64,000 nucleotides of DNA, taken from the NCBI GenBank assembly GCA_900318835.1, contig ONLW01000010.1, positions 1 through 64,000 of the forward strand, in the 5' to 3' direction. The notes under the pieces are model-generated. The model saw nothing but the letters and a program-made list of their open reading frames with translations, did not search any database and had not been told where the DNA came from. Shown piece after piece: positions 1 to 64,000 of this stretch; position 1 is the stretch's first letter; each line of letters opens with the position of its first letter. Origin of the DNA: an uncultured Bacteroidales bacterium. Lineage in GTDB: Bacteria > Bacteroidota > Bacteroidia > Bacteroidales > P3. The translations under genes and the position numbers were made by a program.

Positions 1-758
1 GAAAATGAAGCTGATTCTACTGCCTTTCTCGCTGGAAGGGCTTCCTTCTTTTCACTCGTAACCGAAAACGCTCCCACCAGCTGCGTCAATTGGCTCCTGT
101 CACTCACATTCTTAATGGTTAAGGGAAATGTTACACCGTTGTACCTCAGTTTGTAAGTTCCATCTTTCAGCGAGCTCATAGGTTCACCGGCTGAATTCTT
201 TATATCCTCATATGGAAATGTTGTGCCATTTATACTTATTCCGTTTCCATCCGCTCCGAACGAATAATTTGTTATGGAATCATCCGCAGGCGTACCGGTG
301 GCAGTGCCAATAAAAGCATCAGCCACACCGTTCATTCCCGATGGATCGAAGATCTTAATATCGTTAAACTTTGTCTTCTCAACCTGGCCGTTTATCTCAA
401 GTTTAAGCTGCTTTATCTCATTCTGTAGTATCTGTCGGTCTTTTTGAGAGTTGGTGCCATTCGCTGACTTTACAGAAAGCTCAGTCATGCGGTGCATCAT
501 GCTGGTCATTTCAGCAAGTGATCCGTCAGCTACCTGTAGCATAGAGATTCCGTCCTGACAGTTATCTGTAGCCTGACTGAGTCCCCTGATGAGGGTACGC
601 ATCTTCTCAGAGATCGAAAGACCGGTCGCGTCATCCGCTGACCTGTTTATTCTGTAACCGGAGGAGAGCTTCTCTAAGTTCTTCGACTGGTCTTTCGTAT
701 TTACTTTAAAATGCCTCGAAGCGTTTGCTGCCGCGGCATTGTACGATATAGCAATCAT
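1..758 (-). CDS. Flagellin, N-terminal part (runs off the window edge)
   Basis: Translating the minus strand from the ATG at 758 gives about 252 residues beginning MIAISYNAAAANASRHF, followed by LSSGYRINRSADDATGLSIS. This is the conserved flagellin D0/D1 N-terminal helix pattern (PF00669), the part that packs the filament core and is recognised by TLR5. From about residue 160 the sequence changes to a variable Gly/Thr/Ser-rich domain. The C-terminal D0/D1 half lies outside the window. A perfect GGAGG ribosome site lies 6-10 bases before the start, and a sigma-28-like promoter lies upstream. Bacteroidales are generally not flagellated, and nothing else in the window concerns motility. The signals and codons (ATA, AGA, AGG) suggest Lachnospiraceae or another Firmicute. 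The identification as flagellin is firm; whether it truly belongs to this chromosome is not. Confidence 0.93.
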   Translation of the reverse strand, partial: MIAISYNAAAANASRHFKVNTKDQSKNLEKLSSGYRINRSADDATGLSISEKMRTLIRGLSQATDNCQDGISMLQVADGSLAEMTSMMHRMTELSVKSANGTNSQKDRQILQNEIKQLKLEINGQVEKTKFNDIKIFDPSGMNGVADAFIGTATGTPADDSITNYSFGADGNGISINGTTFPYEDIKNSAGEPMSSLKDGTYKLRYNGVTFPLTIKNVSDRSQLTQLVGAFSVTSEKKEALPARKAVESASF

Positions 759-792
759 TACTCATCCTCCTTCCATCACATTTACACTATTT

Positions 793-820
793 ATATCGAC
801 CCCCCCAAAAAAACTTAACC
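793..820 (-). promoter_or_regulatory. Sigma-28 (SigD)-type flagellar promoter
   Basis: On the minus strand, GGTTAAG (820-814) and TCGATAT (799-793) are separated by 15 bases. This fits the TAAA-N15-(C)CGATAT consensus of sigma-28/SigD flagellar promoters. It lies about 35 bp upstream of the flagellin ATG. The spacer is almost entirely a run of seven T followed by seven G, so its length could change by slippage. Confidence 0.75.
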
Positions 821-867
821 GATATCTGTAATTTTTTTTAATTTCCTCCAACCATCTTTCTCGCAAC

Positions 868-901
868 AAAAAAGAGCCGTGCAATGCACGGCTCTTTTTA
901 A
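868..901 (-). terminator. Rho-independent terminator after mtnN
   Basis: A perfect inverted repeat, GAGCCGTGC-AAT-GCACGGCTC, is flanked by A6 and T5 runs, so it can act in either direction. It starts 8 bases beyond the mtnN stop. It also separates mtnN transcription from the flagellin promoter region. Confidence 0.85.
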
Positions 902-908
902 TGCGAAA

Positions 909-1604
909 TCACAATCTCTCAAGCATCCCCATAACAAGCTTATCGGTATGCTCTATGGCTTTCTTCTCGAACTCACCATAATCCATGACAGCACTGCCAT
1001 CAGCCTTATCGGATATGGCACGGATAATTAGAAAAGGCGTATCATTTAACCAGGCAGCCTGGGCTACGGCTGCCCCCTCCATCTCAGCGCACATAGCGTG
1101 AAAATTTGCACTTAGCCACTTTTTCTTATCACTGTCAGAAATAAACTGGTCGCCACTCGCTATCCTACCTGAATAGATGCTAATTTCAGGATTTACTTCA
1201 TGGCAAACATCGCTAGCAACCTTAATAAGCTTCTTATCGCCCTTGAAGTAGCTCTCCTTCATACGAGGAATGATGCCCACGGGGTCACCGAAATAGCTCG
1301 TATCCATATCGTGCTGGACTGTATCCTCCGAAAGCACGATATCGCCTATATTAAGCCTGTTATCAATAGCTCCGGCGACACCGCAGTTTATGATGCAGTC
1401 GACACCAAACTTATCCACAAGAACCTGGGCCGCAAGGGCGGCATTTACCTTACCTATGCCGCTTTCTACTATTACAACATCTTGACCTGCGAGTTTCCCG
1501 GCTGTAAACACGCTTTTTGCTATCTCGCTATTAGCAGGATTCTCAACGCGGGCGATGAGCTTAGCTACTTCCTCACCCATCGCTCCTATAATTCCGATTT
1601 TCAT
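909..1604 (-). CDS. mtnN: 5'-methylthioadenosine/S-adenosylhomocysteine nucleosidase
   Basis: The 231-residue protein matches the family length. It hydrolyses MTA and SAH to adenine plus the thioribose or ribosylhomocysteine, feeding methionine salvage and AI-2 formation. The N-terminus MKIGIIGAMGEEV carries the acidic residue (E12 in E. coli) that activates water. The central GVAGA, the AEMEGAAVAQ motif and the C-terminal RAISDKADG (catalytic Asp in SDKAD) are all present. No Shine-Dalgarno sequence lies close to the ATG. Codon use is rich in ATA and CTT and includes AGG/AGA, unlike the GC-rich genes to the right and like the flagellin on its left. A TATATTTG box (1716-1723, minus) upstream resembles a Bacteroidales promoter, so the taxonomic origin is ambiguous. 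The function is confidently assigned. Confidence 0.95.
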   Translation of the reverse strand: MKIGIIGAMGEEVAKLIARVENPANSEIAKSVFTAGKLAGQDVVIVESGIGKVNAALAAQVLVDKFGVDCIINCGVAGAIDNRLNIGDIVLSEDTVQHDMDTSYFGDPVGIIPRMKESYFKGDKKLIKVASDVCHEVNPEISIYSGRIASGDQFISDSDKKKWLSANFHAMCAEMEGAAVAQAAWLNDTPFLIIRAISDKADGSAVMDYGEFEKKAIEHTDKLVMGMLERL

Positions 1605-1860
1605 AATGATGTTAAAATTTTTTTTGATCCTTGTTATAATAATTTTTCCGAAAAAACTCTGTATCTCTTTCCTGTTTCTGGGATGATTTTATAAGGAATA
1701 GATCAGTAGATGATGCAAATATAGCGTATTTCCTGGACTTGAAAGAATTTTTTGCAATAAATCGTATAAAAATCTTCTCAGTTTCAGAATTTTGTTGTAA
1801 TTTTACACTCGGAAATGAATTTTCAATCTTTAATTTTCAATTTTCATTTGCCCAGCAGTA
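1605..1860. other. AT-rich transition zone, possible contig or transfer junction
   Basis: About 250 bases with no convincing gene separate the ATA/CTT-rich mtnN from the GC-richer Bacteroidales sequence. It holds a minus-strand TATATTTG box at 1716-1723 and a stretch at 1819-1851 made of repeated TTTTCAAT/TTAATTTTC words. Similar words occur in the intergenic DNA at 38561-38590. Composition, codon use and promoter style change across this interval. Confidence 0.5.
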
Positions 1861-3166
1861 CACCCAGCAGGTACCCGACGAGGTGGGGGAGATACGCCTC
1901 GAGGGAAATGTGAACCTCATGGTGAAGTCCACCGATGGCGAAATGATGCTGCAGACCCCTGGCAAGTACCAGGTGGCTTCGGTGAAAAACAACCGCATGA
2001 CCATCAGCGATGGCGCCTACACCACCACGCTCCTACTTCCGGCTGGCCGCTCGATGACCTTTGTGGTCGAGGACAACTCCAGCCTCGTCTTCGTAGGCAG
2101 CTTCGGCAAGCGTCAGCAGCTCACCGTGCATACCGAAGATCATGCCCGCGCCCTCTTTAGCGGTTCGCTTGCCGACTCGGTGTGGGCTGTCAAGCTCACA
2201 CTCCAGGCTGAGGACTATTCTCAGATACACTCCGAGGTCCGCATGCTCAACTACGGATTCGAGGTTCTGCCCAATGACTACGCCCACATCACCGTCGACT
2301 GCTTCCAGGAACGGTACGAGCCTGGCATGGAGACGAGGAGCCAGACCGTTAGTGTATGTGAAAACTGCATTGTGAACTGGAACTACTGCTACAAAGACAC
2401 CGTCGAGAATGTCGGGTCTGATTCTCGCTATGCACAATATGTCCGCGACCGGAAGCAGCAGGCCATGCAGAGTCGTGACAGCGTGAAGACTGAAATACGG
2501 CACCGTTCGACCTCTTTCTCCGACGACGGGCAGACGAAACGCTCCATCTGGCGCTACCGTGATGTGGCCCTGAATTTTGCCTGGGGCTTCCACAACTGGG
2601 GCACCGGCATGTTCAACGGCTTTGAGGGCGTGGAAGGCGATGCTGCTATCCGCACCAGCTTCAATAATATCCAGCTTTCGGTAAACTACCCTATTATCGG
2701 CACCCGCCACTTCGGATTCTATGTCGGTCTAGGCCTCGAGTGGGATAAGTACAAATTTGAAGGCAAGGATATTACATTTAATACCGCCACCGATCCGCAC
2801 ACCTTCACCGACGGCGGCGATGCGACTTGCACCTCGTGGCTCAACACGCGCTATGTGGTTCTTCCGCTTACCTTCCGCTTCGACCTTTGGCACAACTGGT
2901 GCCTTACCCTCAGTGCCCTCCCTGGTATCCACTGGAGCGGCAGCCACACCGGCCTCCGCCGCGAGTATATCACCGACCTTGAGGAACACATTGACTACGA
3001 CCAAAGCGTCAACAAATACATCAACCCCTACAAGCTCGACCTCCGCGCCACCCTCAACTACGAAGGCATCGGCCTCTACTTTCAGGTGCCCACTATGAGC
3101 ACCATGCGCTCCAGTACCCAGGACCTCTACCCGATAAAATTCGGCATTATCCTGACGATGGATTGA
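1739..3166 (+). CDS. Outer-membrane beta-barrel protein with N-terminal GIN-like region
   Basis: The open frame extends from a TTG at 1739, but clearly coding sequence begins only at about 1850 (FAQQYTQQVPDE, which looks like the end of a signal peptide). The ATG at 1815 is out of frame, and the next in-frame ATG, at 1919, already lies inside the domain. The true start is therefore unresolved. The first roughly 120 residues after that are beta-rich and resemble the DUF2807/GIN putative adhesin fold. The C-terminal half (about residue 270 on) alternates aromatic and hydrophobic residues like the PorT/OMP_b-brl families and ends LYPIKFGIILTMD. It probably lies in the outer membrane. The 5' end may be damaged by the junction just upstream. 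The family call is moderate; the exact function is unknown. Confidence 0.6.
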   Translation: MKEFFAINRIKIFSVSEFCCNFTLGNEFSIFNFQFSFAQQYTQQVPDEVGEIRLEGNVNLMVKSTDGEMMLQTPGKYQVASVKNNRMTISDGAYTTTLLLPAGRSMTFVVEDNSSLVFVGSFGKRQQLTVHTEDHARALFSGSLADSVWAVKLTLQAEDYSQIHSEVRMLNYGFEVLPNDYAHITVDCFQERYEPGMETRSQTVSVCENCIVNWNYCYKDTVENVGSDSRYAQYVRDRKQQAMQSRDSVKTEIRHRSTSFSDDGQTKRSIWRYRDVALNFAWGFHNWGTGMFNGFEGVEGDAAIRTSFNNIQLSVNYPIIGTRHFGFYVGLGLEWDKYKFEGKDITFNTATDPHTFTDGGDATCTSWLNTRYVVLPLTFRFDLWHNWCLTLSALPGIHWSGSHTGLRREYITDLEEHIDYDQSVNKYINPYKLDLRATLNYEGIGLYFQVPTMSTMRSSTQDLYPIKFGIILTMD

Positions 3167-3210
3167 ATTTAAGCTTAAGGTTATATTAACCAGCCTTTTA
3201 CAGAAAAATG

Positions 3211-3246
3211 AACGGCCCTCGGCAGAACCCCTGCCGAGGGCCGTTT
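3211..3246 (+). terminator. Terminator hairpin after the barrel gene
   Basis: A 15-bp perfect stem (AACGGCCCTCGGCAG and its complement) with a 6-base loop lies 45 bases after the stop at 3166. It is preceded by A5 and followed by TTTCTAATT. It lies between convergent genes and could serve both. Confidence 0.8.
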
Positions 3247-3254
3247 CTAATTGA

Positions 3255-3366
3255 CTGATACTAAGCACCAACACCGTATCAACACCGTCCCAACACCGTA
3301 TCAACTCCCTACCAAGTCCTACCATGGTAGGAGATGATAGGGTGATGGTAGGTCGATGGTAGGTGT
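3255..3366. repeat. 11-bp-phased palindromic repeat, copy 1
   Basis: The palindrome is centred on CCATGG at 3322-3327. The left arm consists of units such as ATCAACACCGT and CCCAACACCGT; the right arm consists of units such as GATGGTAGGTC. Each unit is 11 bp. The left border CTGATACTAAGCACCA is shared with copy 2, which is inverted. It lies between the convergent ends of the barrel gene and cls. Confidence 0.85.
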
Positions 3367-3372
3367 TTTGGG

Positions 3373-4800
3373 CTAAAGAATGGGGGTGAAAATCCTTGCG
3401 GTAGACTGGACGAATTTCTGCAGGCGGGGACGGTGCTGCCACTTGTCGGGGTCGACGAGGGTGCATTCCTTCAGGTCGTCGAGAAAGATGTCGCGCTGGC
3501 GGCGGGCGATGTCCTCGTCGTAGATGAAGGCGTTGACCTCGAAGTTCTGCTCCAGGCTGCGGGGGTCGAGGTTAGTGGAGCCGATGGTGACGAAGTCGTC
3601 GTCGCAGACCATGGTCTTCGAGTGGAGGAATCCCTTGGTATACAGATAGATTTTGACACCGGCGGGCAGCAGGTCGCGGAAGTAGGACTTGGAGGCCGCC
3701 AAGGTGATGCGGCTGCGGTCGGCAACGGCGGGCAACATTAGCCTCACGTCGACTCCCGCCAAAGCTGCATTTCTGATTGCCAGTAGGATAGGGTGCGTCG
3801 GGAGGAAATAGGGAGTCTGTATGTAAAGGTAGCGGCGGCTCTGGGCGATGGCCTGCACCATGCCCTGCATGACGGTGTTCCACTCGTCCATGGGGCCCGA
3901 AGTGACTATCTGGGCAAATGCCTGATTGTTAGCTTGGACGGTGGTGTCGGCGGGCTCTATGGAAGGGAAGAATCGGGGGTCGTCGAGCAATTGTTTGGTG
4001 CAGAAGCGCCAGTCGGCGAGGATGGAGACCTCGAGTTGGCTCACGGCAGGTCCATGGAGACGGATATGGGTGTCGCGCCAGGCGCCGTGGTTGATACCGT
4101 CGCGGTAGCGGCGGGCGATGTTCATGCCGCCGGTGTAGCCTGTGTGGCCGTCGATGACCACTATTTTCCTGTGGGTGCGGCAATTGACGTCGCGTGTGAA
4201 CATCGAGGGTAGGAGTTTCTGGAACGACTGCACCTTGACGCCGCCGCGGCGCATGTGGTCGTAGTACTCGCTGCGGACGAAGAGGTTGGCCCAACTGTCG
4301 AACATCAGTCTTACGTCGACGCCCTCCTGGGCTTTGCGGATGAGCAGGCTGCTCAGCTGATGCCCTACTTCGTCGTTTTCAACAATATAGAACTGTATGT
4401 GTACGAAGCTCTTAGCGCGTGCGATGTCGTCGAGCATCGACTGGAACATGGGAGTGAAGTCGGTGAAGATACGCACCTCGTTGCCGCCGAGGACAGGGGT
4501 GTCATTGGCGTGGCGCATCATGGAGGCCAGCTTGTTGTATTTGTCGTTGGGAAGAGAGGCTATAATGTTGTTGCCCACGGCCTTATTGCGTAAGGTGTCG
4601 AATCGGGCCAACTCATTGGACTTGATGACGCGGCTGCTGCGGTAGTCTTTGCCCAAAAGCAGGTAAAAGATGGTTCCTACACCGGGAAGAAGGACGATGA
4701 AAATAATCCAGAACATTGATATATATGGTTTCCTGTTTTCAGATATCACCAATATCAATGAGCCAATGATGATGAGGCCGAGGATTATTTCGTAAATCAT
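3373..4800 (-). CDS. cls: Cardiolipin synthase (phospholipase D superfamily)
   Basis: The 475-residue protein begins with two membrane segments (about residues 2-20 and 28-50, PLDc_N type), followed by two PLD domains. The first HKD motif is HRKIVVIDGHTGYTGGMN, starting at His210; the second is HSKTMVCDDDFVTIGSTN, starting at His393. Both have the Lys, Asp and Gly/Ser-Asn residues needed for phosphatidyl transfer. It condenses two phosphatidylglycerols into cardiolipin at the inner membrane. It is the last gene of the minus-strand cluster that begins at rdgB, four bases after a small unknown gene. The length and motifs are standard for bacterial Cls. Confidence 0.95.
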   Translation of the reverse strand: MIYEIILGLIIIGSLILVISENRKPYISMFWIIFIVLLPGVGTIFYLLLGKDYRSSRVIKSNELARFDTLRNKAVGNNIIASLPNDKYNKLASMMRHANDTPVLGGNEVRIFTDFTPMFQSMLDDIARAKSFVHIQFYIVENDEVGHQLSSLLIRKAQEGVDVRLMFDSWANLFVRSEYYDHMRRGGVKVQSFQKLLPSMFTRDVNCRTHRKIVVIDGHTGYTGGMNIARRYRDGINHGAWRDTHIRLHGPAVSQLEVSILADWRFCTKQLLDDPRFFPSIEPADTTVQANNQAFAQIVTSGPMDEWNTVMQGMVQAIAQSRRYLYIQTPYFLPTHPILLAIRNAALAGVDVRLMLPAVADRSRITLAASKSYFRDLLPAGVKIYLYTKGFLHSKTMVCDDDFVTIGSTNLDPRSLEQNFEVNAFIYDEDIARRQRDIFLDDLKECTLVDPDKWQHRPRLQKFVQSTARIFTPIL

Positions 4801-4804
4801 AATG

Positions 4805-5014
4805 CTATTGTTTTTTCATTTGAGCACGTAGGTCGGCGGCGCGGGCGGTGAGCTGTGCTATCTGCATCTGCAGGAAGTCGTCGCTGTACTTGCGGTCGCA
4901 GAATCCGTTGCCTCGGGCCACGAAGGAATCGTCATCTTCCTGGTCGACGGAGAGGTCTTGGTAGCTGTCAAGCAGTCGGAGAGTGTCTTTAAGCTGTTCT
5001 TCAAGTGTCTTCAT
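4805..5014 (-). CDS. Small acidic/charged protein of unknown function
   Basis: This 69-residue protein is rich in Asp, Gln and Leu. The C-terminal half (FLQMQIAQLTARAADLRAQMKKQ) should form an amphipathic helix or short coiled coil. Its ATG overlaps the stop of the upstream HAD phosphatase gene (ATGA), which implies translational coupling. The cls gene starts 4 bases after its stop, so it sits in the middle of an operon and is very likely real. It has no signal peptide or membrane segment, so it should be cytoplasmic. I do not recognise the family. Confidence 0.75.
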   Translation of the reverse strand: MKTLEEQLKDTLRLLDSYQDLSVDQEDDDSFVARGNGFCDRKYSDDFLQMQIAQLTARAADLRAQMKKQ

Positions 5015-5775
5015 AATAATATCTCATTAACAGCGTTTTCAATACCTTCATTGTCTACATCGGTGGTTAGGCGGTCGGCATGTTGTTTTACCTTTTCGTC
5101 GGCATTGCCCATGGCCACACCGATGCCTGCCCACTCAAGCATCTCGATGTCGTTGGCGCCGTCGCCGAAGGCAAGTGTCTCCTCCTGACGGATGCCGAAG
5201 TGCTGGCAGATGGCTTCCATTCCATGTGCTTTGCTGTTGTTATGAGCCACGATGTCAGTGAAGTATGGGTGCCAACGTGGCAGCCGACAGTGGGGTAGGC
5301 TTGCTGCTACCGTGCTGTCCATCTCGCCAGGCATAATGGCGATAATTTGATAAGCGGTCTCGCTGCGCATGCGGTCGATCTCCACCACCGGTGGCATCTC
5401 GAATTCCAGTTGGTTGCGCAGTCTCAATCCCACCTCATTGGGCTGTGCAAGGAACATGTTGTTCTCTGTAAATATCATGGTACAGAGATTTTTATCCTTC
5501 GCAATATCAAGCCATGCTTGAAGCTCTTTATCGGGGATTGGATTGCTCAGTAATACCTTGTTGGGTGTGAACACCAACCCTCCGTTCATGGTTATTTTGG
5601 CCTCGAAAGTGACGGGCATCTTGGGGATGAGCACGTCGGGTCGGCCCGTGGAGAGGAAGGTCCGTATGCCGACTTTGTGCAGGCGGTCGAAAGCACGGAT
5701 AGTACCTGCCGAAACACGGTGTGTGGTGAAACTTAGCAGGGTGCCGTCTATGTCGAAAAATGCAGCTTTTATCAT
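5011..5775 (-). CDS. Cof-type HAD-superfamily phosphatase
   Basis: The 254-residue protein has all HAD motifs: DIDGTLL near residue 8 (nucleophile and acid/base Asp), STGRP near residue 42, a Lys in NNSKAHG, and FGDGANDIEMLEWAGIGVAMGNA for metal binding. The cap arrangement and length fit subfamily IIB (Cof), which acts on sugar phosphates, flavin mononucleotide and related small phosphate esters. The substrate cannot be told from sequence. Its start overlaps the transporter gene upstream by 4 bases and its stop overlaps the small gene downstream, so it is firmly within the operon. Confidence 0.92.
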   Translation of the reverse strand: MIKAAFFDIDGTLLSFTTHRVSAGTIRAFDRLHKVGIRTFLSTGRPDVLIPKMPVTFEAKITMNGGLVFTPNKVLLSNPIPDKELQAWLDIAKDKNLCTMIFTENNMFLAQPNEVGLRLRNQLEFEMPPVVEIDRMRSETAYQIIAIMPGEMDSTVAASLPHCRLPRWHPYFTDIVAHNNSKAHGMEAICQHFGIRQEETLAFGDGANDIEMLEWAGIGVAMGNADEKVKQHADRLTTDVDNEGIENAVNEILL

Positions 5776-6662
5776 TTCTTTTTAATTTGTGCTAATTGCC
5801 ATGCGTTCCACACATTCTGGAAAATGCTGTAGAAGGCTAGGAATACCGATGAAAGTGGGGTGAGGAAGGTGTTGGCCATCCAGATGCCCATGGCTGAGTT
5901 CTTCTGTCCGAGGAGCTGACCTCCGCTGATAACGTCGCCATATCTCTTGCCCAGCCAGCGGCCAAATCCAAACTGTATGATGCAGAAAACCAGTGATAAG
6001 ACGCCGAGCCAGAGGATGCTGCCCCAGTTGCCTTCGCCGTTAAGGAATATGTAGTCGATGGTTTGTCCGAGGGTGAAGAGCAGGGCTAGTGACCAGAGAT
6101 AGAAGCCTAGGCCTTTGTATTGTGCAATGAAATTGTTGACCCTCGGCAGCATGAACTGCATGAGTACGGCCAGGAAGAATGGCAGGGCGAGGGTGGAACC
6201 AATCTTGCTGAACATCAGTAGTAAACCGTCTACGAGGCCACGCTCTGGATGGTCTCCGATGAAACTGAATATCACCGGTGCCACTACGGCTACCATCAGG
6301 TTGCCCACGATGGTGTAGGTGGTCACAGTCTCACGGTTGGCGCCAAGCATGCAGGCTACTACCGCTACCGACGATGCCACTGGACATAAAATGCCTATCA
6401 GAACACCCTCGGCTACGATGTGGCTGCCGCCGAAGAGTGTGATTGCCATATAGCACGAGGTGCTTACCACTACCTGAAAGAGTATCAACCAAAGGTCGAT
6501 TATAGTCATGCGCAGGCGGCGTAGGTCGACGGCGGTGAAGGTAAGTAGCAGGATGCAGAAGATGATGAAGGGGACGAGGAATGAGAACATGGCGCACCAG
6601 CGGTGAAGCAGGAGGCCTAGAATGATGGCGACGGGGAGGACGTATGGTCGAAAACGTTGCAT
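5772..6662 (-). CDS. Bile acid:sodium symporter-like (BASS) membrane transporter
   Basis: The 296-residue protein is almost entirely hydrophobic, with about nine or ten predicted membrane helices. The pattern GNLMVAVVAPVIFS in the middle and SGGQLLGQKNSAMGIWMANTFL near the C-terminus resemble the crossover helices of the SBF/BASS fold. The substrate is unknown; bacterial members move organic anions with sodium. It overlaps the HAD gene by 4 bases and abuts punA, so it may transport a nucleoside-related or other anionic metabolite, but that is inference. Confidence 0.75.
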   Translation of the reverse strand: MQRFRPYVLPVAIILGLLLHRWCAMFSFLVPFIIFCILLLTFTAVDLRRLRMTIIDLWLILFQVVVSTSCYMAITLFGGSHIVAEGVLIGILCPVASSVAVVACMLGANRETVTTYTIVGNLMVAVVAPVIFSFIGDHPERGLVDGLLLMFSKIGSTLALPFFLAVLMQFMLPRVNNFIAQYKGLGFYLWSLALLFTLGQTIDYIFLNGEGNWGSILWLGVLSLVFCIIQFGFGRWLGKRYGDVISGGQLLGQKNSAMGIWMANTFLTPLSSVFLAFYSIFQNVWNAWQLAQIKKK

Positions 6663-7480
6663 TAGAGGCGTCTGACTATGTTGGTAAAGAGGACGGTCAT
6701 GCGGTCGGCTGCACGGTCGGCGGCACGGATGACGTCATTGCCGTCGTTTACTACGCCGTTACCCAAGTCATTGGCTTGGTTTGTGATGACGCTCATGCCA
6801 AAGACTTCCATGCCGCTATGGCGTGCCACGATGACCTCGGGCACGGTGGACATGCCGCAGGCGTCGGCACCCCAGGCGTTGTACATGCGATACTCGGCGG
6901 GTGTTTCGTAGGTTGGACCGGTGCCGGCTACGTAGACACCTTCGCGGAGGCTGAGGCCCAGATGTTTGGCCTCTTCATGGGCGATAGTGCGGATGCGGCG
7001 ACTATAGACTTCGGTCATGTCGGGGAATCGGGGGCCGAAGTCTTCCTTGTTGGGTCCCACTAAAGGGTTGGGCATGAAGTTGATATGATCGGTAATGACC
7101 ATTAGGTCGCCCACGTGGAAGTCGGGGTTGACGGCTCCGGAAGCGTTGCTCACCAGTACCTGGCGGATACCCATCCGAGCGAAGACGCGCATGGGGTAGG
7201 TGACCTCCTCCATGGTGTAACCTTCGTAGTAGTGGAAACGCCCCTGCATGGCCATAACTGTCTTGTTTCCAAGAGTTCCAATGATAAGATTGCCCTTGTG
7301 GCCGATGGCAGTGGAGGTTTTGAAATGGGGGATGTCGCAGTAGGGAATAATCAGCGGATTCTCAATCTTTTCGCCCAACTTGCCGAGGCCGCTGCCCAGC
7401 ACGATGGCGATGGCGGGCAACGGGCGGTCGCTGTGAGTGATTGTGTCGTTCAGATATTGTGCAGTCTCGTCGTATTTCAT
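6662..7480 (-). CDS. punA: Purine nucleoside phosphorylase (trimeric type)
   Basis: The 272-residue protein matches the trimeric PNP family. The phosphate loop GSGLG is near residue 29. QGRFHYYEGY, SNASGAVNPDF, GTGPTYETPAEYRM and GMSTVPEVIVARHSGMEV follow in order, with the substrate-base loop VITNQAND. It cleaves (deoxy)guanosine and inosine with phosphate, for purine salvage in the cytoplasm. The gene starts 4 bases inside the bifunctional-nuclease-like gene and stops at the first base of the transporter gene. Together with rdgB, the cluster has a nucleotide-handling theme. Confidence 0.96.
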   Translation of the reverse strand: MKYDETAQYLNDTITHSDRPLPAIAIVLGSGLGKLGEKIENPLIIPYCDIPHFKTSTAIGHKGNLIIGTLGNKTVMAMQGRFHYYEGYTMEEVTYPMRVFARMGIRQVLVSNASGAVNPDFHVGDLMVITDHINFMPNPLVGPNKEDFGPRFPDMTEVYSRRIRTIAHEEAKHLGLSLREGVYVAGTGPTYETPAEYRMYNAWGADACGMSTVPEVIVARHSGMEVFGMSVITNQANDLGNGVVNDGNDVIRAADRAADRMTVLFTNIVRRL

Positions 7481-8028
7481 TGGATTCCTTTTATTTGTTC
7501 AATTCTTTTCTGTAGCTCGGCTGCTTTCTCATACTCCTCGCGTTCCTCGCAAAGGCGGAGCTCCTCTTCCAGCCGGGCAATCTCGTGCTTTGGGTCATCG
7601 CTGTCGGAAAAGAGCGAGGCTGTACTCTCCATCTTGACGCCCGTCTCCTCCAGCACATCGTCGGCCACCATGATGGGACAGCCGCAATGGAGCGCCAGGG
7701 TGATGGCGTCGGAGGTGCGGCTGTCGAACTTCTTGTCGTTGAATCCATCGGTAGTGTGGAGGGTGGCATAGAAGATTCCTTCCATTACATGGTCAATAGT
7801 GACTTCTTTGATACTCAAACCGTAATCATGCATTACATGAGCCATCAGTTCATGTGTCATTGGACGGCGAGTGGGCACCGATTCTTTGGCCAAAAGGATG
7901 CCTTCGGCCTCATGGGCGCCGATGAAAATGGGTATCTGGAGGCCGCTGACGGGCTCGCAGAGCATCAGGATGTAACTGCCACTCTGCGACATGCCGCTTT
8001 GGATGGTGAGAGGGAAGACTTGTTTCAT
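7477..8028 (-). CDS. Bifunctional nuclease-like (DUF151) protein with UVR motif
   Basis: The 183-residue protein has a BFN/DUF151 domain at residues 1-130: IPIFIGAHEAEGI, MTHELMAHVMHDYG and RTSDAITLALHCGCPI. It ends with a helical UvrB/UvrC-type motif (EEREEYEKAAELQKRIEQIK, about 160-179) that typically mediates protein contacts. This combination is widespread in Bacteroidetes; the biochemical role is uncertain, with nuclease activity reported for plant relatives. It overlaps punA by 4 bases and follows rdgB at 33 bases. Confidence 0.88.
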   Translation of the reverse strand: MKQVFPLTIQSGMSQSGSYILMLCEPVSGLQIPIFIGAHEAEGILLAKESVPTRRPMTHELMAHVMHDYGLSIKEVTIDHVMEGIFYATLHTTDGFNDKKFDSRTSDAITLALHCGCPIMVADDVLEETGVKMESTASLFSDSDDPKHEIARLEEELRLCEEREEYEKAAELQKRIEQIKGIQ

Positions 8029-8061
8029 GTTTAAGGAGTTGTGAGACAGGGGGATGTGGAG

Positions 8062-8643
8062 TTAAGGCGTTACCTTTAGATAGGTTGCCAATTTCTCCAC
8101 GGCCCGGCCGCGGTGGCTGATGCTATTTTTGACTTCCAGTGGCATCTCGGCGAAGCTCACGGCGAAGCGGTCGGGCATGAATACGGGATCGTAGCCGAAG
8201 CCCTCCTTACCATGACGTTCAGTAAGGATTTGACCGTCGACACGACCCTCGAAGTAGCGCTCTTTCCCGTTCTCTATCAGGCAGATGACAGTGCGGAAGT
8301 CGGCTTTGCGGTTTGTTTGGCCGTCAAGGGCGGTCAGAAGTTTGTCAATGTTGTCATCGAAAGAGCAGTGCTCTCCGGCATAGCGTGCTGAATATACTCC
8401 CGGAGCGCCACCAAGGGCATTGACTTCAAGGCCGGTATCGTCGGCAAAGCAGTCGGTATGGCTTCGCTCCCACACCCATTGTGCTTTCTGCAAGGCATTG
8501 CCCTGCAATGTTTCGGCAGTTTCGGGAATCTCACCCTCGAGACCCGCTTCGGCCAAGCTCACCACCTCGACAATTCCCTTCAGTGCCGCGCGCACCTCGA
8601 TGAGTTTGTGTTTGTTATTGCTGGCAAAAATCAATCGTCGCAT
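8062..8643 (-). CDS. rdgB: Non-canonical purine NTP pyrophosphatase (RdgB/HAM1)
   Basis: The 193-residue protein begins MRRLIFASNNKHKLIEVRAAL, the substrate-binding SxNxxK motif. It continues with FADDTGLEVNALGGAPGVYSARYAG (catalytic Asp), GFGYDPVFMP and ISHRGRA, all diagnostic of ITPases. It hydrolyses dITP, ITP and XTP to monophosphates and keeps deaminated purines out of DNA. It is the first gene of the minus-strand cluster that ends at cls. No perfect TAnnTTTG box lies in the 100 bases upstream. Confidence 0.95.
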   Translation of the reverse strand: MRRLIFASNNKHKLIEVRAALKGIVEVVSLAEAGLEGEIPETAETLQGNALQKAQWVWERSHTDCFADDTGLEVNALGGAPGVYSARYAGEHCSFDDNIDKLLTALDGQTNRKADFRTVICLIENGKERYFEGRVDGQILTERHGKEGFGYDPVFMPDRFAVSFAEMPLEVKNSISHRGRAVEKLATYLKVTP

Positions 8644-8747
8644 TATATTTTAGTTTAATATAATAACTTCCAAATGCTGTTTTTATTGTGCCATGGTGAA
8701 ATTTAAATGACTACTTAATTCTTTACTCAACAACAACCATCTTTTTT

Positions 8748-8844
8748 CAACGACAACAAAGACAACGAAGACAACCATGCTTGCGCAAGCCTGTAGACCT
8801 CGTGTGCGGGCTACCGGTTGTCTTTGTTGTCTCTGTTGTCGTTG
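8748..8844. repeat. Large imperfect inverted repeat with 9-bp units and a central palindrome
   Basis: Arms at 8748-8776 and 8816-8844 are 29 bases each and complementary at 27 positions. Each arm is made of 9-bp units such as CAACAAAGA and CAACGAAGA. The loop contains a perfect palindrome, GCTTGCGCAAGC (8779-8790). The element lies upstream of rdgB. It is different from the CCATGG-centred family. Confidence 0.75.
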
Positions 8845-8873
8845 ATATCATAATCTTGTCGTTACTTAGATAG

Positions 8874-8980
8874 TTCATCGACCTACCACCGGCCTATCAT
8901 CTCCTACCATGGTAGGACTTGGTTGGGAGATGGTACGGTGTTGGGTCGGTGTTGGTAGGGAGATGGTGCTTAGTATCAGG
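8874..8980. repeat. 11-bp-phased palindromic repeat, copy 2 (inverted relative to copy 1)
   Basis: The palindrome is centred on CCATGG at 8907-8912. Its reverse complement aligns without gaps to copy 1 over about 105 bases with roughly 11 differences, including the border CTGATACTAAGCACCA (here at 8965-8980, reversed). It lies between the 3' end of the porin gene and the 5' end of rdgB. The rest of the 8644-9142 gap holds the inverted repeat at 8748 and otherwise nothing recognisable. Confidence 0.85.
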
Positions 8981-9142
8981 CTTTTATAAATAGCAAAAAA
9001 GCACCCCTTTTTCAAGGAATGCCCATTTGGGGTTCAAATATTATATCTATTTGATTACCATTATTTTTAGTGTTGTTCCAACGGAGAAATGGTGGTAGGC
9101 TCTGCCCGCTTTGCTGGGAACGATATTTCTTTGAGGGAGATA

Positions 9143-11302
9143 TCAATCGAAGAACTTCCAAGTCATGCCCCAGAAGAGGCCGAAGCGGGTGCCGGGATAG
9201 TGGGGGAGGAGGAAGTAGTGCGGATGGCTCTCCCACAGGGCATTGACGTGGCCCGCTTTGACGTAGATGCTGGCGCGTTTGATTTGCAGGTTGATGAAGG
9301 CGTCGGCCCAGAGGCAGTCGCCCACCTCGGTGTCCTGCATATAGAAGAGGCCGGTGGCGGGGTCGTAGGCGTCGGCGGCAAAGCGCGAGAAGTAGCGTAC
9401 ATCGGCACCTATCTGCATGCGCAGGGCGTTGCGGAAGAGCGTGAAGTCGGCATAGATGGAGTTCTTGCTGGCCAGCAGCGGCACGGCCATCTGCACATCA
9501 TCGGAGGAGTGTTGGAGGAGCTGCAGCATGTTGAAGTGAAGCCATCGCCATTGCAGGTGAAGGTCAAGCGCGGCTTGGCAGATCCAGAAGTCGTTGTTGC
9601 CCACTACGGGGGTCAGGGTGGAGTCGTACCACACGTTGTGGCTCATGTGCGAAGCGCTGATGTTCAAGTCAATCAGGCGGAAGAACTTGCTGTCGGAACT
9701 ATGTTGTAGATGTGCTGCAAAACGCTGGTAGAGGATGGGATTGAGGGTGTAGCCTGTGGTGTGGAGCATTCTCACTTCGGGCAGCTGTTTTTTGTACGAT
9801 GCACTCAGCTCTATTGTGTTGTTCTCTGCACTGTCGAAAGGAACTGTTAATGCCAGACGGGTAAAGATGTCGGGATCTTTGATGTTGGAATGCAGGCCAA
9901 GTAGGGTATTGTCAAGTTTTCCCTCGCCGCGGAGGGTGACATGCCACAGGTGCAGTTCCACTTTGGCAAATGGATTCACTGCGGCGCTGGTCAGTAGGGT
10001 ATCGGGTGTCGAAGCGGTGTCTTTGGGAACGATGGCATTGAGGCGTCGAGGCGTGATGCCGATGGTGATTTTCAGAGGGTTGCGCCAGCGATAGTCGGTA
10101 TAGGCATCGTTGGTCCAGAAAAGGGTGGCACTGGCGTCGCTCCAAAGAATGGAGTCGGTGTAATTGGTGAGGAAAGCCGCGCGTTTCCATCGGCTGTAGT
10201 CGGCTTCCACACCCAGTACACCGAGGTTGACAACATGGGGTGTGCCCACGCGGAGAGTGTCGGTGACTATCAGGGTGTCCATCACCAGACGGATGCTGTC
10301 GGTACTGATGGTGTCGTAGCGTGCCACCAACGAGTCACGCTCGCGGGTGCGTTCTACCTGTCGGACAAAGTTGTAGGTGGCATGCAGGAACGCATTGTGG
10401 TGAAGGCTCTTGGATGAAGAATTATAAAGTCTTACCGGGAGGCCGCTGAGGTTGCTCGACGAACTGGAGGTGAAGTAGCTGTCGTCTTTCAGACCACCGT
10501 TTTCCTCAGTATTGAAAGACTGCCAAATGAAACCCGCGCGTACTTGCAGGCGCGAGTCGCGCGAGAAGTAGTTTGTTGTGGCATCGAGATAGTGGTTCTT
10601 GGCTCCCGAGCCTGAGAGGTTGCCTTCGGGACAGATGAGTCGATAGTCGAGCGAGACGTTCCATCTGGGGATGATGTTCTGTGTGTGTGCCACTTGCACA
10701 AGGTAGTCCTTTTTGAGCGAGTTGTTGTACGACAGCACTGTATAGGGGGTCATCGTTTGGTAGAATCGAATGTTCTCTGGGGTCTTCAAGTATCCGTCAA
10801 AGTAGGGTGATTGTAGGTTGAATCCGAGATTCTCATCTATTTTTGGAAACACACTCAGGTGGGGGTGTCCGATGGTGCCTTGGTATAGAAAATAGTCGCC
10901 GTTGAAGCCGTCCAAAAGGTTGCTGAACTGCGACCCCGTGGGGTCGAGGGAGGGGTTCCACACCTCGTCAATCTTCACGCTGTAAGGTACATGGTGAAAG
11001 AAAAAGACTTTTTCCCGCAGCACCGAGTCGGGGGTTTCTTTGGTGTACACCAAGCCTTTGGTTGCCGAGGTATCGGCATTGTTGCTATTGGTGTCGGTGG
11101 GGAAATTGGTGTTTTGGTTGTTCCCTTTGGAGTTCAATCCCGATGCTGTGCGAAAGCGTTCGAGGTTGTTCGATGAAGAGGGTGTGCGTACTTCTATTTT
11201 GTCGAACTGTGCATGTACCGCTGCCGTGGCCAATAACAAGGCCAACAGCACCACAATCTTGTTGTGGCGTCGAAGGTGTTGTGCTACAGCGACGAATCCC
11301 AT
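9143..11302 (-). CDS. Putative outer-membrane porin
   Basis: I place the start at the ATG at 11302. It gives MGFVAVAQHLRRHNK, a hydrophobic run VVLLALLLATAAVHA and a cleavage site before Q. The ATG at 11353 would add 17 odd residues and overlap trxB. The mature protein (about 690 residues) is rich in alternating aromatic/polar strands and ends GLFWGMTWKFFD, as expected of a barrel with a terminal aromatic. It resembles the Bacteroidetes 'putative porin' family (PF14121-like). Substrates are unknown. It is the last gene of the minus-strand cluster from DUF3127, 7 bases after trxB. Confidence 0.8.
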   Translation of the reverse strand: MGFVAVAQHLRRHNKIVVLLALLLATAAVHAQFDKIEVRTPSSSNNLERFRTASGLNSKGNNQNTNFPTDTNSNNADTSATKGLVYTKETPDSVLREKVFFFHHVPYSVKIDEVWNPSLDPTGSQFSNLLDGFNGDYFLYQGTIGHPHLSVFPKIDENLGFNLQSPYFDGYLKTPENIRFYQTMTPYTVLSYNNSLKKDYLVQVAHTQNIIPRWNVSLDYRLICPEGNLSGSGAKNHYLDATTNYFSRDSRLQVRAGFIWQSFNTEENGGLKDDSYFTSSSSSNLSGLPVRLYNSSSKSLHHNAFLHATYNFVRQVERTRERDSLVARYDTISTDSIRLVMDTLIVTDTLRVGTPHVVNLGVLGVEADYSRWKRAAFLTNYTDSILWSDASATLFWTNDAYTDYRWRNPLKITIGITPRRLNAIVPKDTASTPDTLLTSAAVNPFAKVELHLWHVTLRGEGKLDNTLLGLHSNIKDPDIFTRLALTVPFDSAENNTIELSASYKKQLPEVRMLHTTGYTLNPILYQRFAAHLQHSSDSKFFRLIDLNISASHMSHNVWYDSTLTPVVGNNDFWICQAALDLHLQWRWLHFNMLQLLQHSSDDVQMAVPLLASKNSIYADFTLFRNALRMQIGADVRYFSRFAADAYDPATGLFYMQDTEVGDCLWADAFINLQIKRASIYVKAGHVNALWESHPHYFLLPHYPGTRFGLFWGMTWKFFD

Positions 11303-11309
11303 GGCAGGA

Positions 11310-12239
11310 TTAGTTGTTTTGCAGGAATCGTTCCACGTCCATGGCGGCCACACAGCCTTTGCCGGCGGCTACGATGGCCTGGCGGTAGTTGGGGTCGCAG
11401 ACATCGCCCGCAGCGAAGACACCTGGCACGCTGGTGGCTGCCGACGGGTTTTGTACCTTGATGTAGCCCTGCTCGTCGAGTTCCACTTGTCCGCCGAGAA
11501 AGTCAGTGTTGGGTTTGTGGCCGATGGCTACGAAGACACCTGTGACGTCGATGCTGCGCTTGGTTCCCGTCTTGGTGTCTTCCAGTTCGAGACCGGTCAC
11601 GCCGTCTAGGTCGGTACCCAGAATTTGTGCCGGACGGCTGTTCCAGCACATTTCGATCTTGGGGTTGGTGAGTACGCGGTGTTGCATGGTTTTCGAGGCA
11701 CGTAGCTCGTCGCGGCGGTGCACGAGGTAGACCTTCGAGCAGAGGGTGCTGAGGTAGTTGGCCTCCTCGCAGGCAGTGTCGCCACCACCAATGACGGCCA
11801 CCTTCTGGTTTTTGTAGAAATAACCGTCGCAAGTAGCACATGCCGACACGCCCTGGCCGTAGAACTGCTTCTCGCTCTCGAGGCCAATCCATTTGGCGCT
11901 GGCGCCGGTGGCGATGACCACCGTCTCGGCCTCAATCTCTACTCCATGGTCATCCTTGGCGTGGAATGGACGCTTGCTGAGGTCAATCTTTTTGATATAA
12001 CCGCTGCGCACGTCGGTTCCGAAACGCAAGGCCTGCTTGCGAAGGTCCTCCATCATGGCTGTGCCGCTGATGCCTTCGGGGTATCCGGGAAAGTTCTCTA
12101 TCTCGGTGGTGATGGTCAGCTGACCACCGGGTTGCTCGCCTTCGTAGAGGATGGGTTTCAGGTCGGCGCGACCGGTATAGATGCCAGTGGTGTAGCCCGC
12201 GGGGCCGGAACCGATAATCAAGCAGCGTGTCTTTTCCAT
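11310..12239 (-). CDS. trxB: Thioredoxin reductase
   Basis: The 309-residue protein has the FAD-binding GSGPAGY at residue 10, the redox-active CATC at residues 134-137, the NADPH-binding GGGDTACEEA with the HRRDELRASK basic patch, and the C-terminal GVFAAGDVCDPNYRQ. It transfers electrons from NADPH through FAD to thioredoxin in the cytoplasm. Its length is typical. It sits 16 bases after the flippase-like gene. Confidence 0.97.
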   Translation of the reverse strand: MEKTRCLIIGSGPAGYTTGIYTGRADLKPILYEGEQPGGQLTITTEIENFPGYPEGISGTAMMEDLRKQALRFGTDVRSGYIKKIDLSKRPFHAKDDHGVEIEAETVVIATGASAKWIGLESEKQFYGQGVSACATCDGYFYKNQKVAVIGGGDTACEEANYLSTLCSKVYLVHRRDELRASKTMQHRVLTNPKIEMCWNSRPAQILGTDLDGVTGLELEDTKTGTKRSIDVTGVFVAIGHKPNTDFLGGQVELDEQGYIKVQNPSAATSVPGVFAAGDVCDPNYRQAIVAAGKGCVAAMDVERFLQNN

Positions 12240-12255
12240 TTTTTTTCTTTTTATT

Positions 12256-13320
12256 TTATTTGTTTTTCTTACGTTTTTTGATGCTGAAATAAAGCAGATA
12301 GCCTACACCGACGGCAATGACGGCGGCCTGCTGCGATCCCCAGAGAAGCCATCCGCAGGCGGTGCCCACTTCCATACTGATGCCGTAGATATCAGTCAAG
12401 CCCATCATCACCAGTGCGGGATAGACACCGATGCCGCCTTGCGAGAAGGTCATGCCTACCGAGCCAAAGAGATAGACCACGAAGGCCGCCCTCATGCCCA
12501 GCCAACTTGTCTCTCCGAAAGCGTGGAAGATAATAAGTCCACCGAGAATGTAGAGCAGGTAGATGGCCATGCTGTAAATCAGGAAGAGCACCGTATTGCG
12601 TGTGCCCATGTGGAAGATGCTTTTCACGCCGTCGACCATCCCTAGCACCAAATCATTGATCTTTCTGAAGATGCTAATTTTTAGCAGCCTTTTCCAAAGC
12701 AGTTTGTAGCCAGCGAAAGCTAGGATGGCCAATGCTATCAGTACACCGGCAATCATCCATATATTGGGCAGGCTGTCGAATTTCTCCGACAGGGTGTTGT
12801 ATAGCCAGTCTTTGGCCTGTCCGAACATCACCAGCATGCCGATGACGACAATCAAGCCAAAAGCCATCAAATCGATGATGCGCTCGGTTACCACGGTGCC
12901 TAGCGATTTCTCTACTGGGATGTCCTCGCTGGTGCGCAGCGTGGCGCAACGCATCACTTCGCCGGCACGCGGGAAGGCCAGGTTGCCCATGTAGGCGATG
13001 ATGACCGACCCGAAGGTGTTGTTCACTCCCGGATGGTGGCCGATGGGTTTGAACAGCAGCTGCCAGCGGAGGGCACGAGTTAGGTGGCTCAGCAGGCTGC
13101 ACAGCACACAAACAATCACCCACCAGTAGTCGGCCTCACGGAACGACTGCCAGATGGCTGCTTTCTGTTCGCCGTCGAGTTTCAGCAGGAACCAATAGAT
13201 AAAGAAGAAGCCGATACCGAGAAAGATGACCATTCGCAGGACATCTTTCCAGAGGCTTTTCTTTTCAATCGTAGCACTCACACTTTGTTGTTTTTCGGGA
13301 ATATCACCGTGGGATGCCAT
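12256..13320 (-). CDS. Flippase-like integral membrane protein (UPF0104 / LPG synthase TM region)
   Basis: The 354-residue protein has about eight membrane helices and the motifs [17 protein letters not shown] and [17 protein letters not shown], typical of the AglD/MprF-like N-terminal domain (PF03706). [13 protein letters not shown] loop lies near the C-terminus. Members may move isoprenoid- or lipid-linked substrates across the inner membrane, but this one lacks the MprF aminoacyl-transferase domain. The start is uncertain. The ATG at 13320 overlaps panD by 43 bases, while a GTG at 13281 overlaps the panD stop as GTGA and would suit translational coupling. Confidence 0.85.
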
Positions 13321-13619
13321 GTTTTGGCCTCCTCGAAGTCCATCTGTGCGTAGGCGGCTATGATGAGCAGGTGACCCACCATGGCTTTGTGGGCTGCGGC
13401 ACCGTTGATGCCGATGACCCCGCTGCCGCGTTCGCCGCGGATGGCGTAGGTGGCGAAGCGTTCGCCATTGGTGATGTTGTAAATCTCCACTTTCTCGTTC
13501 TCGATGATGCCGGCAGCATCCATCATATCTTCATCGATGGTGATGCTGCCGATGTAGTCGAGGTCGGCTTCGGTCACCGTCACGCGGTGGAGTTTCGATT
13601 TCAATACTTCTATCAACAT
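13278..13619 (-). CDS. panD: Aspartate 1-decarboxylase proenzyme
   Basis: The 113-residue protein makes beta-alanine from aspartate for pantothenate and CoA synthesis. The self-cleavage site is G24-S25 in DYIGSITID, whose Ser becomes the pyruvoyl cofactor. The [25 protein letters not shown] region and the length match the family. It lies 12 bases after the tail-anchored gene and overlaps the flippase-like gene. Confidence 0.96.
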
Positions 13620-13631
13620 TTTGTCTTTCAG

Positions 13632-14117
13632 TTAAAATAGAACCCAATACAGCAACAGGCATACCAGCAGGGTGTAGAGCATGATGCGCGTGGCAGGTAT
13701 GGGTTTCATGTAGTCTTTGTCGGTTATGTCGAAGCGGCGTTTGATTTTGGTGCTGCGTTTTTTGAAATTAGTCAGATGTTCGCCGGTGCTTTGCTCGGTG
13801 CTTTCCGTGGTTGCGAATCGTGGCTGGTAGTTGAAGGTGGGCATCTCGCGCTTGCGGAACATGTCTTTCCACGTCAGTTTGTGGTGCTTCTCTTCTCGGT
13901 CTATCTCTCGCACGCGGCGTTGGAAATAGGCCAGCTCTTTGTCAGAATCATCTGAATAATCAGAGTATTCCAAATGCTTCGGTTCTTCCTCTTTCTCAGC
14001 AAGTTCCCGCTCCAGCGCATACTTCGCTTTCAGTGCTTCCCATTTCTCCTTTTCGGGGTCGTAGAAGCGCGGCTGGTAGTGGAATTGGCGCGGTTTGGGG
14101 GTGTAGAACATTGGCAT
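13632..14117 (-). CDS. Tail-anchored conserved protein with duplicated F-Y-Q-P-R-F motif
   Basis: The 161-residue protein is highly charged and mostly cytoplasmic, with one hydrophobic segment at the extreme C-terminus (about 144-161, IMLYTLLVCLLLYWVLF), so it is predicted to be tail-anchored in the inner membrane. FHYQPRFYDPEKEKW near residue 12 and FNYQPRF near residue 94 are two copies of one motif. The middle is acidic and Ser/Asp-rich. Similar short proteins are common in Bacteroidales, but I know of no established function. It lies 3 bases after the 5-formyl-THF cyclo-ligase gene. Confidence 0.8.
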   Translation of the reverse strand: MPMFYTPKPRQFHYQPRFYDPEKEKWEALKAKYALERELAEKEEEPKHLEYSDYSDDSDKELAYFQRRVREIDREEKHHKLTWKDMFRKREMPTFNYQPRFATTESTEQSTGEHLTNFKKRSTKIKRRFDITDKDYMKPIPATRIMLYTLLVCLLLYWVLF

Positions 14118-14120
14118 GGC

Positions 14121-14660
14121 TCAAACGGTTTCAGTGATGACAGCATCCATTTTCACGTCGAACGCCTCGACGGGAATCTCGTCCAAAAGCTGGAAGTCGA
14201 AAGCCACGCCCACCTTGAGCGCCCGCGGGGTGCTCTTCAGCAGACGGTCGTAAAAGCCGCGGCCGCGGCCCATGCGGTTGCACTGGCGGTCGAAAGCCAC
14301 GCCCGGCACCATGATGAGCTCTACGCTGTCGAGGTCTGTGAACTCGGGTCCTGTGGGCTCTCCGATGCCGAACTGCTCTCCAGCCACCATACACTCGGAA
14401 CCGGTGTACTGTCGCAGACGCAGGTCGTCGCCGTCTACGCAGGGCAGCAGTAACACTTTGTCTTTGTACCACTTCTCCACGAAAGCGTGAGTCTGCACCT
14501 CGTCGGCCATTGACCAGTAAAGCAGCACTGTACGAGCCTGTTGGAATGCCGGAAGTGTTTCCACCTGACGCATGATGCCCTCGCTCCGCCGGAGTTTTTC
14601 CTCCAGCGGCACGGCGCGCTTCAGTTCGCGTATTTTTTTTCTGACTTCAGACTTTTCCAC
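14121..14660 (-). CDS. 5-formyltetrahydrofolate cyclo-ligase
   Basis: The 179-residue protein converts 5-formyl-THF to 5,10-methenyl-THF with ATP. It has the N-terminal KSEVRKKIRELKR and the signature VPGVAFDRQCNRMGRGRGFYDRLL with the Gly-rich ATP site. The start is a GTG at 14660. It lies 28 bases after the DUF3127 gene in a tightly packed minus-strand cluster. Confidence 0.94.
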   Translation of the reverse strand: MEKSEVRKKIRELKRAVPLEEKLRRSEGIMRQVETLPAFQQARTVLLYWSMADEVQTHAFVEKWYKDKVLLLPCVDGDDLRLRQYTGSECMVAGEQFGIGEPTGPEFTDLDSVELIMVPGVAFDRQCNRMGRGRGFYDRLLKSTPRALKVGVAFDFQLLDEIPVEAFDVKMDAVITETV

Positions 14661-14688
14661 CTTTAATTGTTAACCTTTAAACCAAATA

Positions 14689-15132
14689 CTAGAACGGCAG
14701 GTCGTCGTCGGGGTTCGAAGCCATCTGGGGAGCAGCGGCAAAGTTGGCAGGCTGTGCCGGGGCGGCAGCAGGCTGTGCAGCAGGAGCTGCGGGTTGGACG
14801 GGGGCTGCAGGAGCGGCACCTTGCCAGGCGTAGCCGGCAGCGGCGGCGGGCATCTGACCCGGCACGAAGGGCTGGATGCGCGAGGCACGCAGGTCGGTGT
14901 ACCACTTCTCATTGAATTCGCGGCTCTCGGGGCTGAAAGTCACCTGCACGGGCGAGCCCATCGGGATGCTCTTGGCCATGGCCACGCGTTCCTCGCCAAA
15001 GGCAGTGAAGGCCACCTTGCGCGGATAGTCGCCGTCGGTCTCAATCACAAAACCGCCGCGCACCCATGGGCCGCGGGCCGATTCGCCCGACACCTCGGGC
15101 AACAACTGAATCAATTTGCCTGTAATTTCCAT
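14689..15132 (-). CDS. DUF3127 protein, SSB-like acidic tail
   Basis: The start is the ATG at 15132 (MEITGKLIQLLPEVSGESARG), 71 bases below a clear promoter box; an upstream in-frame ATG at 15249 would lie above that promoter. The 147-residue protein has an N-terminal OB-like DUF3127 domain (about 1-95). An Ala/Pro/Gln-rich flexible stretch follows (about 96-138), and it ends DDDLPF. That architecture mimics single-stranded DNA-binding proteins, whose DDxxPF tail recruits repair and replication partners. A DNA-binding role is inferred from the layout and is not proven. Confidence 0.85.
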   Translation of the reverse strand: MEITGKLIQLLPEVSGESARGPWVRGGFVIETDGDYPRKVAFTAFGEERVAMAKSIPMGSPVQVTFSPESREFNEKWYTDLRASRIQPFVPGQMPAAAAGYAWQGAAPAAPVQPAAPAAQPAAAPAQPANFAAAPQMASNPDDDLPF

Positions 15133-15202
15133 GTTTCTATCTTTATATATTTTAATTATTATCAATATTTTACTCACCGAGTACCCGTCGGCCTTAATCG
15201 TA

Positions 15203-15234
15203 CAAAAGTAGGAAAAAAAATCAACCCCGCCAAA
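15203..15234 (-). promoter_or_regulatory. Bacteroidales promoter of the DUF3127-to-porin cluster
   Basis: Minus-strand TTTG (15234-15231), a 20-base spacer and TACTTTTG (15210-15203) match the TTTG-N19/21-TAnnTTTG consensus of the Bacteroidetes primary sigma factor. The predicted leader is about 65 bases. Confidence 0.8.
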
Positions 15235-15267
15235 TAAAATTTTCAACACCTATCAAATAGCTGATAA

Positions 15268-15351
15268 CCACCTACGAACGCCTTACCAACTCCTAACCAA
15301 CTCCTACCATGGTAGGAGTTGGTAGGGTGATGATAGGATGTTGGTAGGGTG
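15268..15351. repeat. 11-bp-phased palindromic repeat, copy 3
   Basis: The centre is CCATGG at 15307-15312. Left units are CCTTACCAACT and CCTAACCAACT; right units are AGTTGGTAGGG, TGATGATAGGA and TGTTGGTAGGG. It lies between the divergent promoters of the DUF3127 gene and corA. With those promoters it accounts for the whole 15133-15480 gap. Confidence 0.88.
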
Positions 15352-15390
15352 AAAAAAGTTGGCATGTGGATAGGGAAGGGATAAAAAAAT

Positions 15391-15422
15391 GTTGTCGGTT
15401 CGGATTTTTTTTCTTATCTTTG
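15391..15422 (+). promoter_or_regulatory. Bacteroidales promoter of corA
   Basis: GTTG (15391-15394), a 20-base spacer and TATCTTTG (15415-15422) fit the Bacteroidetes consensus. The predicted leader of about 50 bases ends in AAGGAGGTG before the corA ATG, an unusually strong Shine-Dalgarno sequence for this genome. Confidence 0.8.
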
Positions 15423-15480
15423 CAAACTGAACCAATACAATTACTCGAATGTAGAATCTTGATATCCAAGGAGGTGTATT

Positions 15481-16410
15481 ATGATTGAAACGATTCAGTA
15501 CAGGTCAATCCGATGGCTTGACATCACCAATCCGAGTGAGGACGACTACCGTCTGCTGCTTGAAGAGTACAATTTCCACCCCTTGGACATCGAGGACTGC
15601 CGCGGCACTACCCAGCGTCCGAAAATCGACGAGTACGACGACTATTATTTCCTTATTCTTCACTTCCCCTATTTCGACAAGGGCAATAAGTTCATCCGCA
15701 TCCGTGAGGTGAAAATCTTTTGGGGTAAGGACTATATCATCACTGTGGGAAAGGCCCATTGGGTGGTGAAGAAGTTTTTTGACGAGATACAGGAAGACCT
15801 TCAGGAGGGCGATGAGGAAACGCAGGAGATGATGGCCACCAGCGACCAGTTGCTCTACCACATTCTCAATCGCTTGATGTTGGAAACCAACACATTGGTT
15901 CAGCGCGTGGGTGCCGAGGTGGATCTTATCAACTACGACATTTTCAACAAACGCGCTCGTAGCATCATTGAGCAGATTTCGGTGACGCGACGCAACACCA
16001 TCCTGTTGAACACCACCTTCAAGCCTCAGTTGCGAGTGCTCCACATGTTTGAGAGCGGTGGCATCAAAGGCTTCGTCGATCCCGAACTCATCGACATGGA
16101 GGACTACTGGGGCAACATCCTGGACCAGTACCAGAAGATGTTCGACTCGATTGAGGATTTCGGCGAATTGATTGAAGGTCTGTCGCAGACTTTCGACTCT
16201 TTGCTGACCAACCGCACCAACGACATCATGCGTGTGCTGACCTATTTCTCGACCATCATGCTTCCGTTGACGGTGGTGGCCAGTTTGTTCGGCATGAATG
16301 TCGATTTCCCGTTCGTCACTAGCACTACGGCTTTCTGGGTTATAGTGGGTGTTATGGCGGCGATGATTGTTGCGCTGGTCTTTTTCTTCCGGAAAATGAC
16401 GGGAAGATAG
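15481..16410 (+). CDS. corA: CorA-family magnesium/cobalt transporter
   Basis: The 309-residue protein has a long acidic cytoplasmic N-terminal domain and two C-terminal membrane helices. The first is followed by the selectivity signature GMN at about residues 271-273 (SLFGMNVDFPF), and the protein ends in a basic tail (FFFRKMTGR). It forms a pentameric channel for Mg2+ (and Co2+/Ni2+) in the inner membrane. It stands alone between a promoter and a terminator. The strong Shine-Dalgarno sequence just upstream suggests high translation. Confidence 0.95.
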   Translation: MIETIQYRSIRWLDITNPSEDDYRLLLEEYNFHPLDIEDCRGTTQRPKIDEYDDYYFLILHFPYFDKGNKFIRIREVKIFWGKDYIITVGKAHWVVKKFFDEIQEDLQEGDEETQEMMATSDQLLYHILNRLMLETNTLVQRVGAEVDLINYDIFNKRARSIIEQISVTRRNTILLNTTFKPQLRVLHMFESGGIKGFVDPELIDMEDYWGNILDQYQKMFDSIEDFGELIEGLSQTFDSLLTNRTNDIMRVLTYFSTIMLPLTVVASLFGMNVDFPFVTSTTAFWVIVGVMAAMIVALVFFFRKMTGR

Positions 16411-16427
16411 TTTTTCTTTTAAGGCAA

Positions 16428-16457
16428 AAAAAAGCCTCTCCGAATGGAGAGGCTTTT
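16428..16457 (+). terminator. Bidirectional terminator between corA and exbD
   Basis: The stem AAAGCCTCTCC / GGAGAGGCTTT with a GAAT loop is flanked by A8 and T5. It lies between the convergent corA and exbD genes. Confidence 0.9.
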
Positions 16458-16472
16458 TGGTATTGTTCAGAG

Positions 16473-16946
16473 TTACTTCTTGCGAGTGCCTTTGGAGGCA
16501 TTGTAGAAGATTTTCAGAGCACCGGCCTTGCGAAGTTCCTGTTTGATGTCGGTCACCATACCCATACGTACCTGTTTGTCAGCCTTGATGGCAGTGGTGA
16601 GGAAGGGACGGTCGGCCTCGATACGCTGTTCGCGTTCTTTTTCCACGAAAGCGATGATGTCGGAGACTTCGGAGATCTGGTCGTTGAGCTGTATACGGGG
16701 TTCGGTGCCGTATTTCTTCTGCTGTTCGGGCATGGGAACACCGACGTTGATATAGCTCACGAGGCTCTTCTTTTCAAGTTTGGTCACTTCGGTACCTTGT
16801 GGAGGGATAATCTTCACATAGAGGGTGCTCTCGCGCATGGTAGTGATGACCATGAAGAAGAACAGCAGCATGAAGATAATGTCACTCATGGAGCCCATGT
16901 TGAGAGCGGGCGTCTCTTTTGCTTTTTTACCAGTAAAACGTGCCAT
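16473..16946 (-). CDS. exbD: ExbD/TolR-family biopolymer transport protein (second copy)
   Basis: The 157-residue protein has a short cytoplasmic N-terminus, one membrane helix containing the essential Asp (MGSMSDIIFMLLFFFMVITTM), and a periplasmic domain of about 110 residues. ExbD couples the proton motive force, through ExbB, to outer-membrane work. Its ATG overlaps the stop of the preceding exbD (TAATG). It lacks the Pro-rich segment found in the first copy, so the two are not interchangeable duplicates. Confidence 0.9.
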   Translation of the reverse strand: MARFTGKKAKETPALNMGSMSDIIFMLLFFFMVITTMRESTLYVKIIPPQGTEVTKLEKKSLVSYINVGVPMPEQQKKYGTEPRIQLNDQISEVSDIIAFVEKEREQRIEADRPFLTTAIKADKQVRMGMVTDIKQELRKAGALKIFYNASKGTRKK

Positions 16947-17515
16947 TATTTACCTCCAATTTTTGTAGGCTCGGCCTCGGAGATGGCCATGGGGATGGCG
17001 GTCTCGACGGCTTTGCGCTGTGGTTCACTAAGGTCGGCATAGTGTTTGCCGAAGCGGGAAGTTGCCAGTTCGTCGCGCATTTCGTTGATGGCGGCGGTCA
17101 ACTCGTTCTGCACTTGCAGGTACATGTCATAGGAAGTACCGCGGTCGTTGCGGAGGGAGATGACGCCTTTCGATACATCGTAGGTACCGAGGAGGTCAAT
17201 CTGTGTGGGTTTCTTCTCGGGCATGTGCGCTTTGTTCTGCGGATTGCCCAGGAATTCTTTCGCACGGTCTTTGAGGTCCTCGATGCGGCCGTACTCTGTG
17301 TTGAAGAGCAAGCGGTCGTCTTTGTTGACCATCACGACGAAGATATTGCGCTCTTTGACTTCTGGCGGGTCTACGTTGTCAGGCAGAGGAGGCGGAAGCT
17401 TCCTCGCGAGGCCCATGTCCGAGTTGATGTTGGAGACCATCAAGAAGAAGGCCAACAGCAGGAACGAGATGTCGGACATCGAGCTAGTATTCAATCCAGG
17501 AGTTTTTCTAGCCAT
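16946..17515 (-). CDS. exbD: ExbD/TolR-family biopolymer transport protein (first copy)
   Basis: The 189-residue protein has the membrane helix SSMSDISFLLLAFFLMVSNI with the proton-carrying Asp near residue 15, then LARKLPPPLPDN and a periplasmic domain larger than in the second copy. The layout ExbB, 4-TM protein, ExbD, ExbD in one transcription unit is typical of Bacteroidetes energising modules (TonB or gliding-type motors). It lies 3 bases after the 4-TM gene. Confidence 0.9.
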   Translation of the reverse strand: MARKTPGLNTSSMSDISFLLLAFFLMVSNINSDMGLARKLPPPLPDNVDPPEVKERNIFVVMVNKDDRLLFNTEYGRIEDLKDRAKEFLGNPQNKAHMPEKKPTQIDLLGTYDVSKGVISLRNDRGTSYDMYLQVQNELTAAINEMRDELATSRFGKHYADLSEPQRKAVETAIPMAISEAEPTKIGGK

Positions 17516-17518
17516 ATC

Positions 17519-17995
17519 TTATTTCTTTTTTAAAGATTTAGCGACTTCGGAATAAATGATGCAGCCAGCGGCACCGATCACAAGGATGTAGACCAGGATA
17601 CAGGCTGCGCCGATGAGTTTGGAGGTACCTTCAGTGGTGCCGCTCTTCTCCATCAAGGCAGGGGTTACATCGTCGCCTTTGGCCAGCAGGAAAGCAGCCA
17701 GGCAAATTACGATGACAACACCGAGAATGATGAAGAATTTCTTGGCATAGCCAGGGACGTTTTTGAATCGGTCGGCCAGCTTGATGCACAGGAAGTAGAT
17801 GATGGCTACGATGGAAAGGCACACCATGGCCGCAAGAATCCAGTAGATGGTATCGAAGAGACCACCCTCCCGGACATCGGCCAGAGTCTTCACATCGCTA
17901 CCGTTGTTCATGGCAAAGAGAATCGCGAGCACGAGGCACAGGATGGCAATGCCGAGACCAACATAAGTGATGATTTTATCGGTTTTCTCTTTCAT
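17519..17995 (-). CDS. Four-helix membrane protein of the ExbB/ExbD module
   Basis: The 158-residue protein has four predicted membrane helices (about 10-28, 48-70, 85-105 and 127-149) and a lysine-rich C-terminus. It has no catalytic motif. Its fixed position between exbB and exbD suggests an accessory part of that motor complex. It lies 66 bases downstream of exbB. I do not recognise a named family. Confidence 0.82.
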   Translation of the reverse strand: MKEKTDKIITYVGLGIAILCLVLAILFAMNNGSDVKTLADVREGGLFDTIYWILAAMVCLSIVAIIYFLCIKLADRFKNVPGYAKKFFIILGVVIVICLAAFLLAKGDDVTPALMEKSGTTEGTSKLIGAACILVYILVIGAAGCIIYSEVAKSLKKK

Positions 17996-18061
17996 AATGG
18001 TTCTTTTTTTACGTTGTTAAGTTAATACGTTGATACGTTTACGGGATATTCCCGGGAACCA

Positions 18062-18886
18062 TTATTTGTGGTACTTCACGAGGATGTCCATGAAGGAGAT
18101 GCTGCCGTCTTCCATCTGGTCAACAAGGCTCTCGATCTTGGTGAGGATGTAGTTGTAGAAAATCTGAAGGATAATGGCAACGATAAGACCGCCAATGGTG
18201 GTTAACAGAGCCACTTTCATACCGCCAGCGACGACGGTCGGGCTGATGTCACCGGCAACCTCGATGTCATCGAAGGCCTGCACCATTCCGACAACGGTGC
18301 CGAGGAATCCGAAGGAAGGTGCCAGGGCGATGAACAGACCGATCCAGGTGAGGTTGTTCTCGAGGCGGGCCATCTGGACACCACCGTAGCTGGTGACGGA
18401 TTTTTCAACGTTCTCCAGGCCCTGGTCGACGCGGTCGAGACCCTGGTAGAAGATGCTGGCCACGGGGCCACGGGTGTTGCGGCAAAGCTCTTTGGCGCCC
18501 TCATAGTTGCCGCCCTTGACGTTCTCCTCAATGCCGTTGAGAAGTTTTTTGACGTTAGTGGTGGCCATGTTCAGGTAGAGGATGCGCTCGATGATGAGGG
18601 CCATACCGAAAATGAGGCAGAGGAGCACGGGGGTCATCCAGCCGGCACCACCCTGGATGTACTTCTCTTTAAGCACCTGGTGGAACGACTTGGTGGTCTC
18701 CTCGGCGGCGGGGGCAGTCTCTTCGACAGCCTCGGTGGCGGCGACAGCTTCGTCAGCAGCCTGCTCGGTGGCCTCGGCAACCTGTTCTGTGGCTTCGGCA
18801 GCGGGTTGATCCTGTGCCTTCACGTCATTGAAGTTGGCAAATGTCAACAGTCCGACTATTGACATCAAAGCAATTACTTTTTTCAT
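18062..18886 (-). CDS. exbB: ExbB/TolQ/MotA-family proton channel protein
   Basis: The 274-residue protein starts with a signal-like helix ending VKAQ, followed by an unusual stretch of about 45 residues rich in Ala, Glu and Thr (AEATEQVAEATEQ and similar). Three membrane helices of the MotA/TolQ/ExbB fold follow (about 82-100, 180-205 and 220-245), with SFGFLGTVVGMVQAFDDI in the second. It forms the inner-membrane stator around ExbD. The long periplasmic Ala/Glu extension is absent from E. coli ExbB. It is the first gene of the module, with its own promoter. Confidence 0.93.
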   Translation of the reverse strand: MKKVIALMSIVGLLTFANFNDVKAQDQPAAEATEQVAEATEQAADEAVAATEAVEETAPAAEETTKSFHQVLKEKYIQGGAGWMTPVLLCLIFGMALIIERILYLNMATTNVKKLLNGIEENVKGGNYEGAKELCRNTRGPVASIFYQGLDRVDQGLENVEKSVTSYGGVQMARLENNLTWIGLFIALAPSFGFLGTVVGMVQAFDDIEVAGDISPTVVAGGMKVALLTTIGGLIVAIILQIFYNYILTKIESLVDQMEDGSISFMDILVKYHK

Positions 18887-18949
18887 GATGTTTTTAGTGT
18901 GTTGATTATTAATTAATTGTTTATACTTTGCCTATTATATTTCGTACTG

Positions 18950-18981
18950 CAAATATACAAATATTTTATAATGTGGCCAAA
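18950..18981 (-). promoter_or_regulatory. Bacteroidales promoter of the ExbB module
   Basis: Minus-strand TTTG (18981-18978), a 20-base spacer and TATATTTG (18957-18950) match the consensus exactly. It lies 64 bases upstream of the exbB ATG. Confidence 0.85.
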
Positions 18982-18987
18982 AAATAA

Positions 18988-19971
18988 TTATTTTTTTCTG
19001 CCATTGAGGCTATCCATCATTTCGTGAAGGGGCTTTTTTAACTCCTCCGAAGCTTGGATGCCGTTGAGGCATTGATTGGCGGTTTCGAACTCTGAGGCGA
19101 TAGCCTCTTCCACTTTGGTGCGGAGGTTGATGGCATTGTAGAGCTCCAGTACGCGATGCACTTTCTCTTCTTCGTTCATATTGTTTTTGGCGGAGAAGAG
19201 GGTGGTGAGTTCTTTTTTCTGTTCGGGCAGGCATAGATTCAGGGCGGCCAGTGGAAGATAGCTTTTTTTGTTGTCGCGGATATCCTGTCCTGTTTTCTTG
19301 CCAAAGACGGCTGTGTCGCCATAGCCGTCGAGGAGGTCGTCCTGCAGTTGGAATGCCAGCCCCATATGGATGCCGAACTCATAGAGTTTGGCACTCTCTT
19401 TGTCTGGTGCTCCGGCATAGAGGGAACCAATCTTGAGGGCTCCGGCCAGCAGCACGGCGGTTTTCTGGCGTATCATGTCCATGTAGTCGCTGATACTCAC
19501 CTCGTCGAGCGTCATGGTCTCGAAGTTCATGTCTTTCTGCTGTCCTTCACAGACCTCGATTGCTGTTTCGTTGAAGCATTGTAGAATCTCATGCAAGTGT
19601 GGCGTCGGTTGTCGGAGGAAGTAGCGCCAAGCGAGGGCGAACATGGTGTCGCCACTGAGGATGGCGGTATTGTCGCCCCACTTGGTGTATACAGTGGGTT
19701 GTCCGCGACGCAGGGGGGAGCGGTCCATCAGGTCGTCGTGCAATAGGGTAAAGTTATGGAAGGTCTCGATTCCGAGGGCTGCGTCGCGGGCCTCCGCTTC
19801 CTCGCCTCCAAAGAGGGCGTTGGCGGCAAGCAGTAGGGTGGGGCGGATGCGTTTTCCACCCAGTCGCAGGGTGTAATTGATAGGCTCGTAGAGTTCCTTT
19901 GGCTCAAAGACAAACTTCTCTTCGGCGAATATCTCTGATACGCGGTCGAAATAATATTTTATACTATTCAT
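18988..19971 (-). CDS. Trans-isoprenyl diphosphate synthase
   Basis: The 327-residue protein has the first aspartate-rich motif DDLMD (residues 79-83), followed by RRGQPT, and the second motif QLQDDLLDGYGD near residue 233. GGKRIRP near residue 38 binds isopentenyl diphosphate. It adds isopentenyl units to allylic diphosphates. Its length, and Phe/His at the positions before the first motif, fit a short- to medium-chain enzyme (farnesyl or geranylgeranyl class) or the octaprenyl type for menaquinone; I cannot decide between them. It follows the TPR gene at 10 bases. Confidence 0.9.
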   Translation of the reverse strand: MNSIKYYFDRVSEIFAEEKFVFEPKELYEPINYTLRLGGKRIRPTLLLAANALFGGEEAEARDAALGIETFHNFTLLHDDLMDRSPLRRGQPTVYTKWGDNTAILSGDTMFALAWRYFLRQPTPHLHEILQCFNETAIEVCEGQQKDMNFETMTLDEVSISDYMDMIRQKTAVLLAGALKIGSLYAGAPDKESAKLYEFGIHMGLAFQLQDDLLDGYGDTAVFGKKTGQDIRDNKKSYLPLAALNLCLPEQKKELTTLFSAKNNMNEEEKVHRVLELYNAINLRTKVEEAIASEFETANQCLNGIQASEELKKPLHEMMDSLNGRKK

Positions 19972-19981
19972 ATTTATAATA

Positions 19982-21091
19982 TTAATAGGCTATTCCGTGT
20001 TGTGTACACCACTTCTGTGCTTTCTTGTGCCCCAATTTGGCAGCACGTTTATAGTTGTTCTGTTCTTGTTTGGACTTCTTCTGCTTGGCATATAATTCGG
20101 CGATGCGGCAGTAGGTTTCAGCATCCTTTTTGTTGATTTCCACAGCGTGTTGGTAGCAGCGGATTGCTTTCCCGAATTCGCCCAACTCAGCATAGGTGCG
20201 TCCCATGAGGCGGTGAGATTCGCTCTGTTTGGGGTCTATGCGCGAGGCGGTACGATAGAGCGCCAATGCCTGATTGTAGTCGGCCTGGTTGAAATAGATG
20301 TCTCCCAGTCGATTGTAGGCGTTGATGTAAGTACTGTCGTATCGTATGACTGTCTCCAGACACTCTATGGCGTTGTTTTTTTCGCCTTTGAGCAGATAGG
20401 CCCAGCCTAGGCAGTAGATGAGTTTAATGGAGTTGCGCTCCACTTTGAGGCCTTTCTTGAGGGTGGTGATGGCAAGGTCGTAATGGTTACGATAACAGTA
20501 CATTGTGCCTAAGTTGAAGTAGGCATCGATATTTTTCGGATCAGTCTGAATGGCTTTACGAAAGGTCTGAGTAGCTTCGTTGTCGTTGCCTTTGTAGAAC
20601 TGGATGATGCCAACAACGTTGATGGCGCGGGCCGACTTGGGGTCCTCTTTCTGTGCTTTATGGGCCCAGGAGAGAGCATTGGTGTAGTTCTCGTCAATGC
20701 AGTAAACTAGCGCGAGGGTAGCCATAGCCGAGGCGCGGAGCGCGTTCTCGTGGCTGTCAGCTATCTCAATGGCTTTCTCGGCGGCACGTTTGGCGGCAGG
20801 CCAGTCGTGCAACTCAGCTTGACATTCTGCCAGATGTGTCATCGCCAGAGCGCTGCTATCGGCTTTTGTGAGCCATTTGGCTGCTTCGGAGAAATGCTCC
20901 TGATGTTGTAGCAGCATTCCCAGCCGCAGACGAGCCTCTGCATTGGTGTCCACAGCTTCACGGTAATAGCCGACAGCAAGGTCGTTGAGACCCTTGCTGT
21001 CGGCTATTATACCTTTCTCGAGACTCCCTTGGGCGTGGATACCCATGGAAAGCATCAAGATGAAGCTTAGTATGAACAATCTGCGAGACAT
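19982..21091 (-). CDS. Secreted or periplasmic TPR-repeat protein
   Basis: The 369-residue protein has a signal peptide (MSRRLFILSFILMLSMGIHAQ) and then about eight to nine tetratricopeptide repeats, for example AINVVGIIQFYKGNDNEATQTFRKAI. It ends in a Lys-rich helix. TPRs provide a protein-binding scaffold; no catalytic domain is seen. It begins at the base after the valS stop, so it is probably co-transcribed with valS and the prenyl synthase. Confidence 0.85.
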   Translation of the reverse strand: MSRRLFILSFILMLSMGIHAQGSLEKGIIADSKGLNDLAVGYYREAVDTNAEARLRLGMLLQHQEHFSEAAKWLTKADSSALAMTHLAECQAELHDWPAAKRAAEKAIEIADSHENALRASAMATLALVYCIDENYTNALSWAHKAQKEDPKSARAINVVGIIQFYKGNDNEATQTFRKAIQTDPKNIDAYFNLGTMYCYRNHYDLAITTLKKGLKVERNSIKLIYCLGWAYLLKGEKNNAIECLETVIRYDSTYINAYNRLGDIYFNQADYNQALALYRTASRIDPKQSESHRLMGRTYAELGEFGKAIRCYQHAVEINKKDAETYCRIAELYAKQKKSKQEQNNYKRAAKLGHKKAQKWCTQHGIAY

Positions 21092-23809
21092 TTATTCGAG
21101 GCTTGCAATCTGTGCTTTCAAAGCGGCGATTTTTGTCTCGGCATCGCGCTGTTTGTTGCGCTCTTTCTCGATGACTGCTGCAGGGGCACCATTAACGAAC
21201 TTCTCATTACTTAGTTTCTTCAGTACACTGGCAAGGAATCCTTCAGCGTACTTCAGTTCGTCCTGCAACTTCTTGAGTTCCTCGTCTTTGTTGACGTTCT
21301 CAGGCATCGGCACGAAGCACTCCATGGTGCCGACCATAAAGGATAGGGCACCGGAGGGCTTCTCTTTCACTTCGTTGATGGCGCTGACATTGGCCATCTT
21401 ACGCACGATGCCGTTGAAACGGTCGAAGCGGTAGCGGTCGTCGGGAGCAATAAACGAGACTTCTAAAGCCTCCTTGGGTGAGAGGTTGCGGGTGTTGCGG
21501 ATGTTGCGCACGCCGGCGATGACCTCCTTGGCAGTGTCGAATTCGTCGAGCATGCGCTGGTCGTAGAAGACAGAGGTGGGCATGTGCTGGTTCATAATGC
21601 TGAAGTTGGCATTGATGAAGGCGGCCTTCTCGTCGTCCTTGCCGATGGTCTGTAAGGCATGCCAGATTTCTTCTGTAACGAAGGGCATGAAGGGGTGCAT
21701 GAGGAGCATGAGGCGGGAGAAGATGGAGATGGTGGCGTCGTAGGTCTCGCGGTCGATGGGAGTGCCATAGGCGGGCTTGACCATCTCGAGGTACCACGAG
21801 CAGAAGTCGTCCCAGATAAGCTTGTAGGTGGCCATAAGGGCCTCGCTGAGGCGGTACTGGTCGAAGTCTTTCTCGATTTCTTCGATGACCTGTGCCATAC
21901 GTTGCTCCATCCACTGGACGGCGACGGCATTAGTTTCACTAGTTGAACTAGTTTCACTAGATATTTGCCAGCCGGAGACCAGGCGCAGGGCATTCCACAT
22001 TTTGTTGCTGAAGTTGCGGCCCTGTTCGCAGATCTTCTCGTCGAAGAGGATGTCGTTGCCGGCAGGAGCGGTGAGCAGCATACCCATGCGGACGCCATCG
22101 GCACCGTATTCTTCCATCAACTTGATGGGATCGGGGCTGTTGCCGAGCGATTTGGACATCTTGCGGCCCAGCTTGTCGCGCACCACACCGGTGAAGTAGA
22201 CATTGCGGAAAGGCACGTCATGCATATACTCCTCTCCGGCCATAATCATGCGGGCCACCCAGAAGAAGATGATGTCGGGGGCGGTGATGAGATCGACGGT
22301 GGGGTAGTAGTAGTTGATTTCGGGGTTGCCGGGGTTGCGGATGCCGTCGAAGAGGCTGATAGGCCAGAGCCAAGAGCTGAACCATGTGTCGAGGGCATCT
22401 TCATCCTGATGCATCTCGCCGGTATAGTTGTATTTCTCCTTGGCAATCTTGCGGGCTTCCTCCTCGTTGAGGGCCACAATGATTTCCTCCTTGCCGTTCA
22501 CTTCGATGTACCATGCCGGGATACGGTGGCCCCACCAGAGTTGGCGGCTGATGCACCAATCCTGGATGTTCTCCAGCCATTGGCGATAGGTGTTTTTGTA
22601 CTTCTCGGGGTAAAATTTAATCTTGCCTTCCATGGCGGGCGGCAGGGCGATGTCGGCAAAGTGCTGCATCTTGAGGAACCACTGCAGCGAGAGGCGTGGC
22701 TCGATGGCGGTGTCGGGGTTGCGCTGCGAGTAGCCCACCTTGTTGGTATAGTCCTCGACCTTCTCCATGAGGCCTGCTGCCTCGAGGTCTTTGGCGATCT
22801 GCTTGCGGCAGGCGAAGCGGTCCATGCCTACGTAGAGGGGCGACTGCTCGGAGATGGTTCCGTCGGCGTTGAAGATATCGATTGTCTCGAGGTTGTGGGT
22901 CTTGCCCAGATTGTAGTCGTTGACATCGTGGGCGGGTGTCACCTTCAGACAGCCGGTACCGAATTCGATGTCCACGTAGCGGTCTTCGATGACGGGTACC
23001 TCGCGACCTACGAGGGGCACGATGACACGGTGGCCGCGAAGCCACTGGTTCTTCGGATCCTTGGGGTTGATGCACATGGCGGTATCGCCCATGATGGTCT
23101 CGGGACGCGTGGTGGCGACGACGGCGTAGTAGCCTTTCTCGTCCTTGTGGATGATTTCGCCTTCCCCAGTGACCAAATCGCTGGGCACACTGTCTGCAAG
23201 ATAATATTTCAGGTAGTAGAGTTTGGAGCGCTCCTCCTTGTATTCCACTTCCTCGGTCGAGAGGGCGGTGAGAGCCTTGGGGTCCCAGTTGATCATACGC
23301 AGGCCGCGGTAGATGAGGCCTTTGTTGTAGAGATCTACGAAGACCTTGGTGACACTTTCACTGCGGGTGTCGTCCATGGTGAAGGCGGTGCGGTCCCAGT
23401 CGCAAGAGGCACCGAGTTTGCGGAGCTGCTGCAAGATGATGCCGCCATGCTTGTGGGTCCACTCCCAGGCATGCTCGAGGAACTGTTCTCGGGTGAGATC
23501 GTGCTTCTTGATGCCCTGCTCGGAGAGGGCTTTCACCACTTTAGCCTCTGTGGCGATGCTGGCGTGGTCGGTGCCGGGTACCCAGCAGGCGTTCTTGCCT
23601 TGCATGCGGGCGCGGCGCACCAGCACATCCTGGATGGTGTTGTTGAGCATGTGCCCCATGTGCAGCACGCCGGTCACGTTGGGCGGCGGGATGACGATGG
23701 TGTAGGGCACACGGTGGTCAGGCTCCGAGTGGAAAAGTTTCTTGTCGAGCCAGAATTGATACCATTTCTCCTCGATGGCACGAGGATCGTATTTCGATGC
23801 TAATTCCAT
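21092..23809 (-). CDS. valS: Valyl-tRNA synthetase
   Basis: The 905-residue class I synthetase has [14 protein letters not shown] near residue 41 (the HIGH motif), the editing domain, and KMSKS at about residues 550-554. It ends with the Arg-binding and coiled-coil arm typical of ValRS (residues about 835-905). It charges tRNA-Val. Near residue 618 it has a low-complexity stretch, [11 protein letters not shown], encoded by repeats of the 9-mer ACTAGTGAA (21940-21972), which looks like a recent insertion in a linker. Confidence 0.98.
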
Positions 23810-23819
23810 TTATTGTCTG

Positions 23820-24392
23820 TTAGTTGTATTTCTTTGCACGCTTCTCGACCTGTTTGGACACTTCGTCGGAGTTGAAGGGGATGGAAAGACCGACGCCGAA
23901 GTTCAGACCGTTGATTTCCTTGAATTTCGGGACAATTTCGTAGCCAACGGAGAAGTGGAGGAAGTAGACGTTGACAACCAGTGTGGGAGCCATGGTGAAG
24001 TAGGTGTGACCCTCTTTGTCCTGAAGGTTTCCGGTATTGTCATAGATGAGTTCATCGGCCTTGTTGAAGCCCATCACGAACATCGGACGGAACGAGATGG
24101 CGCCCCAGCCTGTGACGTCCTTGTCAAAATTGTAGCCTATCCAGCCGAAACGCATCGACCAGGTCGGCTCGCGTTTCACGTTGTCGTTGATGGTGAACTT
24201 GTTGCCGTCGCCGAAGCCAACCGACATGAAGGAGCCACCAGCCAGTGAGAAGCCGTAGGGGTAGCCCGTCTGGTAGGAATAGCCCACCATCTTCATCCAG
24301 CGGTACTCAATGTTGAAGATGTTTTTCTTCTCCTGTGCAAAAGCACCGACCATCAGCGAAAGCATCGCCACTAAAAGAATACTTTTTTTCAT
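23820..24392 (-). CDS. Small outer-membrane or secreted barrel-like protein
   Basis: The ATG at 24392 gives MKKSILLVAMLSLMVGAFAQ, a clear signal peptide. A longer in-frame start at 24518 would run into the rhomboid gene and has no signal. The mature part of about 170 residues alternates hydrophobic and polar residues with many Gly and aromatics (GWGAISFRPMFVMGF), suggesting an 8-strand barrel. The C-terminus is basic. The family is not recognised. It lies between the rhomboid gene and valS on the same strand. Confidence 0.75.
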   Translation of the reverse strand: MKKSILLVAMLSLMVGAFAQEKKNIFNIEYRWMKMVGYSYQTGYPYGFSLAGGSFMSVGFGDGNKFTINDNVKREPTWSMRFGWIGYNFDKDVTGWGAISFRPMFVMGFNKADELIYDNTGNLQDKEGHTYFTMAPTLVVNVYFLHFSVGYEIVPKFKEINGLNFGVGLSIPFNSDEVSKQVEKRAKKYN

Positions 24393-24423
24393 GTTGTTTA
24401 ATTTTATGTTATTATTACTATTT

Positions 24424-25032
24424 TTAAAATTTCGAGAACGGATGCTTCCGCCACCACATGATGAGCAGGAAGCCGATGAGCATGCCGCCCAGGTGTGCAA
24501 AGTGGGCGATGCCGTCATAGGAGTAGAAGATGCCCTGTATCAGCTCGATGGCTATCATGCCGCCAATGAACCATTTGGTCTTGATGGGCATGAGGAAGTA
24601 AAGATAGATATACTCATTGGGGAAGGTCATGCCGAAAGCTAGCAGCAGGCCGTAAACCGCCGCCGAGGCGCCTACGGTGACATGCAACCCTGGAATTATC
24701 GAATAGAGCAATCCAGCCCCGATGCCACAGGCCAGATAGTAGAAGATGAAACGCTTTGTGCCCCAGAAGTTCTCCATGGCGGCACCAAACATCCATAGGT
24801 TGAACATATTGAAAAAGATGTGGCTGAAGTTGGCATGCATGAACATGTAGGTCAGTGGTTGCCAAAACTGGAACATTTCGGTGTCAGTGCTGAACAGTGC
24901 CAGATAGTTTTCAATAGCGATACCTTGCCGTTCCATTACAATGTCGGCGGCGAAAACGAGGGCATTGATGATGAGTAGATGCTTTACCGCGGTGGGCAGC
25001 AGGCTGAATCCTTGGGGGTGGTATTGTGTCAT
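24424..25032 (-). CDS. Rhomboid-family intramembrane serine protease
   Basis: The 202-residue protein has six predicted membrane helices. The catalytic Ser123 is in GASAAVYG and the catalytic His180 is in FAHLGGMLIGF. HANFSHIFFNMFNLWMFG matches the conserved HxxxNM region of the second helix. It cleaves membrane substrates within the bilayer. Its ATG overlaps the mutL stop by 4 bases. Confidence 0.94.
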   Translation of the reverse strand: MTQYHPQGFSLLPTAVKHLLIINALVFAADIVMERQGIAIENYLALFSTDTEMFQFWQPLTYMFMHANFSHIFFNMFNLWMFGAAMENFWGTKRFIFYYLACGIGAGLLYSIIPGLHVTVGASAAVYGLLLAFGMTFPNEYIYLYFLMPIKTKWFIGGMIAIELIQGIFYSYDGIAHFAHLGGMLIGFLLIMWWRKHPFSKF

Positions 25033-26792
25033 TTCAGTAATTCTTCGGGTTTAACAATGGTGATGATTTTCTTGCCGTTGGGCGTGGTGTCGGCCTGCGG
25101 GCAGGCGAAGAGGTCCGCCACCAGTTGTTGCATCTCTTCCTGGCTCAATGTTTTGCCGGGTTTGATGGCCATTTGGCGCGCCAGCGAGGTGCATAGGCTC
25201 TGGCTACGGTTGTTGAACTTCTGCAGTGTCGAACTCTTGTAGTCTGCCAGCATACGGTCGAAGCACTCTTGCAGTTCGCTTTCCTTAATGTCGGGGGGGG
25301 TGGCGGTGACCACGAAGGTGCACTGCCCCATGGCGTCGATGGCGAAACCATAGTCTTTCAAGTCGGGCAACAGCTCATTGAACATGTCTGCGTCGGCTGC
25401 CGAGAACTGGCAGTTGACAGGGAAGAGCAGCGTCTGCGATTGTTTGATTGCTTGATTGTTTGATTGCTTGAGTTGGTCGAACAAAATGCGCTCGTGGGCA
25501 CGTTGCTGGTCGATGACAGCGAGTCCGGATGTGAGAGGGGTGACGATGTAGTGGTTTTGCACTTGGAGGCAAGTACTCTTGGGAAGTGAAGGGGGGGGGG
25601 TAAGGTCCTTAGTATTCTTAAGGTCGTTAAGGGTTTTAAAGTCTTTAGGGACTTTTTCGAGGTGGAGGTGAGTCTGGGAGGGGGTGGAGCTGAACGGATT
25701 ATAATTGGGGTTGTAGCTAATTTGGGGCATCGGCGGCACGTAGCCTTTGGGTGCCGGTGGTATGTTGAACTCCGCAGGCGTATTGAATTCCAGCTCTGTG
25801 GCCAGCGTGAACTGACCCAAAGCTTTCTTCACAGCCGACCGCAGGATGGCGAACATCGCATGCTCATCGACGAACTTTACCTCGGTCTTCGTCGGGTGAA
25901 TGTTGATGTCGATGCGCGACGGATCCACCTGCAGGCCGATGAAGTAGCTGGGGTAGCAGTGGTCGCCCAGCATGCCTTCATAAGCGCGTTCAACGGCGGC
26001 GCTCAGGGCAGGATGCTTGATGAAGCGGCCGTTGACAAAGAGATATTGCTCGCCACGTGTCTTGCGCGCATATTCAGGTTTGCCCACGAAACCTTTAATC
26101 TTCAGCAGATCGGTCTCCTCCTCCACACTGTAGAAGCGTTCCTTGTAGGTGTTGCTGTAGAGCTGGCTGATGCGCTGTAGCATGCTACCGGCCTTGAGGT
26201 CGTAGAGCAGCTTGCCGTTGCTTGTCAGGGTGAAGCCCAAGTCGTAGTGTATCAATGTCACACGGCGGAAAACTTCTTCTATATGCGAGAGCTCGACACT
26301 GTCTTTTTTCAGGAAATTGCGGCGGGCGGGAACATTGTAGAATAGGTTCTTCATGGCCATCGAGGTGCCCGGCGGGCAGGCCGTGGGCTGCTGGCTGACA
26401 ATCTGCGAGCCTTCGATGATTACCTGTGTGCCCAACTCGTTGTCGTGCAGCCGTGTGCGAAGCTCCACTTGCGAGATGGCTGCTATCGAGGCCAGTGCCT
26501 CGCCGCGGAAGCCCATGGTACGGATGGCGAAGAGGTCGTTCGACTGGTGTATCTTGCTTGTGGCATGGCGCTCGAAGCAGAGGCGTGCGTCGCTGTCGCT
26601 CATGCCGCAGCCGTTGTCTATCACCTGTATCAGTGTGCGTCCGGCGTCCTTCACCACCAGATCTATCTGTGTGGCACCGGCGTCCATGGCGTTTTCCAGC
26701 AACTCTTTGACGGCGCTGGCGGGACGGTCCACCACCTCGCCGGCCGCTATCTGGTTGGCCACACTGTCAGGCAATATGTTGATTAGGTCCAT
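25029..26792 (-). CDS. mutL: DNA mismatch repair protein MutL
   Basis: The 587-residue protein has an N-terminal GHKL ATPase: ELLENAMDAGATQI with the catalytic Glu, DNGCGM and TMGFRGEALASIAAIS. A transducer domain extends to about residue 330, a disordered linker follows (about 335-400), and then the C-terminal dimerisation domain. In that domain the usual DQHAxxE endonuclease motif reads DQQRAHERILFDQ, with His replaced by Gln. The gene carries three short repeats: ten C (coding strand) near codon 398, four 8-bp units at codons 442-452, and eight C near codon 498. The reading frame is intact here. Confidence 0.97.
   Translation of the reverse strand: MDLINILPDSVANQIAAGEVVDRPASAVKELLENAMDAGATQIDLVVKDAGRTLIQVIDNGCGMSDSDARLCFERHATSKIHQSNDLFAIRTMGFRGEALASIAAISQVELRTRLHDNELGTQVIIEGSQIVSQQPTACPPGTSMAMKNLFYNVPARRNFLKKDSVELSHIEEVFRRVTLIHYDLGFTLTSNGKLLYDLKAGSMLQRISQLYSNTYKERFYSVEEETDLLKIKGFVGKPEYARKTRGEQYLFVNGRFIKHPALSAAVERAYEGMLGDHCYPSYFIGLQVDPSRIDINIHPTKTEVKFVDEHAMFAILRSAVKKALGQFTLATELEFNTPAEFNIPPAPKGYVPPMPQISYNPNYNPFSSTPSQTHLHLEKVPKDFKTLNDLKNTKDLTPPPSLPKSTCLQVQNHYIVTPLTSGLAVIDQQRAHERILFDQLKQSNNQAIKQSQTLLFPVNCQFSAADADMFNELLPDLKDYGFAIDAMGQCTFVVTATPPDIKESELQECFDRMLADYKSSTLQKFNNRSQSLCTSLARQMAIKPGKTLSQEEMQQLVADLFACPQADTTPNGKKIITIVKPEELLK
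25438..25469. repeat. Four tandem 8-bp units inside mutL
   Basis: GATTGTTT and GATTGCTT alternate twice (a 16-bp unit present twice). Gain or loss of one 8-bp unit would shift the mutL frame. The tract encodes the loop KQSNNQAIKQ within the C-terminal domain. Confidence 0.9.
25591..25600. repeat. Homopolymer of ten G (C in mutL)
   Basis: This run of ten identical bases encodes Thr-Pro-Pro-Pro in the MutL linker, in the length range where slippage is usually frequent. A second run of eight lies at 25293-25300 in the same gene. Confidence 0.92.
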
Positions 26793-26810
26793 TGGCTAGT
26801 TTTATGCAAG

Positions 26811-28259
26811 TTATTTTGGCTGTTTGGTGAGCGAAATTTCGGCTTTGCGTTTCTCATAGTCTTCAAGGAAGCGCAGCAACCCCTTGATGGGAAGCACTTT
26901 GTTCATGATGATGTCGCGTTTTTCGTTGAGTATGATCATGGTCGGGGCCCCATGGACATTGTAGGCTTCCTGATAGTCGATGTTGACGTTAGGTCCGCCC
27001 ACGTTGATCCATTTGAAGTTGTGCTTCTTGACGTAATTCTTCCATTTCGGCACATCGCTCTCATAGCCTACGGCATACACCTCAAATGGGCGGTAAGGAG
27101 CCGTCAGCAACGAGTCGTAGAGAACCTTCAGTTCCTCGCTCTGCTCCTGGCAGTGGTGGCAGTCGGGGTCCCAGAACCACAGAATGACATATTTCTGCGG
27201 GAAGCGGTGGCTGCTGATCCAGTCGTTGGGATTGGCGCTTTGGTTGGTGTCGGCCATCCACAGCTCCTGGCCGTGGGCACCGATGATGCTCTGTTTGATG
27301 CGGTTATAGTTGAGCTTCATGTTGTAGAGCGTGCCCTCAGTGGCCCATGGACAGCGCCCTTTCAGGTAGTATTCGCTGGCCAGGTGGCACCACACGGCAT
27401 CCCACCCAATGTTGCGCGTCGAGCGCCAGTAGCGCGGCTCGATGTGGTCGAACACATAGCGCAGCAGTTCGGTGTTGTCGCCGATGAGGGCGGCCAGGTG
27501 GTCGATTTCCTTGATGATGGTGTCGCTGTCGGCGTGATACATGATGCCGTAGAAAAAGTAGTTCATTTTGCTGAAGAGGTTGGGAGTGTAGAGCATCTCT
27601 TCCATCTTCAGCGGCATCTCGCCACTGAAGAAGTTGTCCCAGTAGTGGGTACGGAAATAGAGCGCCTTGTTTTCCACCTCTTCGGGTACTTCGCTGTCGT
27701 CAAAGAAGTTCACTAGGTCGAAAAACACCTGGCTCTTCTTCGGGTGACGCACTTTGTCTTCATAGGCTTTCATCTCGTCAATCAGTGCCTGCTCATCCTT
27801 TTCGGCCTGCTCCTTAGTGGCGTCGTCCTTCTTGCGTTTGCCGATGTCCTGCATCCGCTGCTTGGCTTCATTTATCTTGGCAAGGTAGCTGAACATGCGA
27901 CTGTTGGCCTCGCTGCCCTTCACCTTTACCTTTGAGGGCGTCAGGGAGGCGTCGCCTGTGATGGTGAACGTGCGGCTGTCGTCGATGGCGAAGTCACCGA
28001 TGGCTTTCCCCTTGTCTTGGTGCACCAGGGCGTAGATGTTTCTATTCCAGTTTTTTTTGCCCTTGAAGACATAGCTGCCGTCCTTTTGGACGCGGGCAGA
28101 ATCCACCACCTGCAACTGGTCGCGGAAATGACGGGCGATGTACAACACGCTGTCGCTCACCCCCTCAAGTTTGAATTCTATCTTGTATTGCTGGGCACAC
28201 ACAACAGAACTCGTCAACCCCATCAGACTCATTAAACCCAACGCAAATATTTTTTTCAT
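26811..28259 (-). CDS. TlpA-like thioredoxin-fold protein with N-terminal DUF4369-type domain
   Basis: The 482-residue protein begins with a signal peptide (MKKIFALGLMSLMGLTSSVVCAQ). A beta-rich domain of about 100 residues resembles DUF4369, and a long helical DUF5106-like region follows (130-340). The C-terminal thioredoxin domain has CHHC at residues 367-370 and the cis-Pro loop GAPTMIIL. It probably reduces or isomerises disulfides in the periplasm. It lies 18 bases upstream of mutL and may be the first gene of that minus-strand run. Confidence 0.88.
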   Translation of the reverse strand: MKKIFALGLMSLMGLTSSVVCAQQYKIEFKLEGVSDSVLYIARHFRDQLQVVDSARVQKDGSYVFKGKKNWNRNIYALVHQDKGKAIGDFAIDDSRTFTITGDASLTPSKVKVKGSEANSRMFSYLAKINEAKQRMQDIGKRKKDDATKEQAEKDEQALIDEMKAYEDKVRHPKKSQVFFDLVNFFDDSEVPEEVENKALYFRTHYWDNFFSGEMPLKMEEMLYTPNLFSKMNYFFYGIMYHADSDTIIKEIDHLAALIGDNTELLRYVFDHIEPRYWRSTRNIGWDAVWCHLASEYYLKGRCPWATEGTLYNMKLNYNRIKQSIIGAHGQELWMADTNQSANPNDWISSHRFPQKYVILWFWDPDCHHCQEQSEELKVLYDSLLTAPYRPFEVYAVGYESDVPKWKNYVKKHNFKWINVGGPNVNIDYQEAYNVHGAPTMIILNEKRDIIMNKVLPIKGLLRFLEDYEKRKAEISLTKQPK

Positions 28260-28450
28260 ATTTTTATTAAATTAAAATCTAAATAACGTACCCCTCCTGC
28301 AATTATTGTGTCCGCTCTCAAAAAAACTTCCGTTTTCTCTCCCCGAAAATTGTTGATAACTTTTTTCAAAGTGTCCCTAGAAATGCATAACTCTCTGTAT
28401 TAATGGCAATAAGGGGAGTTGGTGCTATCTAACTGCCATATTCTTAGTAC

Positions 28451-28535
28451 CTTCTCCTTACCAACTCCTACCCAAAAACCTACCAACTCCTACCATCGTA
28501 GGTGATGATAGGGGTTTCGTGGGGTGTTGATAACT
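28451..28535. repeat. 11-bp-phased palindromic repeat, copy 4 (degenerate)
   Basis: The centre is CCATCG, so it is imperfect. Left units are CCTTACCAACT, CCTACCCAAAA and ACCTACCAACT; right units include GTAGGTGATGA and TGGGGTGTTGA. It lies between the 5' end of the TlpA-like gene and the 3' end of the next barrel gene. The remainder of 28260-28450 holds nothing I recognise. Confidence 0.7.
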
Positions 28536-28543
28536 CAAAAAAA

Positions 28544-29752
28544 TTAGAGATTCAGATAGGCCGAGAGGAGGAGTGTCATGTTGTCCTTGCGGTCGGTGAA
28601 ATGATAGGAGGCCGATTCGGGGGTGAGGCGGTAGGCGACACCGAGTCCCCAGGAGATTTGGCCCCACACCACCAGACCGTCGATACCGGCGCCCACCTCG
28701 GCAAAGCCCTTGTCGGGCGCTTGGTAGTGGGAATCTGACGTTTTGCCCCAAGCCGCGTTGCAGAGTACGAAGGGGCGTGGTGAGGATCCGATGGCAATCA
28801 TGCTGTTATAGAAACTGAAGAGGGGATCGGTGGTGGTGAGTTTCATGGTAACCAGGGCGAAGATGCTGGTTGTGAACTCGTTCTGTCGGGCAGTGAGGAG
28901 CGCGTGGTTGAGGAACAGAGGACTTGACCAACTGCCTCCAAGGTCGAACATACGACTGTAAGGAACCCGCTCCGAGCCTTCGACGATGCCGCCCTGTCCG
29001 AAGAGCTGTAGCTCGAGGAACGACAGGTGGTGGGTGCGCTTGTATTGTACCAAGGTGCGTAGGAAGGCTTCGGCTGTGCCGCTGTTGCCCGTGCTGTAGG
29101 TGCCGAGGGTCACTCGTCCGCTCCATCCCGAGGTGTGCTCAATAGTGAACTGGAGTTCGGCAAAGTTATAGGTTGTCAGTTCATTGTATTCGTCATTGGT
29201 GGGGTAGAAAATGTTCCCGAGGCTGTCGTAGAGCGGCCGCTCATGCGAGAGGTGCAGCTCGAAACTTTCAATGAGTCGTTGGGCGGGTCTGTTGGAAAAA
29301 CCGAAAGCGAGGTGCCATTTGTCGCTGAAAAGCCGTGTCATGATGCTGGCGGGAGCCTGGAGGATGTTGAGGGCAGGGGAGGAAAGGACGCGCGAGGCGG
29401 CGGCCGACAAGTCGTGTGAGAACTCCATGTAGGTGTGAATCTGCCGTTTGGAGCGCCATTGCAGGTCGGCTTTTACGCCCCATTTCCACCGCTGGTCGGC
29501 ATATCCGTAGGCACCATATCCGCCCAGCGACAGCATCTTGAACATGTGCTGTTGGGCAGTGGTATCGAAATTGATGTCGTATTGCAAACCTGCGCCCCAG
29601 CGTGACTTCTCGTACTGGTTGTAGTCGAAGACGCGGTCGGGGTCGAGCCACAACTGGTTTTTCGTCCCTTCCGGCAGCAGGGGTATCTGCTGCCCCATTG
29701 CGCTCATAGGCAACGCAATAAACGCCATCGCTATCAAAAAGTACTTTCTCAT
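28544..29752 (-). CDS. Outer-membrane barrel protein, unknown function
   Basis: The 402-residue protein has a signal peptide (MRKYFLIAMAFIALPMSAMGQ) and a mature part full of alternating strands with aromatic girdles (WGAGLQYDINF, WGVKADLQW, ISWGLGVAYRL), ending LLLSAYLNL. It is consistent with a barrel of about 14-16 strands. No family is recognised with confidence. It is transcribed alone, divergently from glyA. Confidence 0.78.
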   Translation of the reverse strand: MRKYFLIAMAFIALPMSAMGQQIPLLPEGTKNQLWLDPDRVFDYNQYEKSRWGAGLQYDINFDTTAQQHMFKMLSLGGYGAYGYADQRWKWGVKADLQWRSKRQIHTYMEFSHDLSAAASRVLSSPALNILQAPASIMTRLFSDKWHLAFGFSNRPAQRLIESFELHLSHERPLYDSLGNIFYPTNDEYNELTTYNFAELQFTIEHTSGWSGRVTLGTYSTGNSGTAEAFLRTLVQYKRTHHLSFLELQLFGQGGIVEGSERVPYSRMFDLGGSWSSPLFLNHALLTARQNEFTTSIFALVTMKLTTTDPLFSFYNSMIAIGSSPRPFVLCNAAWGKTSDSHYQAPDKGFAEVGAGIDGLVVWGQISWGLGVAYRLTPESASYHFTDRKDNMTLLLSAYLNL

Positions 29753-29760
29753 AACGGATG

Positions 29761-29768
29761 CAAATTTA
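29761..29768 (-). promoter_or_regulatory. Promoter -7 box of the barrel gene
   Basis: The minus-strand TAAATTTG box lies 9 bases from the barrel ATG, so the leader would be nearly absent. No good -33 element is visible. It is interleaved with the divergent glyA promoter. Confidence 0.45.
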
Positions 29769-29776
29769 CACTTTTT

Positions 29777-29808
29777 TTTCCAAAAATTAAATATAATGCG
29801 TATATTTG
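29777..29808 (+). promoter_or_regulatory. Bacteroidales promoter of glyA
   Basis: TTTC (29777-29780), a 20-base spacer and TATATTTG (29801-29808) lie about 42 bases upstream of the glyA ATG. Confidence 0.78.
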
Positions 29809-29849
29809 CAAAATATTATTTGTTCATTATTATTAAATAACATACACAA

Positions 29850-31130
29850 ATGCAGAGAGATAACGAGATTTTTGGCCTCATTCAGAAAGAGCGTGAGCGC
29901 CAGACCAAGGGCATCGAACTGATTGCCTCTGAAAACTTTGTCAGCGACCAGGTGATGGAAGCCATGGGTTCCGTCATGACCAACAAATATGCCGAAGGTT
30001 ACCCCGGCAAGCGCTACTACGGCGGCTGCCAGGTGGTGGACCAGAGTGAGACCATCGCCATCGAGCGTGCCAAGAAACTCTACGGTGCTTGCTGGGCCAA
30101 CGTGCAGCCCCACAGCGGCGCACAGGCCAACATGGCCGTCTTCCTGGCCTGCCTCAACAGCGGCGACACCTTTATGGGCATGGACCTCAACCACGGCGGT
30201 CACCTCTCGCACGGCAGCCCCGTCAACTTCAGCGGTATCAACTACAAGGTGGTTGGCTACCAGGTGAAGGAAGAGACCGGCACCGTTGACTACGAGGACA
30301 TGGAGAAGAAAGCCCTCGAATTCCGTCCGAAACTCATCATCGGCGGCGGCAGCGCCTACAGCCGTGACTGGGATTGGGCCCGCATGCGTGAGATTGCCGA
30401 CCGCATCGGCGCCATCCTCATGGGCGACATCAGCCACCCCAGCGGCATGATTGCCAAGGGCTACCTGAACAACGCCGTCAAGTATTGCCACATCGTCACT
30501 ACCACCACCCACAAGACCCTCCGCGGACCTCGCGGCGGTATGATCCTCATGGGTCAGGACTTCGACAACCCCTGGGGCAAGACCACCCCGAAGGGTGAGA
30601 TCAAGAAGATGAGCGCCCTGCTCGACAGCGCCGTGTTCCCCGGCACCCAGGGCGGTCCTCTGGAGCACGTCATCGCCGCCAAGGCCGTCGCCTTCGGCGA
30701 GGCTCTGACCGACAGCTACGACCAGTACATCCAGCAGGTGATGAAGAACGCCAAGGTGATGTGCGAAGCCTTCGTCAACAAGGGCTACAAGGTCATCAGC
30801 GGCGGCACCGACAACCACCTCATGCTCATCGACCTCCGCACCAAGTTCCCCGAGCTCACCGGTAAGGAAGCCGAGAACGCCCTCGTGGCCGCCGACATCA
30901 CCGTCAACAAGAACATGGTGCCCTTCGACAGCCGCAGCGCCTTCAAGACCAGCGGTCTGCGCGTCGGAACTCCCGCCATCACCACCCGTGGCCTGAAGGA
31001 AGGCGACATGCAGGTGATTGTCGACATGATTGACACCGTCCTCTGCAACCCCACCGACGAGGCCGTCCGCGCCAAGATTACCGGCCAGGTCAACGAAATG
31101 ATGCAGAACCGTCCTCTCTTCGCCTGGTAG
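29850..31130 (+). CDS. glyA: Serine hydroxymethyltransferase
   Basis: The 426-residue PLP enzyme interconverts serine and glycine with tetrahydrofolate. The PLP lysine lies in [13 protein letters not shown]. Other signatures are [40 protein letters not shown] and the C-terminal [15 protein letters not shown]. The codons are strongly GC-biased, suggesting high expression. The folate link to gcvH and the cyclo-ligase elsewhere in the window is metabolic only; they are not in one operon. Confidence 0.98.
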
Positions 31131-31224
31131 TTTCTTGATTAGTTGAGAGTGGGTAGTGTGTAGTGGGTAGCACTCGTGGTCAAATGCTTCCCTCTATCCA
31201 CTACCCACTATTCATTTTATTATT

Positions 31225-31734
31225 ATGGCTTTAATCAAATCATACAAAGGCCGTTCGCCCCGCTGGGGGAAGGACTGCTATTTCAGCGAGAACGCCACGA
31301 TTGTTGGCGACGTGACGCTGGGCGACCAGTGCTCGGTGTGGTTCAACGCCGTGGTACGTGGCGATGTGGCCCCCATCACCATCGGCGACCGCTCCAACGT
31401 ACAGGATGGCTCCTGTGTTCATGTGACCCACGACACAGGTCCCACGCATATTGGCAGCGATGTCACCATCGGCCATAACGTCACCGTTCACGCCTGCACC
31501 ATCCATGATGGTGCCCTTATCGGCATGGGTGCTACACTGCTCGATGATTGCGAGGTGGGAGAGGGGGCTATTGTGGCCGCTGGAGCTTTGGTGTTGCAGG
31601 GCACCAAGATTCCCCCTCATGAAATCTGGGGTGGCGTTCCTGCCAAATACATCAAACCTACACGCCCTGGACAGACCGACAACGCGGCCCACTACGTGGA
31701 GTATGCCAAAGAATATATGAGGGAAATGCAATAA
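31225..31734 (+). CDS. Gamma-type carbonic anhydrase / hexapeptide-repeat protein
   Basis: The 169-residue left-handed beta-helix protein has repeated I-x-I-G-D type hexapeptides. RGDVAPITIGDRSNVQDG, HVTHDTGPTHIG and IGHNVTVHAC carry the His residues that bind zinc or iron in gamma carbonic anhydrases (YrdA/CaiE-like family). Whether it hydrates CO2 cannot be said from sequence. It lies 94 bases after glyA and just before galE. The gap before it contains an inverted repeat of GTAGTGGGTAG / CCACTACCCAC. Confidence 0.88.
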   Translation: MALIKSYKGRSPRWGKDCYFSENATIVGDVTLGDQCSVWFNAVVRGDVAPITIGDRSNVQDGSCVHVTHDTGPTHIGSDVTIGHNVTVHACTIHDGALIGMGATLLDDCEVGEGAIVAAGALVLQGTKIPPHEIWGGVPAKYIKPTRPGQTDNAAHYVEYAKEYMREMQ

Positions 31735-31772
31735 AATTGACGACTCATCGTTAATGCATAAAATATATAAAT

Positions 31773-32795
31773 ATGAATATTTTGGTTACCGGCGGAGCCG
31801 GGTTCATCGGCTCCCACACATTGATAGAACTCTATCAGGCTGGTCATACCGCCGTGGTAGTGGACAACCTTAGTAACTCCAATCCTGTGGCTCTTCAGCG
31901 TGTGGCCGAGATTATCGGTGTGTCAGAGATACCGTTCTACAAGGTGGATATCCGTGACCGCGAGGGTCTCGAGAAGGTTTTTGCCGCTCATAAACTCGAC
32001 GCCTGTATTCATTTCGCCGGCTTCAAAGCTGTGGGTGAGAGTGTGGAAAAGCCATGGGAGTACTATGAGAACAACATCGGCGGTACCCTTACGCTGGTCG
32101 ACGTGATGCGTAAGCATGCTTGCAAGAACATCATCTTCAGTTCTTCTGCTACCGTCTATGGAGACCCCGTGGAGATACCTATCACCGAGCAGTGCCCCAA
32201 GGGCCAGTGTACCAACCCTTACGGCTGGACCAAGTCAATGCTCGAACAGGTGCTGCTGGACATCCAGAAGGCCGACTCCGAGTGGAATGTAGTTCTGCTG
32301 CGCTATTTCAACCCCGTCGGAGCACACCCTAGTGGCCGCATCGGCGAGAACCCCAACGGCATTCCCAATAACCTAATGCCTTACATCACCCAGGTGGCTG
32401 TGGGCAAACGCAAGGAACTCGGTGTCTTCGGCAACGACTACCCCACACCTGACGGTACCGGCGTCCGCGACTATATCCATGTCTGCGACCTCGCCGCCGC
32501 CCACGTATGCGCTCTACAAGCCATCTGTCGTCACTGTGGCATCGGAATCTATAATATTGGTACAGGGCATGGATACTCTGTTCTCGACATGGTAAAAGCC
32601 TTCATCCGTGTCAATGGCGTCGATGTTCCCTACAGTATCAAGCCCCGTCGCGCCGGCGACATTGCCACCTGCTACTGTAATCCCGCAAAGGCCAAAGCCG
32701 AACTCGGCTGGGAAGCCAAGTACGGTATCGACGACATGGTCCGCGACTCCTGGCATTGGCAAAGCACAAACCCTGACGGTTATCCGGAGAATTGA
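31773..32795 (+). CDS. galE: UDP-glucose 4-epimerase
   Basis: The 340-residue short-chain dehydrogenase-type enzyme has the NAD-binding GGAGFIGSH near residue 7, the catalytic Ser in SSSATVYG, the Tyr-x3-Lys pair in NPYGWTKSMLE, and the substrate-loop NPVGAHPSGRIGENPNGIPNN typical of GalE. It interconverts UDP-glucose and UDP-galactose for surface sugars and galactose use. It lies 38 bases after the carbonic anhydrase gene and is followed by a terminator. Confidence 0.97.
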   Translation: MNILVTGGAGFIGSHTLIELYQAGHTAVVVDNLSNSNPVALQRVAEIIGVSEIPFYKVDIRDREGLEKVFAAHKLDACIHFAGFKAVGESVEKPWEYYENNIGGTLTLVDVMRKHACKNIIFSSSATVYGDPVEIPITEQCPKGQCTNPYGWTKSMLEQVLLDIQKADSEWNVVLLRYFNPVGAHPSGRIGENPNGIPNNLMPYITQVAVGKRKELGVFGNDYPTPDGTGVRDYIHVCDLAAAHVCALQAICRHCGIGIYNIGTGHGYSVLDMVKAFIRVNGVDVPYSIKPRRAGDIATCYCNPAKAKAELGWEAKYGIDDMVRDSWHWQSTNPDGYPEN

Positions 32796-32828
32796 TTAGA
32801 TAGCTCCCTACAGAACGATGAACTGACA

Positions 32829-32855
32829 CGGGGACTGCCAAAATGGCAGTCCCCG
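32829..32855 (+). terminator. Terminator after galE
   Basis: The stem CGGGGACTGCC / GGCAGTCCCCG with a 5-base loop lies 34 bases after the galE stop and is followed by CTCTTT. Confidence 0.82.
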
Positions 32856-32874
32856 CTCTTTGGTATAGTTATTG

Positions 32875-32900
32875 CCTAGGAGATCCTAGGACATCCTAGA
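32875..32900 (+). promoter_or_regulatory. Triple CCTAG(G/A) motif upstream of clpB, 10-bp spaced
   Basis: CCTAGG at 32875 and 32885 and CCTAGA at 32895 recur at exact 10-bp intervals, one helical turn, ending 32 bases before the clpB ATG. No TAnnTTTG box is visible here, so this may be an operator or an alternative promoter element. There is no CIRCE element. Confidence 0.4.
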
Positions 32901-32931
32901 AAAAAAAGACAAAATTAAAAACCAAATAACT

Positions 32932-35535
32932 ATGACCTTAGACAAGTTCACAATCAAAGCGCAGGAGGCCGTGCAGAAGGCGCAGGAGGTGGCCCTTGGA
33001 GGGCAACATCCGGCCATCGAGACGGCTCACCTGATGAAAGGGCTCCTCTCGGAAGACGAGAACGTGACGCCCTACCTCCTCAAGAAGATGGAGGTCAACA
33101 TCCCCCGCCTGACGCAGCAGGTGGATGAAATCCTTAACTCGATGCCACGCGTCAGTGGCGGACAGGTCTACCTCAGTTCCGATGCCAACCAGGCCCTCGT
33201 GGCCGCCGGTCAGCGGGCCAACAAGATGAACGACGAGTTTGTCAGTGTGGAGCACCTGCTGCTGGGCATTCTCAGTGGACGCGACCGTGTCAGCCAGCTG
33301 CTGAAAGACGCTGGCGTCAGCGAGAAGGGTCTGCTGGCCGCTATCGCCGACCTCCGCAAGGGCAGCAAGGTGACAAGCCAGAATCAGGAGCAGACCATGA
33401 ACGCCCTCGGCAAGTACGCCAAGAACCTCAACCAGCTGGCGCAGGCTGGCAAGCTTGACCCCGTTATCGGGCGTGACGAGGAGATCCGTCGTGTGTTGCA
33501 GATTCTTTCGCGTCGCACCAAGAACAATCCCATCCTCATCGGTGAACCCGGTGTGGGTAAGACGGCTATCGCCGAAGGCCTGGCGCAGCGTATCGTCAGT
33601 GGCGACGTAGCCGAGAACCTGAAGTCGAAGACCATCTACTCGCTCGACATGGGTGCCTTGATTGCCGGTGCTAAGTACAAGGGCGAGTTCGAGGAGCGAC
33701 TCAAGAGCGTCATCCGCGAGATTAATGAAGCCGACGGCGAGATCATCCTCTTCATCGATGAAATCCACACCCTCGTGGGTGCGGGTGGGGGAGAGGGTGT
33801 CATGGATGCCGCCAACATCCTCAAGCCGGCGCTGGCCCGTGGCGAACTCCGCGCCATCGGTGCCACCACCTTGGCCGAGTACCAAAAGTATTTCGAGAAA
33901 GATAAAGCCCTGGAGCGCCGTTTCCAGAGTGTGCTTATCGACGAGCCCTCCGTACCCGCCACCATCTCCATCCTGCGTGGCCTGAAGGAGCGCTACGAGG
34001 TACACCACCGCGTGAGAATCAAAGACGAGGCCATCATCGCCGCTGCCGAGCTCTCGCACCGCTACATCAGCGACCGATTCCTCCCCGACAAGGCCATCGA
34101 CCTTATCGACGAAGCCGCCGCCAAACTGCGGCTCGAAATCGACTCGGTGCCCGAGGAACTCGATGAAATCGAACGCCGTATCCGTCAGTTGGAGATCGAG
34201 CGCGAGGCCATCAAGCGCGAGAACGACCAGGACAAGATTGCCCAGATTGACAAGGAACTGGGCGGCCTCCGCGAGCAGCGTGACCAGATGAAGGCCCGCT
34301 GGCAGAACGAGAAGAGCATCGTGGAGGAGATTCAGGCCGAGGTGAAGAACATCGAGTCCTACAAGTTCGAGGCCGAGCAGGCCGAGCGTGCCGGCGACTA
34401 CGGCAAGGTGGCCGAGTTGCGCTACGGTCGCATCAAGGAGGCCGAGAAAAAAGTTGAAGACCTGAAAGCCAAGCTAAAACAGATGCAGGCCGACAATGCC
34501 ATGATTAACGAGGAGGTCGACTCGGAGCAGATTGCCGAAGTGGTCTCCAAGTGGACAGGCATTCCCGTGACGCGTATGCTGCAGAGCGAGCGCGAGCGGT
34601 TGCTGCACCTTGAGGACGAACTGCACAAGCGCGTGGTGGGTCAGGACGAGGCCATCAGCGTCATCGCCAACGCTGTGCGTCGCTCGCGTGCGGGCCTGTC
34701 GGACGGCAAGCGCCCCATCGGCAGCTTTATCTTCCTCGGCACCACGGGTGTTGGCAAGACCGAGTTGGCGAAGGCCCTCGCCGAGGTGCTCTTCGACGAC
34801 GAGAATATGATGGTGCGTATCGATATGAGTGAATACCAGGAGCGCCACAGCGTCAGTAGGCTCATCGGAGCGCCTCCAGGGTACGTCGGTTACGACGAGA
34901 GCGGCCAGCTCACCGAGGCCGTGCGCCGCAAACCCTACAGCATCATCCTCTTCGACGAGATCGAGAAGGCACATCCCGACGTGTTCAACATCCTGCTGCA
35001 GGTGCTCGAGGACGGTCGTCTGACCGACAACAAGGGCCGCACCTGCGACTTCAAGAACACCATCATCATCATGACCTCGAACATGGGCTCGGACATCATC
35101 CGTGAGAAGCTGGAGGGCAGCACGATGCCCACGCAGTACGAGCTCGATGAGACCAAGAACGCCGTGATGGAGATGCTCAAGCAGCGCATACGTCCCGAGT
35201 TCCTGAACCGTATCGACGAGATTATCATGTTCCAGCCGCTCTCGCAGAGCCAGATACGCGACATCGTCCGCATCCAGCTGCGCTCTGTGGCCAAGATGCT
35301 CGAACAGAATGAGATTACCATCTCCGCCACCGACGAGGCAGTGAACCGTCTGGCCGAAGTGGGCTACGACCCCGCCATGGGTGCCCGTCCGGTGAAGCGC
35401 GTCATCCAGCGCGAGATACTGAACGAGATGAGCCGCCAGCTGCTGGAGGGCAAAATCCACAGCAACGAGACCATCATCATCGATGTCATCGACGGCCAGT
35501 TCGTGTTCTACAATCCGAACAGCAAGAACACCTAA
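32932..35535 (+). CDS. clpB: ATP-dependent disaggregase ClpB
   Basis: The 867-residue protein has the two-helical Clp-N repeats (1-145), AAA-1 with [15 protein letters not shown] (about 205), the long coiled-coil middle domain (about 405-525, rich in Glu/Lys/Arg), AAA-2 with [15 protein letters not shown] (about 605) and the C-terminal D2-small domain. It rescues aggregated proteins with DnaK. Its length matches ClpB, not ClpA/ClpC. It is transcribed alone between galE and a terminator. Confidence 0.98.
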
Positions 35536-35569
35536 TTTCTATAGAACGTCGAATTGAACAAATGCTACA

Positions 35570-35595
35570 GGGGCCCGCGGAGTACCGCGGGCCCC
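35570..35595. terminator. Strong hairpin terminator between clpB and the metallopeptidase gene
   Basis: The perfect stem GGGGCCCGCGG / CCGCGGGCCCC with an AGTA loop lies between convergent genes. Confidence 0.88.
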
Positions 35596-35602
35596 TTAGT
35601 TA

Positions 35603-36691
35603 TTATCTGGCGTAATACTCAAGCATTGTTTTGTGTATGTTGCGGAGGAGCTGGGGTGTCTGGTAAGGGATGAAGAAGAGACCCTGCTCCCAGCTGTGGT
35701 CGTAGCGGCCGTTGAAGCCGTAGGCGATGAGGTAGCTGAAGTTGTCGGCGAGGTACTCCTCGGCGGCGAAGAAATAGTCGGAGTTGTGACCCATGACGTC
35801 GTAGAAGTCGGTAGCCTGCCCGATGGGAATCATGGTGTTAGGCTCGTCGAGGGGCACCAGCACACCTTGCGTATAGTAGAAGAAGTTGGCCTCGGGGTCG
35901 GTCGCCGCGGATTCGGCATAGCTGCTGGTGTAGACGGCGGTGAGGATGCAGCGGCGCTTCACGCCACCGATGGTGAACTCGGCCCAGTTATCGTTACGCT
36001 CCACGTCGGGGTTGCTCGCCAGTAGGCTGCGCACCGTGGGGCCGAACTCCAACTCGTGGTCCATCACCGTGAACCCGACAAGGCTGTACATCAGCTGGCG
36101 GAATTGGGTATCGTTGCGAGTGATGACGTGGAATATCTCGTGGGCAACAACCTCACGGATGAAGTGGATGCGGTACTCCCAATAGTCGGCGTCGAAGGCT
36201 GTGTCGCCCTGAAAGGCACGGGCAGTGCGCTCGGTCTCGAACGAACTAAGGTAGATCTGGTTCTTGTGGGTATAGCCGCCAGCATAGCCTTCATCTTCCA
36301 TGTCGCTCTTGATGAAGACAATCTCGTCATCGAGAGGAAGTTGGAAGCCCAGCTCGACGCAGCGGCTCTCGATGAAGTCCATCACCTTCGAGAGGGCTTT
36401 CTTCTCGTCCTCGGTGAAGTCCACAATCTGGGCCTCGGCTAGGGCTTTGTACTCGTCGAGGGTGGCACCGGAGCGGCAGGTCTTCCAGTCGAGGTCGTTC
36501 TGGTTGAGTCCGTTGATATAGTCGATGTTTTCCATCTTCATCCGCAATCCTTCCTCCTTCGAGGCGAAACGGTAGCGCAGATGGGTTGTCGTGGCGGACG
36601 TCCCGTCGTCCTCTTTCTGGCACGCGGTGAAAAATGTCAAAATTAGGCCTGCAAGGAGCAGAATCTTGGTGAATGTTCTTTTCATTGTCAT
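35603..36691 (-). CDS. Lipoprotein, putative zinc metallopeptidase
   Basis: The 362-residue protein has a lipoprotein signal (LILTFFTACQ, Cys at about residue 24). VVAHEIFHVITRN places His184 and His188 as HExxH-like zinc ligands (here H-E-I-F-H), and EEYLADNFSYLI downstream could provide the third acidic ligand. This matches the 'putative zinc-binding metallopeptidase' lipoproteins of Bacteroidetes. It is probably displayed on the cell surface or the outer-membrane inner leaflet. Substrates are unknown. Confidence 0.85.
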   Translation of the reverse strand: MTMKRTFTKILLLAGLILTFFTACQKEDDGTSATTTHLRYRFASKEEGLRMKMENIDYINGLNQNDLDWKTCRSGATLDEYKALAEAQIVDFTEDEKKALSKVMDFIESRCVELGFQLPLDDEIVFIKSDMEDEGYAGGYTHKNQIYLSSFETERTARAFQGDTAFDADYWEYRIHFIREVVAHEIFHVITRNDTQFRQLMYSLVGFTVMDHELEFGPTVRSLLASNPDVERNDNWAEFTIGGVKRRCILTAVYTSSYAESAATDPEANFFYYTQGVLVPLDEPNTMIPIGQATDFYDVMGHNSDYFFAAEEYLADNFSYLIAYGFNGRYDHSWEQGLFFIPYQTPQLLRNIHKTMLEYYAR

Positions 36692-36761
36692 GTTGTTGTT
36701 TTTTCGGTTCGATTATTCAATTGTATGCATAGAGTCGTTTTGGGCATCGACCGTGGTCGAT

Positions 36762-38207
36762 TCATATTACCACCACCACTTTTTTAGTCGGCCGGTCACC
36801 GACTTTGACAAGGTAGACGCCTGGGAGCGCAGACGTCTCGTCTGCCGTGCTGACCAGTCGGCCCATCATGTCGAAGATGCGGACTGATTCACCTTCGGTC
36901 ACCTCGACAATGATGCGGCTGCCAACGGTGCGGACGAGGATGTCCTCGGTCTCAGAGATGTCCGCGCTACCGGGGATGCTGTTGCAGTTCTCTTCGATAT
37001 TGGGGAAGCGACCCCAGGCGGGGTGCTGGCGGTAGGTGTTGGCGGAGCCGCAGGGGACGATGAGGGTGGTGCGATAGTGGGGAAAGACGGTGTCGCCGAG
37101 GGTTGGGGGGACGGCGCTTTCAATGGTCAGGGTGTCGAGGTCGGTGCCGTCGAGGAAGAGGCTGTCGCCGAGGTGGGTGACGCTGGCTGGCAGGGTGAGG
37201 TTGTGCAGGCGCAGGCAGTTGCCCAGGGCCAGTGTGTCAATCAAGGTGACGTGCGGCGGGATGACGAGGCTCTCAATGTCAGTGCCCCACAGCAGCCAGG
37301 CATTTATTGCCTCCAGCTGTTCGGGGAGGTGCACATATTTGAGGGAAGGGCAGTTGTTCATGGCGATGGCGCCGATGTGGCGCAGCTGGTCGGGGAAGAG
37401 GAGGGTGTCGAGCAGGAGGTCGCTCTGGAAGGCGTGGGCTCCCACGCTGTCGAGCGTCGAGGGCAGGTCGATATGACGCAGGTTTTCACAGCTGAAGAAG
37501 CAGGCGTCGCCGATGGTGCGGAGTCCTTCGGGCAGCGTCATTGTCTCGAGGCCCATGCACATGAAGAAGGCGTATTCGCCCAAGGTCACGAGGCCCTGGT
37601 GGAGGGTTGCCGAGGTGAGACCGGTGCACTCCTCGAAGGCGCCTAAGTCGATGGTCTCGACGCTGGCGGGGATGTCGATGGAGGTCAGGGAGGTGTCGCC
37701 ATAGAAACAGGAAATGGGAATGGAGGTGATGCCCGTGGGGAGAGAGACCGACTGCAACCCCGTGCATTCGTAGAAACCAGCGATGCCGAGCTCTGTAACG
37801 CCCTCAGGGATAACTATCGAGGTGAGGCCTGCGCAGCCGTGGAAACTCTGCTGACCGATGACGCGGAGTGTTGCTGGCAGCGTGATGGCGGTGATGGAGT
37901 CACAATACTTGAAGGCTTCTGGTGCGAGGGTTGTCACAGGATGGTTGCTTCCGCCCTGCGGCACCGAGTCAGGGACAACCACCGGGCCCTGCGGCTTGCT
38001 GTAGCCCCACCAAGTCTCGATGCGCACACCGTCGTCGTGCATGTCGGGGTACATCGGAGGTACCAGCATCGCTTCGCCCGTCGTGTCGAGCAGATAGTAC
38101 AGGGTCACCCCCTGATGGGTGTAGGTGAAGAGAGAGTCCTGGGCTTTAGACTCAAGCCCTGCAAGAGTTGCCACCGCGAGGATGGCTGCAAACAATTTTT
38201 TTTTCAT
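36762..38207 (-). CDS. BspA-like leucine-rich-repeat surface protein with T9SS sorting domain
   Basis: The 481-residue protein has a signal peptide (MKKKLFAAILAVATLAGLESKAQ). About eleven LRR_5 (BspA/TpLRR) repeats follow with the consensus C-x-x-L-x-x-I-x-L-P at about residues 100-390. The C-terminal stretch of about 75 residues includes VRIFDMMGRLVST and PGVYLVKVGDRPTKKVVVV, a type A T9SS sorting signal. It is therefore likely exported through the type IX system and anchored on the surface. BspA-type repeats bind host proteins in oral relatives. Confidence 0.88.
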   Translation of the reverse strand: MKKKLFAAILAVATLAGLESKAQDSLFTYTHQGVTLYYLLDTTGEAMLVPPMYPDMHDDGVRIETWWGYSKPQGPVVVPDSVPQGGSNHPVTTLAPEAFKYCDSITAITLPATLRVIGQQSFHGCAGLTSIVIPEGVTELGIAGFYECTGLQSVSLPTGITSIPISCFYGDTSLTSIDIPASVETIDLGAFEECTGLTSATLHQGLVTLGEYAFFMCMGLETMTLPEGLRTIGDACFFSCENLRHIDLPSTLDSVGAHAFQSDLLLDTLLFPDQLRHIGAIAMNNCPSLKYVHLPEQLEAINAWLLWGTDIESLVIPPHVTLIDTLALGNCLRLHNLTLPASVTHLGDSLFLDGTDLDTLTIESAVPPTLGDTVFPHYRTTLIVPCGSANTYRQHPAWGRFPNIEENCNSIPGSADISETEDILVRTVGSRIIVEVTEGESVRIFDMMGRLVSTADETSALPGVYLVKVGDRPTKKVVVVI

Positions 38208-38282
38208 TAGATATTATTGTGTTTTTATAGAATTCTGAAAAAGAGTGATTTTGTGTAATTCCACATTTCGTTTTTTCGCCTG

Positions 38283-38312
38283 CAAAGATACACCTTTTCC
38301 ATTACATGCAAA
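38283..38312 (-). promoter_or_regulatory. Bacteroidales promoter of the BspA-like gene
   Basis: Minus-strand TTTG (38312-38309), an 18-base spacer and TATCTTTG (38290-38283) lie 76 bases above the ATG. Confidence 0.7.
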
Positions 38313-38400
38313 AAACCTTTTTTTCCACCGCCTGTTTACAAGATGAATGTTAAAATTAACATAAAAACAGCCTTGGAGACCCTTAGGACCCACTTCGGGC

Positions 38401-38487
38401 CAACTACCTGTCAATGACCTACCAAGGCCTTACCAACTCCTACCATGGTAGGAGTTGGTAGGGAGTTGATAGGGCGATGGTAGGGTT
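38401..38487. repeat. 11-bp-phased palindromic repeat, copy 5
   Basis: The centre is CCATGG at 38443-38448. Left units are ATGACCTACCA and AGGCCTTACCA; right units are TGGTAGGGAGT, TGATAGGGCGA and TGGTAGGGTTT. It lies between the divergent promoters of the BspA-like gene and dnaX. With those promoters it explains most of the 38208-38608 gap. Confidence 0.88.
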
Positions 38488-38514
38488 TTACTCGGAAGAA
38501 AAGCTCTACTTAAT

Positions 38515-38545
38515 TTTGTTATGTCGGTAATTATTCGTAACTTTG
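38515..38545 (+). promoter_or_regulatory. Bacteroidales promoter of dnaX
   Basis: TTTG (38515-38518), a 19-base spacer and TAACTTTG (38538-38545) form a perfect consensus. The leader contains AT-rich words resembling those at 1819-1851. Confidence 0.85.
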
Positions 38546-38608
38546 CAGGTGGAAAAAAATGAAATTTCAAATTTGAAAATTGAAAATTAAGATTTTAGGA
38601 TAAGCGAG

Positions 38609-39754
38609 ATGGATAATTTTGTAGTATCGGCAAGAAAGTATCGTCCCACGACCTTCGCCAGTGTCGTCGGGCAGGAACATATCACGCGGACGCTGAAGAA
38701 CGCCATCGCCACGGGTCAGTTGCCCCAGGCGTTCCTCTTCTGCGGCCCCCGCGGCGTGGGCAAGACCACCTGCGCTCGAATCCTCGCAAAGACAATCAAT
38801 TGCGAGCGCCGCACCGCCGATGGAGAGGCTTGCAACGAGTGCGATAGCTGCCGTTCGTTCAACGAGGGTGCCTCGATGAGCATCTTTGAGCTCGATGCCG
38901 CCTCGAACAACTCGGTCGACAATATGCGTGAGCTTGTAAAACAGGTATATATACCGCCGCAGACGGGCAAGTACAAGGTCTACATCATCGACGAGGTGCA
39001 CATGCTCAGTCAGGCGGCCTTCAACGCCTTCCTAAAGACCCTCGAGGAGCCGCCGGCATACGCCAAGTTTATCCTCGCTACCACCGAGAAGCATAAGATT
39101 ATCCCGACGATTTTAAGCCGTTGTCAAGTGTTTGATTTCAAACGTATTGAGAACGATGATATCGTGCGACACTTGAAATATGTGGCTGACAGCGAAGGGG
39201 TGAAATACGAGGAGGGTGCATTGGAGATTATCGCCCGCAAGGCCGAGGGCGGATTGCGCGACGCATTGTCGATTTTCGACCAGCTGGTGAACTTTACCCA
39301 GGGTCAGTTGACCTATCAAGGCGTGCTTGAAAACCTCAATGTACTTGATTCGGATTATTATTTTAAACTTACTGATTTTCTGAAGGCTGGCAACCTCAGT
39401 GGCGCCCTGCTGCTCTATCAGGAGATTATTGGCAAGGGCTTCGGTGGCCAGCATTTCCTCACCGGTTTGTGCGAACACATGAGGAACCTGATGGTGAGCC
39501 TCGACCCGATGACACTGCAACTCATCGACGGTGGCGTGGCCTTGCGTCAACGTTATGGCGTTCAGGCTCAGCAGTGTGGCCTTCCGGCGCTGCTGGGATG
39601 GCTCAACACCGCTTCCGATTACGAGTATAAGTTCCGCGAGGCTAACAATAAGAATCTGTTTGTCGAGGTGTGCCTGATGAAGATGTGCCTCGCCCCCGGC
39701 CCATCACCGAGCGGAGAGGGGAGACCTGTCGGCGCTCCAGGAGCGCAGGGATAG
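38609..39754 (+). CDS. dnaX: DNA polymerase III subunit gamma/tau, N-terminal part
   Basis: The 381-residue clamp-loader ATPase has Walker A GPRGVGKTTCARILA near residue 43 and the zinc module with CERR...CNECDSC. Walker B is DEVHMLS, and the sensor is LSRCQVFDFKRI. The domain III helices run to CLMKMCL near residue 360. The frame then enters Pro/Gly-rich linker sequence and meets TAG at 39752-39754. The same frame stays open afterwards to 40342 and encodes the tau C-terminus. The product to this stop resembles a gamma form. The ATPase call is certain; how full-length tau is made is not. Confidence 0.95.
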   Translation: MDNFVVSARKYRPTTFASVVGQEHITRTLKNAIATGQLPQAFLFCGPRGVGKTTCARILAKTINCERRTADGEACNECDSCRSFNEGASMSIFELDAASNNSVDNMRELVKQVYIPPQTGKYKVYIIDEVHMLSQAAFNAFLKTLEEPPAYAKFILATTEKHKIIPTILSRCQVFDFKRIENDDIVRHLKYVADSEGVKYEEGALEIIARKAEGGLRDALSIFDQLVNFTQGQLTYQGVLENLNVLDSDYYFKLTDFLKAGNLSGALLLYQEIIGKGFGGQHFLTGLCEHMRNLMVSLDPMTLQLIDGGVALRQRYGVQAQQCGLPALLGWLNTASDYEYKFREANNKNLFVEVCLMKMCLAPGPSPSGEGRPVGAPGAQG

Positions 39755-39805
39755 ATTGCAAGAAGTTCCGAAAGGGCAGGCACGGACCACACACCCATCC
39801 CGTCT

Positions 39806-39881
39806 GTAAAGACGCAGTTTGCTGTGTCTCTGCAAAAGGCTTCCGTTGTAAAGGAGACGCAGCAGGCTGCATCTCTACAGG
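39806..39881 (+). repeat. Two GAGACGCAG-type hairpins inside the dnaX linker
   Basis: GTAAAGACGCAG pairs (with wobbles) with CTGTGTCTCTGC at 39806-39833. GTAAAGGAGACGCAGC pairs with GCTGCATCTCTAC at 39848-39879. The same hairpin word occurs intergenically at 60606-60627, so the linker appears to have absorbed an intergenic repeat. Confidence 0.7.
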
Positions 39882-40342
39882 GGACCCCAAAGGTAATCGG
39901 CATGGTGCCGCCGCTGATGGGTGGCATCTCCATCAAGGCGACGCAGGATGCCGGCAAAATGCCGACGTTCCAGCATATCGAGGTGGAGGTAAAGCCGCTG
40001 ACGGAAGAGGACCTAACGGCCTATTGGAAAGAGGCGGGCGAGAAGTTGGGCTTGCAGGAATTGCTGTCCGAGGGTGTTCCGAAGTTGGGCGAAAAGCAGG
40101 GATGTTTTGAGGTTGATGCGCAGTCGGTTTCGTTCCATGAGGAGTTCAAACAGCATAAAATCAATGTTATGGAATTCCTTCGTGGCAAGACGGGCATGCG
40201 GATGCTCGACTGCAAGGTCAACCCGCTGTTTGTGAGCAAGGACGAGGTGATATATTCGCCCGAGGACAAATACAAGGCCATGGTAGAGCAGAATCCTCAG
40301 TTGGCGGAGTTGAGGAAGTTGTTCCCGATAATTGATTATTGA
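39824..40342 (+). CDS. dnaX: DNA polymerase III tau C-terminal part, same frame as dnaX after the stop
   Basis: After the in-frame TAG at 39752, the frame is open without a stop to 40342. Possible restarts are a GTG at 39824 or an ATG at 39901. The last 145 residues contain EVEVKPLTEEDLTAYWKEAG and end YSPEDKYKAMVEQNPQLAELRKLFPIIDY, the C-terminal domain of Bacteroidetes DnaX that contacts the polymerase alpha subunit and helicase. It is therefore the 3' half of dnaX and not a separate gene. It may be read by stop-codon readthrough or internal restart, or the stop may be a sequencing error. Confidence 0.75.
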   Translation: MSLQKASVVKETQQAASLQGTPKVIGMVPPLMGGISIKATQDAGKMPTFQHIEVEVKPLTEEDLTAYWKEAGEKLGLQELLSEGVPKLGEKQGCFEVDAQSVSFHEEFKQHKINVMEFLRGKTGMRMLDCKVNPLFVSKDEVIYSPEDKYKAMVEQNPQLAELRKLFPIIDY

Positions 40343-40365
40343 TGGTTTAAGGTATAAAGTTTAAG

Positions 40366-44248
<3,883 letters not shown>

Positions 44249-44281
44249 GAAATATTATCCTTCCGATTATGAAAAAAACAG

Positions 44282-44308
44282 CCCATGGCGCTGCTGGTGC
44301 GTCATGGG
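44282..44308. terminator. Possible terminator hairpin between convergent genes
   Basis: CCCATG (44282-44287) pairs with CATGGG (44303-44308), extended by CGC/GCG. A preceding A7 on the plus strand would read as T7 on the minus strand, favouring termination of the PPDK-like gene. Confidence 0.55.
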
Positions 44309-44335
44309 TATGAAATGTTTCGGTGAGGTAGAATG

Positions 44336-47002
44336 TTATTCTTCCGATTTTTTCAGGATATCTTCGACGATGGAGGCTTTCCAGGGGGTGCTCAGGTCGA
44401 AAATTTCCTCAACAGGGCGGCTGAGCATCTCGATGAAAAGATGTGTGTTGTCCTGATGATCCATCTTCTCCAACTCCTCCGCCACACGCCCCCAGTCGTG
44501 TTGCGAGTAGAGTAGGGGAACGAAGTTATTCATGTCAAAATTCTTCACTACCATATTGTCAATTCCCTCCGTCTCGATGCGCGAATGCGCACGGGCCAAC
44601 TTCATCTCCCCAACCTCCTGTAGCACTTGCTGGTACTTTTCATAAAGCACATACTCGTTCATAAGAAAAGCCACCATTGTGTCCGAAACACTGTTCCAAA
44701 CCCTCCGCGGTAAAGGTCGCGCCACAAATCGCCCAATCATGAAACTCCCAGCTGTCAGTCCCGAAATATCCTCTTTTCGGCACCGTTTGTATAGTTGTCG
44801 GAACAACTCTACCTTATTACCAGATGTCAACAGGTCGAAAAGACGCCCTTGGTCGTTATGGTCTCCCATACGGCTCTGTAGCACACCCTCCACATACTCC
44901 TCCGGATGCTGCTCAAACCACGTGTTCACTATGGCGGCTGCCTTCTTTGGCTGGTTCTGCAGGTTGCACCGGATTAGACGTGCTAGTTTGCTGATATCTG
45001 TAATATACGCCACCTCGTTCGAGGTAACAATCTGCTGATAGCGTTCGTATGCATTCTTCATCCGGTTGAAAAAAAGCCTCTCCTCCTCATTCAGATCCAC
45101 TTTCCCCCCCTCAAGATACTTCGTGAAACGTGCGGGCTTGAAAGCAGCCTGTCCTTTGTAGATGCTCTGGCGTTTCGAGCTCACCGTCACCATTTCCCCC
45201 TCGCTAATCCTTAGCCCCACTGCGTTTACAATGCTGTTGCCCTCCATCCGGATGCCATACGTCTGCAAGTCCATGAAAGCCGGAATCCCGTATCCACGGC
45301 ACGCCGTCACCACATGTATTGCTGCTGGCATCATTGAGAGAATCGCATCCAGTTCGTTCAGCGTCACCGTATCCTGTGGCACGAAATGACTCTGGCAGAG
45401 ACACACATGCTCCCCCTTGCTCTTATATTCGTGTGCTTTCCCCACAGAAAAACAGAGCCGCGCCGAAATTGCCGTTCGTGGAAGCACGCTCAACCCCTGC
45501 CCGAAAAACTCAAGTTCCGAGATTGTTCCGTCATCAATCGAGGCCGACACTATTTGCCGTAGGTGATAGGGTTTGATCAGGTCTAAAACATAATGGTCCG
45601 CAATTAGCCCCTCATTCAGCATATCAATGGCTGACACAAGCGCCGCACGCCCAGTCATCTCCGATGCGTTCAACTGCAGCACCGAAAACATACTCAATTG
45701 ATGGGGACGGCTCTCTACCGCAAACTCTATCGTCACGGGACATTTGTAGCGGCTCTCTAGCTTCTTCAGCAAAGGGTCGAAATGGTACACCGCAGGAAAC
45801 TGTTGGCGAATCTCATTGCGATCCCTGTACGCACGGTCCTCTGTTGTCACATCACCCGTCATGATCTCTTCCCCAAAAATATTCCGGTAACTCTCAATCT
45901 GTTTTCCCTCCCCAGTCCGCGAATGACGGCTGTAGAGCACTCCGGGATAACTCTCGTCGTTTCCAATCGTCCACACCATCCGCTGCAATATCAGGCTCGG
46001 ATATGCCTCTTTCCCCTGCATGAACGTCAGAATCAAATTGGGATTGTTCAAATAGAACTGGCGGACAAACTGTGTTAGCCGCAATGCCTGGTACCACGCG
46101 TCCGTAATCAGCCTCTCTTCTCCCGCTGCAACGATTTTACCCTCCAACTCAGCAATACGCGTCTTCTGGTCGCTGACGGAAAGTTTGATGTCGGTCGTGG
46201 GATACTCGTGGTCTAGGTTCAGCATCTCGCAGAGGGTGTGGAGCGTGCTCAGGTAAACACGGTTCGCCATCGTTGGCTCAAAGCTCTCTTTCAGCGCCCG
46301 GTAGGCCACCCGGGTCACCCCGATATTCAGCAGTGTGGGCATTAGGCCGGGGATATACTGCGGCATGGCACAGCGAATTGCGAAAACCAACGGATTGCGC
46401 ACATCCCCCAGCCGACAGTTCGTCATAATTTCCAAGTTCTGGATGGCCCTCCGTAGCAACTCCGGAAGCCCTTCGGGATGGTTGAACGATTTGGCTGTCA
46501 GGATCACGAAATCCGGCACTGGGTAACAGTTTTTCGTCAGGTCCAGCAGCATATGCCCCTTATAGCTAATCGCCTCGTCCGTAAAATCGGAGTCCGTCGT
46601 CAGCGTCGTGATTAGCTCATCAGACTCGAACAACGGGTTTTGTTCGACAAAATCGATGCATTGCCACCGGAAAGTGCTGCGGATATCCTCCAACATCTCT
46701 CCCTCCTCGATAGTCAGCAAACCCGCTCGCTCCGCAAGCAACATCTCCAGAAATCTCCTCTGCTCCCTCCCTCTCAGTTTCAACAACTGGTACATGTCGT
46801 ACCATCGGGGCGGGAACTCGCGGATAACATCCTCGCTATCACCCTCTAAACGATAGATCACAGTGCCAGGCTTGTTCCCCTCCAGCACGTTCGCGGGATC
46901 CTCACTGTCATGATTGAAAATCTCGCGCCCTTCACGCGCATAAAGCGTCACCATATAGAAATTAGGATAACTCGCCCTAATGCGGAACCGGCTGACCTTC
47001 AT
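44336..47002 (-). CDS. PPDK-like phosphotransferase (ATP-grasp plus His swivel domain), no PEP barrel
   Basis: The 888-residue protein has an N-terminal extension of about 140 residues. A region resembling the pyruvate phosphate dikinase ATP-binding domain follows: KGHMLLDLTKNCYPVPDF, NPLVFAIRCAMPQYIPGL (Arg conserved), VWTIGNDESYPGVLYSRH and CPVTIEFAVE. Then comes a swivel domain, with AAIHVVTACRGYGIPAFM aligning to the PPDK phospho-His motif TSHAAVVARGMGKP (His563). The last 240 residues are helical and do not look like the PEP/pyruvate barrel. The acceptor is unknown; rifampin phosphotransferase shows such swaps exist. It is 19 bases upstream of a TPR lipoprotein gene. Confidence 0.7.
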   Translation of the reverse strand: MKVSRFRIRASYPNFYMVTLYAREGREIFNHDSEDPANVLEGNKPGTVIYRLEGDSEDVIREFPPRWYDMYQLLKLRGREQRRFLEMLLAERAGLLTIEEGEMLEDIRSTFRWQCIDFVEQNPLFESDELITTLTTDSDFTDEAISYKGHMLLDLTKNCYPVPDFVILTAKSFNHPEGLPELLRRAIQNLEIMTNCRLGDVRNPLVFAIRCAMPQYIPGLMPTLLNIGVTRVAYRALKESFEPTMANRVYLSTLHTLCEMLNLDHEYPTTDIKLSVSDQKTRIAELEGKIVAAGEERLITDAWYQALRLTQFVRQFYLNNPNLILTFMQGKEAYPSLILQRMVWTIGNDESYPGVLYSRHSRTGEGKQIESYRNIFGEEIMTGDVTTEDRAYRDRNEIRQQFPAVYHFDPLLKKLESRYKCPVTIEFAVESRPHQLSMFSVLQLNASEMTGRAALVSAIDMLNEGLIADHYVLDLIKPYHLRQIVSASIDDGTISELEFFGQGLSVLPRTAISARLCFSVGKAHEYKSKGEHVCLCQSHFVPQDTVTLNELDAILSMMPAAIHVVTACRGYGIPAFMDLQTYGIRMEGNSIVNAVGLRISEGEMVTVSSKRQSIYKGQAAFKPARFTKYLEGGKVDLNEEERLFFNRMKNAYERYQQIVTSNEVAYITDISKLARLIRCNLQNQPKKAAAIVNTWFEQHPEEYVEGVLQSRMGDHNDQGRLFDLLTSGNKVELFRQLYKRCRKEDISGLTAGSFMIGRFVARPLPRRVWNSVSDTMVAFLMNEYVLYEKYQQVLQEVGEMKLARAHSRIETEGIDNMVVKNFDMNNFVPLLYSQHDWGRVAEELEKMDHQDNTHLFIEMLSRPVEEIFDLSTPWKASIVEDILKKSEE

Positions 47003-47021
47003 GACCCTTAACCTTTAATCC

Positions 47022-47543
47022 TTATTCCCCCTCTTGTGCCAGAATCGCCTCCAGCTGCTCTTCTGGAGTCAGCCCAACGAATGGAAGCATCTTGCGAGTA
47101 TCGGCGGCAAGCACGTGGTCGGGATACCTCTCCAAAAACTCCGTGTAAGCTTCGCGGGCAAGGTCGTATTGTTGGTTCGCCTCATAAGCTTGCCCCTTCA
47201 TAAACTGGCAGATTGCCAAATCCTCAAATCCCGGATAGAGGTTCATGATACTGTCGAGCATCGCGATACCTCCCTCGAAATTGCCCGTGTTCACCTGCAC
47301 CTCTGCACTGCGCAGCATATAGACGGGAGCCAGACTATCCTCGGGAAAATTGCTGGCAAACAAACCGTAGAGTGCGATAATCAGATTGACTTTTGACGTG
47401 TCGGCACCAATCGCGAAAAAGCCCAGCCCCTGTTCCACATTGCTGATGGAATCAATCAGGGCATCGTGATCCGGCACCTCGTCCCTATGGCCGCAGGCCA
47501 CTGCCAGCAGCGCACCAAAAGTAAGGATAGCTATCTTTTTCAT
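47022..47543 (-). CDS. TPR-containing lipoprotein
   Basis: The 173-residue protein has the lipoprotein signal MKKIAILTFGALLAVACG (Cys17) and two to three TPR-like helical pairs (PVYMLRSAEVQVNTGNFEGGIAMLDSI, QFMKGQAYEANQQYDLAREAYTEFLERYPDH). The layout resembles BamD/YbgF-like proteins but is shorter. It is probably anchored in the outer membrane facing the periplasm. It sits directly before the PPDK-like gene on the same strand. Confidence 0.8.
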   Translation of the reverse strand: MKKIAILTFGALLAVACGHRDEVPDHDALIDSISNVEQGLGFFAIGADTSKVNLIIALYGLFASNFPEDSLAPVYMLRSAEVQVNTGNFEGGIAMLDSIMNLYPGFEDLAICQFMKGQAYEANQQYDLAREAYTEFLERYPDHVLAADTRKMLPFVGLTPEEQLEAILAQEGE

Positions 47544-47634
47544 AATATTTTATGTATAATTGTAATTGGAGCGTCGGCATCCAGCCGACATTAAACTATA
47601 TTGGATTGCCGACATTAAAAAGCCGTAATCATTA

Positions 47635-48189
47635 TCATCTCTTCATCCTGTAGTGGGTACGCACCTTTCCCGCAGCGATCTCGTTCAGGCGGCGCTTCAG
47701 CATCGTCCGGCGTAAGCTTGAGAGTCGGTCCGTGAACACCTTGCCATCCAGATGGTCCACCTCGTGCTGCGTCACGCGGGCGAAGAAACCGTCAATATTC
47801 TCCTCGTGCAGTTGCCAGTCCTCGTCATACCAGCGCAGGCGCAGCGTTGTGGGACGCAACACGTCCTCGTGAATGTCGGGTACGCTCAAGCAACCCTCGT
47901 TGAACCAGTCTTTCTCCGAGCCAAACTCCAGAATCTCCGGGTTTATCAGCGTGTGCTCCTCGGTAGGCTCGCCGTAGGTGTTCATCTTCTCATCGTAGGG
48001 GCGGAAACCAATCACTACCACCCGAATCGAGAGGTCCACCTGCGGGGCAGCAAGCCCCACCCCGTCGGCTGCATACATAGTCTCGTACATGTTCGCCACG
48101 AGTTCCTTGAGGTTGGGATAGTCTTTATCGATGGGTTGCGCCTTTTTGCGCAATGTCGGGTGTCCATAACCCACAATGGGTAAAATCAT
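47635..48189 (-). CDS. def: Peptide deformylase
   Basis: The 184-residue metalloenzyme removes the formyl group from nascent proteins. All three signature motifs are present: GVGLAAPQV, EGCLSVP (metal Cys) and QHEVDHLDG (metal His and catalytic Glu). Its ATG overlaps the ruvX stop by 4 bases. The 91 bases after it carry a direct repeat of TTTAATGTCGGC and a GTCGGC/GCCGAC hairpin (47570-47586). Confidence 0.97.
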   Translation of the reverse strand: MILPIVGYGHPTLRKKAQPIDKDYPNLKELVANMYETMYAADGVGLAAPQVDLSIRVVVIGFRPYDEKMNTYGEPTEEHTLINPEILEFGSEKDWFNEGCLSVPDIHEDVLRPTTLRLRWYDEDWQLHEENIDGFFARVTQHEVDHLDGKVFTDRLSSLRRTMLKRRLNEIAAGKVRTHYRMKR

Positions 48190-48611
48190 ATCGTTCTGTT
48201 GTTTATTGTGTTCATATAATCCTGCAGCATGATGGTGGCTGCAATCTGGTCAATCATACCTTTCTCGCGGCGCTGTTTCTTTTTCAAGCCGCTGTCAATC
48301 ATTGTTTGGAAAGCCATCTTCGACGTGAAGCGTTCGTCCACGCGGGCAATCTCTTTATTGGGGAAAGCTTCAGTAAGCTGCTTTACAAAAGGCTCGATAT
48401 ACTGCATTGACTCCGAGGGACTATTGTCCATGTGCTTGGCTATACCCACGACGAAAGTGTCCACTTCCTCGCGCGCGCAATATTCCTTAATGTAAGTGAA
48501 TAGGTTAGGGGTGGCCACTGTCGTCAGTGCAGTGGCAATAATACGCACGGGGTCGGTCACTGCCAACCCCGTGCGCACTTTTCCGTAGTCTATGGCCATT
48601 ATTCGTCCCAT
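48186..48611 (-). CDS. ruvX: Putative pre-16S rRNA nuclease / Holliday junction resolvase-like YqgF
   Basis: The start is taken at the ATG at 48611 (MGRIMAIDYGKVRTGLAVTDP); an ATG four codons upstream lies in simple CACCGTT repeats. The 141-residue RNase H-like fold has DYGxxRxG, VVGIAKHMDNS and VDERFTSKMA, as in YqgF/RuvX. It is involved in 16S rRNA 5' processing. It is coupled to def. Confidence 0.94.
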   Translation of the reverse strand: MGRIMAIDYGKVRTGLAVTDPVRIIATALTTVATPNLFTYIKEYCAREEVDTFVVGIAKHMDNSPSESMQYIEPFVKQLTEAFPNKEIARVDERFTSKMAFQTMIDSGLKKKQRREKGMIDQIAATIMLQDYMNTINNRTI

Positions 48612-48643
48612 AACTTTCACCATTCACCGTTCACCTTTACTTG

Positions 48644-48717
48644 TGGCCCCTCTCGGGTTCGAACCAAGGACCCGCTGATTATGAGTCAGCTGCTCTAACC
48701 AACTGAGCTAAGAGGCC
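48644..48717 (-). tRNA. tRNA with CAU anticodon (probably elongator Met)
   Basis: The minus strand folds into a full 74-base cloverleaf: acceptor GGCCTCT/AGGGGCC, D-arm GCTCAGTTGGTTAGAGC, anticodon arm CTGACTCATAATCAG with anticodon CAU, and T-arm CTTGG-TTCGAAC-CCGAG. CCA is not encoded. CAU can belong to initiator Met, elongator Met or Ile2 (lysidine-modified). The base-paired first acceptor pair (G-C) excludes a typical initiator. Elongator Met is favoured, but Ile2 is not excluded. Confidence 0.95.
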
Positions 48718-48786
48718 ATTCCAACTTTTTCCCTCGCTGAAATCGGGTGCAAAATTACTACTTTTTTTCGACATGGTAAAATTTTT

Positions 48787-48818
48787 TTTCATTTATCCAC
48801 TTTTTATTCTTATCTTTG
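48787..48818 (+). promoter_or_regulatory. Bacteroidales promoter of ilvE
   Basis: TTTC (48787-48790), a 20-base spacer and TATCTTTG (48811-48818) lie 46 bases upstream of the ilvE ATG. Confidence 0.78.
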
Positions 48819-48863
48819 CTGCATTAAAATTCAAACAATAAACAATATAAAAAATTGAACATC

Positions 48864-49877
48864 ATGAATATAGATTGGCAAAACCTCCCCTTCGGTTACG
48901 TCAAAACCGACTACAACGTGCGCTGCTACTTCCGTAACGGCCAGTGGGGTGAAATCGAAGTTTCCAGCTCCGAGAACATCGAAATGCACATGGCTGCCTC
49001 CAGCCTCCACTACGGTCAGGAAGCCTTTGAGGGCCTGAAAGCCTACCGCTGCAAGGATGGCAAAATCCGTATCTTCCGCCCCGAAGCCAACGCCGAGCGC
49101 CTTCAGAGCACCTGCCGCGGCATCATGATGCCCGAGTTGCCCACCGAGAAATTTGTCGAGATGTGCAAGAAGGTCATCAAGATGAATGAGCGCTTCATTC
49201 CTCCCTATGGCACTGGTGCCAGCCTCTACCTGCGCCCCCTGCTCATCGGTACCGGCATCACCGTGGGTGTGAAACCTGCCGACGAGTATCTCTTCCTTAT
49301 CTTCGTCACTCCTGTGGGACCCTACTTCAAGGGCGGCTTCAAGGCCAACCCCTATGTCATCACCCGCAAGTACGACCGCAGTGCCCCCCTCGGCACCGGT
49401 ATCTACAAAGTCGGTGGTAACTATGCCGCTTCCCTTAAGGCCCACGTCGAAGCTTGCCACGGTGGACAGTATGCCTGCGAGTTCTACCTGGATGCCAAGG
49501 AGAAGAAATATGTCGACGAGGCCGGCGCTGCCAACTTCTTCGGCATTAAGGACGGTACCTATGTAACCCCGAAGAGCACCTCCATTCTGCCCTCCATCAC
49601 CAATAAGAGCCTCATGCAGCTCGCCGAGGATATGGGCATGAAAGTCGAACGTCGACCTATTGACGTTGAGGAACTTGCTTCCTTCCAGGAGGCCGGTGCC
49701 TGCGGTACCGCAGCCGTCATCAGCCCCATCGAGCGCCTCGATGATCCCGAGACCGGCAAGAGTTACGTCTTCGGCAAAGAGCCCGGTCCCTACAGCACCA
49801 AGCTGTACAACGCCCTCCGCGCCATCCAGCTCGGCGAGGCCGAAGATGTCCACAACTGGAACACCATCATGGACTAA
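48864..49877 (+). CDS. ilvE: Branched-chain amino acid aminotransferase
   Basis: The 337-residue PLP enzyme catalyses the last step of Leu/Ile/Val synthesis. The ATG at 48864 (MNIDWQNLPFGYV) is preferred to a TTG three codons upstream. Signatures are YGQEAFEGLKAYR, the PLP Lys in IYKVGGNYAASL, EAGAANFFGI and GTAAVISPIERL. The codon bias is strong, as in glyA. It is monocistronic, with its own promoter and terminator. Confidence 0.97.
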   Translation: MNIDWQNLPFGYVKTDYNVRCYFRNGQWGEIEVSSSENIEMHMAASSLHYGQEAFEGLKAYRCKDGKIRIFRPEANAERLQSTCRGIMMPELPTEKFVEMCKKVIKMNERFIPPYGTGASLYLRPLLIGTGITVGVKPADEYLFLIFVTPVGPYFKGGFKANPYVITRKYDRSAPLGTGIYKVGGNYAASLKAHVEACHGGQYACEFYLDAKEKKYVDEAGAANFFGIKDGTYVTPKSTSILPSITNKSLMQLAEDMGMKVERRPIDVEELASFQEAGACGTAAVISPIERLDDPETGKSYVFGKEPGPYSTKLYNALRAIQLGEAEDVHNWNTIMD

Positions 49878-49895
49878 TCCGCAGAGAAAATATGT

Positions 49896-49929
49896 AAAAA
49901 AAGCCGCTCGAGTGAGCGGCTTTTTTTTT
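49896..49929 (+). terminator. Terminator after ilvE
   Basis: The stem AAGCCGCTC / GAGCGGCTT with a GAGT loop, A-rich before and T9 after, is a classic Rho-independent terminator 18 bases from the stop. Confidence 0.93.
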
Positions 49930-49949
49930 GTTGCCTTTAACTAAAATTA

Positions 49950-50035
49950 ACAACCGTATTAACACCCTGACAACCACCTATCAACACCTACCGTGGTAGG
50001 AGTTGGTTAGGAGTTGGTAGGGTGTTGGTAAGTAC
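49950..50035. repeat. 11-bp-phased palindromic repeat, copy 6
   Basis: The centre is CCGTGG (49991-49996). The right arm has TAGGAGTTGGT twice in tandem, then AGGGTGTTGGT; the left units are ACACCCTGACA and ACCACCTATCA. It lies between the ilvE terminator and the promoter of the structured RNA. Confidence 0.82.
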
Positions 50036-50124
50036 ATTGTACGAAGCATGTGGTATCCGTTCCCCGAGACACTCCATCCGGGAGGGCTGAAAAACTTTTT
50101 TTTTTTCAGTCCAATATTTTTTCG

Positions 50125-50132
50125 TATTTTTG
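50125..50132 (+). promoter_or_regulatory. Promoter -7 box of the structured RNA
   Basis: TATTTTTG followed by CATTCG predicts transcription starting at about 50139. No clear TTTG lies upstream; an 11-T run occupies the -33 region. Confidence 0.6.
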
Positions 50133-50138
50133 CATTCG

Positions 50139-50378
50139 CTTACGAGAGTAAACGGTAAGCAGTAAGCAAGAAAAGCATTGCGATACTGTCCCTGATCTGA
50201 AAATCGGCAATATTACAGCAGGAGGATGGAGCATTTTGCTTTCGCTTGAGTGTGTATGCTATACCCATAGCATATCTTCAGGCGTGAGATATGTTCTATA
50301 GACTCCGTTCCTGCGAAGGTGTTTGCCGATACCTGGATTAGACGGACATGAGCACATAACCTCATGCCTTTTCTATTT
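50139..50378 (+). ncRNA. Candidate structured small RNA (6S-like rod shape)
   Basis: Between a -7 box and a terminator-like hairpin (CATGAG/CTCATG, 50347-50366, then CCTTTTC) lie about 240 bases without an ORF but with nested long-range pairing. TGTCC (50187) pairs with GGACA (50344); CTGATC (50192) with GATTAG (50336); ATCGGCAA (50203) with TTGCCGAT (50323); GCAGGA (50218) with TCCTGC (50309); GGAG (50228) with CTCC (50303). An apical hairpin, TATGCTAT-ACCC-ATAGCATA, lies at 50255-50274. A long bulged rod of this type is seen in 6S RNA. A leader of the lipoprotein gene is the alternative. Confidence 0.6.
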
Positions 50379-50450
50379 ATTAAAGATAAATTTTTCCGTT
50401 GGAGGGTCGGAACTAAACAGTTGCGCCCGGCACGAATAAGGGTAATAGTA

Positions 50451-50999
50451 ATGAAGAAAATTTTTTGGTGTTTTGTCACAATGGTTGCATTACTGACAAC
50501 AAGTTGTGCCTCTTTGAGGATGGACAAGGTGGAAAGCGATGGAACCAGGTTCTTGAGTACAAAAGACTCAAGGTTGTATACTGGTTTTTCGACGGGAGGT
50601 GCCTTTGCCTTGACCTGTCTTGTGTCGAAAGACGGTGTTACGACATATAATCTTAGAGTGGTTCTTAACGAAGGAAATGTTCGTATTTCAGAAGGACGGA
50701 AACTGATGATGAAAACAGACTCGGGGAAGATTATTGAATTGACGAATCTTTTTTATGTCGGGCCGGGAAGCTACGAAGATGTGTATCCGAATATTGTGGC
50801 AGCGGCATACTATGGGTTGACAGAAGAGCAGATTAATCAGATTATTAAAGGTAATATTGTGAAGATAAGGATAGAAACTGATGGCGAAATGATAGACCAT
50901 AATCTAAACAGCAACCAACTGTCTTCTGGTTTGAAAGAAAAATATGAGACAATCAAAGTTGCGTTAAAAGAGAAAAAGAGTGTGTATTCCGATTTTTAG
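50451..50999 (+). CDS. Small lipoprotein of unknown function
   Basis: The ATG at 50451 gives MKKIFWCFVTMVALLTTSCASL, a lipoprotein signal with Cys19. In-frame codons upstream to 50364 belong to the terminator region. The 182-residue protein has a compact beta-rich middle and a Lys-rich C-terminus. Its codons are AT-richer than those of its neighbours (many ATA, AGG, AAA), suggesting recent acquisition. The family is not recognised. Confidence 0.72.
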   Translation: MKKIFWCFVTMVALLTTSCASLRMDKVESDGTRFLSTKDSRLYTGFSTGGAFALTCLVSKDGVTTYNLRVVLNEGNVRISEGRKLMMKTDSGKIIELTNLFYVGPGSYEDVYPNIVAAAYYGLTEEQINQIIKGNIVKIRIETDGEMIDHNLNSNQLSSGLKEKYETIKVALKEKKSVYSDF

Positions 51000-51016
51000 T
51001 TTTTTGGGACAAAAAA

Positions 51017-51046
51017 AAGGCCGCACCTCGTATGAGGTGCGGCCTT
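51017..51046. terminator. Bidirectional terminator between the lipoprotein gene and gcvH
   Basis: The perfect 13-bp stem AAGGCCGCACCTC / GAGGTGCGGCCTT with a GTAT loop and A8 upstream serves the convergent genes. Confidence 0.9.
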
Positions 51047-51109
51047 GCATTTTTAATACCTATATTAATTAGGCACCTGCGGAGCATGTTCGCTCCACTT
51101 CAGTCGCGA

Positions 51110-51487
51110 TCAAGCACCAATTTTGGCGGTGTAGGCGGCGGCATCCATGAGGGTGTCGATGTCGGCCATGTTCTCGGGTTTGATCTTGATAATCCAGCCA
51201 TTGCCGTAAGGATCGGCGTTGATGGCGGAAGCATCTTCGAGGGCGGTATTGAACTCAACAACCTCACCCTTGACGGGCATCAGCAGGTCGGCAACGGTCT
51301 TCACGGCCTCGACGCTACCAAAAGCCTCGCCAGCTTCGATTGTTTCGCCTTCGCAGGTGACGTCGACAAAGACGATGTCGCCAAGCTCATGCTGGGCGTA
51401 GTCAGTGATACCAACGAAAGCAAATTCGCCTTCGATACGCACCCATTCGTCGTCCTGGGTGTACTTCAGATTTGCGGGAATGTTCAT
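51110..51487 (-). CDS. gcvH: Glycine cleavage system H protein
   Basis: The 125-residue lipoyl carrier protein has the lipoylated Lys63 in [22 protein letters not shown] before it and the C-terminal [15 protein letters not shown]. It shuttles the aminomethyl group between the P, T and L proteins, none of which is in this window. It is monocistronic. Confidence 0.97.
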
Positions 51488-51613
51488 GTTATTATGTAAT
51501 TAAATGTAATAATAATTATTTTTTCAAAGTGCAAAAGTACATATTTTTTTTCATCCGTAAAAAAAAAGATTGTATTTTCTGCATTTTTTTTCTCTCAATT
51601 GAAAAAAAAGCAT

Positions 51614-51621
51614 TATTTTTG
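51614..51621 (+). promoter_or_regulatory. Promoter -7 box of rho
   Basis: TATTTTTG followed by CATCG lies 109 bases upstream of the rho ATG, leaving a leader of about 100 bases. The upstream -33 region is T-rich without a clear TTTG. The long leader could allow autoregulation, as known for rho in other bacteria. Confidence 0.6.
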
Positions 51622-51729
51622 CATCGTCAAAACAGGAATAGAGTGAGGGCGATTTTTCTTTCGGTGTTTTGACAATCAGCATTTTAATAGATTTTCCGAT
51701 TAACGTACCAAACGTATTAAACTATTCAC

Positions 51730-53553
51730 ATGTACAGCAAGTCAGAACTTACTGCCAAAGCCCAGATTGAGTTGATCGAGATTGCCAAAGGAATGGGCAT
51801 TGCCAAAGCCACGCGCCTTGATGCGCAGGAGCTTATTTATAAGATTTTAGATCATCAGGCAACCCAGCCTGCCGAACAAAAACCGGCGGATGACCAGCCG
51901 CGCAAACGTCAACACATGAAACCTAAGCTGTTGGCAGAGTCGACCATGAAGAATCCTGAGGTGCATAACAGTCGCAAGAAACCAAATACCCAACCCGCCC
52001 AACGTCCTGCCGATTCCCAGTCTGCCGTGAAACCCGTTGAGACGTCCGATTTTAAGGATTTCAACCTGCAGCTTTCCTCTCTCGAGATGCCCACGGTGCC
52101 CGAGGTTCCTGAGGTGTTGAGCCCTATGGGCCGCCCTCTTTTCCGTGCAGTGTCTTCTGCCCAGAATGCAGATGCTGCCGAGAATACAGATGATGCTAAA
52201 ACATCTGAGCCTGAGGTGACAGACATGCCTGCAGTCGAGAAACCTGCCAAGAAGAAACGTGGGCGTCCCAAGAAAAATGAAGAGACAAAGGAGGAGACTC
52301 CTGAAGCTGTGGAGCCCAACGATGCTTCCCTGCCAGCAGAGGATGTTGAGCCCGTAGAAAAACCGGAGCCTGTTGAGGCCCCTAAGGAGAAACAGGAAGC
52401 CCCAAAGGAGCCCCGTCGCGAATATCGCTTCGAACAGGAGGGTGTCATCGAGGCCGAAGGCGTGCTTGAGATGGTTCCCGACGGCTACGGGTTCCTCCGT
52501 TCGAGCGATTACAACTACCTTTCTTCGCCCGACGATATCTATGTCTCACCCCAACAGATTCGCAACTACGGCCTCAAGACCGGCGACACCATCCGTGGCC
52601 GTGTGCGCCCGCCGCGTGAGGGTGATAAGTTTTTCCCTATTGTGAAACTTTTGGAGATTAACGGCCTTTCGCCTGAGCGTGTGCGTGACCGTATCCCCTT
52701 CGAATCACTTACTCCGCTCTTCCCGAACGAGAAGTTTAAACTTACGGGTCATCCGCAGGAGACGCTTTCAACCCGCATCATCGACCTCTTCACCCCCATC
52801 GGAAAGGGGCAGCGCGGTCTTATCGTCGCCCAGCCCAAGACCGGTAAGACCACTCTTCTCAAGGAGGTGGCCAATGCTATTGCCTATAACCACCCTGAGG
52901 TATACCTCATGGTGCTGCTTATCGACGAGCGTCCCGAGGAGGTCACCGACATGCAGCGTAGCGTCAAGGCTGAGGTTATCGCCTCAACTTTCGACGAGCC
53001 TGCCGACCGTCATGTGCGTATCGCAAATATCGTTCTCGAAAAGGCTAAGCGACTTACCGAGTGTGGCCACGATGTGGTTATTGTCCTCGACTCCATCACC
53101 CGTCTTGCCCGAGCCTTCAACACTGTCCAGCCCGCGAGCGGCAAAGTGCTCTCCGGCGGTGTGGAAGCCAATGCCCTCCAGAAACCAAAACGCTTCTTTG
53201 GCGCTGCCCGTAAGATTGAGAATGGGGGCTCGCTGACAATCATCGCTACCGCCCTCACGGAGACAGGAAGCAAAATGGATGACGTCATTTTCGAGGAATT
53301 CAAGGGTACTGGAAACATGGAGTTGCAGTTGGATAGAAAACTTGCCAACAAGCGTATCTATCCCGCCATCGATCTGACGGCATCCTCGACCCGCCGCGAC
53401 GACCTCCTTGTCCAGCCTCAGGTGCTTAGCAGAACTCTTGTCCTGCGTAACCACCTCACTGACCTCACACCCGTCGAGGCGATGGAATTCCTCAAGAGAC
53501 AGATGGTCAACACCCGCAACAACGAAGAGTTCCTTTATACAATGGATAAATAA
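51730..53553 (+). CDS. rho: Transcription termination factor Rho with long disordered insert
   Basis: The 607-residue protein (E. coli Rho has 419) has a Rho_N helical domain at residues 1-40 and then about 190 residues rich in Pro, Glu, Lys and Ala. These include [12 protein letters not shown] near residue 174, an AT-hook-like GRP motif. The RNA-binding cold-shock domain follows (about 238-320, [13 protein letters not shown]), and the RecA-type motor with [10 protein letters not shown] (about 364) and the Q/R loops. Such inserts are known in Bacteroides Rho and have been linked to phase separation. It is co-transcribed with ltaE (TAATG overlap). Confidence 0.96.
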
Positions 53554-54572
53554 TGAAAAGGGGATTCGGAAGTGATAACCATTCGGGCATCAGTCCCGAA
53601 ATAATGAAAGCCATCGCCCTGGCCAACGTAGATCATGCTTTGGCCTATGGCGACGACGAATGGTGCGCCCGCACTGAGACGCTTTTTAAAGAATACTTTG
53701 GACCTCAGTCCAAAGTCTATTTTGTTTTCAACGGCACTGGAGCCAATGTTCTGTGCATCGACGCCATGTGCCGCTCCCATGAGGCTGTGGTTTGTGCCGA
53801 AACGGCTCATATAAATGTTGATGAATGCGGAGCCCCGCAGCGCGTCGTGGGTTGCCGTCTGCTGACGGTTGATACCCCCGACGGCAAGCTCACATCCGAG
53901 TTGGTAAAGACTCGTCTCCATGGTTTCGGTTTTGAGCACCACTCGCAGCCTCGCGCAATCAGCATTACACAGAGCACAGAACTTGGCACTCTTTACACCC
54001 TTGAGGAAATACATGCATTGGCCGATTTGGCACATTCATACAATATGTACCTCCATATGGATGGTGCCCGCCTCGCCAATGCCGCCGTAGCATTAGGTTG
54101 TACCTTCAAGCAAATGACCACCGACCAAGGGGTCGACTGCCTCTCCTTCGGCGGCACCAAGAATGGCCTCCTCATGGGTGAGAGCTGTGTGATATTGAAC
54201 CCAGCCCTTGACGTTGATATGAAATACCGTCGCAAACAGATGACGCAGCTCTGTAGTAAAATGCGGTTCATCGCTGCCCAGTTCGAGGCCTACCTCACCA
54301 CAGGTCTCTGGCACAGCAATGCCCAGCACAGCAATGCTATGGCGCAACTCCTCTACCGTGAGGTGGCTGCCTTGGGGGTCAAAGTGATGTACCCCGTTCA
54401 GGTCAACAGCGTCTTCGTCCAGCTCCCCTCTCAAGTTTGGCATGCCTTGCAAAAGGAATACTTCTTCTACGACTGGGATGAAGCGCACAATGTTGTTCGT
54501 TGGATGTGCAGTTTCGACACCACGGAGGACGATATCCACGCCTTTGTAGCTGCCCTCAAGCGGCTCCTCTAA
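53553..54572 (+). CDS. ltaE: Low-specificity L-threonine aldolase-type PLP enzyme
   Basis: The 339-residue fold-type I enzyme has GSDNHSGISPEIMKA at the N-terminus, FNGTGANVLCIDAM, HMDGARLANAAVALG and the PLP Lys203 in SFGGTKNGLLMG. It splits L-threonine or allo-threonine into glycine and acetaldehyde; some relatives are other beta-eliminating lyases. The ATG overlaps the rho stop by one base, so the two are translated together, which is an unusual partnership. Confidence 0.88.
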   Translation: MKRGFGSDNHSGISPEIMKAIALANVDHALAYGDDEWCARTETLFKEYFGPQSKVYFVFNGTGANVLCIDAMCRSHEAVVCAETAHINVDECGAPQRVVGCRLLTVDTPDGKLTSELVKTRLHGFGFEHHSQPRAISITQSTELGTLYTLEEIHALADLAHSYNMYLHMDGARLANAAVALGCTFKQMTTDQGVDCLSFGGTKNGLLMGESCVILNPALDVDMKYRRKQMTQLCSKMRFIAAQFEAYLTTGLWHSNAQHSNAMAQLLYREVAALGVKVMYPVQVNSVFVQLPSQVWHALQKEYFFYDWDEAHNVVRWMCSFDTTEDDIHAFVAALKRLL

Positions 54573-54615
54573 AAAATCACTACTACTGGTGACCCTTATG
54601 GGTTACTTTATTTTG

Positions 54616-54623
54616 TATCTTTG
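54616..54623 (+). promoter_or_regulatory. Promoter -7 box of feoB
   Basis: TATCTTTG followed by CAAAAT lies 26 bases above the feoB ATG. No -33 TTTG is seen and no Fur box could be recognised by eye. Confidence 0.6.
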
Positions 54624-54648
54624 CAAAATAAAACTATCAGAGGAAACT

Positions 54649-57084
54649 ATGCTACTATCTGAATTACAAACAGGTGAACGCGGCGTTGTGGTCCGTGTCG
54701 CGGGTCACGGCGCTTTCCGCAAGCGTATCATTGAAATGGGATTTATCAACGGCGTCACCGTTGAGACCATCCTCAACGCACCGCTCAACGACCCCATCAA
54801 ATACCGCATTATGAACTTTGAGGTCTCCCTTCGGCGAAGCGATGCACGGAAGGTTGAGATTGTCAGCGAGCGTGAGGCTGAGAAGGAAATCCTCAACCAT
54901 GATGACTACAAACCCCTGGAAGCGCCCCATTGCGACGCTATGCACCATATCGCTGCCCACCGAAGCAAAACCATCAATGTGGCCCTTGTCGGCAATCCCA
55001 ACTGCGGCAAAACCAGCATCTTCAATATCGCCGCCCATGCCCATGAGCGTGTAGGCAACTACAGTGGTGTCACTGTTGATGAAAAAGTAGGTACTTTTTC
55101 CCATGGCGGCTACACCTTCAACCTTGTCGACCTCCCAGGCACCTACTCTCTCTCCGCCTATTCTCCCGAAGAACTTTATGTCCGTAAACATATTATTGAG
55201 AAAAATCCTGACATTATCCTCAATGTTGTTGACGGCTCCAACATTGAGCGCAACCTCTACCTCTCCACTCAGCTTATCGACATGGATATAACCATGGTGA
55301 TGGCTCTCAACATGTACGACGAGTTGCAACGCAGTGGAGACAAACTGGACATCGAACAGCTCAGCACCCTCTTGGGTATGCCCATCGTCCCCACCACCGG
55401 CCGCAATGGAGACGGCATCGACCGTCTGTTCGACAAAATTATAGAAGTCTTTGAAGGTCGTGACAACAAAACCCGCCACATCCATGTCAACCATGGCCGT
55501 GAATTGGAGCAATGCATCAGACAACTTCGTACCGAACTCTATGAACATGGATTCAGCGACTCTCTCTCCACCCGTTTCCTCAGCATCAAGCTCCTCGAAA
55601 ATGATCATCAGCTCGAGCAATATGCCACCCAGCGTGACCCCGACGGCAGTGTCCTCAAGATGCGCGACCAAATTGCCCGCGATTTCAAAAAAGATAGTGG
55701 CCGCCGACTGGTGGACAAGGATATCAGCAAGGGACATCAGGTGACAGTCGAAGATGAACAGCAAGACATCGAAAGCGCCATCACCGACGCCAAATATGCT
55801 TTCGTCCGCGGAGCCCTTGCCGAATGCTATCAAAAGAACGAAAAAAGCACCCTTCACGCACATACCGACAAGATTGATGCTATCGTCACTCACCGATGGT
55901 TGGGATACCCCGTGTTCCTCGTCGTGATGTTCATCACATTCTTCTGCACCTTCGCCATTGGACAATATCCTATGGACTGGCTGGAATCTCTCTTCGGCTG
56001 GATGGGCGAACTTGTGGGCGCCGCCATGAGCGAGGGACCCCTGAAAAGCCTTCTTGTCGACGGTATCATTGCCGGTGTCGGCTCCGTCCTGGTCTTCCTG
56101 CCCAACATATTAATATTGTACCTCTTCATTTCTTTTATGGAAGACAGCGGCTATATGGCACGCGCAGCCTTCATCATGGACAAGTTCATGCATCGAATCG
56201 GCCTCCACGGCAAAAGCTTTATCCCCATGATCATGGGCTTTGGATGCAATGTCCCTGCCATCATGGCCACCCGCACCATTGAAGACAGAAAAAGCCGTCT
56301 GCTCACCATGCTGGTCATCCCCATGATGAGCTGCTCCGCCCGAATACCCGTCTACGTCATCCTCGTCTCCGCCTTCTTCTCACAATGGGCCGCCTTCATC
56401 CTCACCGGCCTCTACCTTCTGGGAATGATTATGGCCGTCCTGATGGCCAAACTCTTCAGCCGTTTCTTCGTCAAAGGTGAAAGCCTCCCCTTCGTCATGG
56501 AACTGCCCCCTTACCGTATGCCCACCACCAAAGCCGTCCTTCGGCACACCTGGGAAAAAGGCAAGGAATACCTCAAAAAAATGGGTACCATCATCCTCGG
56601 CGCCAGCATCATCGTCTGGGCACTCAGCTATTTCCCCACACATGAAGACCGCATCCTTCAGGCAGAAAACAGCTATATGGCCAAAATCGGCAAAACCATC
56701 GAACCCGTCATGCGCCCATGTGGATTCGACTGGCGGCAGAGCGTCTCACTCCTGGCCGGCGCCGGTGCCAAAGAAGTCGTCGCTTCCACCATGGCCGTGC
56801 TCTATTCCACCACAACCGACGAAGCTACAACCTTGGAGCAAGACTTCGAAAGCAAGGAAAACGAAAACCGAATCAGTGAGCTCGTGCATAACAACATGTC
56901 GCCACTCAGCGCTATGTCCATGCTGCTCTTCATCCTGCTCTACATGCCCTGCATCTCCACCATCGTCGCCATCAAAAACGAAAGTGGCCGATGGAAATGG
57001 GCCCTCTTCACCCTCCTCTACACCATCGGTCTAGCCTGGCTCGTATCCTCCATCTTCTTCCAGACAGTAAGCCTCTTCATCTAA
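54649..57084 (+). CDS. feoB: FeoA-FeoB fusion, ferrous iron transporter
   Basis: I set the start at the ATG at 54649 (MLLSELQTGERGVVVRV), just below the promoter. The 811-residue protein has a FeoA SH3-like domain at 1-75 and a G domain with GNPNCGKT at 115-122 (the usual Ser is Cys) and DLPGTYSL. A helical spacer follows, then about ten membrane helices with the GFGCNVPA gate motif (about 528) and AGAGAKEVVASTMA. It imports Fe2+ across the inner membrane. FeoA-FeoB fusions are common in Bacteroidetes. Confidence 0.96.
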   Translation: MLLSELQTGERGVVVRVAGHGAFRKRIIEMGFINGVTVETILNAPLNDPIKYRIMNFEVSLRRSDARKVEIVSEREAEKEILNHDDYKPLEAPHCDAMHHIAAHRSKTINVALVGNPNCGKTSIFNIAAHAHERVGNYSGVTVDEKVGTFSHGGYTFNLVDLPGTYSLSAYSPEELYVRKHIIEKNPDIILNVVDGSNIERNLYLSTQLIDMDITMVMALNMYDELQRSGDKLDIEQLSTLLGMPIVPTTGRNGDGIDRLFDKIIEVFEGRDNKTRHIHVNHGRELEQCIRQLRTELYEHGFSDSLSTRFLSIKLLENDHQLEQYATQRDPDGSVLKMRDQIARDFKKDSGRRLVDKDISKGHQVTVEDEQQDIESAITDAKYAFVRGALAECYQKNEKSTLHAHTDKIDAIVTHRWLGYPVFLVVMFITFFCTFAIGQYPMDWLESLFGWMGELVGAAMSEGPLKSLLVDGIIAGVGSVLVFLPNILILYLFISFMEDSGYMARAAFIMDKFMHRIGLHGKSFIPMIMGFGCNVPAIMATRTIEDRKSRLLTMLVIPMMSCSARIPVYVILVSAFFSQWAAFILTGLYLLGMIMAVLMAKLFSRFFVKGESLPFVMELPPYRMPTTKAVLRHTWEKGKEYLKKMGTIILGASIIVWALSYFPTHEDRILQAENSYMAKIGKTIEPVMRPCGFDWRQSVSLLAGAGAKEVVASTMAVLYSTTTDEATTLEQDFESKENENRISELVHNNMSPLSAMSMLLFILLYMPCISTIVAIKNESGRWKWALFTLLYTIGLAWLVSSIFFQTVSLFI

Positions 57085-57090
57085 AAGACC

Positions 57091-57246
57091 ATGCAAAAAC
57101 TCATCGTCATCCTCATCGTAATTGCGGCACTTGCCCTCCTTGTCCGTCGTCTTTGGCATACGGTCAAAGGTGAGGATGGCTGCAACTGTGGCTCCCCCAA
57201 TTGCCCTTACCAGGGACAATGTGATCGAAGAAAACATAATGAATAA
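57091..57246 (+). CDS. FeoB-associated Cys-rich membrane protein
   Basis: This 51-residue protein starts 6 bases after the feoB stop: MQKLIVILIVIAALALLVRRL (one membrane helix), then CNCGSPNCPYQGQC with four cysteines, then DRRKHNE. This matches the small FeoB-associated Cys-rich membrane proteins (PF12669-like), proposed to act in place of FeoC, perhaps by sensing iron or redox state. Spacing and composition make it convincing despite its size. Confidence 0.88.
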   Translation: MQKLIVILIVIAALALLVRRLWHTVKGEDGCNCGSPNCPYQGQCDRRKHNE

Positions 57247-57250
57247 AACA

Positions 57251-57272
57251 AGGGCGCCCCTTGAGGCGCCCT
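57251..57272. terminator. Terminator hairpin between feo genes and the DUF6266 gene
   Basis: AGGGCGCC pairs with GGCGCCCT around a 6-base loop, 4 bases after the Cys-rich gene stop, between convergent genes. Confidence 0.75.
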
Positions 57273-57284
57273 CCCCCGTCACCA

Positions 57285-57917
57285 TCAGCCGATATTGCCA
57301 GAGCCGATGTAGGCACTGTCGCTCACCTCACCCAGGGTGAAACCCCACACATGCACCTTCATGCCGTTCCAGCAAGTCGGCACCGTCACGCTGATGCTCT
57401 TCACACTGCGTTTCACCGGCGTAGCCAGCACACCACTCTTCATATCGGGACAATAGACAAACACGTACACCTCGTCGTCGAGACTCGTCTTCTCGCACTC
57501 CTCGTTCGAATCGAATCCCACGGCCACCCTCTGCGGAGTGTCGAAACTCGGCGTGCCAAACTGTACACCCGTCAGCGCCCCTTGGGCCACCAGAAGGTCG
57601 GCGTAGTCCACCGTCACGCTGTCGACCGTGCTGGCCTGCACAGCCCCCCAGTTCTTCTTCACGAAAACATTGCCCTCTGTAGTGCGGCTTTTGGCGGCGG
57701 CATCGCGCAGGCCGATGCGGATGGCCGACAGAAAACTTGAGACCAGCCCATTGATCGTAGCGAAGCGGGCACGGATCAGCAGCTGGGGCGCTCCCTTGCG
57801 GTCATGGATGTGGCGGACATAAGCTCGCATCACAGGAATCCCCTTCCAGAACGACCCCACAACGGTGCCTACTTTACCAAAGAAACCATCCAGAATTCCA
57901 CGATTGATTGTTGCCAT
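57285..57917 (-). CDS. DUF6266-family protein
   Basis: The 210-residue protein begins MATINRGILDGFFGKVGTVVGSFWKGIPVMRAYVR, the hallmark start of the DUF6266 family found in Bacteroidetes. It has no signal peptide or membrane helix. The C-terminal half is beta-rich (VYVFVYCPDMKSG, KVHVWGFTLGE). The function is unknown; members often occur in several copies and near mobile or surface genes. A GTTT microsatellite precedes it. Confidence 0.8.
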   Translation of the reverse strand: MATINRGILDGFFGKVGTVVGSFWKGIPVMRAYVRHIHDRKGAPQLLIRARFATINGLVSSFLSAIRIGLRDAAAKSRTTEGNVFVKKNWGAVQASTVDSVTVDYADLLVAQGALTGVQFGTPSFDTPQRVAVGFDSNEECEKTSLDDEVYVFVYCPDMKSGVLATPVKRSVKSISVTVPTCWNGMKVHVWGFTLGEVSDSAYIGSGNIG

Positions 57918-57949
57918 AATTTTAAATGTGTTTTAAAGGTTAAAAAAAT

Positions 57950-57977
57950 GTTTGTTTGTTTGTTTGTTTTGTTTGTT
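57950..57977. repeat. GTTT microsatellite upstream of the DUF6266 gene
   Basis: Four perfect GTTT units are followed by GTTTT and GTTT. It lies 33-60 bases upstream of the DUF6266 ATG, in its leader or promoter, where changes in unit number could alter expression. The rest of 57918-58120 has no recognised feature. Confidence 0.85.
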
Positions 57978-58120
57978 CCTCACTTTATTTGATTAATTCA
58001 GCGGTGTCCGGTTCCCCTTCGGGATTGTTTTGTCGGTCGCGACGACAATGACAATATACGGTTTTTTGAAGGGACAGTTTTGAAAATGCCTTGATTGTCC
58101 CCGGTTGTCCATGTTTGACT

Positions 58121-58573
58121 TTATTTGTCCCCAGGACTCATTGCGGTGGCATCGAAACGATGGTTGTCCATGACGGCGTTGGCACGTAGCACTGTCTCGA
58201 TTTCTTCGCGCATGTAATAGATACGTTGACCTATTTGTGAAGGATGGAAGTATCCTCGCTGGGTCCAACGGCGTAGGGTCTTCTGGGAGATGCGCAGCAG
58301 GCGGCACACCTCGTTCACCTCGAGCCATTCCACCGCCGAGGAGGGTTCCGGCTTCTCCACACTAAGAACCTTGCCTTCTCGTGTGGAAGGATACTCGCTG
58401 CGCATGAGTTTCTCAAGCTTTTCTCGACTCAGCGTGCCTCCCTTGCGCACACTGATGCTGAAGTTGTTCACGCGCCCGTCGGGCGTGGTATAAAACACAT
58501 AGACAAGCGTAGGCTCAGCCTCGTAGTCCAGTTCCAACACGTGCAGGATTTCCTGCAATGCTTCTTTTGTCAT
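58121..58573 (-). CDS. Helix-turn-helix DNA-binding protein (excisionase/MerR-like HTH_17)
   Basis: The 150-residue protein has an N-terminal alpha/beta domain of about 75 residues (LVYVFYTTPDGRVNNFSISVRKGG). The C-terminal HTH is EWLEVNEVCRLLRISQKTLRRWTQRGYFHPSQIGQRIYY (about 84-125), typical of HTH_17 excisionase-like proteins. It may regulate the divergent gene at 58777, with which it shares the intergenic region. Confidence 0.82.
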   Translation of the reverse strand: MTKEALQEILHVLELDYEAEPTLVYVFYTTPDGRVNNFSISVRKGGTLSREKLEKLMRSEYPSTREGKVLSVEKPEPSSAVEWLEVNEVCRLLRISQKTLRRWTQRGYFHPSQIGQRIYYMREEIETVLRANAVMDNHRFDATAMSPGDK

Positions 58574-58600
58574 AATCTTAATTATTAATGGTTACGAAGG

Positions 58601-58630
58601 CAAAAATAGTGCTTTCGCCATGGATCCAAA
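58601..58630 (-). promoter_or_regulatory. Promoter of the HTH gene
   Basis: Minus-strand TTTG (58630-58627), an 18-base spacer and TATTTTTG (58608-58601) lie 28 bases above the ATG. Confidence 0.7.
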
Positions 58631-58702
58631 GGTGGGCAAGGTTGTGGTGTTAGAGTGGTGATGCGAATGGTGTTATTCGGGTGTTATTATTATGATATTT
58701 TA

Positions 58703-58734
58703 ATTGCATTATTGTGAAATAATATTTACCTTTG
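58703..58734 (+). promoter_or_regulatory. Promoter of the 246-residue unknown gene
   Basis: ATTG (58703-58706), a 20-base spacer and TACCTTTG (58727-58734) fit the consensus. The box overlaps an alternative TTG start at 58732, which supports the ATG at 58777 as the real start. Confidence 0.72.
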
Positions 58735-58776
58735 CACTTTGAAGATTCGTTCCCGAAGAGATGTGCTTTTGTTGTT

Positions 58777-59517
58777 ATGTACTTGATTGACTGGTTGAAG
58801 CGGGATTATGACATCGAACTTGATGCCTCTTGTTTCCAGGACGGCGCTGCCCTGGCGACGGAACTGTGCCGTGCCCTCGTCGACACCGGTCGGGACTATG
58901 CCGAACAACGCCACATTCTCCTCCAGAGCACCGACCGTCACCCTGACCTTGCTTTCGGTACTGTCTGTCTCGACCAGATTGACCGCATTGACGCCTTCCG
59001 TCGTCGTCGGGCAGGTATCGACGACAAACCTGTGCGAAAATGTCATTCGGGTGTATCCAAAAACAAGCAGTGGAATGCCGGAGCCGACTATGCCGACATG
59101 CGTTTTGTGGCAGCTCGCGAGGTCAATGGGGACAGCGCCGCTGCCGTTGAGGAAATGATACGGCGGATGGTTGCCGAGGGCTGCATCGAGGCCCGTGACG
59201 ACGTGGTGCGCGACCTCAGGCAGGGGTTGGGCTTCATCCTCCCCGGCGAGGATCCCGTCCGCCGACGCCGCACAGTGCGGTGGCTCCGCGGACTGAATGC
59301 CCTTCATTTCTGGGTCGAGGCAATGCTCAATGGACGGGAACCGCTCATCCGACCTGCCGGCGGTGCACAGGGGTGCTGGAAGACCGCCGCCAGCCTCTTT
59401 GTCGACAAGGACGGTCGTGCCCTCACCAACCAACGCCTCGAGCACGGCATCCTCCGCAACGAGGAACAACGCCGCTGGCTCCTCAACGTCATCCCACGGA
59501 CTCCTCGCGCACAATAA
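58777..59517 (+). CDS. Unknown cytoplasmic protein, divergent from the HTH gene
   Basis: The 246-residue protein (MYLIDWLKRDYDIELDASCF) is charged, helical and rich in Arg, Ala and Asp, with no signal or membrane segment. A conserved-looking stretch is RTVRWLRGLNALHFWVEAMLNG near residue 165. I do not recognise a family. Divergence from an HTH regulator and proximity to a DUF6266 gene suggest a small accessory cluster. Confidence 0.68.
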   Translation: MYLIDWLKRDYDIELDASCFQDGAALATELCRALVDTGRDYAEQRHILLQSTDRHPDLAFGTVCLDQIDRIDAFRRRRAGIDDKPVRKCHSGVSKNKQWNAGADYADMRFVAAREVNGDSAAAVEEMIRRMVAEGCIEARDDVVRDLRQGLGFILPGEDPVRRRRTVRWLRGLNALHFWVEAMLNGREPLIRPAGGAQGCWKTAASLFVDKDGRALTNQRLEHGILRNEEQRRWLLNVIPRTPRAQ

Positions 59518-59573
59518 ATAATGTATAATAACGTTAATAACAATATACCGTAATTACGAAAAAGAATAGAACC

Positions 59574-60596
59574 ATGGAAACAATTACCCTCGGACGCAGT
59601 GGCCTTGTGGTGCCGCGCAACGGCTTCGGAGCCCTCCCCATCCAGCGTATCAGCGAGGCCGATGCCGTGCGTCTTGTGCGTCGTGCCCTTGATGGCGGCA
59701 TGTACTATTTCGACACCGCCCGCTTCTATACCGACAGTGAGGAAAAGCTTGGCGTGGCCCTCGAAGGTCGCCGTAAGGAGGTTATTATCAGCACCAAGAC
59801 CGGCGCCACCACTGCCGACGGCTTCTGGAAAGACCTCGAGACCAGCCTCCGTCTTCTCAAGACCGACTATGTGGACCTTTACCAATTCCACAATCCGGCC
59901 TTCTGCCCGAAACCCGGTGATGAAAGCGGCCTTTACGAAGCAATGGAAGAGGCTATGCGTCAAGGGAAAGTGCTGCATGTCGGCATCACAAACCACCGTC
60001 AGTCTGTAGCTGTGGAGGCTATCGGGAGTGGCTTGTATGAGACTCTTCAGTACCCCTTCTCCTACCTGGCTACGGAGGCCGACCTCGACATCGTGGAGCG
60101 CACGCGCAAGGCCGACATGGGCTTCATCGCAATGAAGGGCCTCAGCGGAGGTCTCATCACCCACAGCGCCATCGCTTATGCCTTCCTGGCGCAGTATCCC
60201 CACGTGGCCCCCATCTGGGGTATCCAGCGCGAGAGCGAACTCGATGAATGGCTCTCCTATCAGGACAATCCGCCGCGACTCACGCCTGAGATGCAGGAGA
60301 TTATTGAGAAAGATCGCCGTGAACTCAGCGGCGACTTCTGCCGTGGCTGCGGCTACTGCCAACCTTGTCCTGCCGGCATCCAGATTCAGGACTGCAACCG
60401 CATGTCGCTCTTCCTTCGCCGCGCGCCACACAGCGTCTACCTCACCGAGGAGTGGCTCCACGAGATGGAAAAAATTGACGGCTGCATCCATTGTCGCCAG
60501 TGCGTCAAGCGCTGTCCCTACAGCCTGGACACCCCCAACCTCCTGGTGCGGAACAAGGAAGACTTCATGGACTTCTGGAAAAAGAAAAACAAATGA
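59574..60596 (+). CDS. Aldo/keto reductase with C-terminal 4Fe-4S ferredoxin domain
   Basis: The 340-residue protein has a TIM-barrel AKR domain (1-240) with DTARFYTDSEEKLG (catalytic Asp and Tyr), the Lys in IISTKTG, and YQFHNP. A Cys-rich tail follows, with CRGCGYCQPCP near residue 259 and CIHCRQCVKRCPY near residue 304, able to hold one or two [4Fe-4S] clusters. Such proteins are common in anaerobes as putative oxidoreductases; the substrate is unknown. Confidence 0.9.
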   Translation: METITLGRSGLVVPRNGFGALPIQRISEADAVRLVRRALDGGMYYFDTARFYTDSEEKLGVALEGRRKEVIISTKTGATTADGFWKDLETSLRLLKTDYVDLYQFHNPAFCPKPGDESGLYEAMEEAMRQGKVLHVGITNHRQSVAVEAIGSGLYETLQYPFSYLATEADLDIVERTRKADMGFIAMKGLSGGLITHSAIAYAFLAQYPHVAPIWGIQRESELDEWLSYQDNPPRLTPEMQEIIEKDRRELSGDFCRGCGYCQPCPAGIQIQDCNRMSLFLRRAPHSVYLTEEWLHEMEKIDGCIHCRQCVKRCPYSLDTPNLLVRNKEDFMDFWKKKNK

Positions 60597-60605
60597 CTTC
60601 CCATG

Positions 60606-60627
60606 GAGACGCTGCAGGCTGCGTCTC
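60606..60627. repeat. Short GAGACGC hairpin repeat
   Basis: GAGACGC and GCGTCTC flank an 8-base loop. The same word family occurs inside dnaX (39806-39881). It lies just after the aldo/keto reductase gene and may act as its terminator. Confidence 0.6.
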
Positions 60628-60677
60628 TACGGAGGGGGCGATGATGATAGAAGTAATGTTAATAAGAATGTCCTATG

Positions 60678-60743
60678 AACCCCCTACCAACTCCTACCAT
60701 GGTAGGAGTTGGTAGGGGGTTGGTAGGTAGATGGTAGGTAGAT
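60678..60743. repeat. 11-bp-phased palindromic repeat, copy 7
   Basis: The centre is CCATGG at 60697-60702. The right units are TGGTAGGGGGT and TGGTAGGTAGA (twice). It ends 2 bases before the trmO start and contains an in-frame ATG (60731). Confidence 0.88.
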
Positions 60744-60745
60744 GT

Positions 60746-61426
60746 ATGGTACTTGAAATTAAGCAGATAGCGCATATTGAGACCCCTTTTGGGACGAAAT
60801 TCGGCGTTCCGCGTCAGGCGGGTCTCGTGGAGGTGCCTTGCAGGGTGGTTTTCGAACCCGAATTCAGGGTCGCCGAAGCCATCCGCGGGTTGGAGGGTTT
60901 CGACTACGTGTGGCTCCTCTGGGGCTTCCATCTCAACGGTCGGCAGGAGTGGTCGCCCACGGTGCGCCCGCCACGTCTGGGGGGTAACAAGAGGGTAGGG
61001 GTCTTCGCCACGCGGAGTCCCTACAGGCCTAATCCCGTAGGGTTATCATCGGTTAAACTATTGAATGTCAATGTGGAGTCTGGGATTGGTCCAGTGCTCA
61101 CCGTTGCCGGAGCCGACCTGGTGGACGGCACGCCCATCTACGACATCAAGCCCTATATTGCTTACGCCGACAGCCACGAAAGCGCTCGCAGCGGATTCGC
61201 CGCCGAGGCACCTCGGACACTGCTGGCGGTGTGCGACCCTGAGAATTTCTTGGGGAAAATGACTGTGGATGAAGCCGATGCCTTGCGACAATCGCTCTCC
61301 CAAGACCCCCGCCCTCACTATCAGGATGACCCCGACCGCATCTATGGCATGCTCTTTGGCGGACGAGAGGTCAAATTCCGGGTTACCGACGGTACGGTGA
61401 CAATCATTGGTGTTAAAAAATGTTAA
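60746..61426 (+). CDS. trmO: tRNA-Thr (t6A37) methyltransferase, TrmO/TsaA family
   Basis: The start is taken at the ATG at 60746 (MVLEIKQIAHIETPFGTKFG); an ATG at 60731 lies within the repeat. The 226-residue protein has the signature TRSPYRPNPVGLSSVKLL, FDYVWLLWGFH and PIYDIKPYIAYADS, as in TrmO, which methylates N6 of t6A37 in tRNA-Thr using SAM. Standard length. It probably relies on read-through or a promoter within or above the repeat. Confidence 0.94.
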   Translation: MVLEIKQIAHIETPFGTKFGVPRQAGLVEVPCRVVFEPEFRVAEAIRGLEGFDYVWLLWGFHLNGRQEWSPTVRPPRLGGNKRVGVFATRSPYRPNPVGLSSVKLLNVNVESGIGPVLTVAGADLVDGTPIYDIKPYIAYADSHESARSGFAAEAPRTLLAVCDPENFLGKMTVDEADALRQSLSQDPRPHYQDDPDRIYGMLFGGREVKFRVTDGTVTIIGVKKC

Positions 61427-61466
61427 TGATGAAATTTTTGCCTCCCGTTTTTGTCTATACCCATAG

Positions 61467-61979
61467 ATGAGCGAGAACTACACACAACTAATTCAGGACT
61501 GCCGGCGTCGCAACCGCAAGGCGATGCGAAGACTATACGACCTGACTGCGCCGATGGCCATGGGTGTTTGCATGCGCTATAGCCACAACCGTGACACGGC
61601 CCAGGATTTGATGCAGGAGGGCTATATTAAAGTGTATGAAGGACTTGGTACGTTGAATGAGCCCGAGAAGGTGATGGCGTGGGTGTATCAAGTGATGGTC
61701 AACGAGTGCATCAACTACTGCAAGCGCAACACCTCGCTCGAATATTTAGATGATGTCGGCGTGGAGCCCGTGACGTTCCAAGCCGACCCCTTCGGCATCG
61801 AAGAGGTGGTACACAACCTGCAGCAGTTGCCGCCACGCCAACGGGCTGTTTTCAACATGCTGGAGGTTGAGGGTTTGACAGTGGAGGAGGTAGCCGAGCA
61901 GATGAAAACGCCGGTGACCAATGTGAGGACGCTGATGGCGAGGGCGAGAGCCAAGATGAGGGAATTGCTAATGAATTGA
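61467..61979 (+). CDS. ECF-type RNA polymerase sigma factor
   Basis: The 170-residue protein has sigma region 2 (about 25-90, AQDLMQEGYIKVYEGLGTL) and region 4 (about 115-165, LPPRQRAVFNMLEVEGLTVEEVAEQMKTPVTNVRTLMARARAKM). There is no region 1 or 3. It is 9 bases upstream of a gene for a membrane protein that has the layout of an anti-sigma factor. It probably controls a cell-envelope response. Confidence 0.93.
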   Translation: MSENYTQLIQDCRRRNRKAMRRLYDLTAPMAMGVCMRYSHNRDTAQDLMQEGYIKVYEGLGTLNEPEKVMAWVYQVMVNECINYCKRNTSLEYLDDVGVEPVTFQADPFGIEEVVHNLQQLPPRQRAVFNMLEVEGLTVEEVAEQMKTPVTNVRTLMARARAKMRELLMN

Positions 61980-61988
61980 GTTATAGTT

Positions 61989-62822
61989 ATGGATATGAAC
62001 CTGAAAGAATATAAAGCGCAGCCCGACGAGGGCCTTTACGAGAAGATAGAAAAGCGCCTGAGGATGAGAAGAATGGTGCGGATAGGCGTGGGTGTTGCCG
62101 CAGTGTGTGTGGTGGCAGTGGCCGTTGTGTTCCTCTCTGTTGGTGGAACACAGAAGGAGGAGGAACTGGTGATCGTGGCAAGGACCTTGGAAAATCCCGT
62201 CAAACAGCAGGTCGCTTATCTGGAAGTGCCCCAGGAAAAACCTGATGTGGAGGCCGTTCCCGTTGGAGAAGCGGTGCCAGATTGTAGTGTCCGCCCTGTG
62301 GAGGAAGCCGAAATGGTTGTTGCCCCCCGGCCCGATGAGGATGGTCACAGCAGGTCTTCAATAGATGCAGTAGCGCAACAGATAGTCTCGGTAGTTGCTC
62401 CCAAAATCGATGTTGTGGTTGCTGTACAAAAGCCAGTTGTCCAGCAGGAAGAGCCTGCTGCATCCAAGATGGATGATGCTCAAGAAGCGGTTCCGACGGC
62501 CGTCAAGGAAGGTGAACCGCCAGTAGTGCCGGTGCATTTCGACAACCTCATTTGGGCTCCCACCATCATTGTCCCCAACGGCGATGTGGATGAAAACCGC
62601 ACTTTCGGTTTTAAATTCAGCTCAAATGTCACCGAATTCCATGTGTATATCTATAATCGAGGTGGTCGTCGCGTCTTCATCAGCACCGACCCGTCGTTTA
62701 AGTGGGATGGCACTCACAATGGTACCGCTTTGCCGCAGGGCGCTTATGTGTGGGTGGCAAAATACCGCGACACAGAGGGTCGACTGTGCCAAGAAAAAGG
62801 CACCGTGACACTCGTCCGCTGA
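61989..62822 (+). CDS. Putative anti-sigma-type membrane protein with T9SS type B-like C-terminal domain
   Basis: The 277-residue protein has a 30-residue basic cytoplasmic N-terminus and one membrane helix (about 30-50). A Val/Pro/Glu-rich periplasmic linker follows (55-185). The C-terminal domain (189-277) reads VPNGDVDENRTFGF, FHVYIYNRGGRRVFIS, KWDGTHNG and GAYVWVAKYRD, closely matching the gliding-motility/T9SS type B sorting domain (PF13585-like). Such domains normally end secreted proteins with signal peptides; here it is tethered to the inner membrane next to an ECF sigma gene. The anti-sigma role is inferred from position and topology. Confidence 0.75.
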   Translation: MDMNLKEYKAQPDEGLYEKIEKRLRMRRMVRIGVGVAAVCVVAVAVVFLSVGGTQKEEELVIVARTLENPVKQQVAYLEVPQEKPDVEAVPVGEAVPDCSVRPVEEAEMVVAPRPDEDGHSRSSIDAVAQQIVSVVAPKIDVVVAVQKPVVQQEEPAASKMDDAQEAVPTAVKEGEPPVVPVHFDNLIWAPTIIVPNGDVDENRTFGFKFSSNVTEFHVYIYNRGGRRVFISTDPSFKWDGTHNGTALPQGAYVWVAKYRDTEGRLCQEKGTVTLVR

Positions 62823-62907
62823 CCTCTCGTCGAGGTTTTTGCACTTCGCAATCATGCGGTTATCAATATCTTAAATATATATATACGCGTAATTCAAAAA
62901 TTATGCG

Positions 62908-62915
62908 TATTTTTG
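62908..62915 (+). promoter_or_regulatory. Promoter -7 box of rnpB
   Basis: TATTTTTG followed by CATCC lies 12 bases above the predicted RNA 5' end. Just upstream, ATACGCGTAATT and AATTATGCGTAT (62883-62910) form an imperfect inverted repeat that may be an operator. Confidence 0.7.
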
Positions 62916-62927
62916 CATCCGAAAATA

Positions 62928-63331
62928 GTTGGGGTCTTTCTATCGCTCGGCAGCGATGTTGAGAGGAAAGTCCGGGCAGCTCGAGCCACCATGCTTCCTA
63001 ACGGGAAGGAGTCTCTTTCCGAACACAACGAACGGGAAAGCGTAAGCGGGGAGACCACAGAGAGCGCCACAGAAAAGATACCGCCGGTTAGAGGAGTCCA
63101 AATTAATTATTAACCGGTAAGGGTGAAAACGCGGGGTAAGAGCCCACGACGTGTCCCGGTGACGGGCACGATGGCAAGCCTCATGGGCTGAAAGACCATG
63201 TATACCAGTCTGTCTGACGACAGCAAGCAGGCTCGCTTGTCTGACTGGGGGGTAGGTTGATTGAGACCGTCGGTGACGGCGGTCCTAGATTAATGATAGA
63301 ACACGACAGAACCCGGCTTATAGACCCTGGC
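62928..63331 (+). ncRNA. rnpB: RNase P RNA (bacterial type A)
   Basis: The conserved core GAGAGGAAAGTCCGGGC (P4/CR-I) is followed by CACCATGCTTCCTAACGGG, then CAGAAAAGATACCGCC, GGTAAGGGTGAAAACG and GGTAAGAGCCCAC. The 3' P4 partner region ends with GACAGAACCCGGCTTATAGACCC. The ends pair as P1 (GGGTCT with AGACCC). The length of about 404 bases is within the type A range. It cleaves the 5' leaders of pre-tRNAs together with RnpA, which is not in this window. It is followed by a T7 run. Confidence 0.97.
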
Positions 63332-63359
63332 TATTTTTTTATATTAATAACTGGCGAAA

Positions 63360-64000
63360 TTGAAACACAACAGACATGGAAAACCTTGGGGTTGGCTGGT
63401 GGCAGTGGCGCTGCTCGTCGGCTGTTCGGGCGAGTATGTGGGTATGCCGAGGGCCGAGGTGTTGAACTATCAAACGGTGCAGACCTACGGTGGACTCCAT
63501 ACGCTGGCCACCGCCTATGGGGAGGCGCTCAATCGTGCCATCGCCGTCGATACACTGCATCCTGGCATGTATGCCGAATACGGTGTTACGCTGGCTTTGA
63601 TGGGCCACACAAACATTGCCTGCCGCATGCTCAACGCTGAGGCAAAGGCCTTTCCGGAAAGCAAAGGAATTGTTTACCGTATCAAGCAACGTCTGATGCC
63701 AGAGTTGCTGGATGACACCCTTGCCGCTCCCTACCGTGACACAGCCAACTTGGAACAGCTGGCCGGGTGGGCCTACGACTCGCTGACCGCTCTGAGGCCG
63801 TTGCCCTTCGTGGCCCCCGTCATAGACAGTACCGACAGCGTATGGATTAGCCAGCAAACCCCTCAAGACTCAATCAAACTCCCTCTCGAACTTACTGCCA
63901 CCGAGAAGCGTGAAATGCTTGAGAGACAACAGGCCGAAGCAGCCCTTCGCAAACAAGCGGTCGCAGACTCCATAGCCGCCGCCAAGCAGGCCAAGATAGA
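63360..64000 (+). CDS. DUF4810-like lipoprotein, partial at the window edge
   Basis: The frame opens with a TTG at 63360 giving MKHNRHGKPWGWLVAVALLVGCSG, a lipoprotein signal with Cys22. An ATG at 63376 is in the wrong frame. HPGMYAEYGVTLALMG followed by AEAKAFPESKGIVYRI resembles the PPGLYAEYG and FPES motifs of DUF4810. A Gln/Ala/Lys-rich helical tail begins at about residue 180 and runs past the window. DUF4810 lipoproteins often lie beside CsgG-like and GNA1162-type lipoprotein genes. The start codon is non-standard but is the only one giving a signal. Confidence 0.7.
   Translation, partial: MKHNRHGKPWGWLVAVALLVGCSGEYVGMPRAEVLNYQTVQTYGGLHTLATAYGEALNRAIAVDTLHPGMYAEYGVTLALMGHTNIACRMLNAEAKAFPESKGIVYRIKQRLMPELLDDTLAAPYRDTANLEQLAGWAYDSLTALRPLPFVAPVIDSTDSVWISQQTPQDSIKLPLELTATEKREMLERQQAEAALRKQAVADSIAAAKQAKI

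Follow-up and report, generated by a model that had tools for sequence, protein, structure and literature searches.

Evenly spaced palindromic arrays of 11-bp phased units in uncultured Bacteroidales: candidate sites of chromosome segmentation

Introduction

Lengths of about 10 kb have long been discussed as the size of bacterial supercoil domains, and defined boundaries of such domains are lacking in most species. Among known repeated elements, the plasmid iterons of ParR-parC systems are 11-bp phased units that are bound cooperatively, parC consisting of plasmid-borne direct repeats that adjoin the par genes. The arrays described here resemble these iterons in their phased 11-bp units but have inverted arms and lie at many chromosomal sites. 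RAYT (Y1 transposase) genes are flanked by their REP repeat. REP and BIME sequences of Escherichia coli and other bacteria are, like the arrays, repeated, intergenic and palindromic, whereas the arrays consist of phased 11-bp units, are 75–121 bp long, have interchangeable letters and are evenly spaced, with no REP transposase found in one array-rich genome (G028). MITEs are likewise short and dispersed, with some near-identical copies, but the arrays have tandem phased units, conserved old copies and a mutual exclusion that operates across unrelated families.

REPs are defined, in the excerpted text of PMC3733652, as palindromes of 20–40 bp tagged with GTAG or CGTC. For E. coli gyrase, part of PMC6379681 describes a symmetric 130-bp motif with wings periodic at 10.75 bp, with which an excerpt of PMC12393610 agrees. 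The strong gyrase site of phage Mu and the gyrase motif (PMC6379681, same part) have dyad symmetry, a length of ~130 bp and 10.75-bp phased wings. The arrays are similar in symmetry and spacing but have explicit sequence units, a constraint that peaks at their dyad and an extrapolated ~190 copies at even intervals. The 11-bp genome periodicity called a ‘structural code’ has the same helical period but is, in the excerpted text of PMC4132750, a diffuse nucleotide bias, whereas the arrays are discrete palindromic elements. No described counterpart of the arrays was found in the literature searched (titles and abstract openings in a largely open-access library), and tandem 11-bp units are unmentioned in an excerpt of PMC12306157, an article on REP sequences.

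Anatomy and phasing of the arrays

The window, a 64,000-nucleotide stretch of the genome of an uncultured Bacteroidales bacterium (G000), contains the seven palindromes that an earlier note had described, with the positions and centres given there (Table 1). The central hexamer is CCATGG in five of them, CCATCG in the copy at 28451 and CCGTGG in that at 49950. All seven are intergenic and separated by 5.6–13.2 kb, in agreement with the 6–13 kb of that note. Its proposal of 11-bp helical phasing also holds beyond chance: in 464 kb of G000, unit matches no more than 80 bp apart lie almost exclusively at distances of 10, 11, 21, 22, 32, 33 and 43–44 bp (seven further distances are represented by one pair each), and 70 arms exceed a chain-of-units score of 18, compared with none in one single-base shuffle of the same sequence. 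The phasing can be refined: in the window's family the innermost step next to the dyad measures 10 bp and the subsequent steps 11 bp. Three units per arm, which had been regarded as typical, do occur, but the chain score places the range at three to six. The arrays are 75–108 bp long in the window, and their sequence constraint is maximal at the dyad and declines outward.

Table 1. Palindromic arrays in the window and the corresponding places in related genomes
Array	Position	Strand	Dyad or centre	Left arm	Right arm	Context	Corresponding place in relatives
1	3260..3367	.	dyad 3324/3325	6 units	4 units	convergent gap	counterpart arrays in RUG156 (L047) and G035
2	8878..8974	.	dyad 8909/8910	3 units	6 units	co-directional gap	G110 gap short, without array
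3	15245..15352	.	dyad 15309/15310	6 units (outer weak)	4 units	divergent gap, upstream of corA	array in RUG156 (L079); G110 gap short, without array
4	28453..28538	.	centre CCATCG	4 units	4 units, weaker	co-directional gap	
5	38403..38488	.	dyad 38445/38446	4 units	4 units	divergent gap, upstream of dnaX	other-dialect arrays upstream of dnaX in several relatives
6	49951..50036	.	centre CCGTGG	4 units	4 units		G009 and G002 have arrays; the 170–235 bases viewed of G110, G035 and G012 have none
7	60668..60742	.	dyad 60699/60700	3 units	4 units	upstream of trmO-like gene	orthologues in G009 and RUG156 vary in count of 11-bp units

Unit families and their register

Each species has its own unit letters, and some genomes hold several unrelated unit families (dialects). 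Compared by eye, unrelated families have a common register relative to the dyad, although AT-rich cores have other columns that are equally AT-rich. In G000 and in family A of G028 (GTTG outward), AT steps lie ~10, 21, 32 and 43 bp away from the dyad; GAAC occupies the corresponding place in the unrelated c and e cores of G012 and is found one base later in the B cores of G028. The Fourier phase of GC content spans 3.4 to 6.4 of 11; one group of two has 7.5. The B cores of G028 are nested, in step, within outer units of the other family, TTGAYA (≤1 mismatch) being present in 28/40 flanks and, at eight out-of-step offsets, in 0/40. Near-identical core copies are dispersed in G012 (G012-b) and G028 (G028-B), which is not the case for the window's family. 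The interchangeable unit letters, like the even spacing described below, lay beyond the view of the earlier note.

Abundance, distribution and conservation

Thirty-seven palindromic arrays were counted in 464 kb of G000, which extrapolates to ~190 genome-wide, and CCTACCATGGTAGG (≤1 mismatch) has 113 matches in G000 versus a single one for the reversed pattern. A sequence-blind lag-11 scan of samples from three species of the genus identified 30, 41 and 40 arrays, 110 of the 111 being intergenic; lags 8–10 and 12–14 yielded 0–12 arrays, with a clear excess at lag 11 only. No 11-bp arrays were present in 150 kb of E. coli or in 247 kb of 20 other families of the order, and dense arrays were confined to this genus in the scan (small samples). 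Their density is uneven within the genus: model R1 has matches in 65 of 119 genomes, and G021 contains only 3 arrays in 282 kb, with no excess over some of its other lags. Because of this variation, the system cannot be needed everywhere. The arrays are carried by certain uncultured bacteria, of which many come from the rumen.

Array positions turn over between species. Orthologous arrays of different species, with each of 15 clusters represented by a single pair and only columns not covered by the search pattern counted, change least at conserved columns (12/191 versus 44/187 elsewhere; P = 2e-6).

Genomic placement and spacing

When 110 elements from 86 public loci, 15 of our own loci and the window were sorted by gap using a purpose-made gene caller, 41 were found in co-directional, 34 in divergent and 21 in convergent gaps, 12 at a locus end and 2 within a called gene. 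Arrays occupy 61/114 strand-switch gaps versus 43/173 co-directional gaps (P = 1.5e-6), and 48/85 of the divergent gaps contain one. In G028, 40 of 40 arrays are intergenic.

The mean spacing is 10.4–14.7 kb in the sampled species, with a coefficient of variation (CV) of 0.36–0.49 versus 0.85–0.89 for random gaps, i.e. about half of that of random placement, and the CV remains low when gene context is fixed. In 400 kb of G028, which holds two unrelated families with 20 copies each, no copy of one family is found within 5 kb of a copy of the other (6.1 expected), and G012 has 5 spacings below 5 kb (12.5 expected). Housekeeping-type genes, as judged by eye from gene names, adjoin conserved arrays.

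Possible role in chromosome segmentation

We tentatively favour, at slightly short of an even chance, the reading that the arrays are dyad-centred nucleoprotein sites that split the chromosome into ~10-kb segments. A protein or complex would dock on the palindromic centre of each array and then spread or wrap outward in both directions, touching a unit at every helical turn along a single DNA face, and a single system might read all of the families. The ~190 sites (extrapolated), one per ~10–14 kb, between transcription units and more common at switches of gene direction, could partition the chromosome into similar segments, either topological or nucleoid domains. The phasing, the column conservation, the lack of covariation between arms, the even spacing and the strand-switch preference all support the binding array for a nucleoid or domain protein envisaged in the earlier note, with the binder itself being putative. 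The lag-11 excess, the register as read by eye, the in-step nesting of the G028-B cores, the exclusion between families and the ordinary look of the adjoining genes also speak for segmentation.

Several observations run against segmentation. The near-identical cores of G012 and G028 look like recent spread, array density varies within the genus, G012 contains spacings below 5 kb, the register was compared by eye, there is no clear bend and positions turn over. In addition, the paired arm changes in 4 of 11 G012 cores would be unneeded for binding alone.

A broader proposition, which we regard as possible but doubtful, is that the genus splits its chromosome with ~200 evenly spaced arrays that are read by register and symmetry, not by fixed sequence, the letters being swapped freely within and between species and the register and ~10-kb spacing being kept. 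If true, the arrays would provide a sequence-visible map of ~10-kb chromosome segments in which geometry is kept while letters turn over. Because of this turnover, ordinary motif searches would overlook the arrays; other such elements would be detectable by a lag-11 scan.

Alternative explanations

Mobile elements and gyrase sites are the chief rival readings. The arrays could instead be MITE-like mobile palindromes whose transposase shuns targets within ~5 kb of an existing copy, thereby generating even spacing, while host selection purges genic copies; this appears unlikely. The near-identical core copies in G012 and G028 fit such mobility, and for these families the MITE-like origin offered in the earlier note might apply, but the window's family has no such copies. 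A 5-kb hard-core model with a mean of 10.4 kb gives a CV of 0.50 (95% range 0.36–0.70), which covers G000 (0.46–0.49) and barely G028 (0.36). Among the three Y1_Tnp loci of G012, one (L228) has an other-family 11-bp array ~1 kb away, which array density alone would allow. However, the exclusion works across families with unrelated letters, short spacings do occur in G012, old copies show column-specific conservation and every G028 array is intergenic. The centre pattern has no match in viral contigs, and one array copy each, compared by BLAST with plasmids and phages, has none either. Of the transposase classes searched (the integrase core rve and Y1_Tnp), no rve was detected in G012, G028 or G002 and no Y1_Tnp in G028. 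Immunity of an rve-type transposon (Mu/Tn7/IS21) was rejected, with PF00665 counts of 0 in G012, G028 and G002 (92–98% complete); the counts are 1 in G000, 1 in G009 and 3 in G021. The array-less sites of G110 are too diverged for a target-site duplication to be read.

The REP alternative raised in the earlier note fails on the absence of a RAYT in array-rich G028 and on the array-poor RAYT loci of G000, where two Y1 transposase loci have no array within 1.5 kb and one contains lone unit matches of 8.1–8.4 bits. The window's arrays also exceed the size of a REP, and several dialects, such as GTTGATCAGGC and GTTGATACGGA, lack GTAG.

Quite unlikely is a role of the arrays as strong sites for DNA gyrase, at which a symmetric wrap of ~130 bp surrounds the cleavage point and phased wings are preferred. 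Because of this preference, any in-register unit sequence would do, and the unit letters of the arrays are indeed interchangeable. Their spacing and symmetry fit the 130-bp motif with 10.75-bp wings, and BIME-2 repeats are a reported gyrase target (both in the part of PMC6379681 considered above). By our own arithmetic, the AT steps at ±10, 21, 32 and 43 span 86 bp, which makes 10.75 bp for each turn when two turns are assigned to the centre. However, the constraint of the arrays peaks at the dyad, whereas gyrase periodicity resides in the wings beyond 16–19 bp; the enzyme is universal, yet dense arrays were seen in this genus only (small samples); and the base-specific dialects and column conservation go beyond the needs of indirect readout.

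Bidirectional Rho-dependent terminators, with inward strands that are C-rich and G-poor and have YC steps every 11 nt that Rho could recognise, are very improbable. With Rho, C is favoured and G avoided in free RNA positions. The inward strand of the window's family consists of CCCTACCAACN repeats and the placement is intergenic, but free column 18 has, on the C-rich strand, C at 0.11 and G at 0.16 (complemented), a free-column composition that speaks against a Rho utilisation site. Moreover, arrays are commoner in divergent than in co-directional gaps, and several core families are not C-rich.

Hairpins working as RNA or as cruciforms are scarcely credible: near-perfect palindromes occur in G012 and G028 and 4 of 11 G012-b cores viewed by eye have matching changes in both arms, but in the window's own CCTACCATGGTAGG family, for which 90 non-redundant elements were compared, the two arms show no mirror covariation (z from +0.6 to -2.6 for the individual units) and are therefore not a selected hairpin. 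In the window, Rfam at gathering thresholds detected nothing other than RNase P RNA and a tRNA.

Other sequence features

Static curvature, estimated with a wedge model, was discarded, the array medians of 1.045–1.070 indicating no clear bend (P = 0.52, 0.11 and 0.09 versus other intergenic DNA; 0.72, 0.046 and 0.73 versus shuffles). A two-tetrad G-quadruplex is not required because the second G of the unit's first pair is A in 26–36%. A CAGGCAGTTA-like outer tail is no more than 160 bp away from the centre of an array in 3 of its 12 occurrences in G000 (~0.25 expected by area, on our own arithmetic) and, at about chance level, in 1 of 21 in G012 and 1 of 16 in G028; no general rule emerged for such a common outer element. 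TGATTTA is present in 12 of 80 G028 flanks, compared with 1.3 expected.

Structure of the arrays

All seven palindromes that the earlier note had reported in the window were found as described. In 105 elements, the layout consists of a dyad, a 10-bp first step and then 11-bp units (TGRTAGGGNGT), with information content declining outward to about 60 bp from the dyad. The claimed 11-bp phasing also holds in the 464 kb analysed out of the 2.34 Mb of the window's own genome (G000), where unit pairs occur almost only at separations of 10, 11, 21, 22, 32, 33 and 43-44. The unit matrix was trained on 85 elements, all from named public genomes. By chain score, 70 arms exceeded 18 bits in these 464 kb versus none in one single-base shuffle, and the centre, with at most one mismatch, occurred 113 times in the genome versus once for the reversed pattern. 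In a non-redundant set of 90 elements from the main family (that of the window), mirror-related units showed no greater similarity than units drawn from different elements (z = 0.6, -1.0, -0.9, -2.6 and 0.2), and adjacent units within one arm were more alike (z = 4.2-7.2); the arms of this family therefore behave like serial sites rather than like a stem.

Further features of the window and of array loci
Feature	Location	Remark
tRNA gene	window 48644-48717	
RNase P RNA (class A)	window 62927-63336	
Intrinsic-terminator-like stem and T run	window about 49895-49930	directly before array 6; also in a relative (G009)
Two unit-like matches (16.6 bits)	window 45564-45584	within long ORF 44336-47002; probably chance
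CTGATAC..TATCAG-like tails terminating some arrays	window 3300 and 8970 regions; loci L022 and L126	
121-bp near-perfect palindrome of eleven 11-bp blocks (relative G012)	e.g. L189:15272, L190:10412	

A motif related to the tails listed in the table was found near arrays above expectation in G000, but not above expectation in the relatives G012 and G028.

Distribution and unit dialects

The exact centre was present in 6 of 61 genomes (the window's own and 60 relatives), all six belonging to the same genus. Among the public matches listed are assemblies titled uncultured Bacteroidales or Bacteroidetes, for example RUG156, RUG11699, RUG11969 and UBA2939 (RUG stands for 'rumen uncultured genome') and several with roe deer rumen in their titles. 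R1, a model built from sequence only (50 of 62 non-redundant elements), matched at least 65 of the 119 genus genomes, all of which are drafts in contigs.

A sequence-blind scan for repetition at a lag of 11 bp identified 30 arrays in G000 (464 kb scanned), 41 in G012 (399 kb) and 40 in G028 (400 kb); 30, 40 and 40 of these, respectively, lie between genes. Lags 8-10 and 12-14 yielded 0-9 arrays each in the three genomes, except for lag 14 in G012 (12 arrays). G021, which has no R1 match, contains 3 lag-11 arrays in 282 kb, with no excess over some other lags (10 at lag 8 and 7 at lag 7). No lag-11 arrays were detected in two small samples, 247 kb from twenty genomes of other families and 150 kb of E. 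coli K-12.

The unit letters differ among species: GTTGGTAAGGC in G012, GTTGAGTAGGA in G028, GTTGATCAGGC in G080 and GTTGATACGGA in G090, the last of which is also found upstream of dnaX in G009 and G069. Unrelated units are carried by G022 (GTTCTTCAGTA), G090 (GTTCTTATGTA), G012 (GTAATACTACC) and G028 (GTTCTTCGATT). At 27 dnaX loci (L151-L177), the sequence-blind scan detected 12 arrays at lag 11 versus 0-2 at most other lags; a separate 7-bp repeat type gave 16 at lag 7 and 9 at lag 14. The dnaX search regions of 7 of the 27 matches (L155, L156, L158, L160, L165, L167 and L174) contain one in-frame TAG each, perhaps solely downstream of the real stop.

The two-unit pattern of the 121-bp palindrome of G012 has 91 matches per strand (at most two mismatches), corresponding to a few dozen near-identical elements, and both arms were changed correspondingly in 4 of the 11 copies shown. 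At L129, L141 and L146 (G073 and G080), array-like units adjoining AT-rich DNA are one-sided, lacking an inverted arm, and may represent a one-armed form.

A possible common register of the families

When aligned at the dyad, G000 and the G028-A family show GC dips at 9-10, 20-21, 31-32 and 42-43 bp, where the outward letters are GTTG. GAAC occupies the same place (8-11 and 19-22 bp) in the c and e families of G012, and is shifted one base later in G028-B; in the AT-rich cores of G028-B and G012-e, GC is equally low in other columns too. AT runs lie at 7-11, 18-22 and 29-33 bp in G012-b, and dips at 21, 32 and 43 in a mixed G012 group (n = 11), some members of which resemble the main family. 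In a Fourier analysis of GC content at the 11-bp period, seven groups had phases of 3.4-6.4, and one further group, with 2 members, had a phase of 7.5. By eye, the families appear to share a register relative to the dyad; the GTTG-GAAC correspondence is a post hoc reading.

In G028, near-identical GTTCTTCGATT cores are enclosed by outer units that resemble GTTGAYAYGG and differ from locus to locus. TTGAYA (at most one mismatch) was found at the in-step offset in 28 of 40 flanks (18 exact), and none of the 40 carried it at any of eight other offsets; the two G028 families therefore look like alternatives for one type of slot.

Spacing and gene context

The arrays are evenly spaced in all three genomes. 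For the 37 elements of G000, random placement was modelled as a choice among gaps of at least 100 bp, and none of 5,000 draws was as even; for the sequence-blind sets, neighbours at most 600 bp apart were merged.

Spacing of arrays compared with random placement
Set	n	Mean (kb)	CV (random)	Spacings <5 kb (expected)
G000, elements	37	11.6	0.46 (0.93)	1, a weak single arm (11)
G000, sequence-blind	30	14.7	0.49 (0.89)	0 (7.1)
G012, sequence-blind	38	10.4	0.46 (0.85)	5 (12.5)
G028, sequence-blind	40	10.4	0.36 (0.85)	1, of 4987 bp (12.6)

The evenness persisted with gene context fixed (p < 1/4000 in G000, 0.0005 in G012 and < 1/4000 in G028). In G028, each of the 20 copies of family B is at least 5 kb away from all 20 copies of family A, where 6.1 closer ones were expected, the families being assigned by simple text patterns.

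Among gaps of at least 150 bp, arrays were held by 48/85 divergent, 13/29 convergent and 43/173 co-directional gaps (104 gaps, compared with 110 intergenic arrays in total), the presence of an array lengthening its gap whichever the class. Strand-switch gaps differ from co-directional gaps (Fisher p = 1.5e-6; singly, 0.001 in G000, 0.03 in G012 and 0.004 in G028). Genes were taken from our own caller, which misses or trims some; a few window genes were named by Pfam, and the remaining names were given by eye.

Evolution of array sites

Of 145 elements, 34 pairs were matched between genomes by both flanks; the 41 pairs matched by one flank were left out of the comparison. Unalignable units (fewer than 6/11 matches) and everything farther out were excluded from the counts. 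With one pair from each of 15 clusters (flank divergence, 16.5%), changes at columns 21-42 numbered 12/191 at conserved, 39/216 at middle and 44/187 at free positions, and conserved columns changed less in 12 clusters, equally in 1 and more in 2. All pairs minus one duplicate gave 22/751, 65/668 and 94/418, respectively, at columns 10-42. The lower change at consensus columns may reflect selection, but it could also stem from gene conversion between copies. Array sites are retained between close species and turned over in others; in several clusters, co-located arrays differ in how many 11-bp units they contain. One arm in G000 duplicates its partner in mirror image, whereas the orthologous arm does not.

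Possible function

Of the readings considered, we favour the protein-bound array suggested in the earlier note, in the form of a putative dyad-centred complex; a test for static curvature of the arrays gave no clear signal. Such a complex would nucleate at the dyad and extend or wrap symmetrically both ways, and the evenly spaced sites (~190 genome-wide by extrapolation) would act as insulators of transcription units or of supercoil domains. A gyrase-site reading fits the geometry of the arrays, but its agreement with their constraint profile is not clear. Mobility accounts for the near-identical cores but neither for the exclusion across families nor for the old conserved copies, and a search of G028, the home of fresh copies, for two mobiliser classes (Y1_Tnp and rve) found neither. 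Three Y1_Tnp loci are present in G012, and an array lies about 1 kb from one of them.
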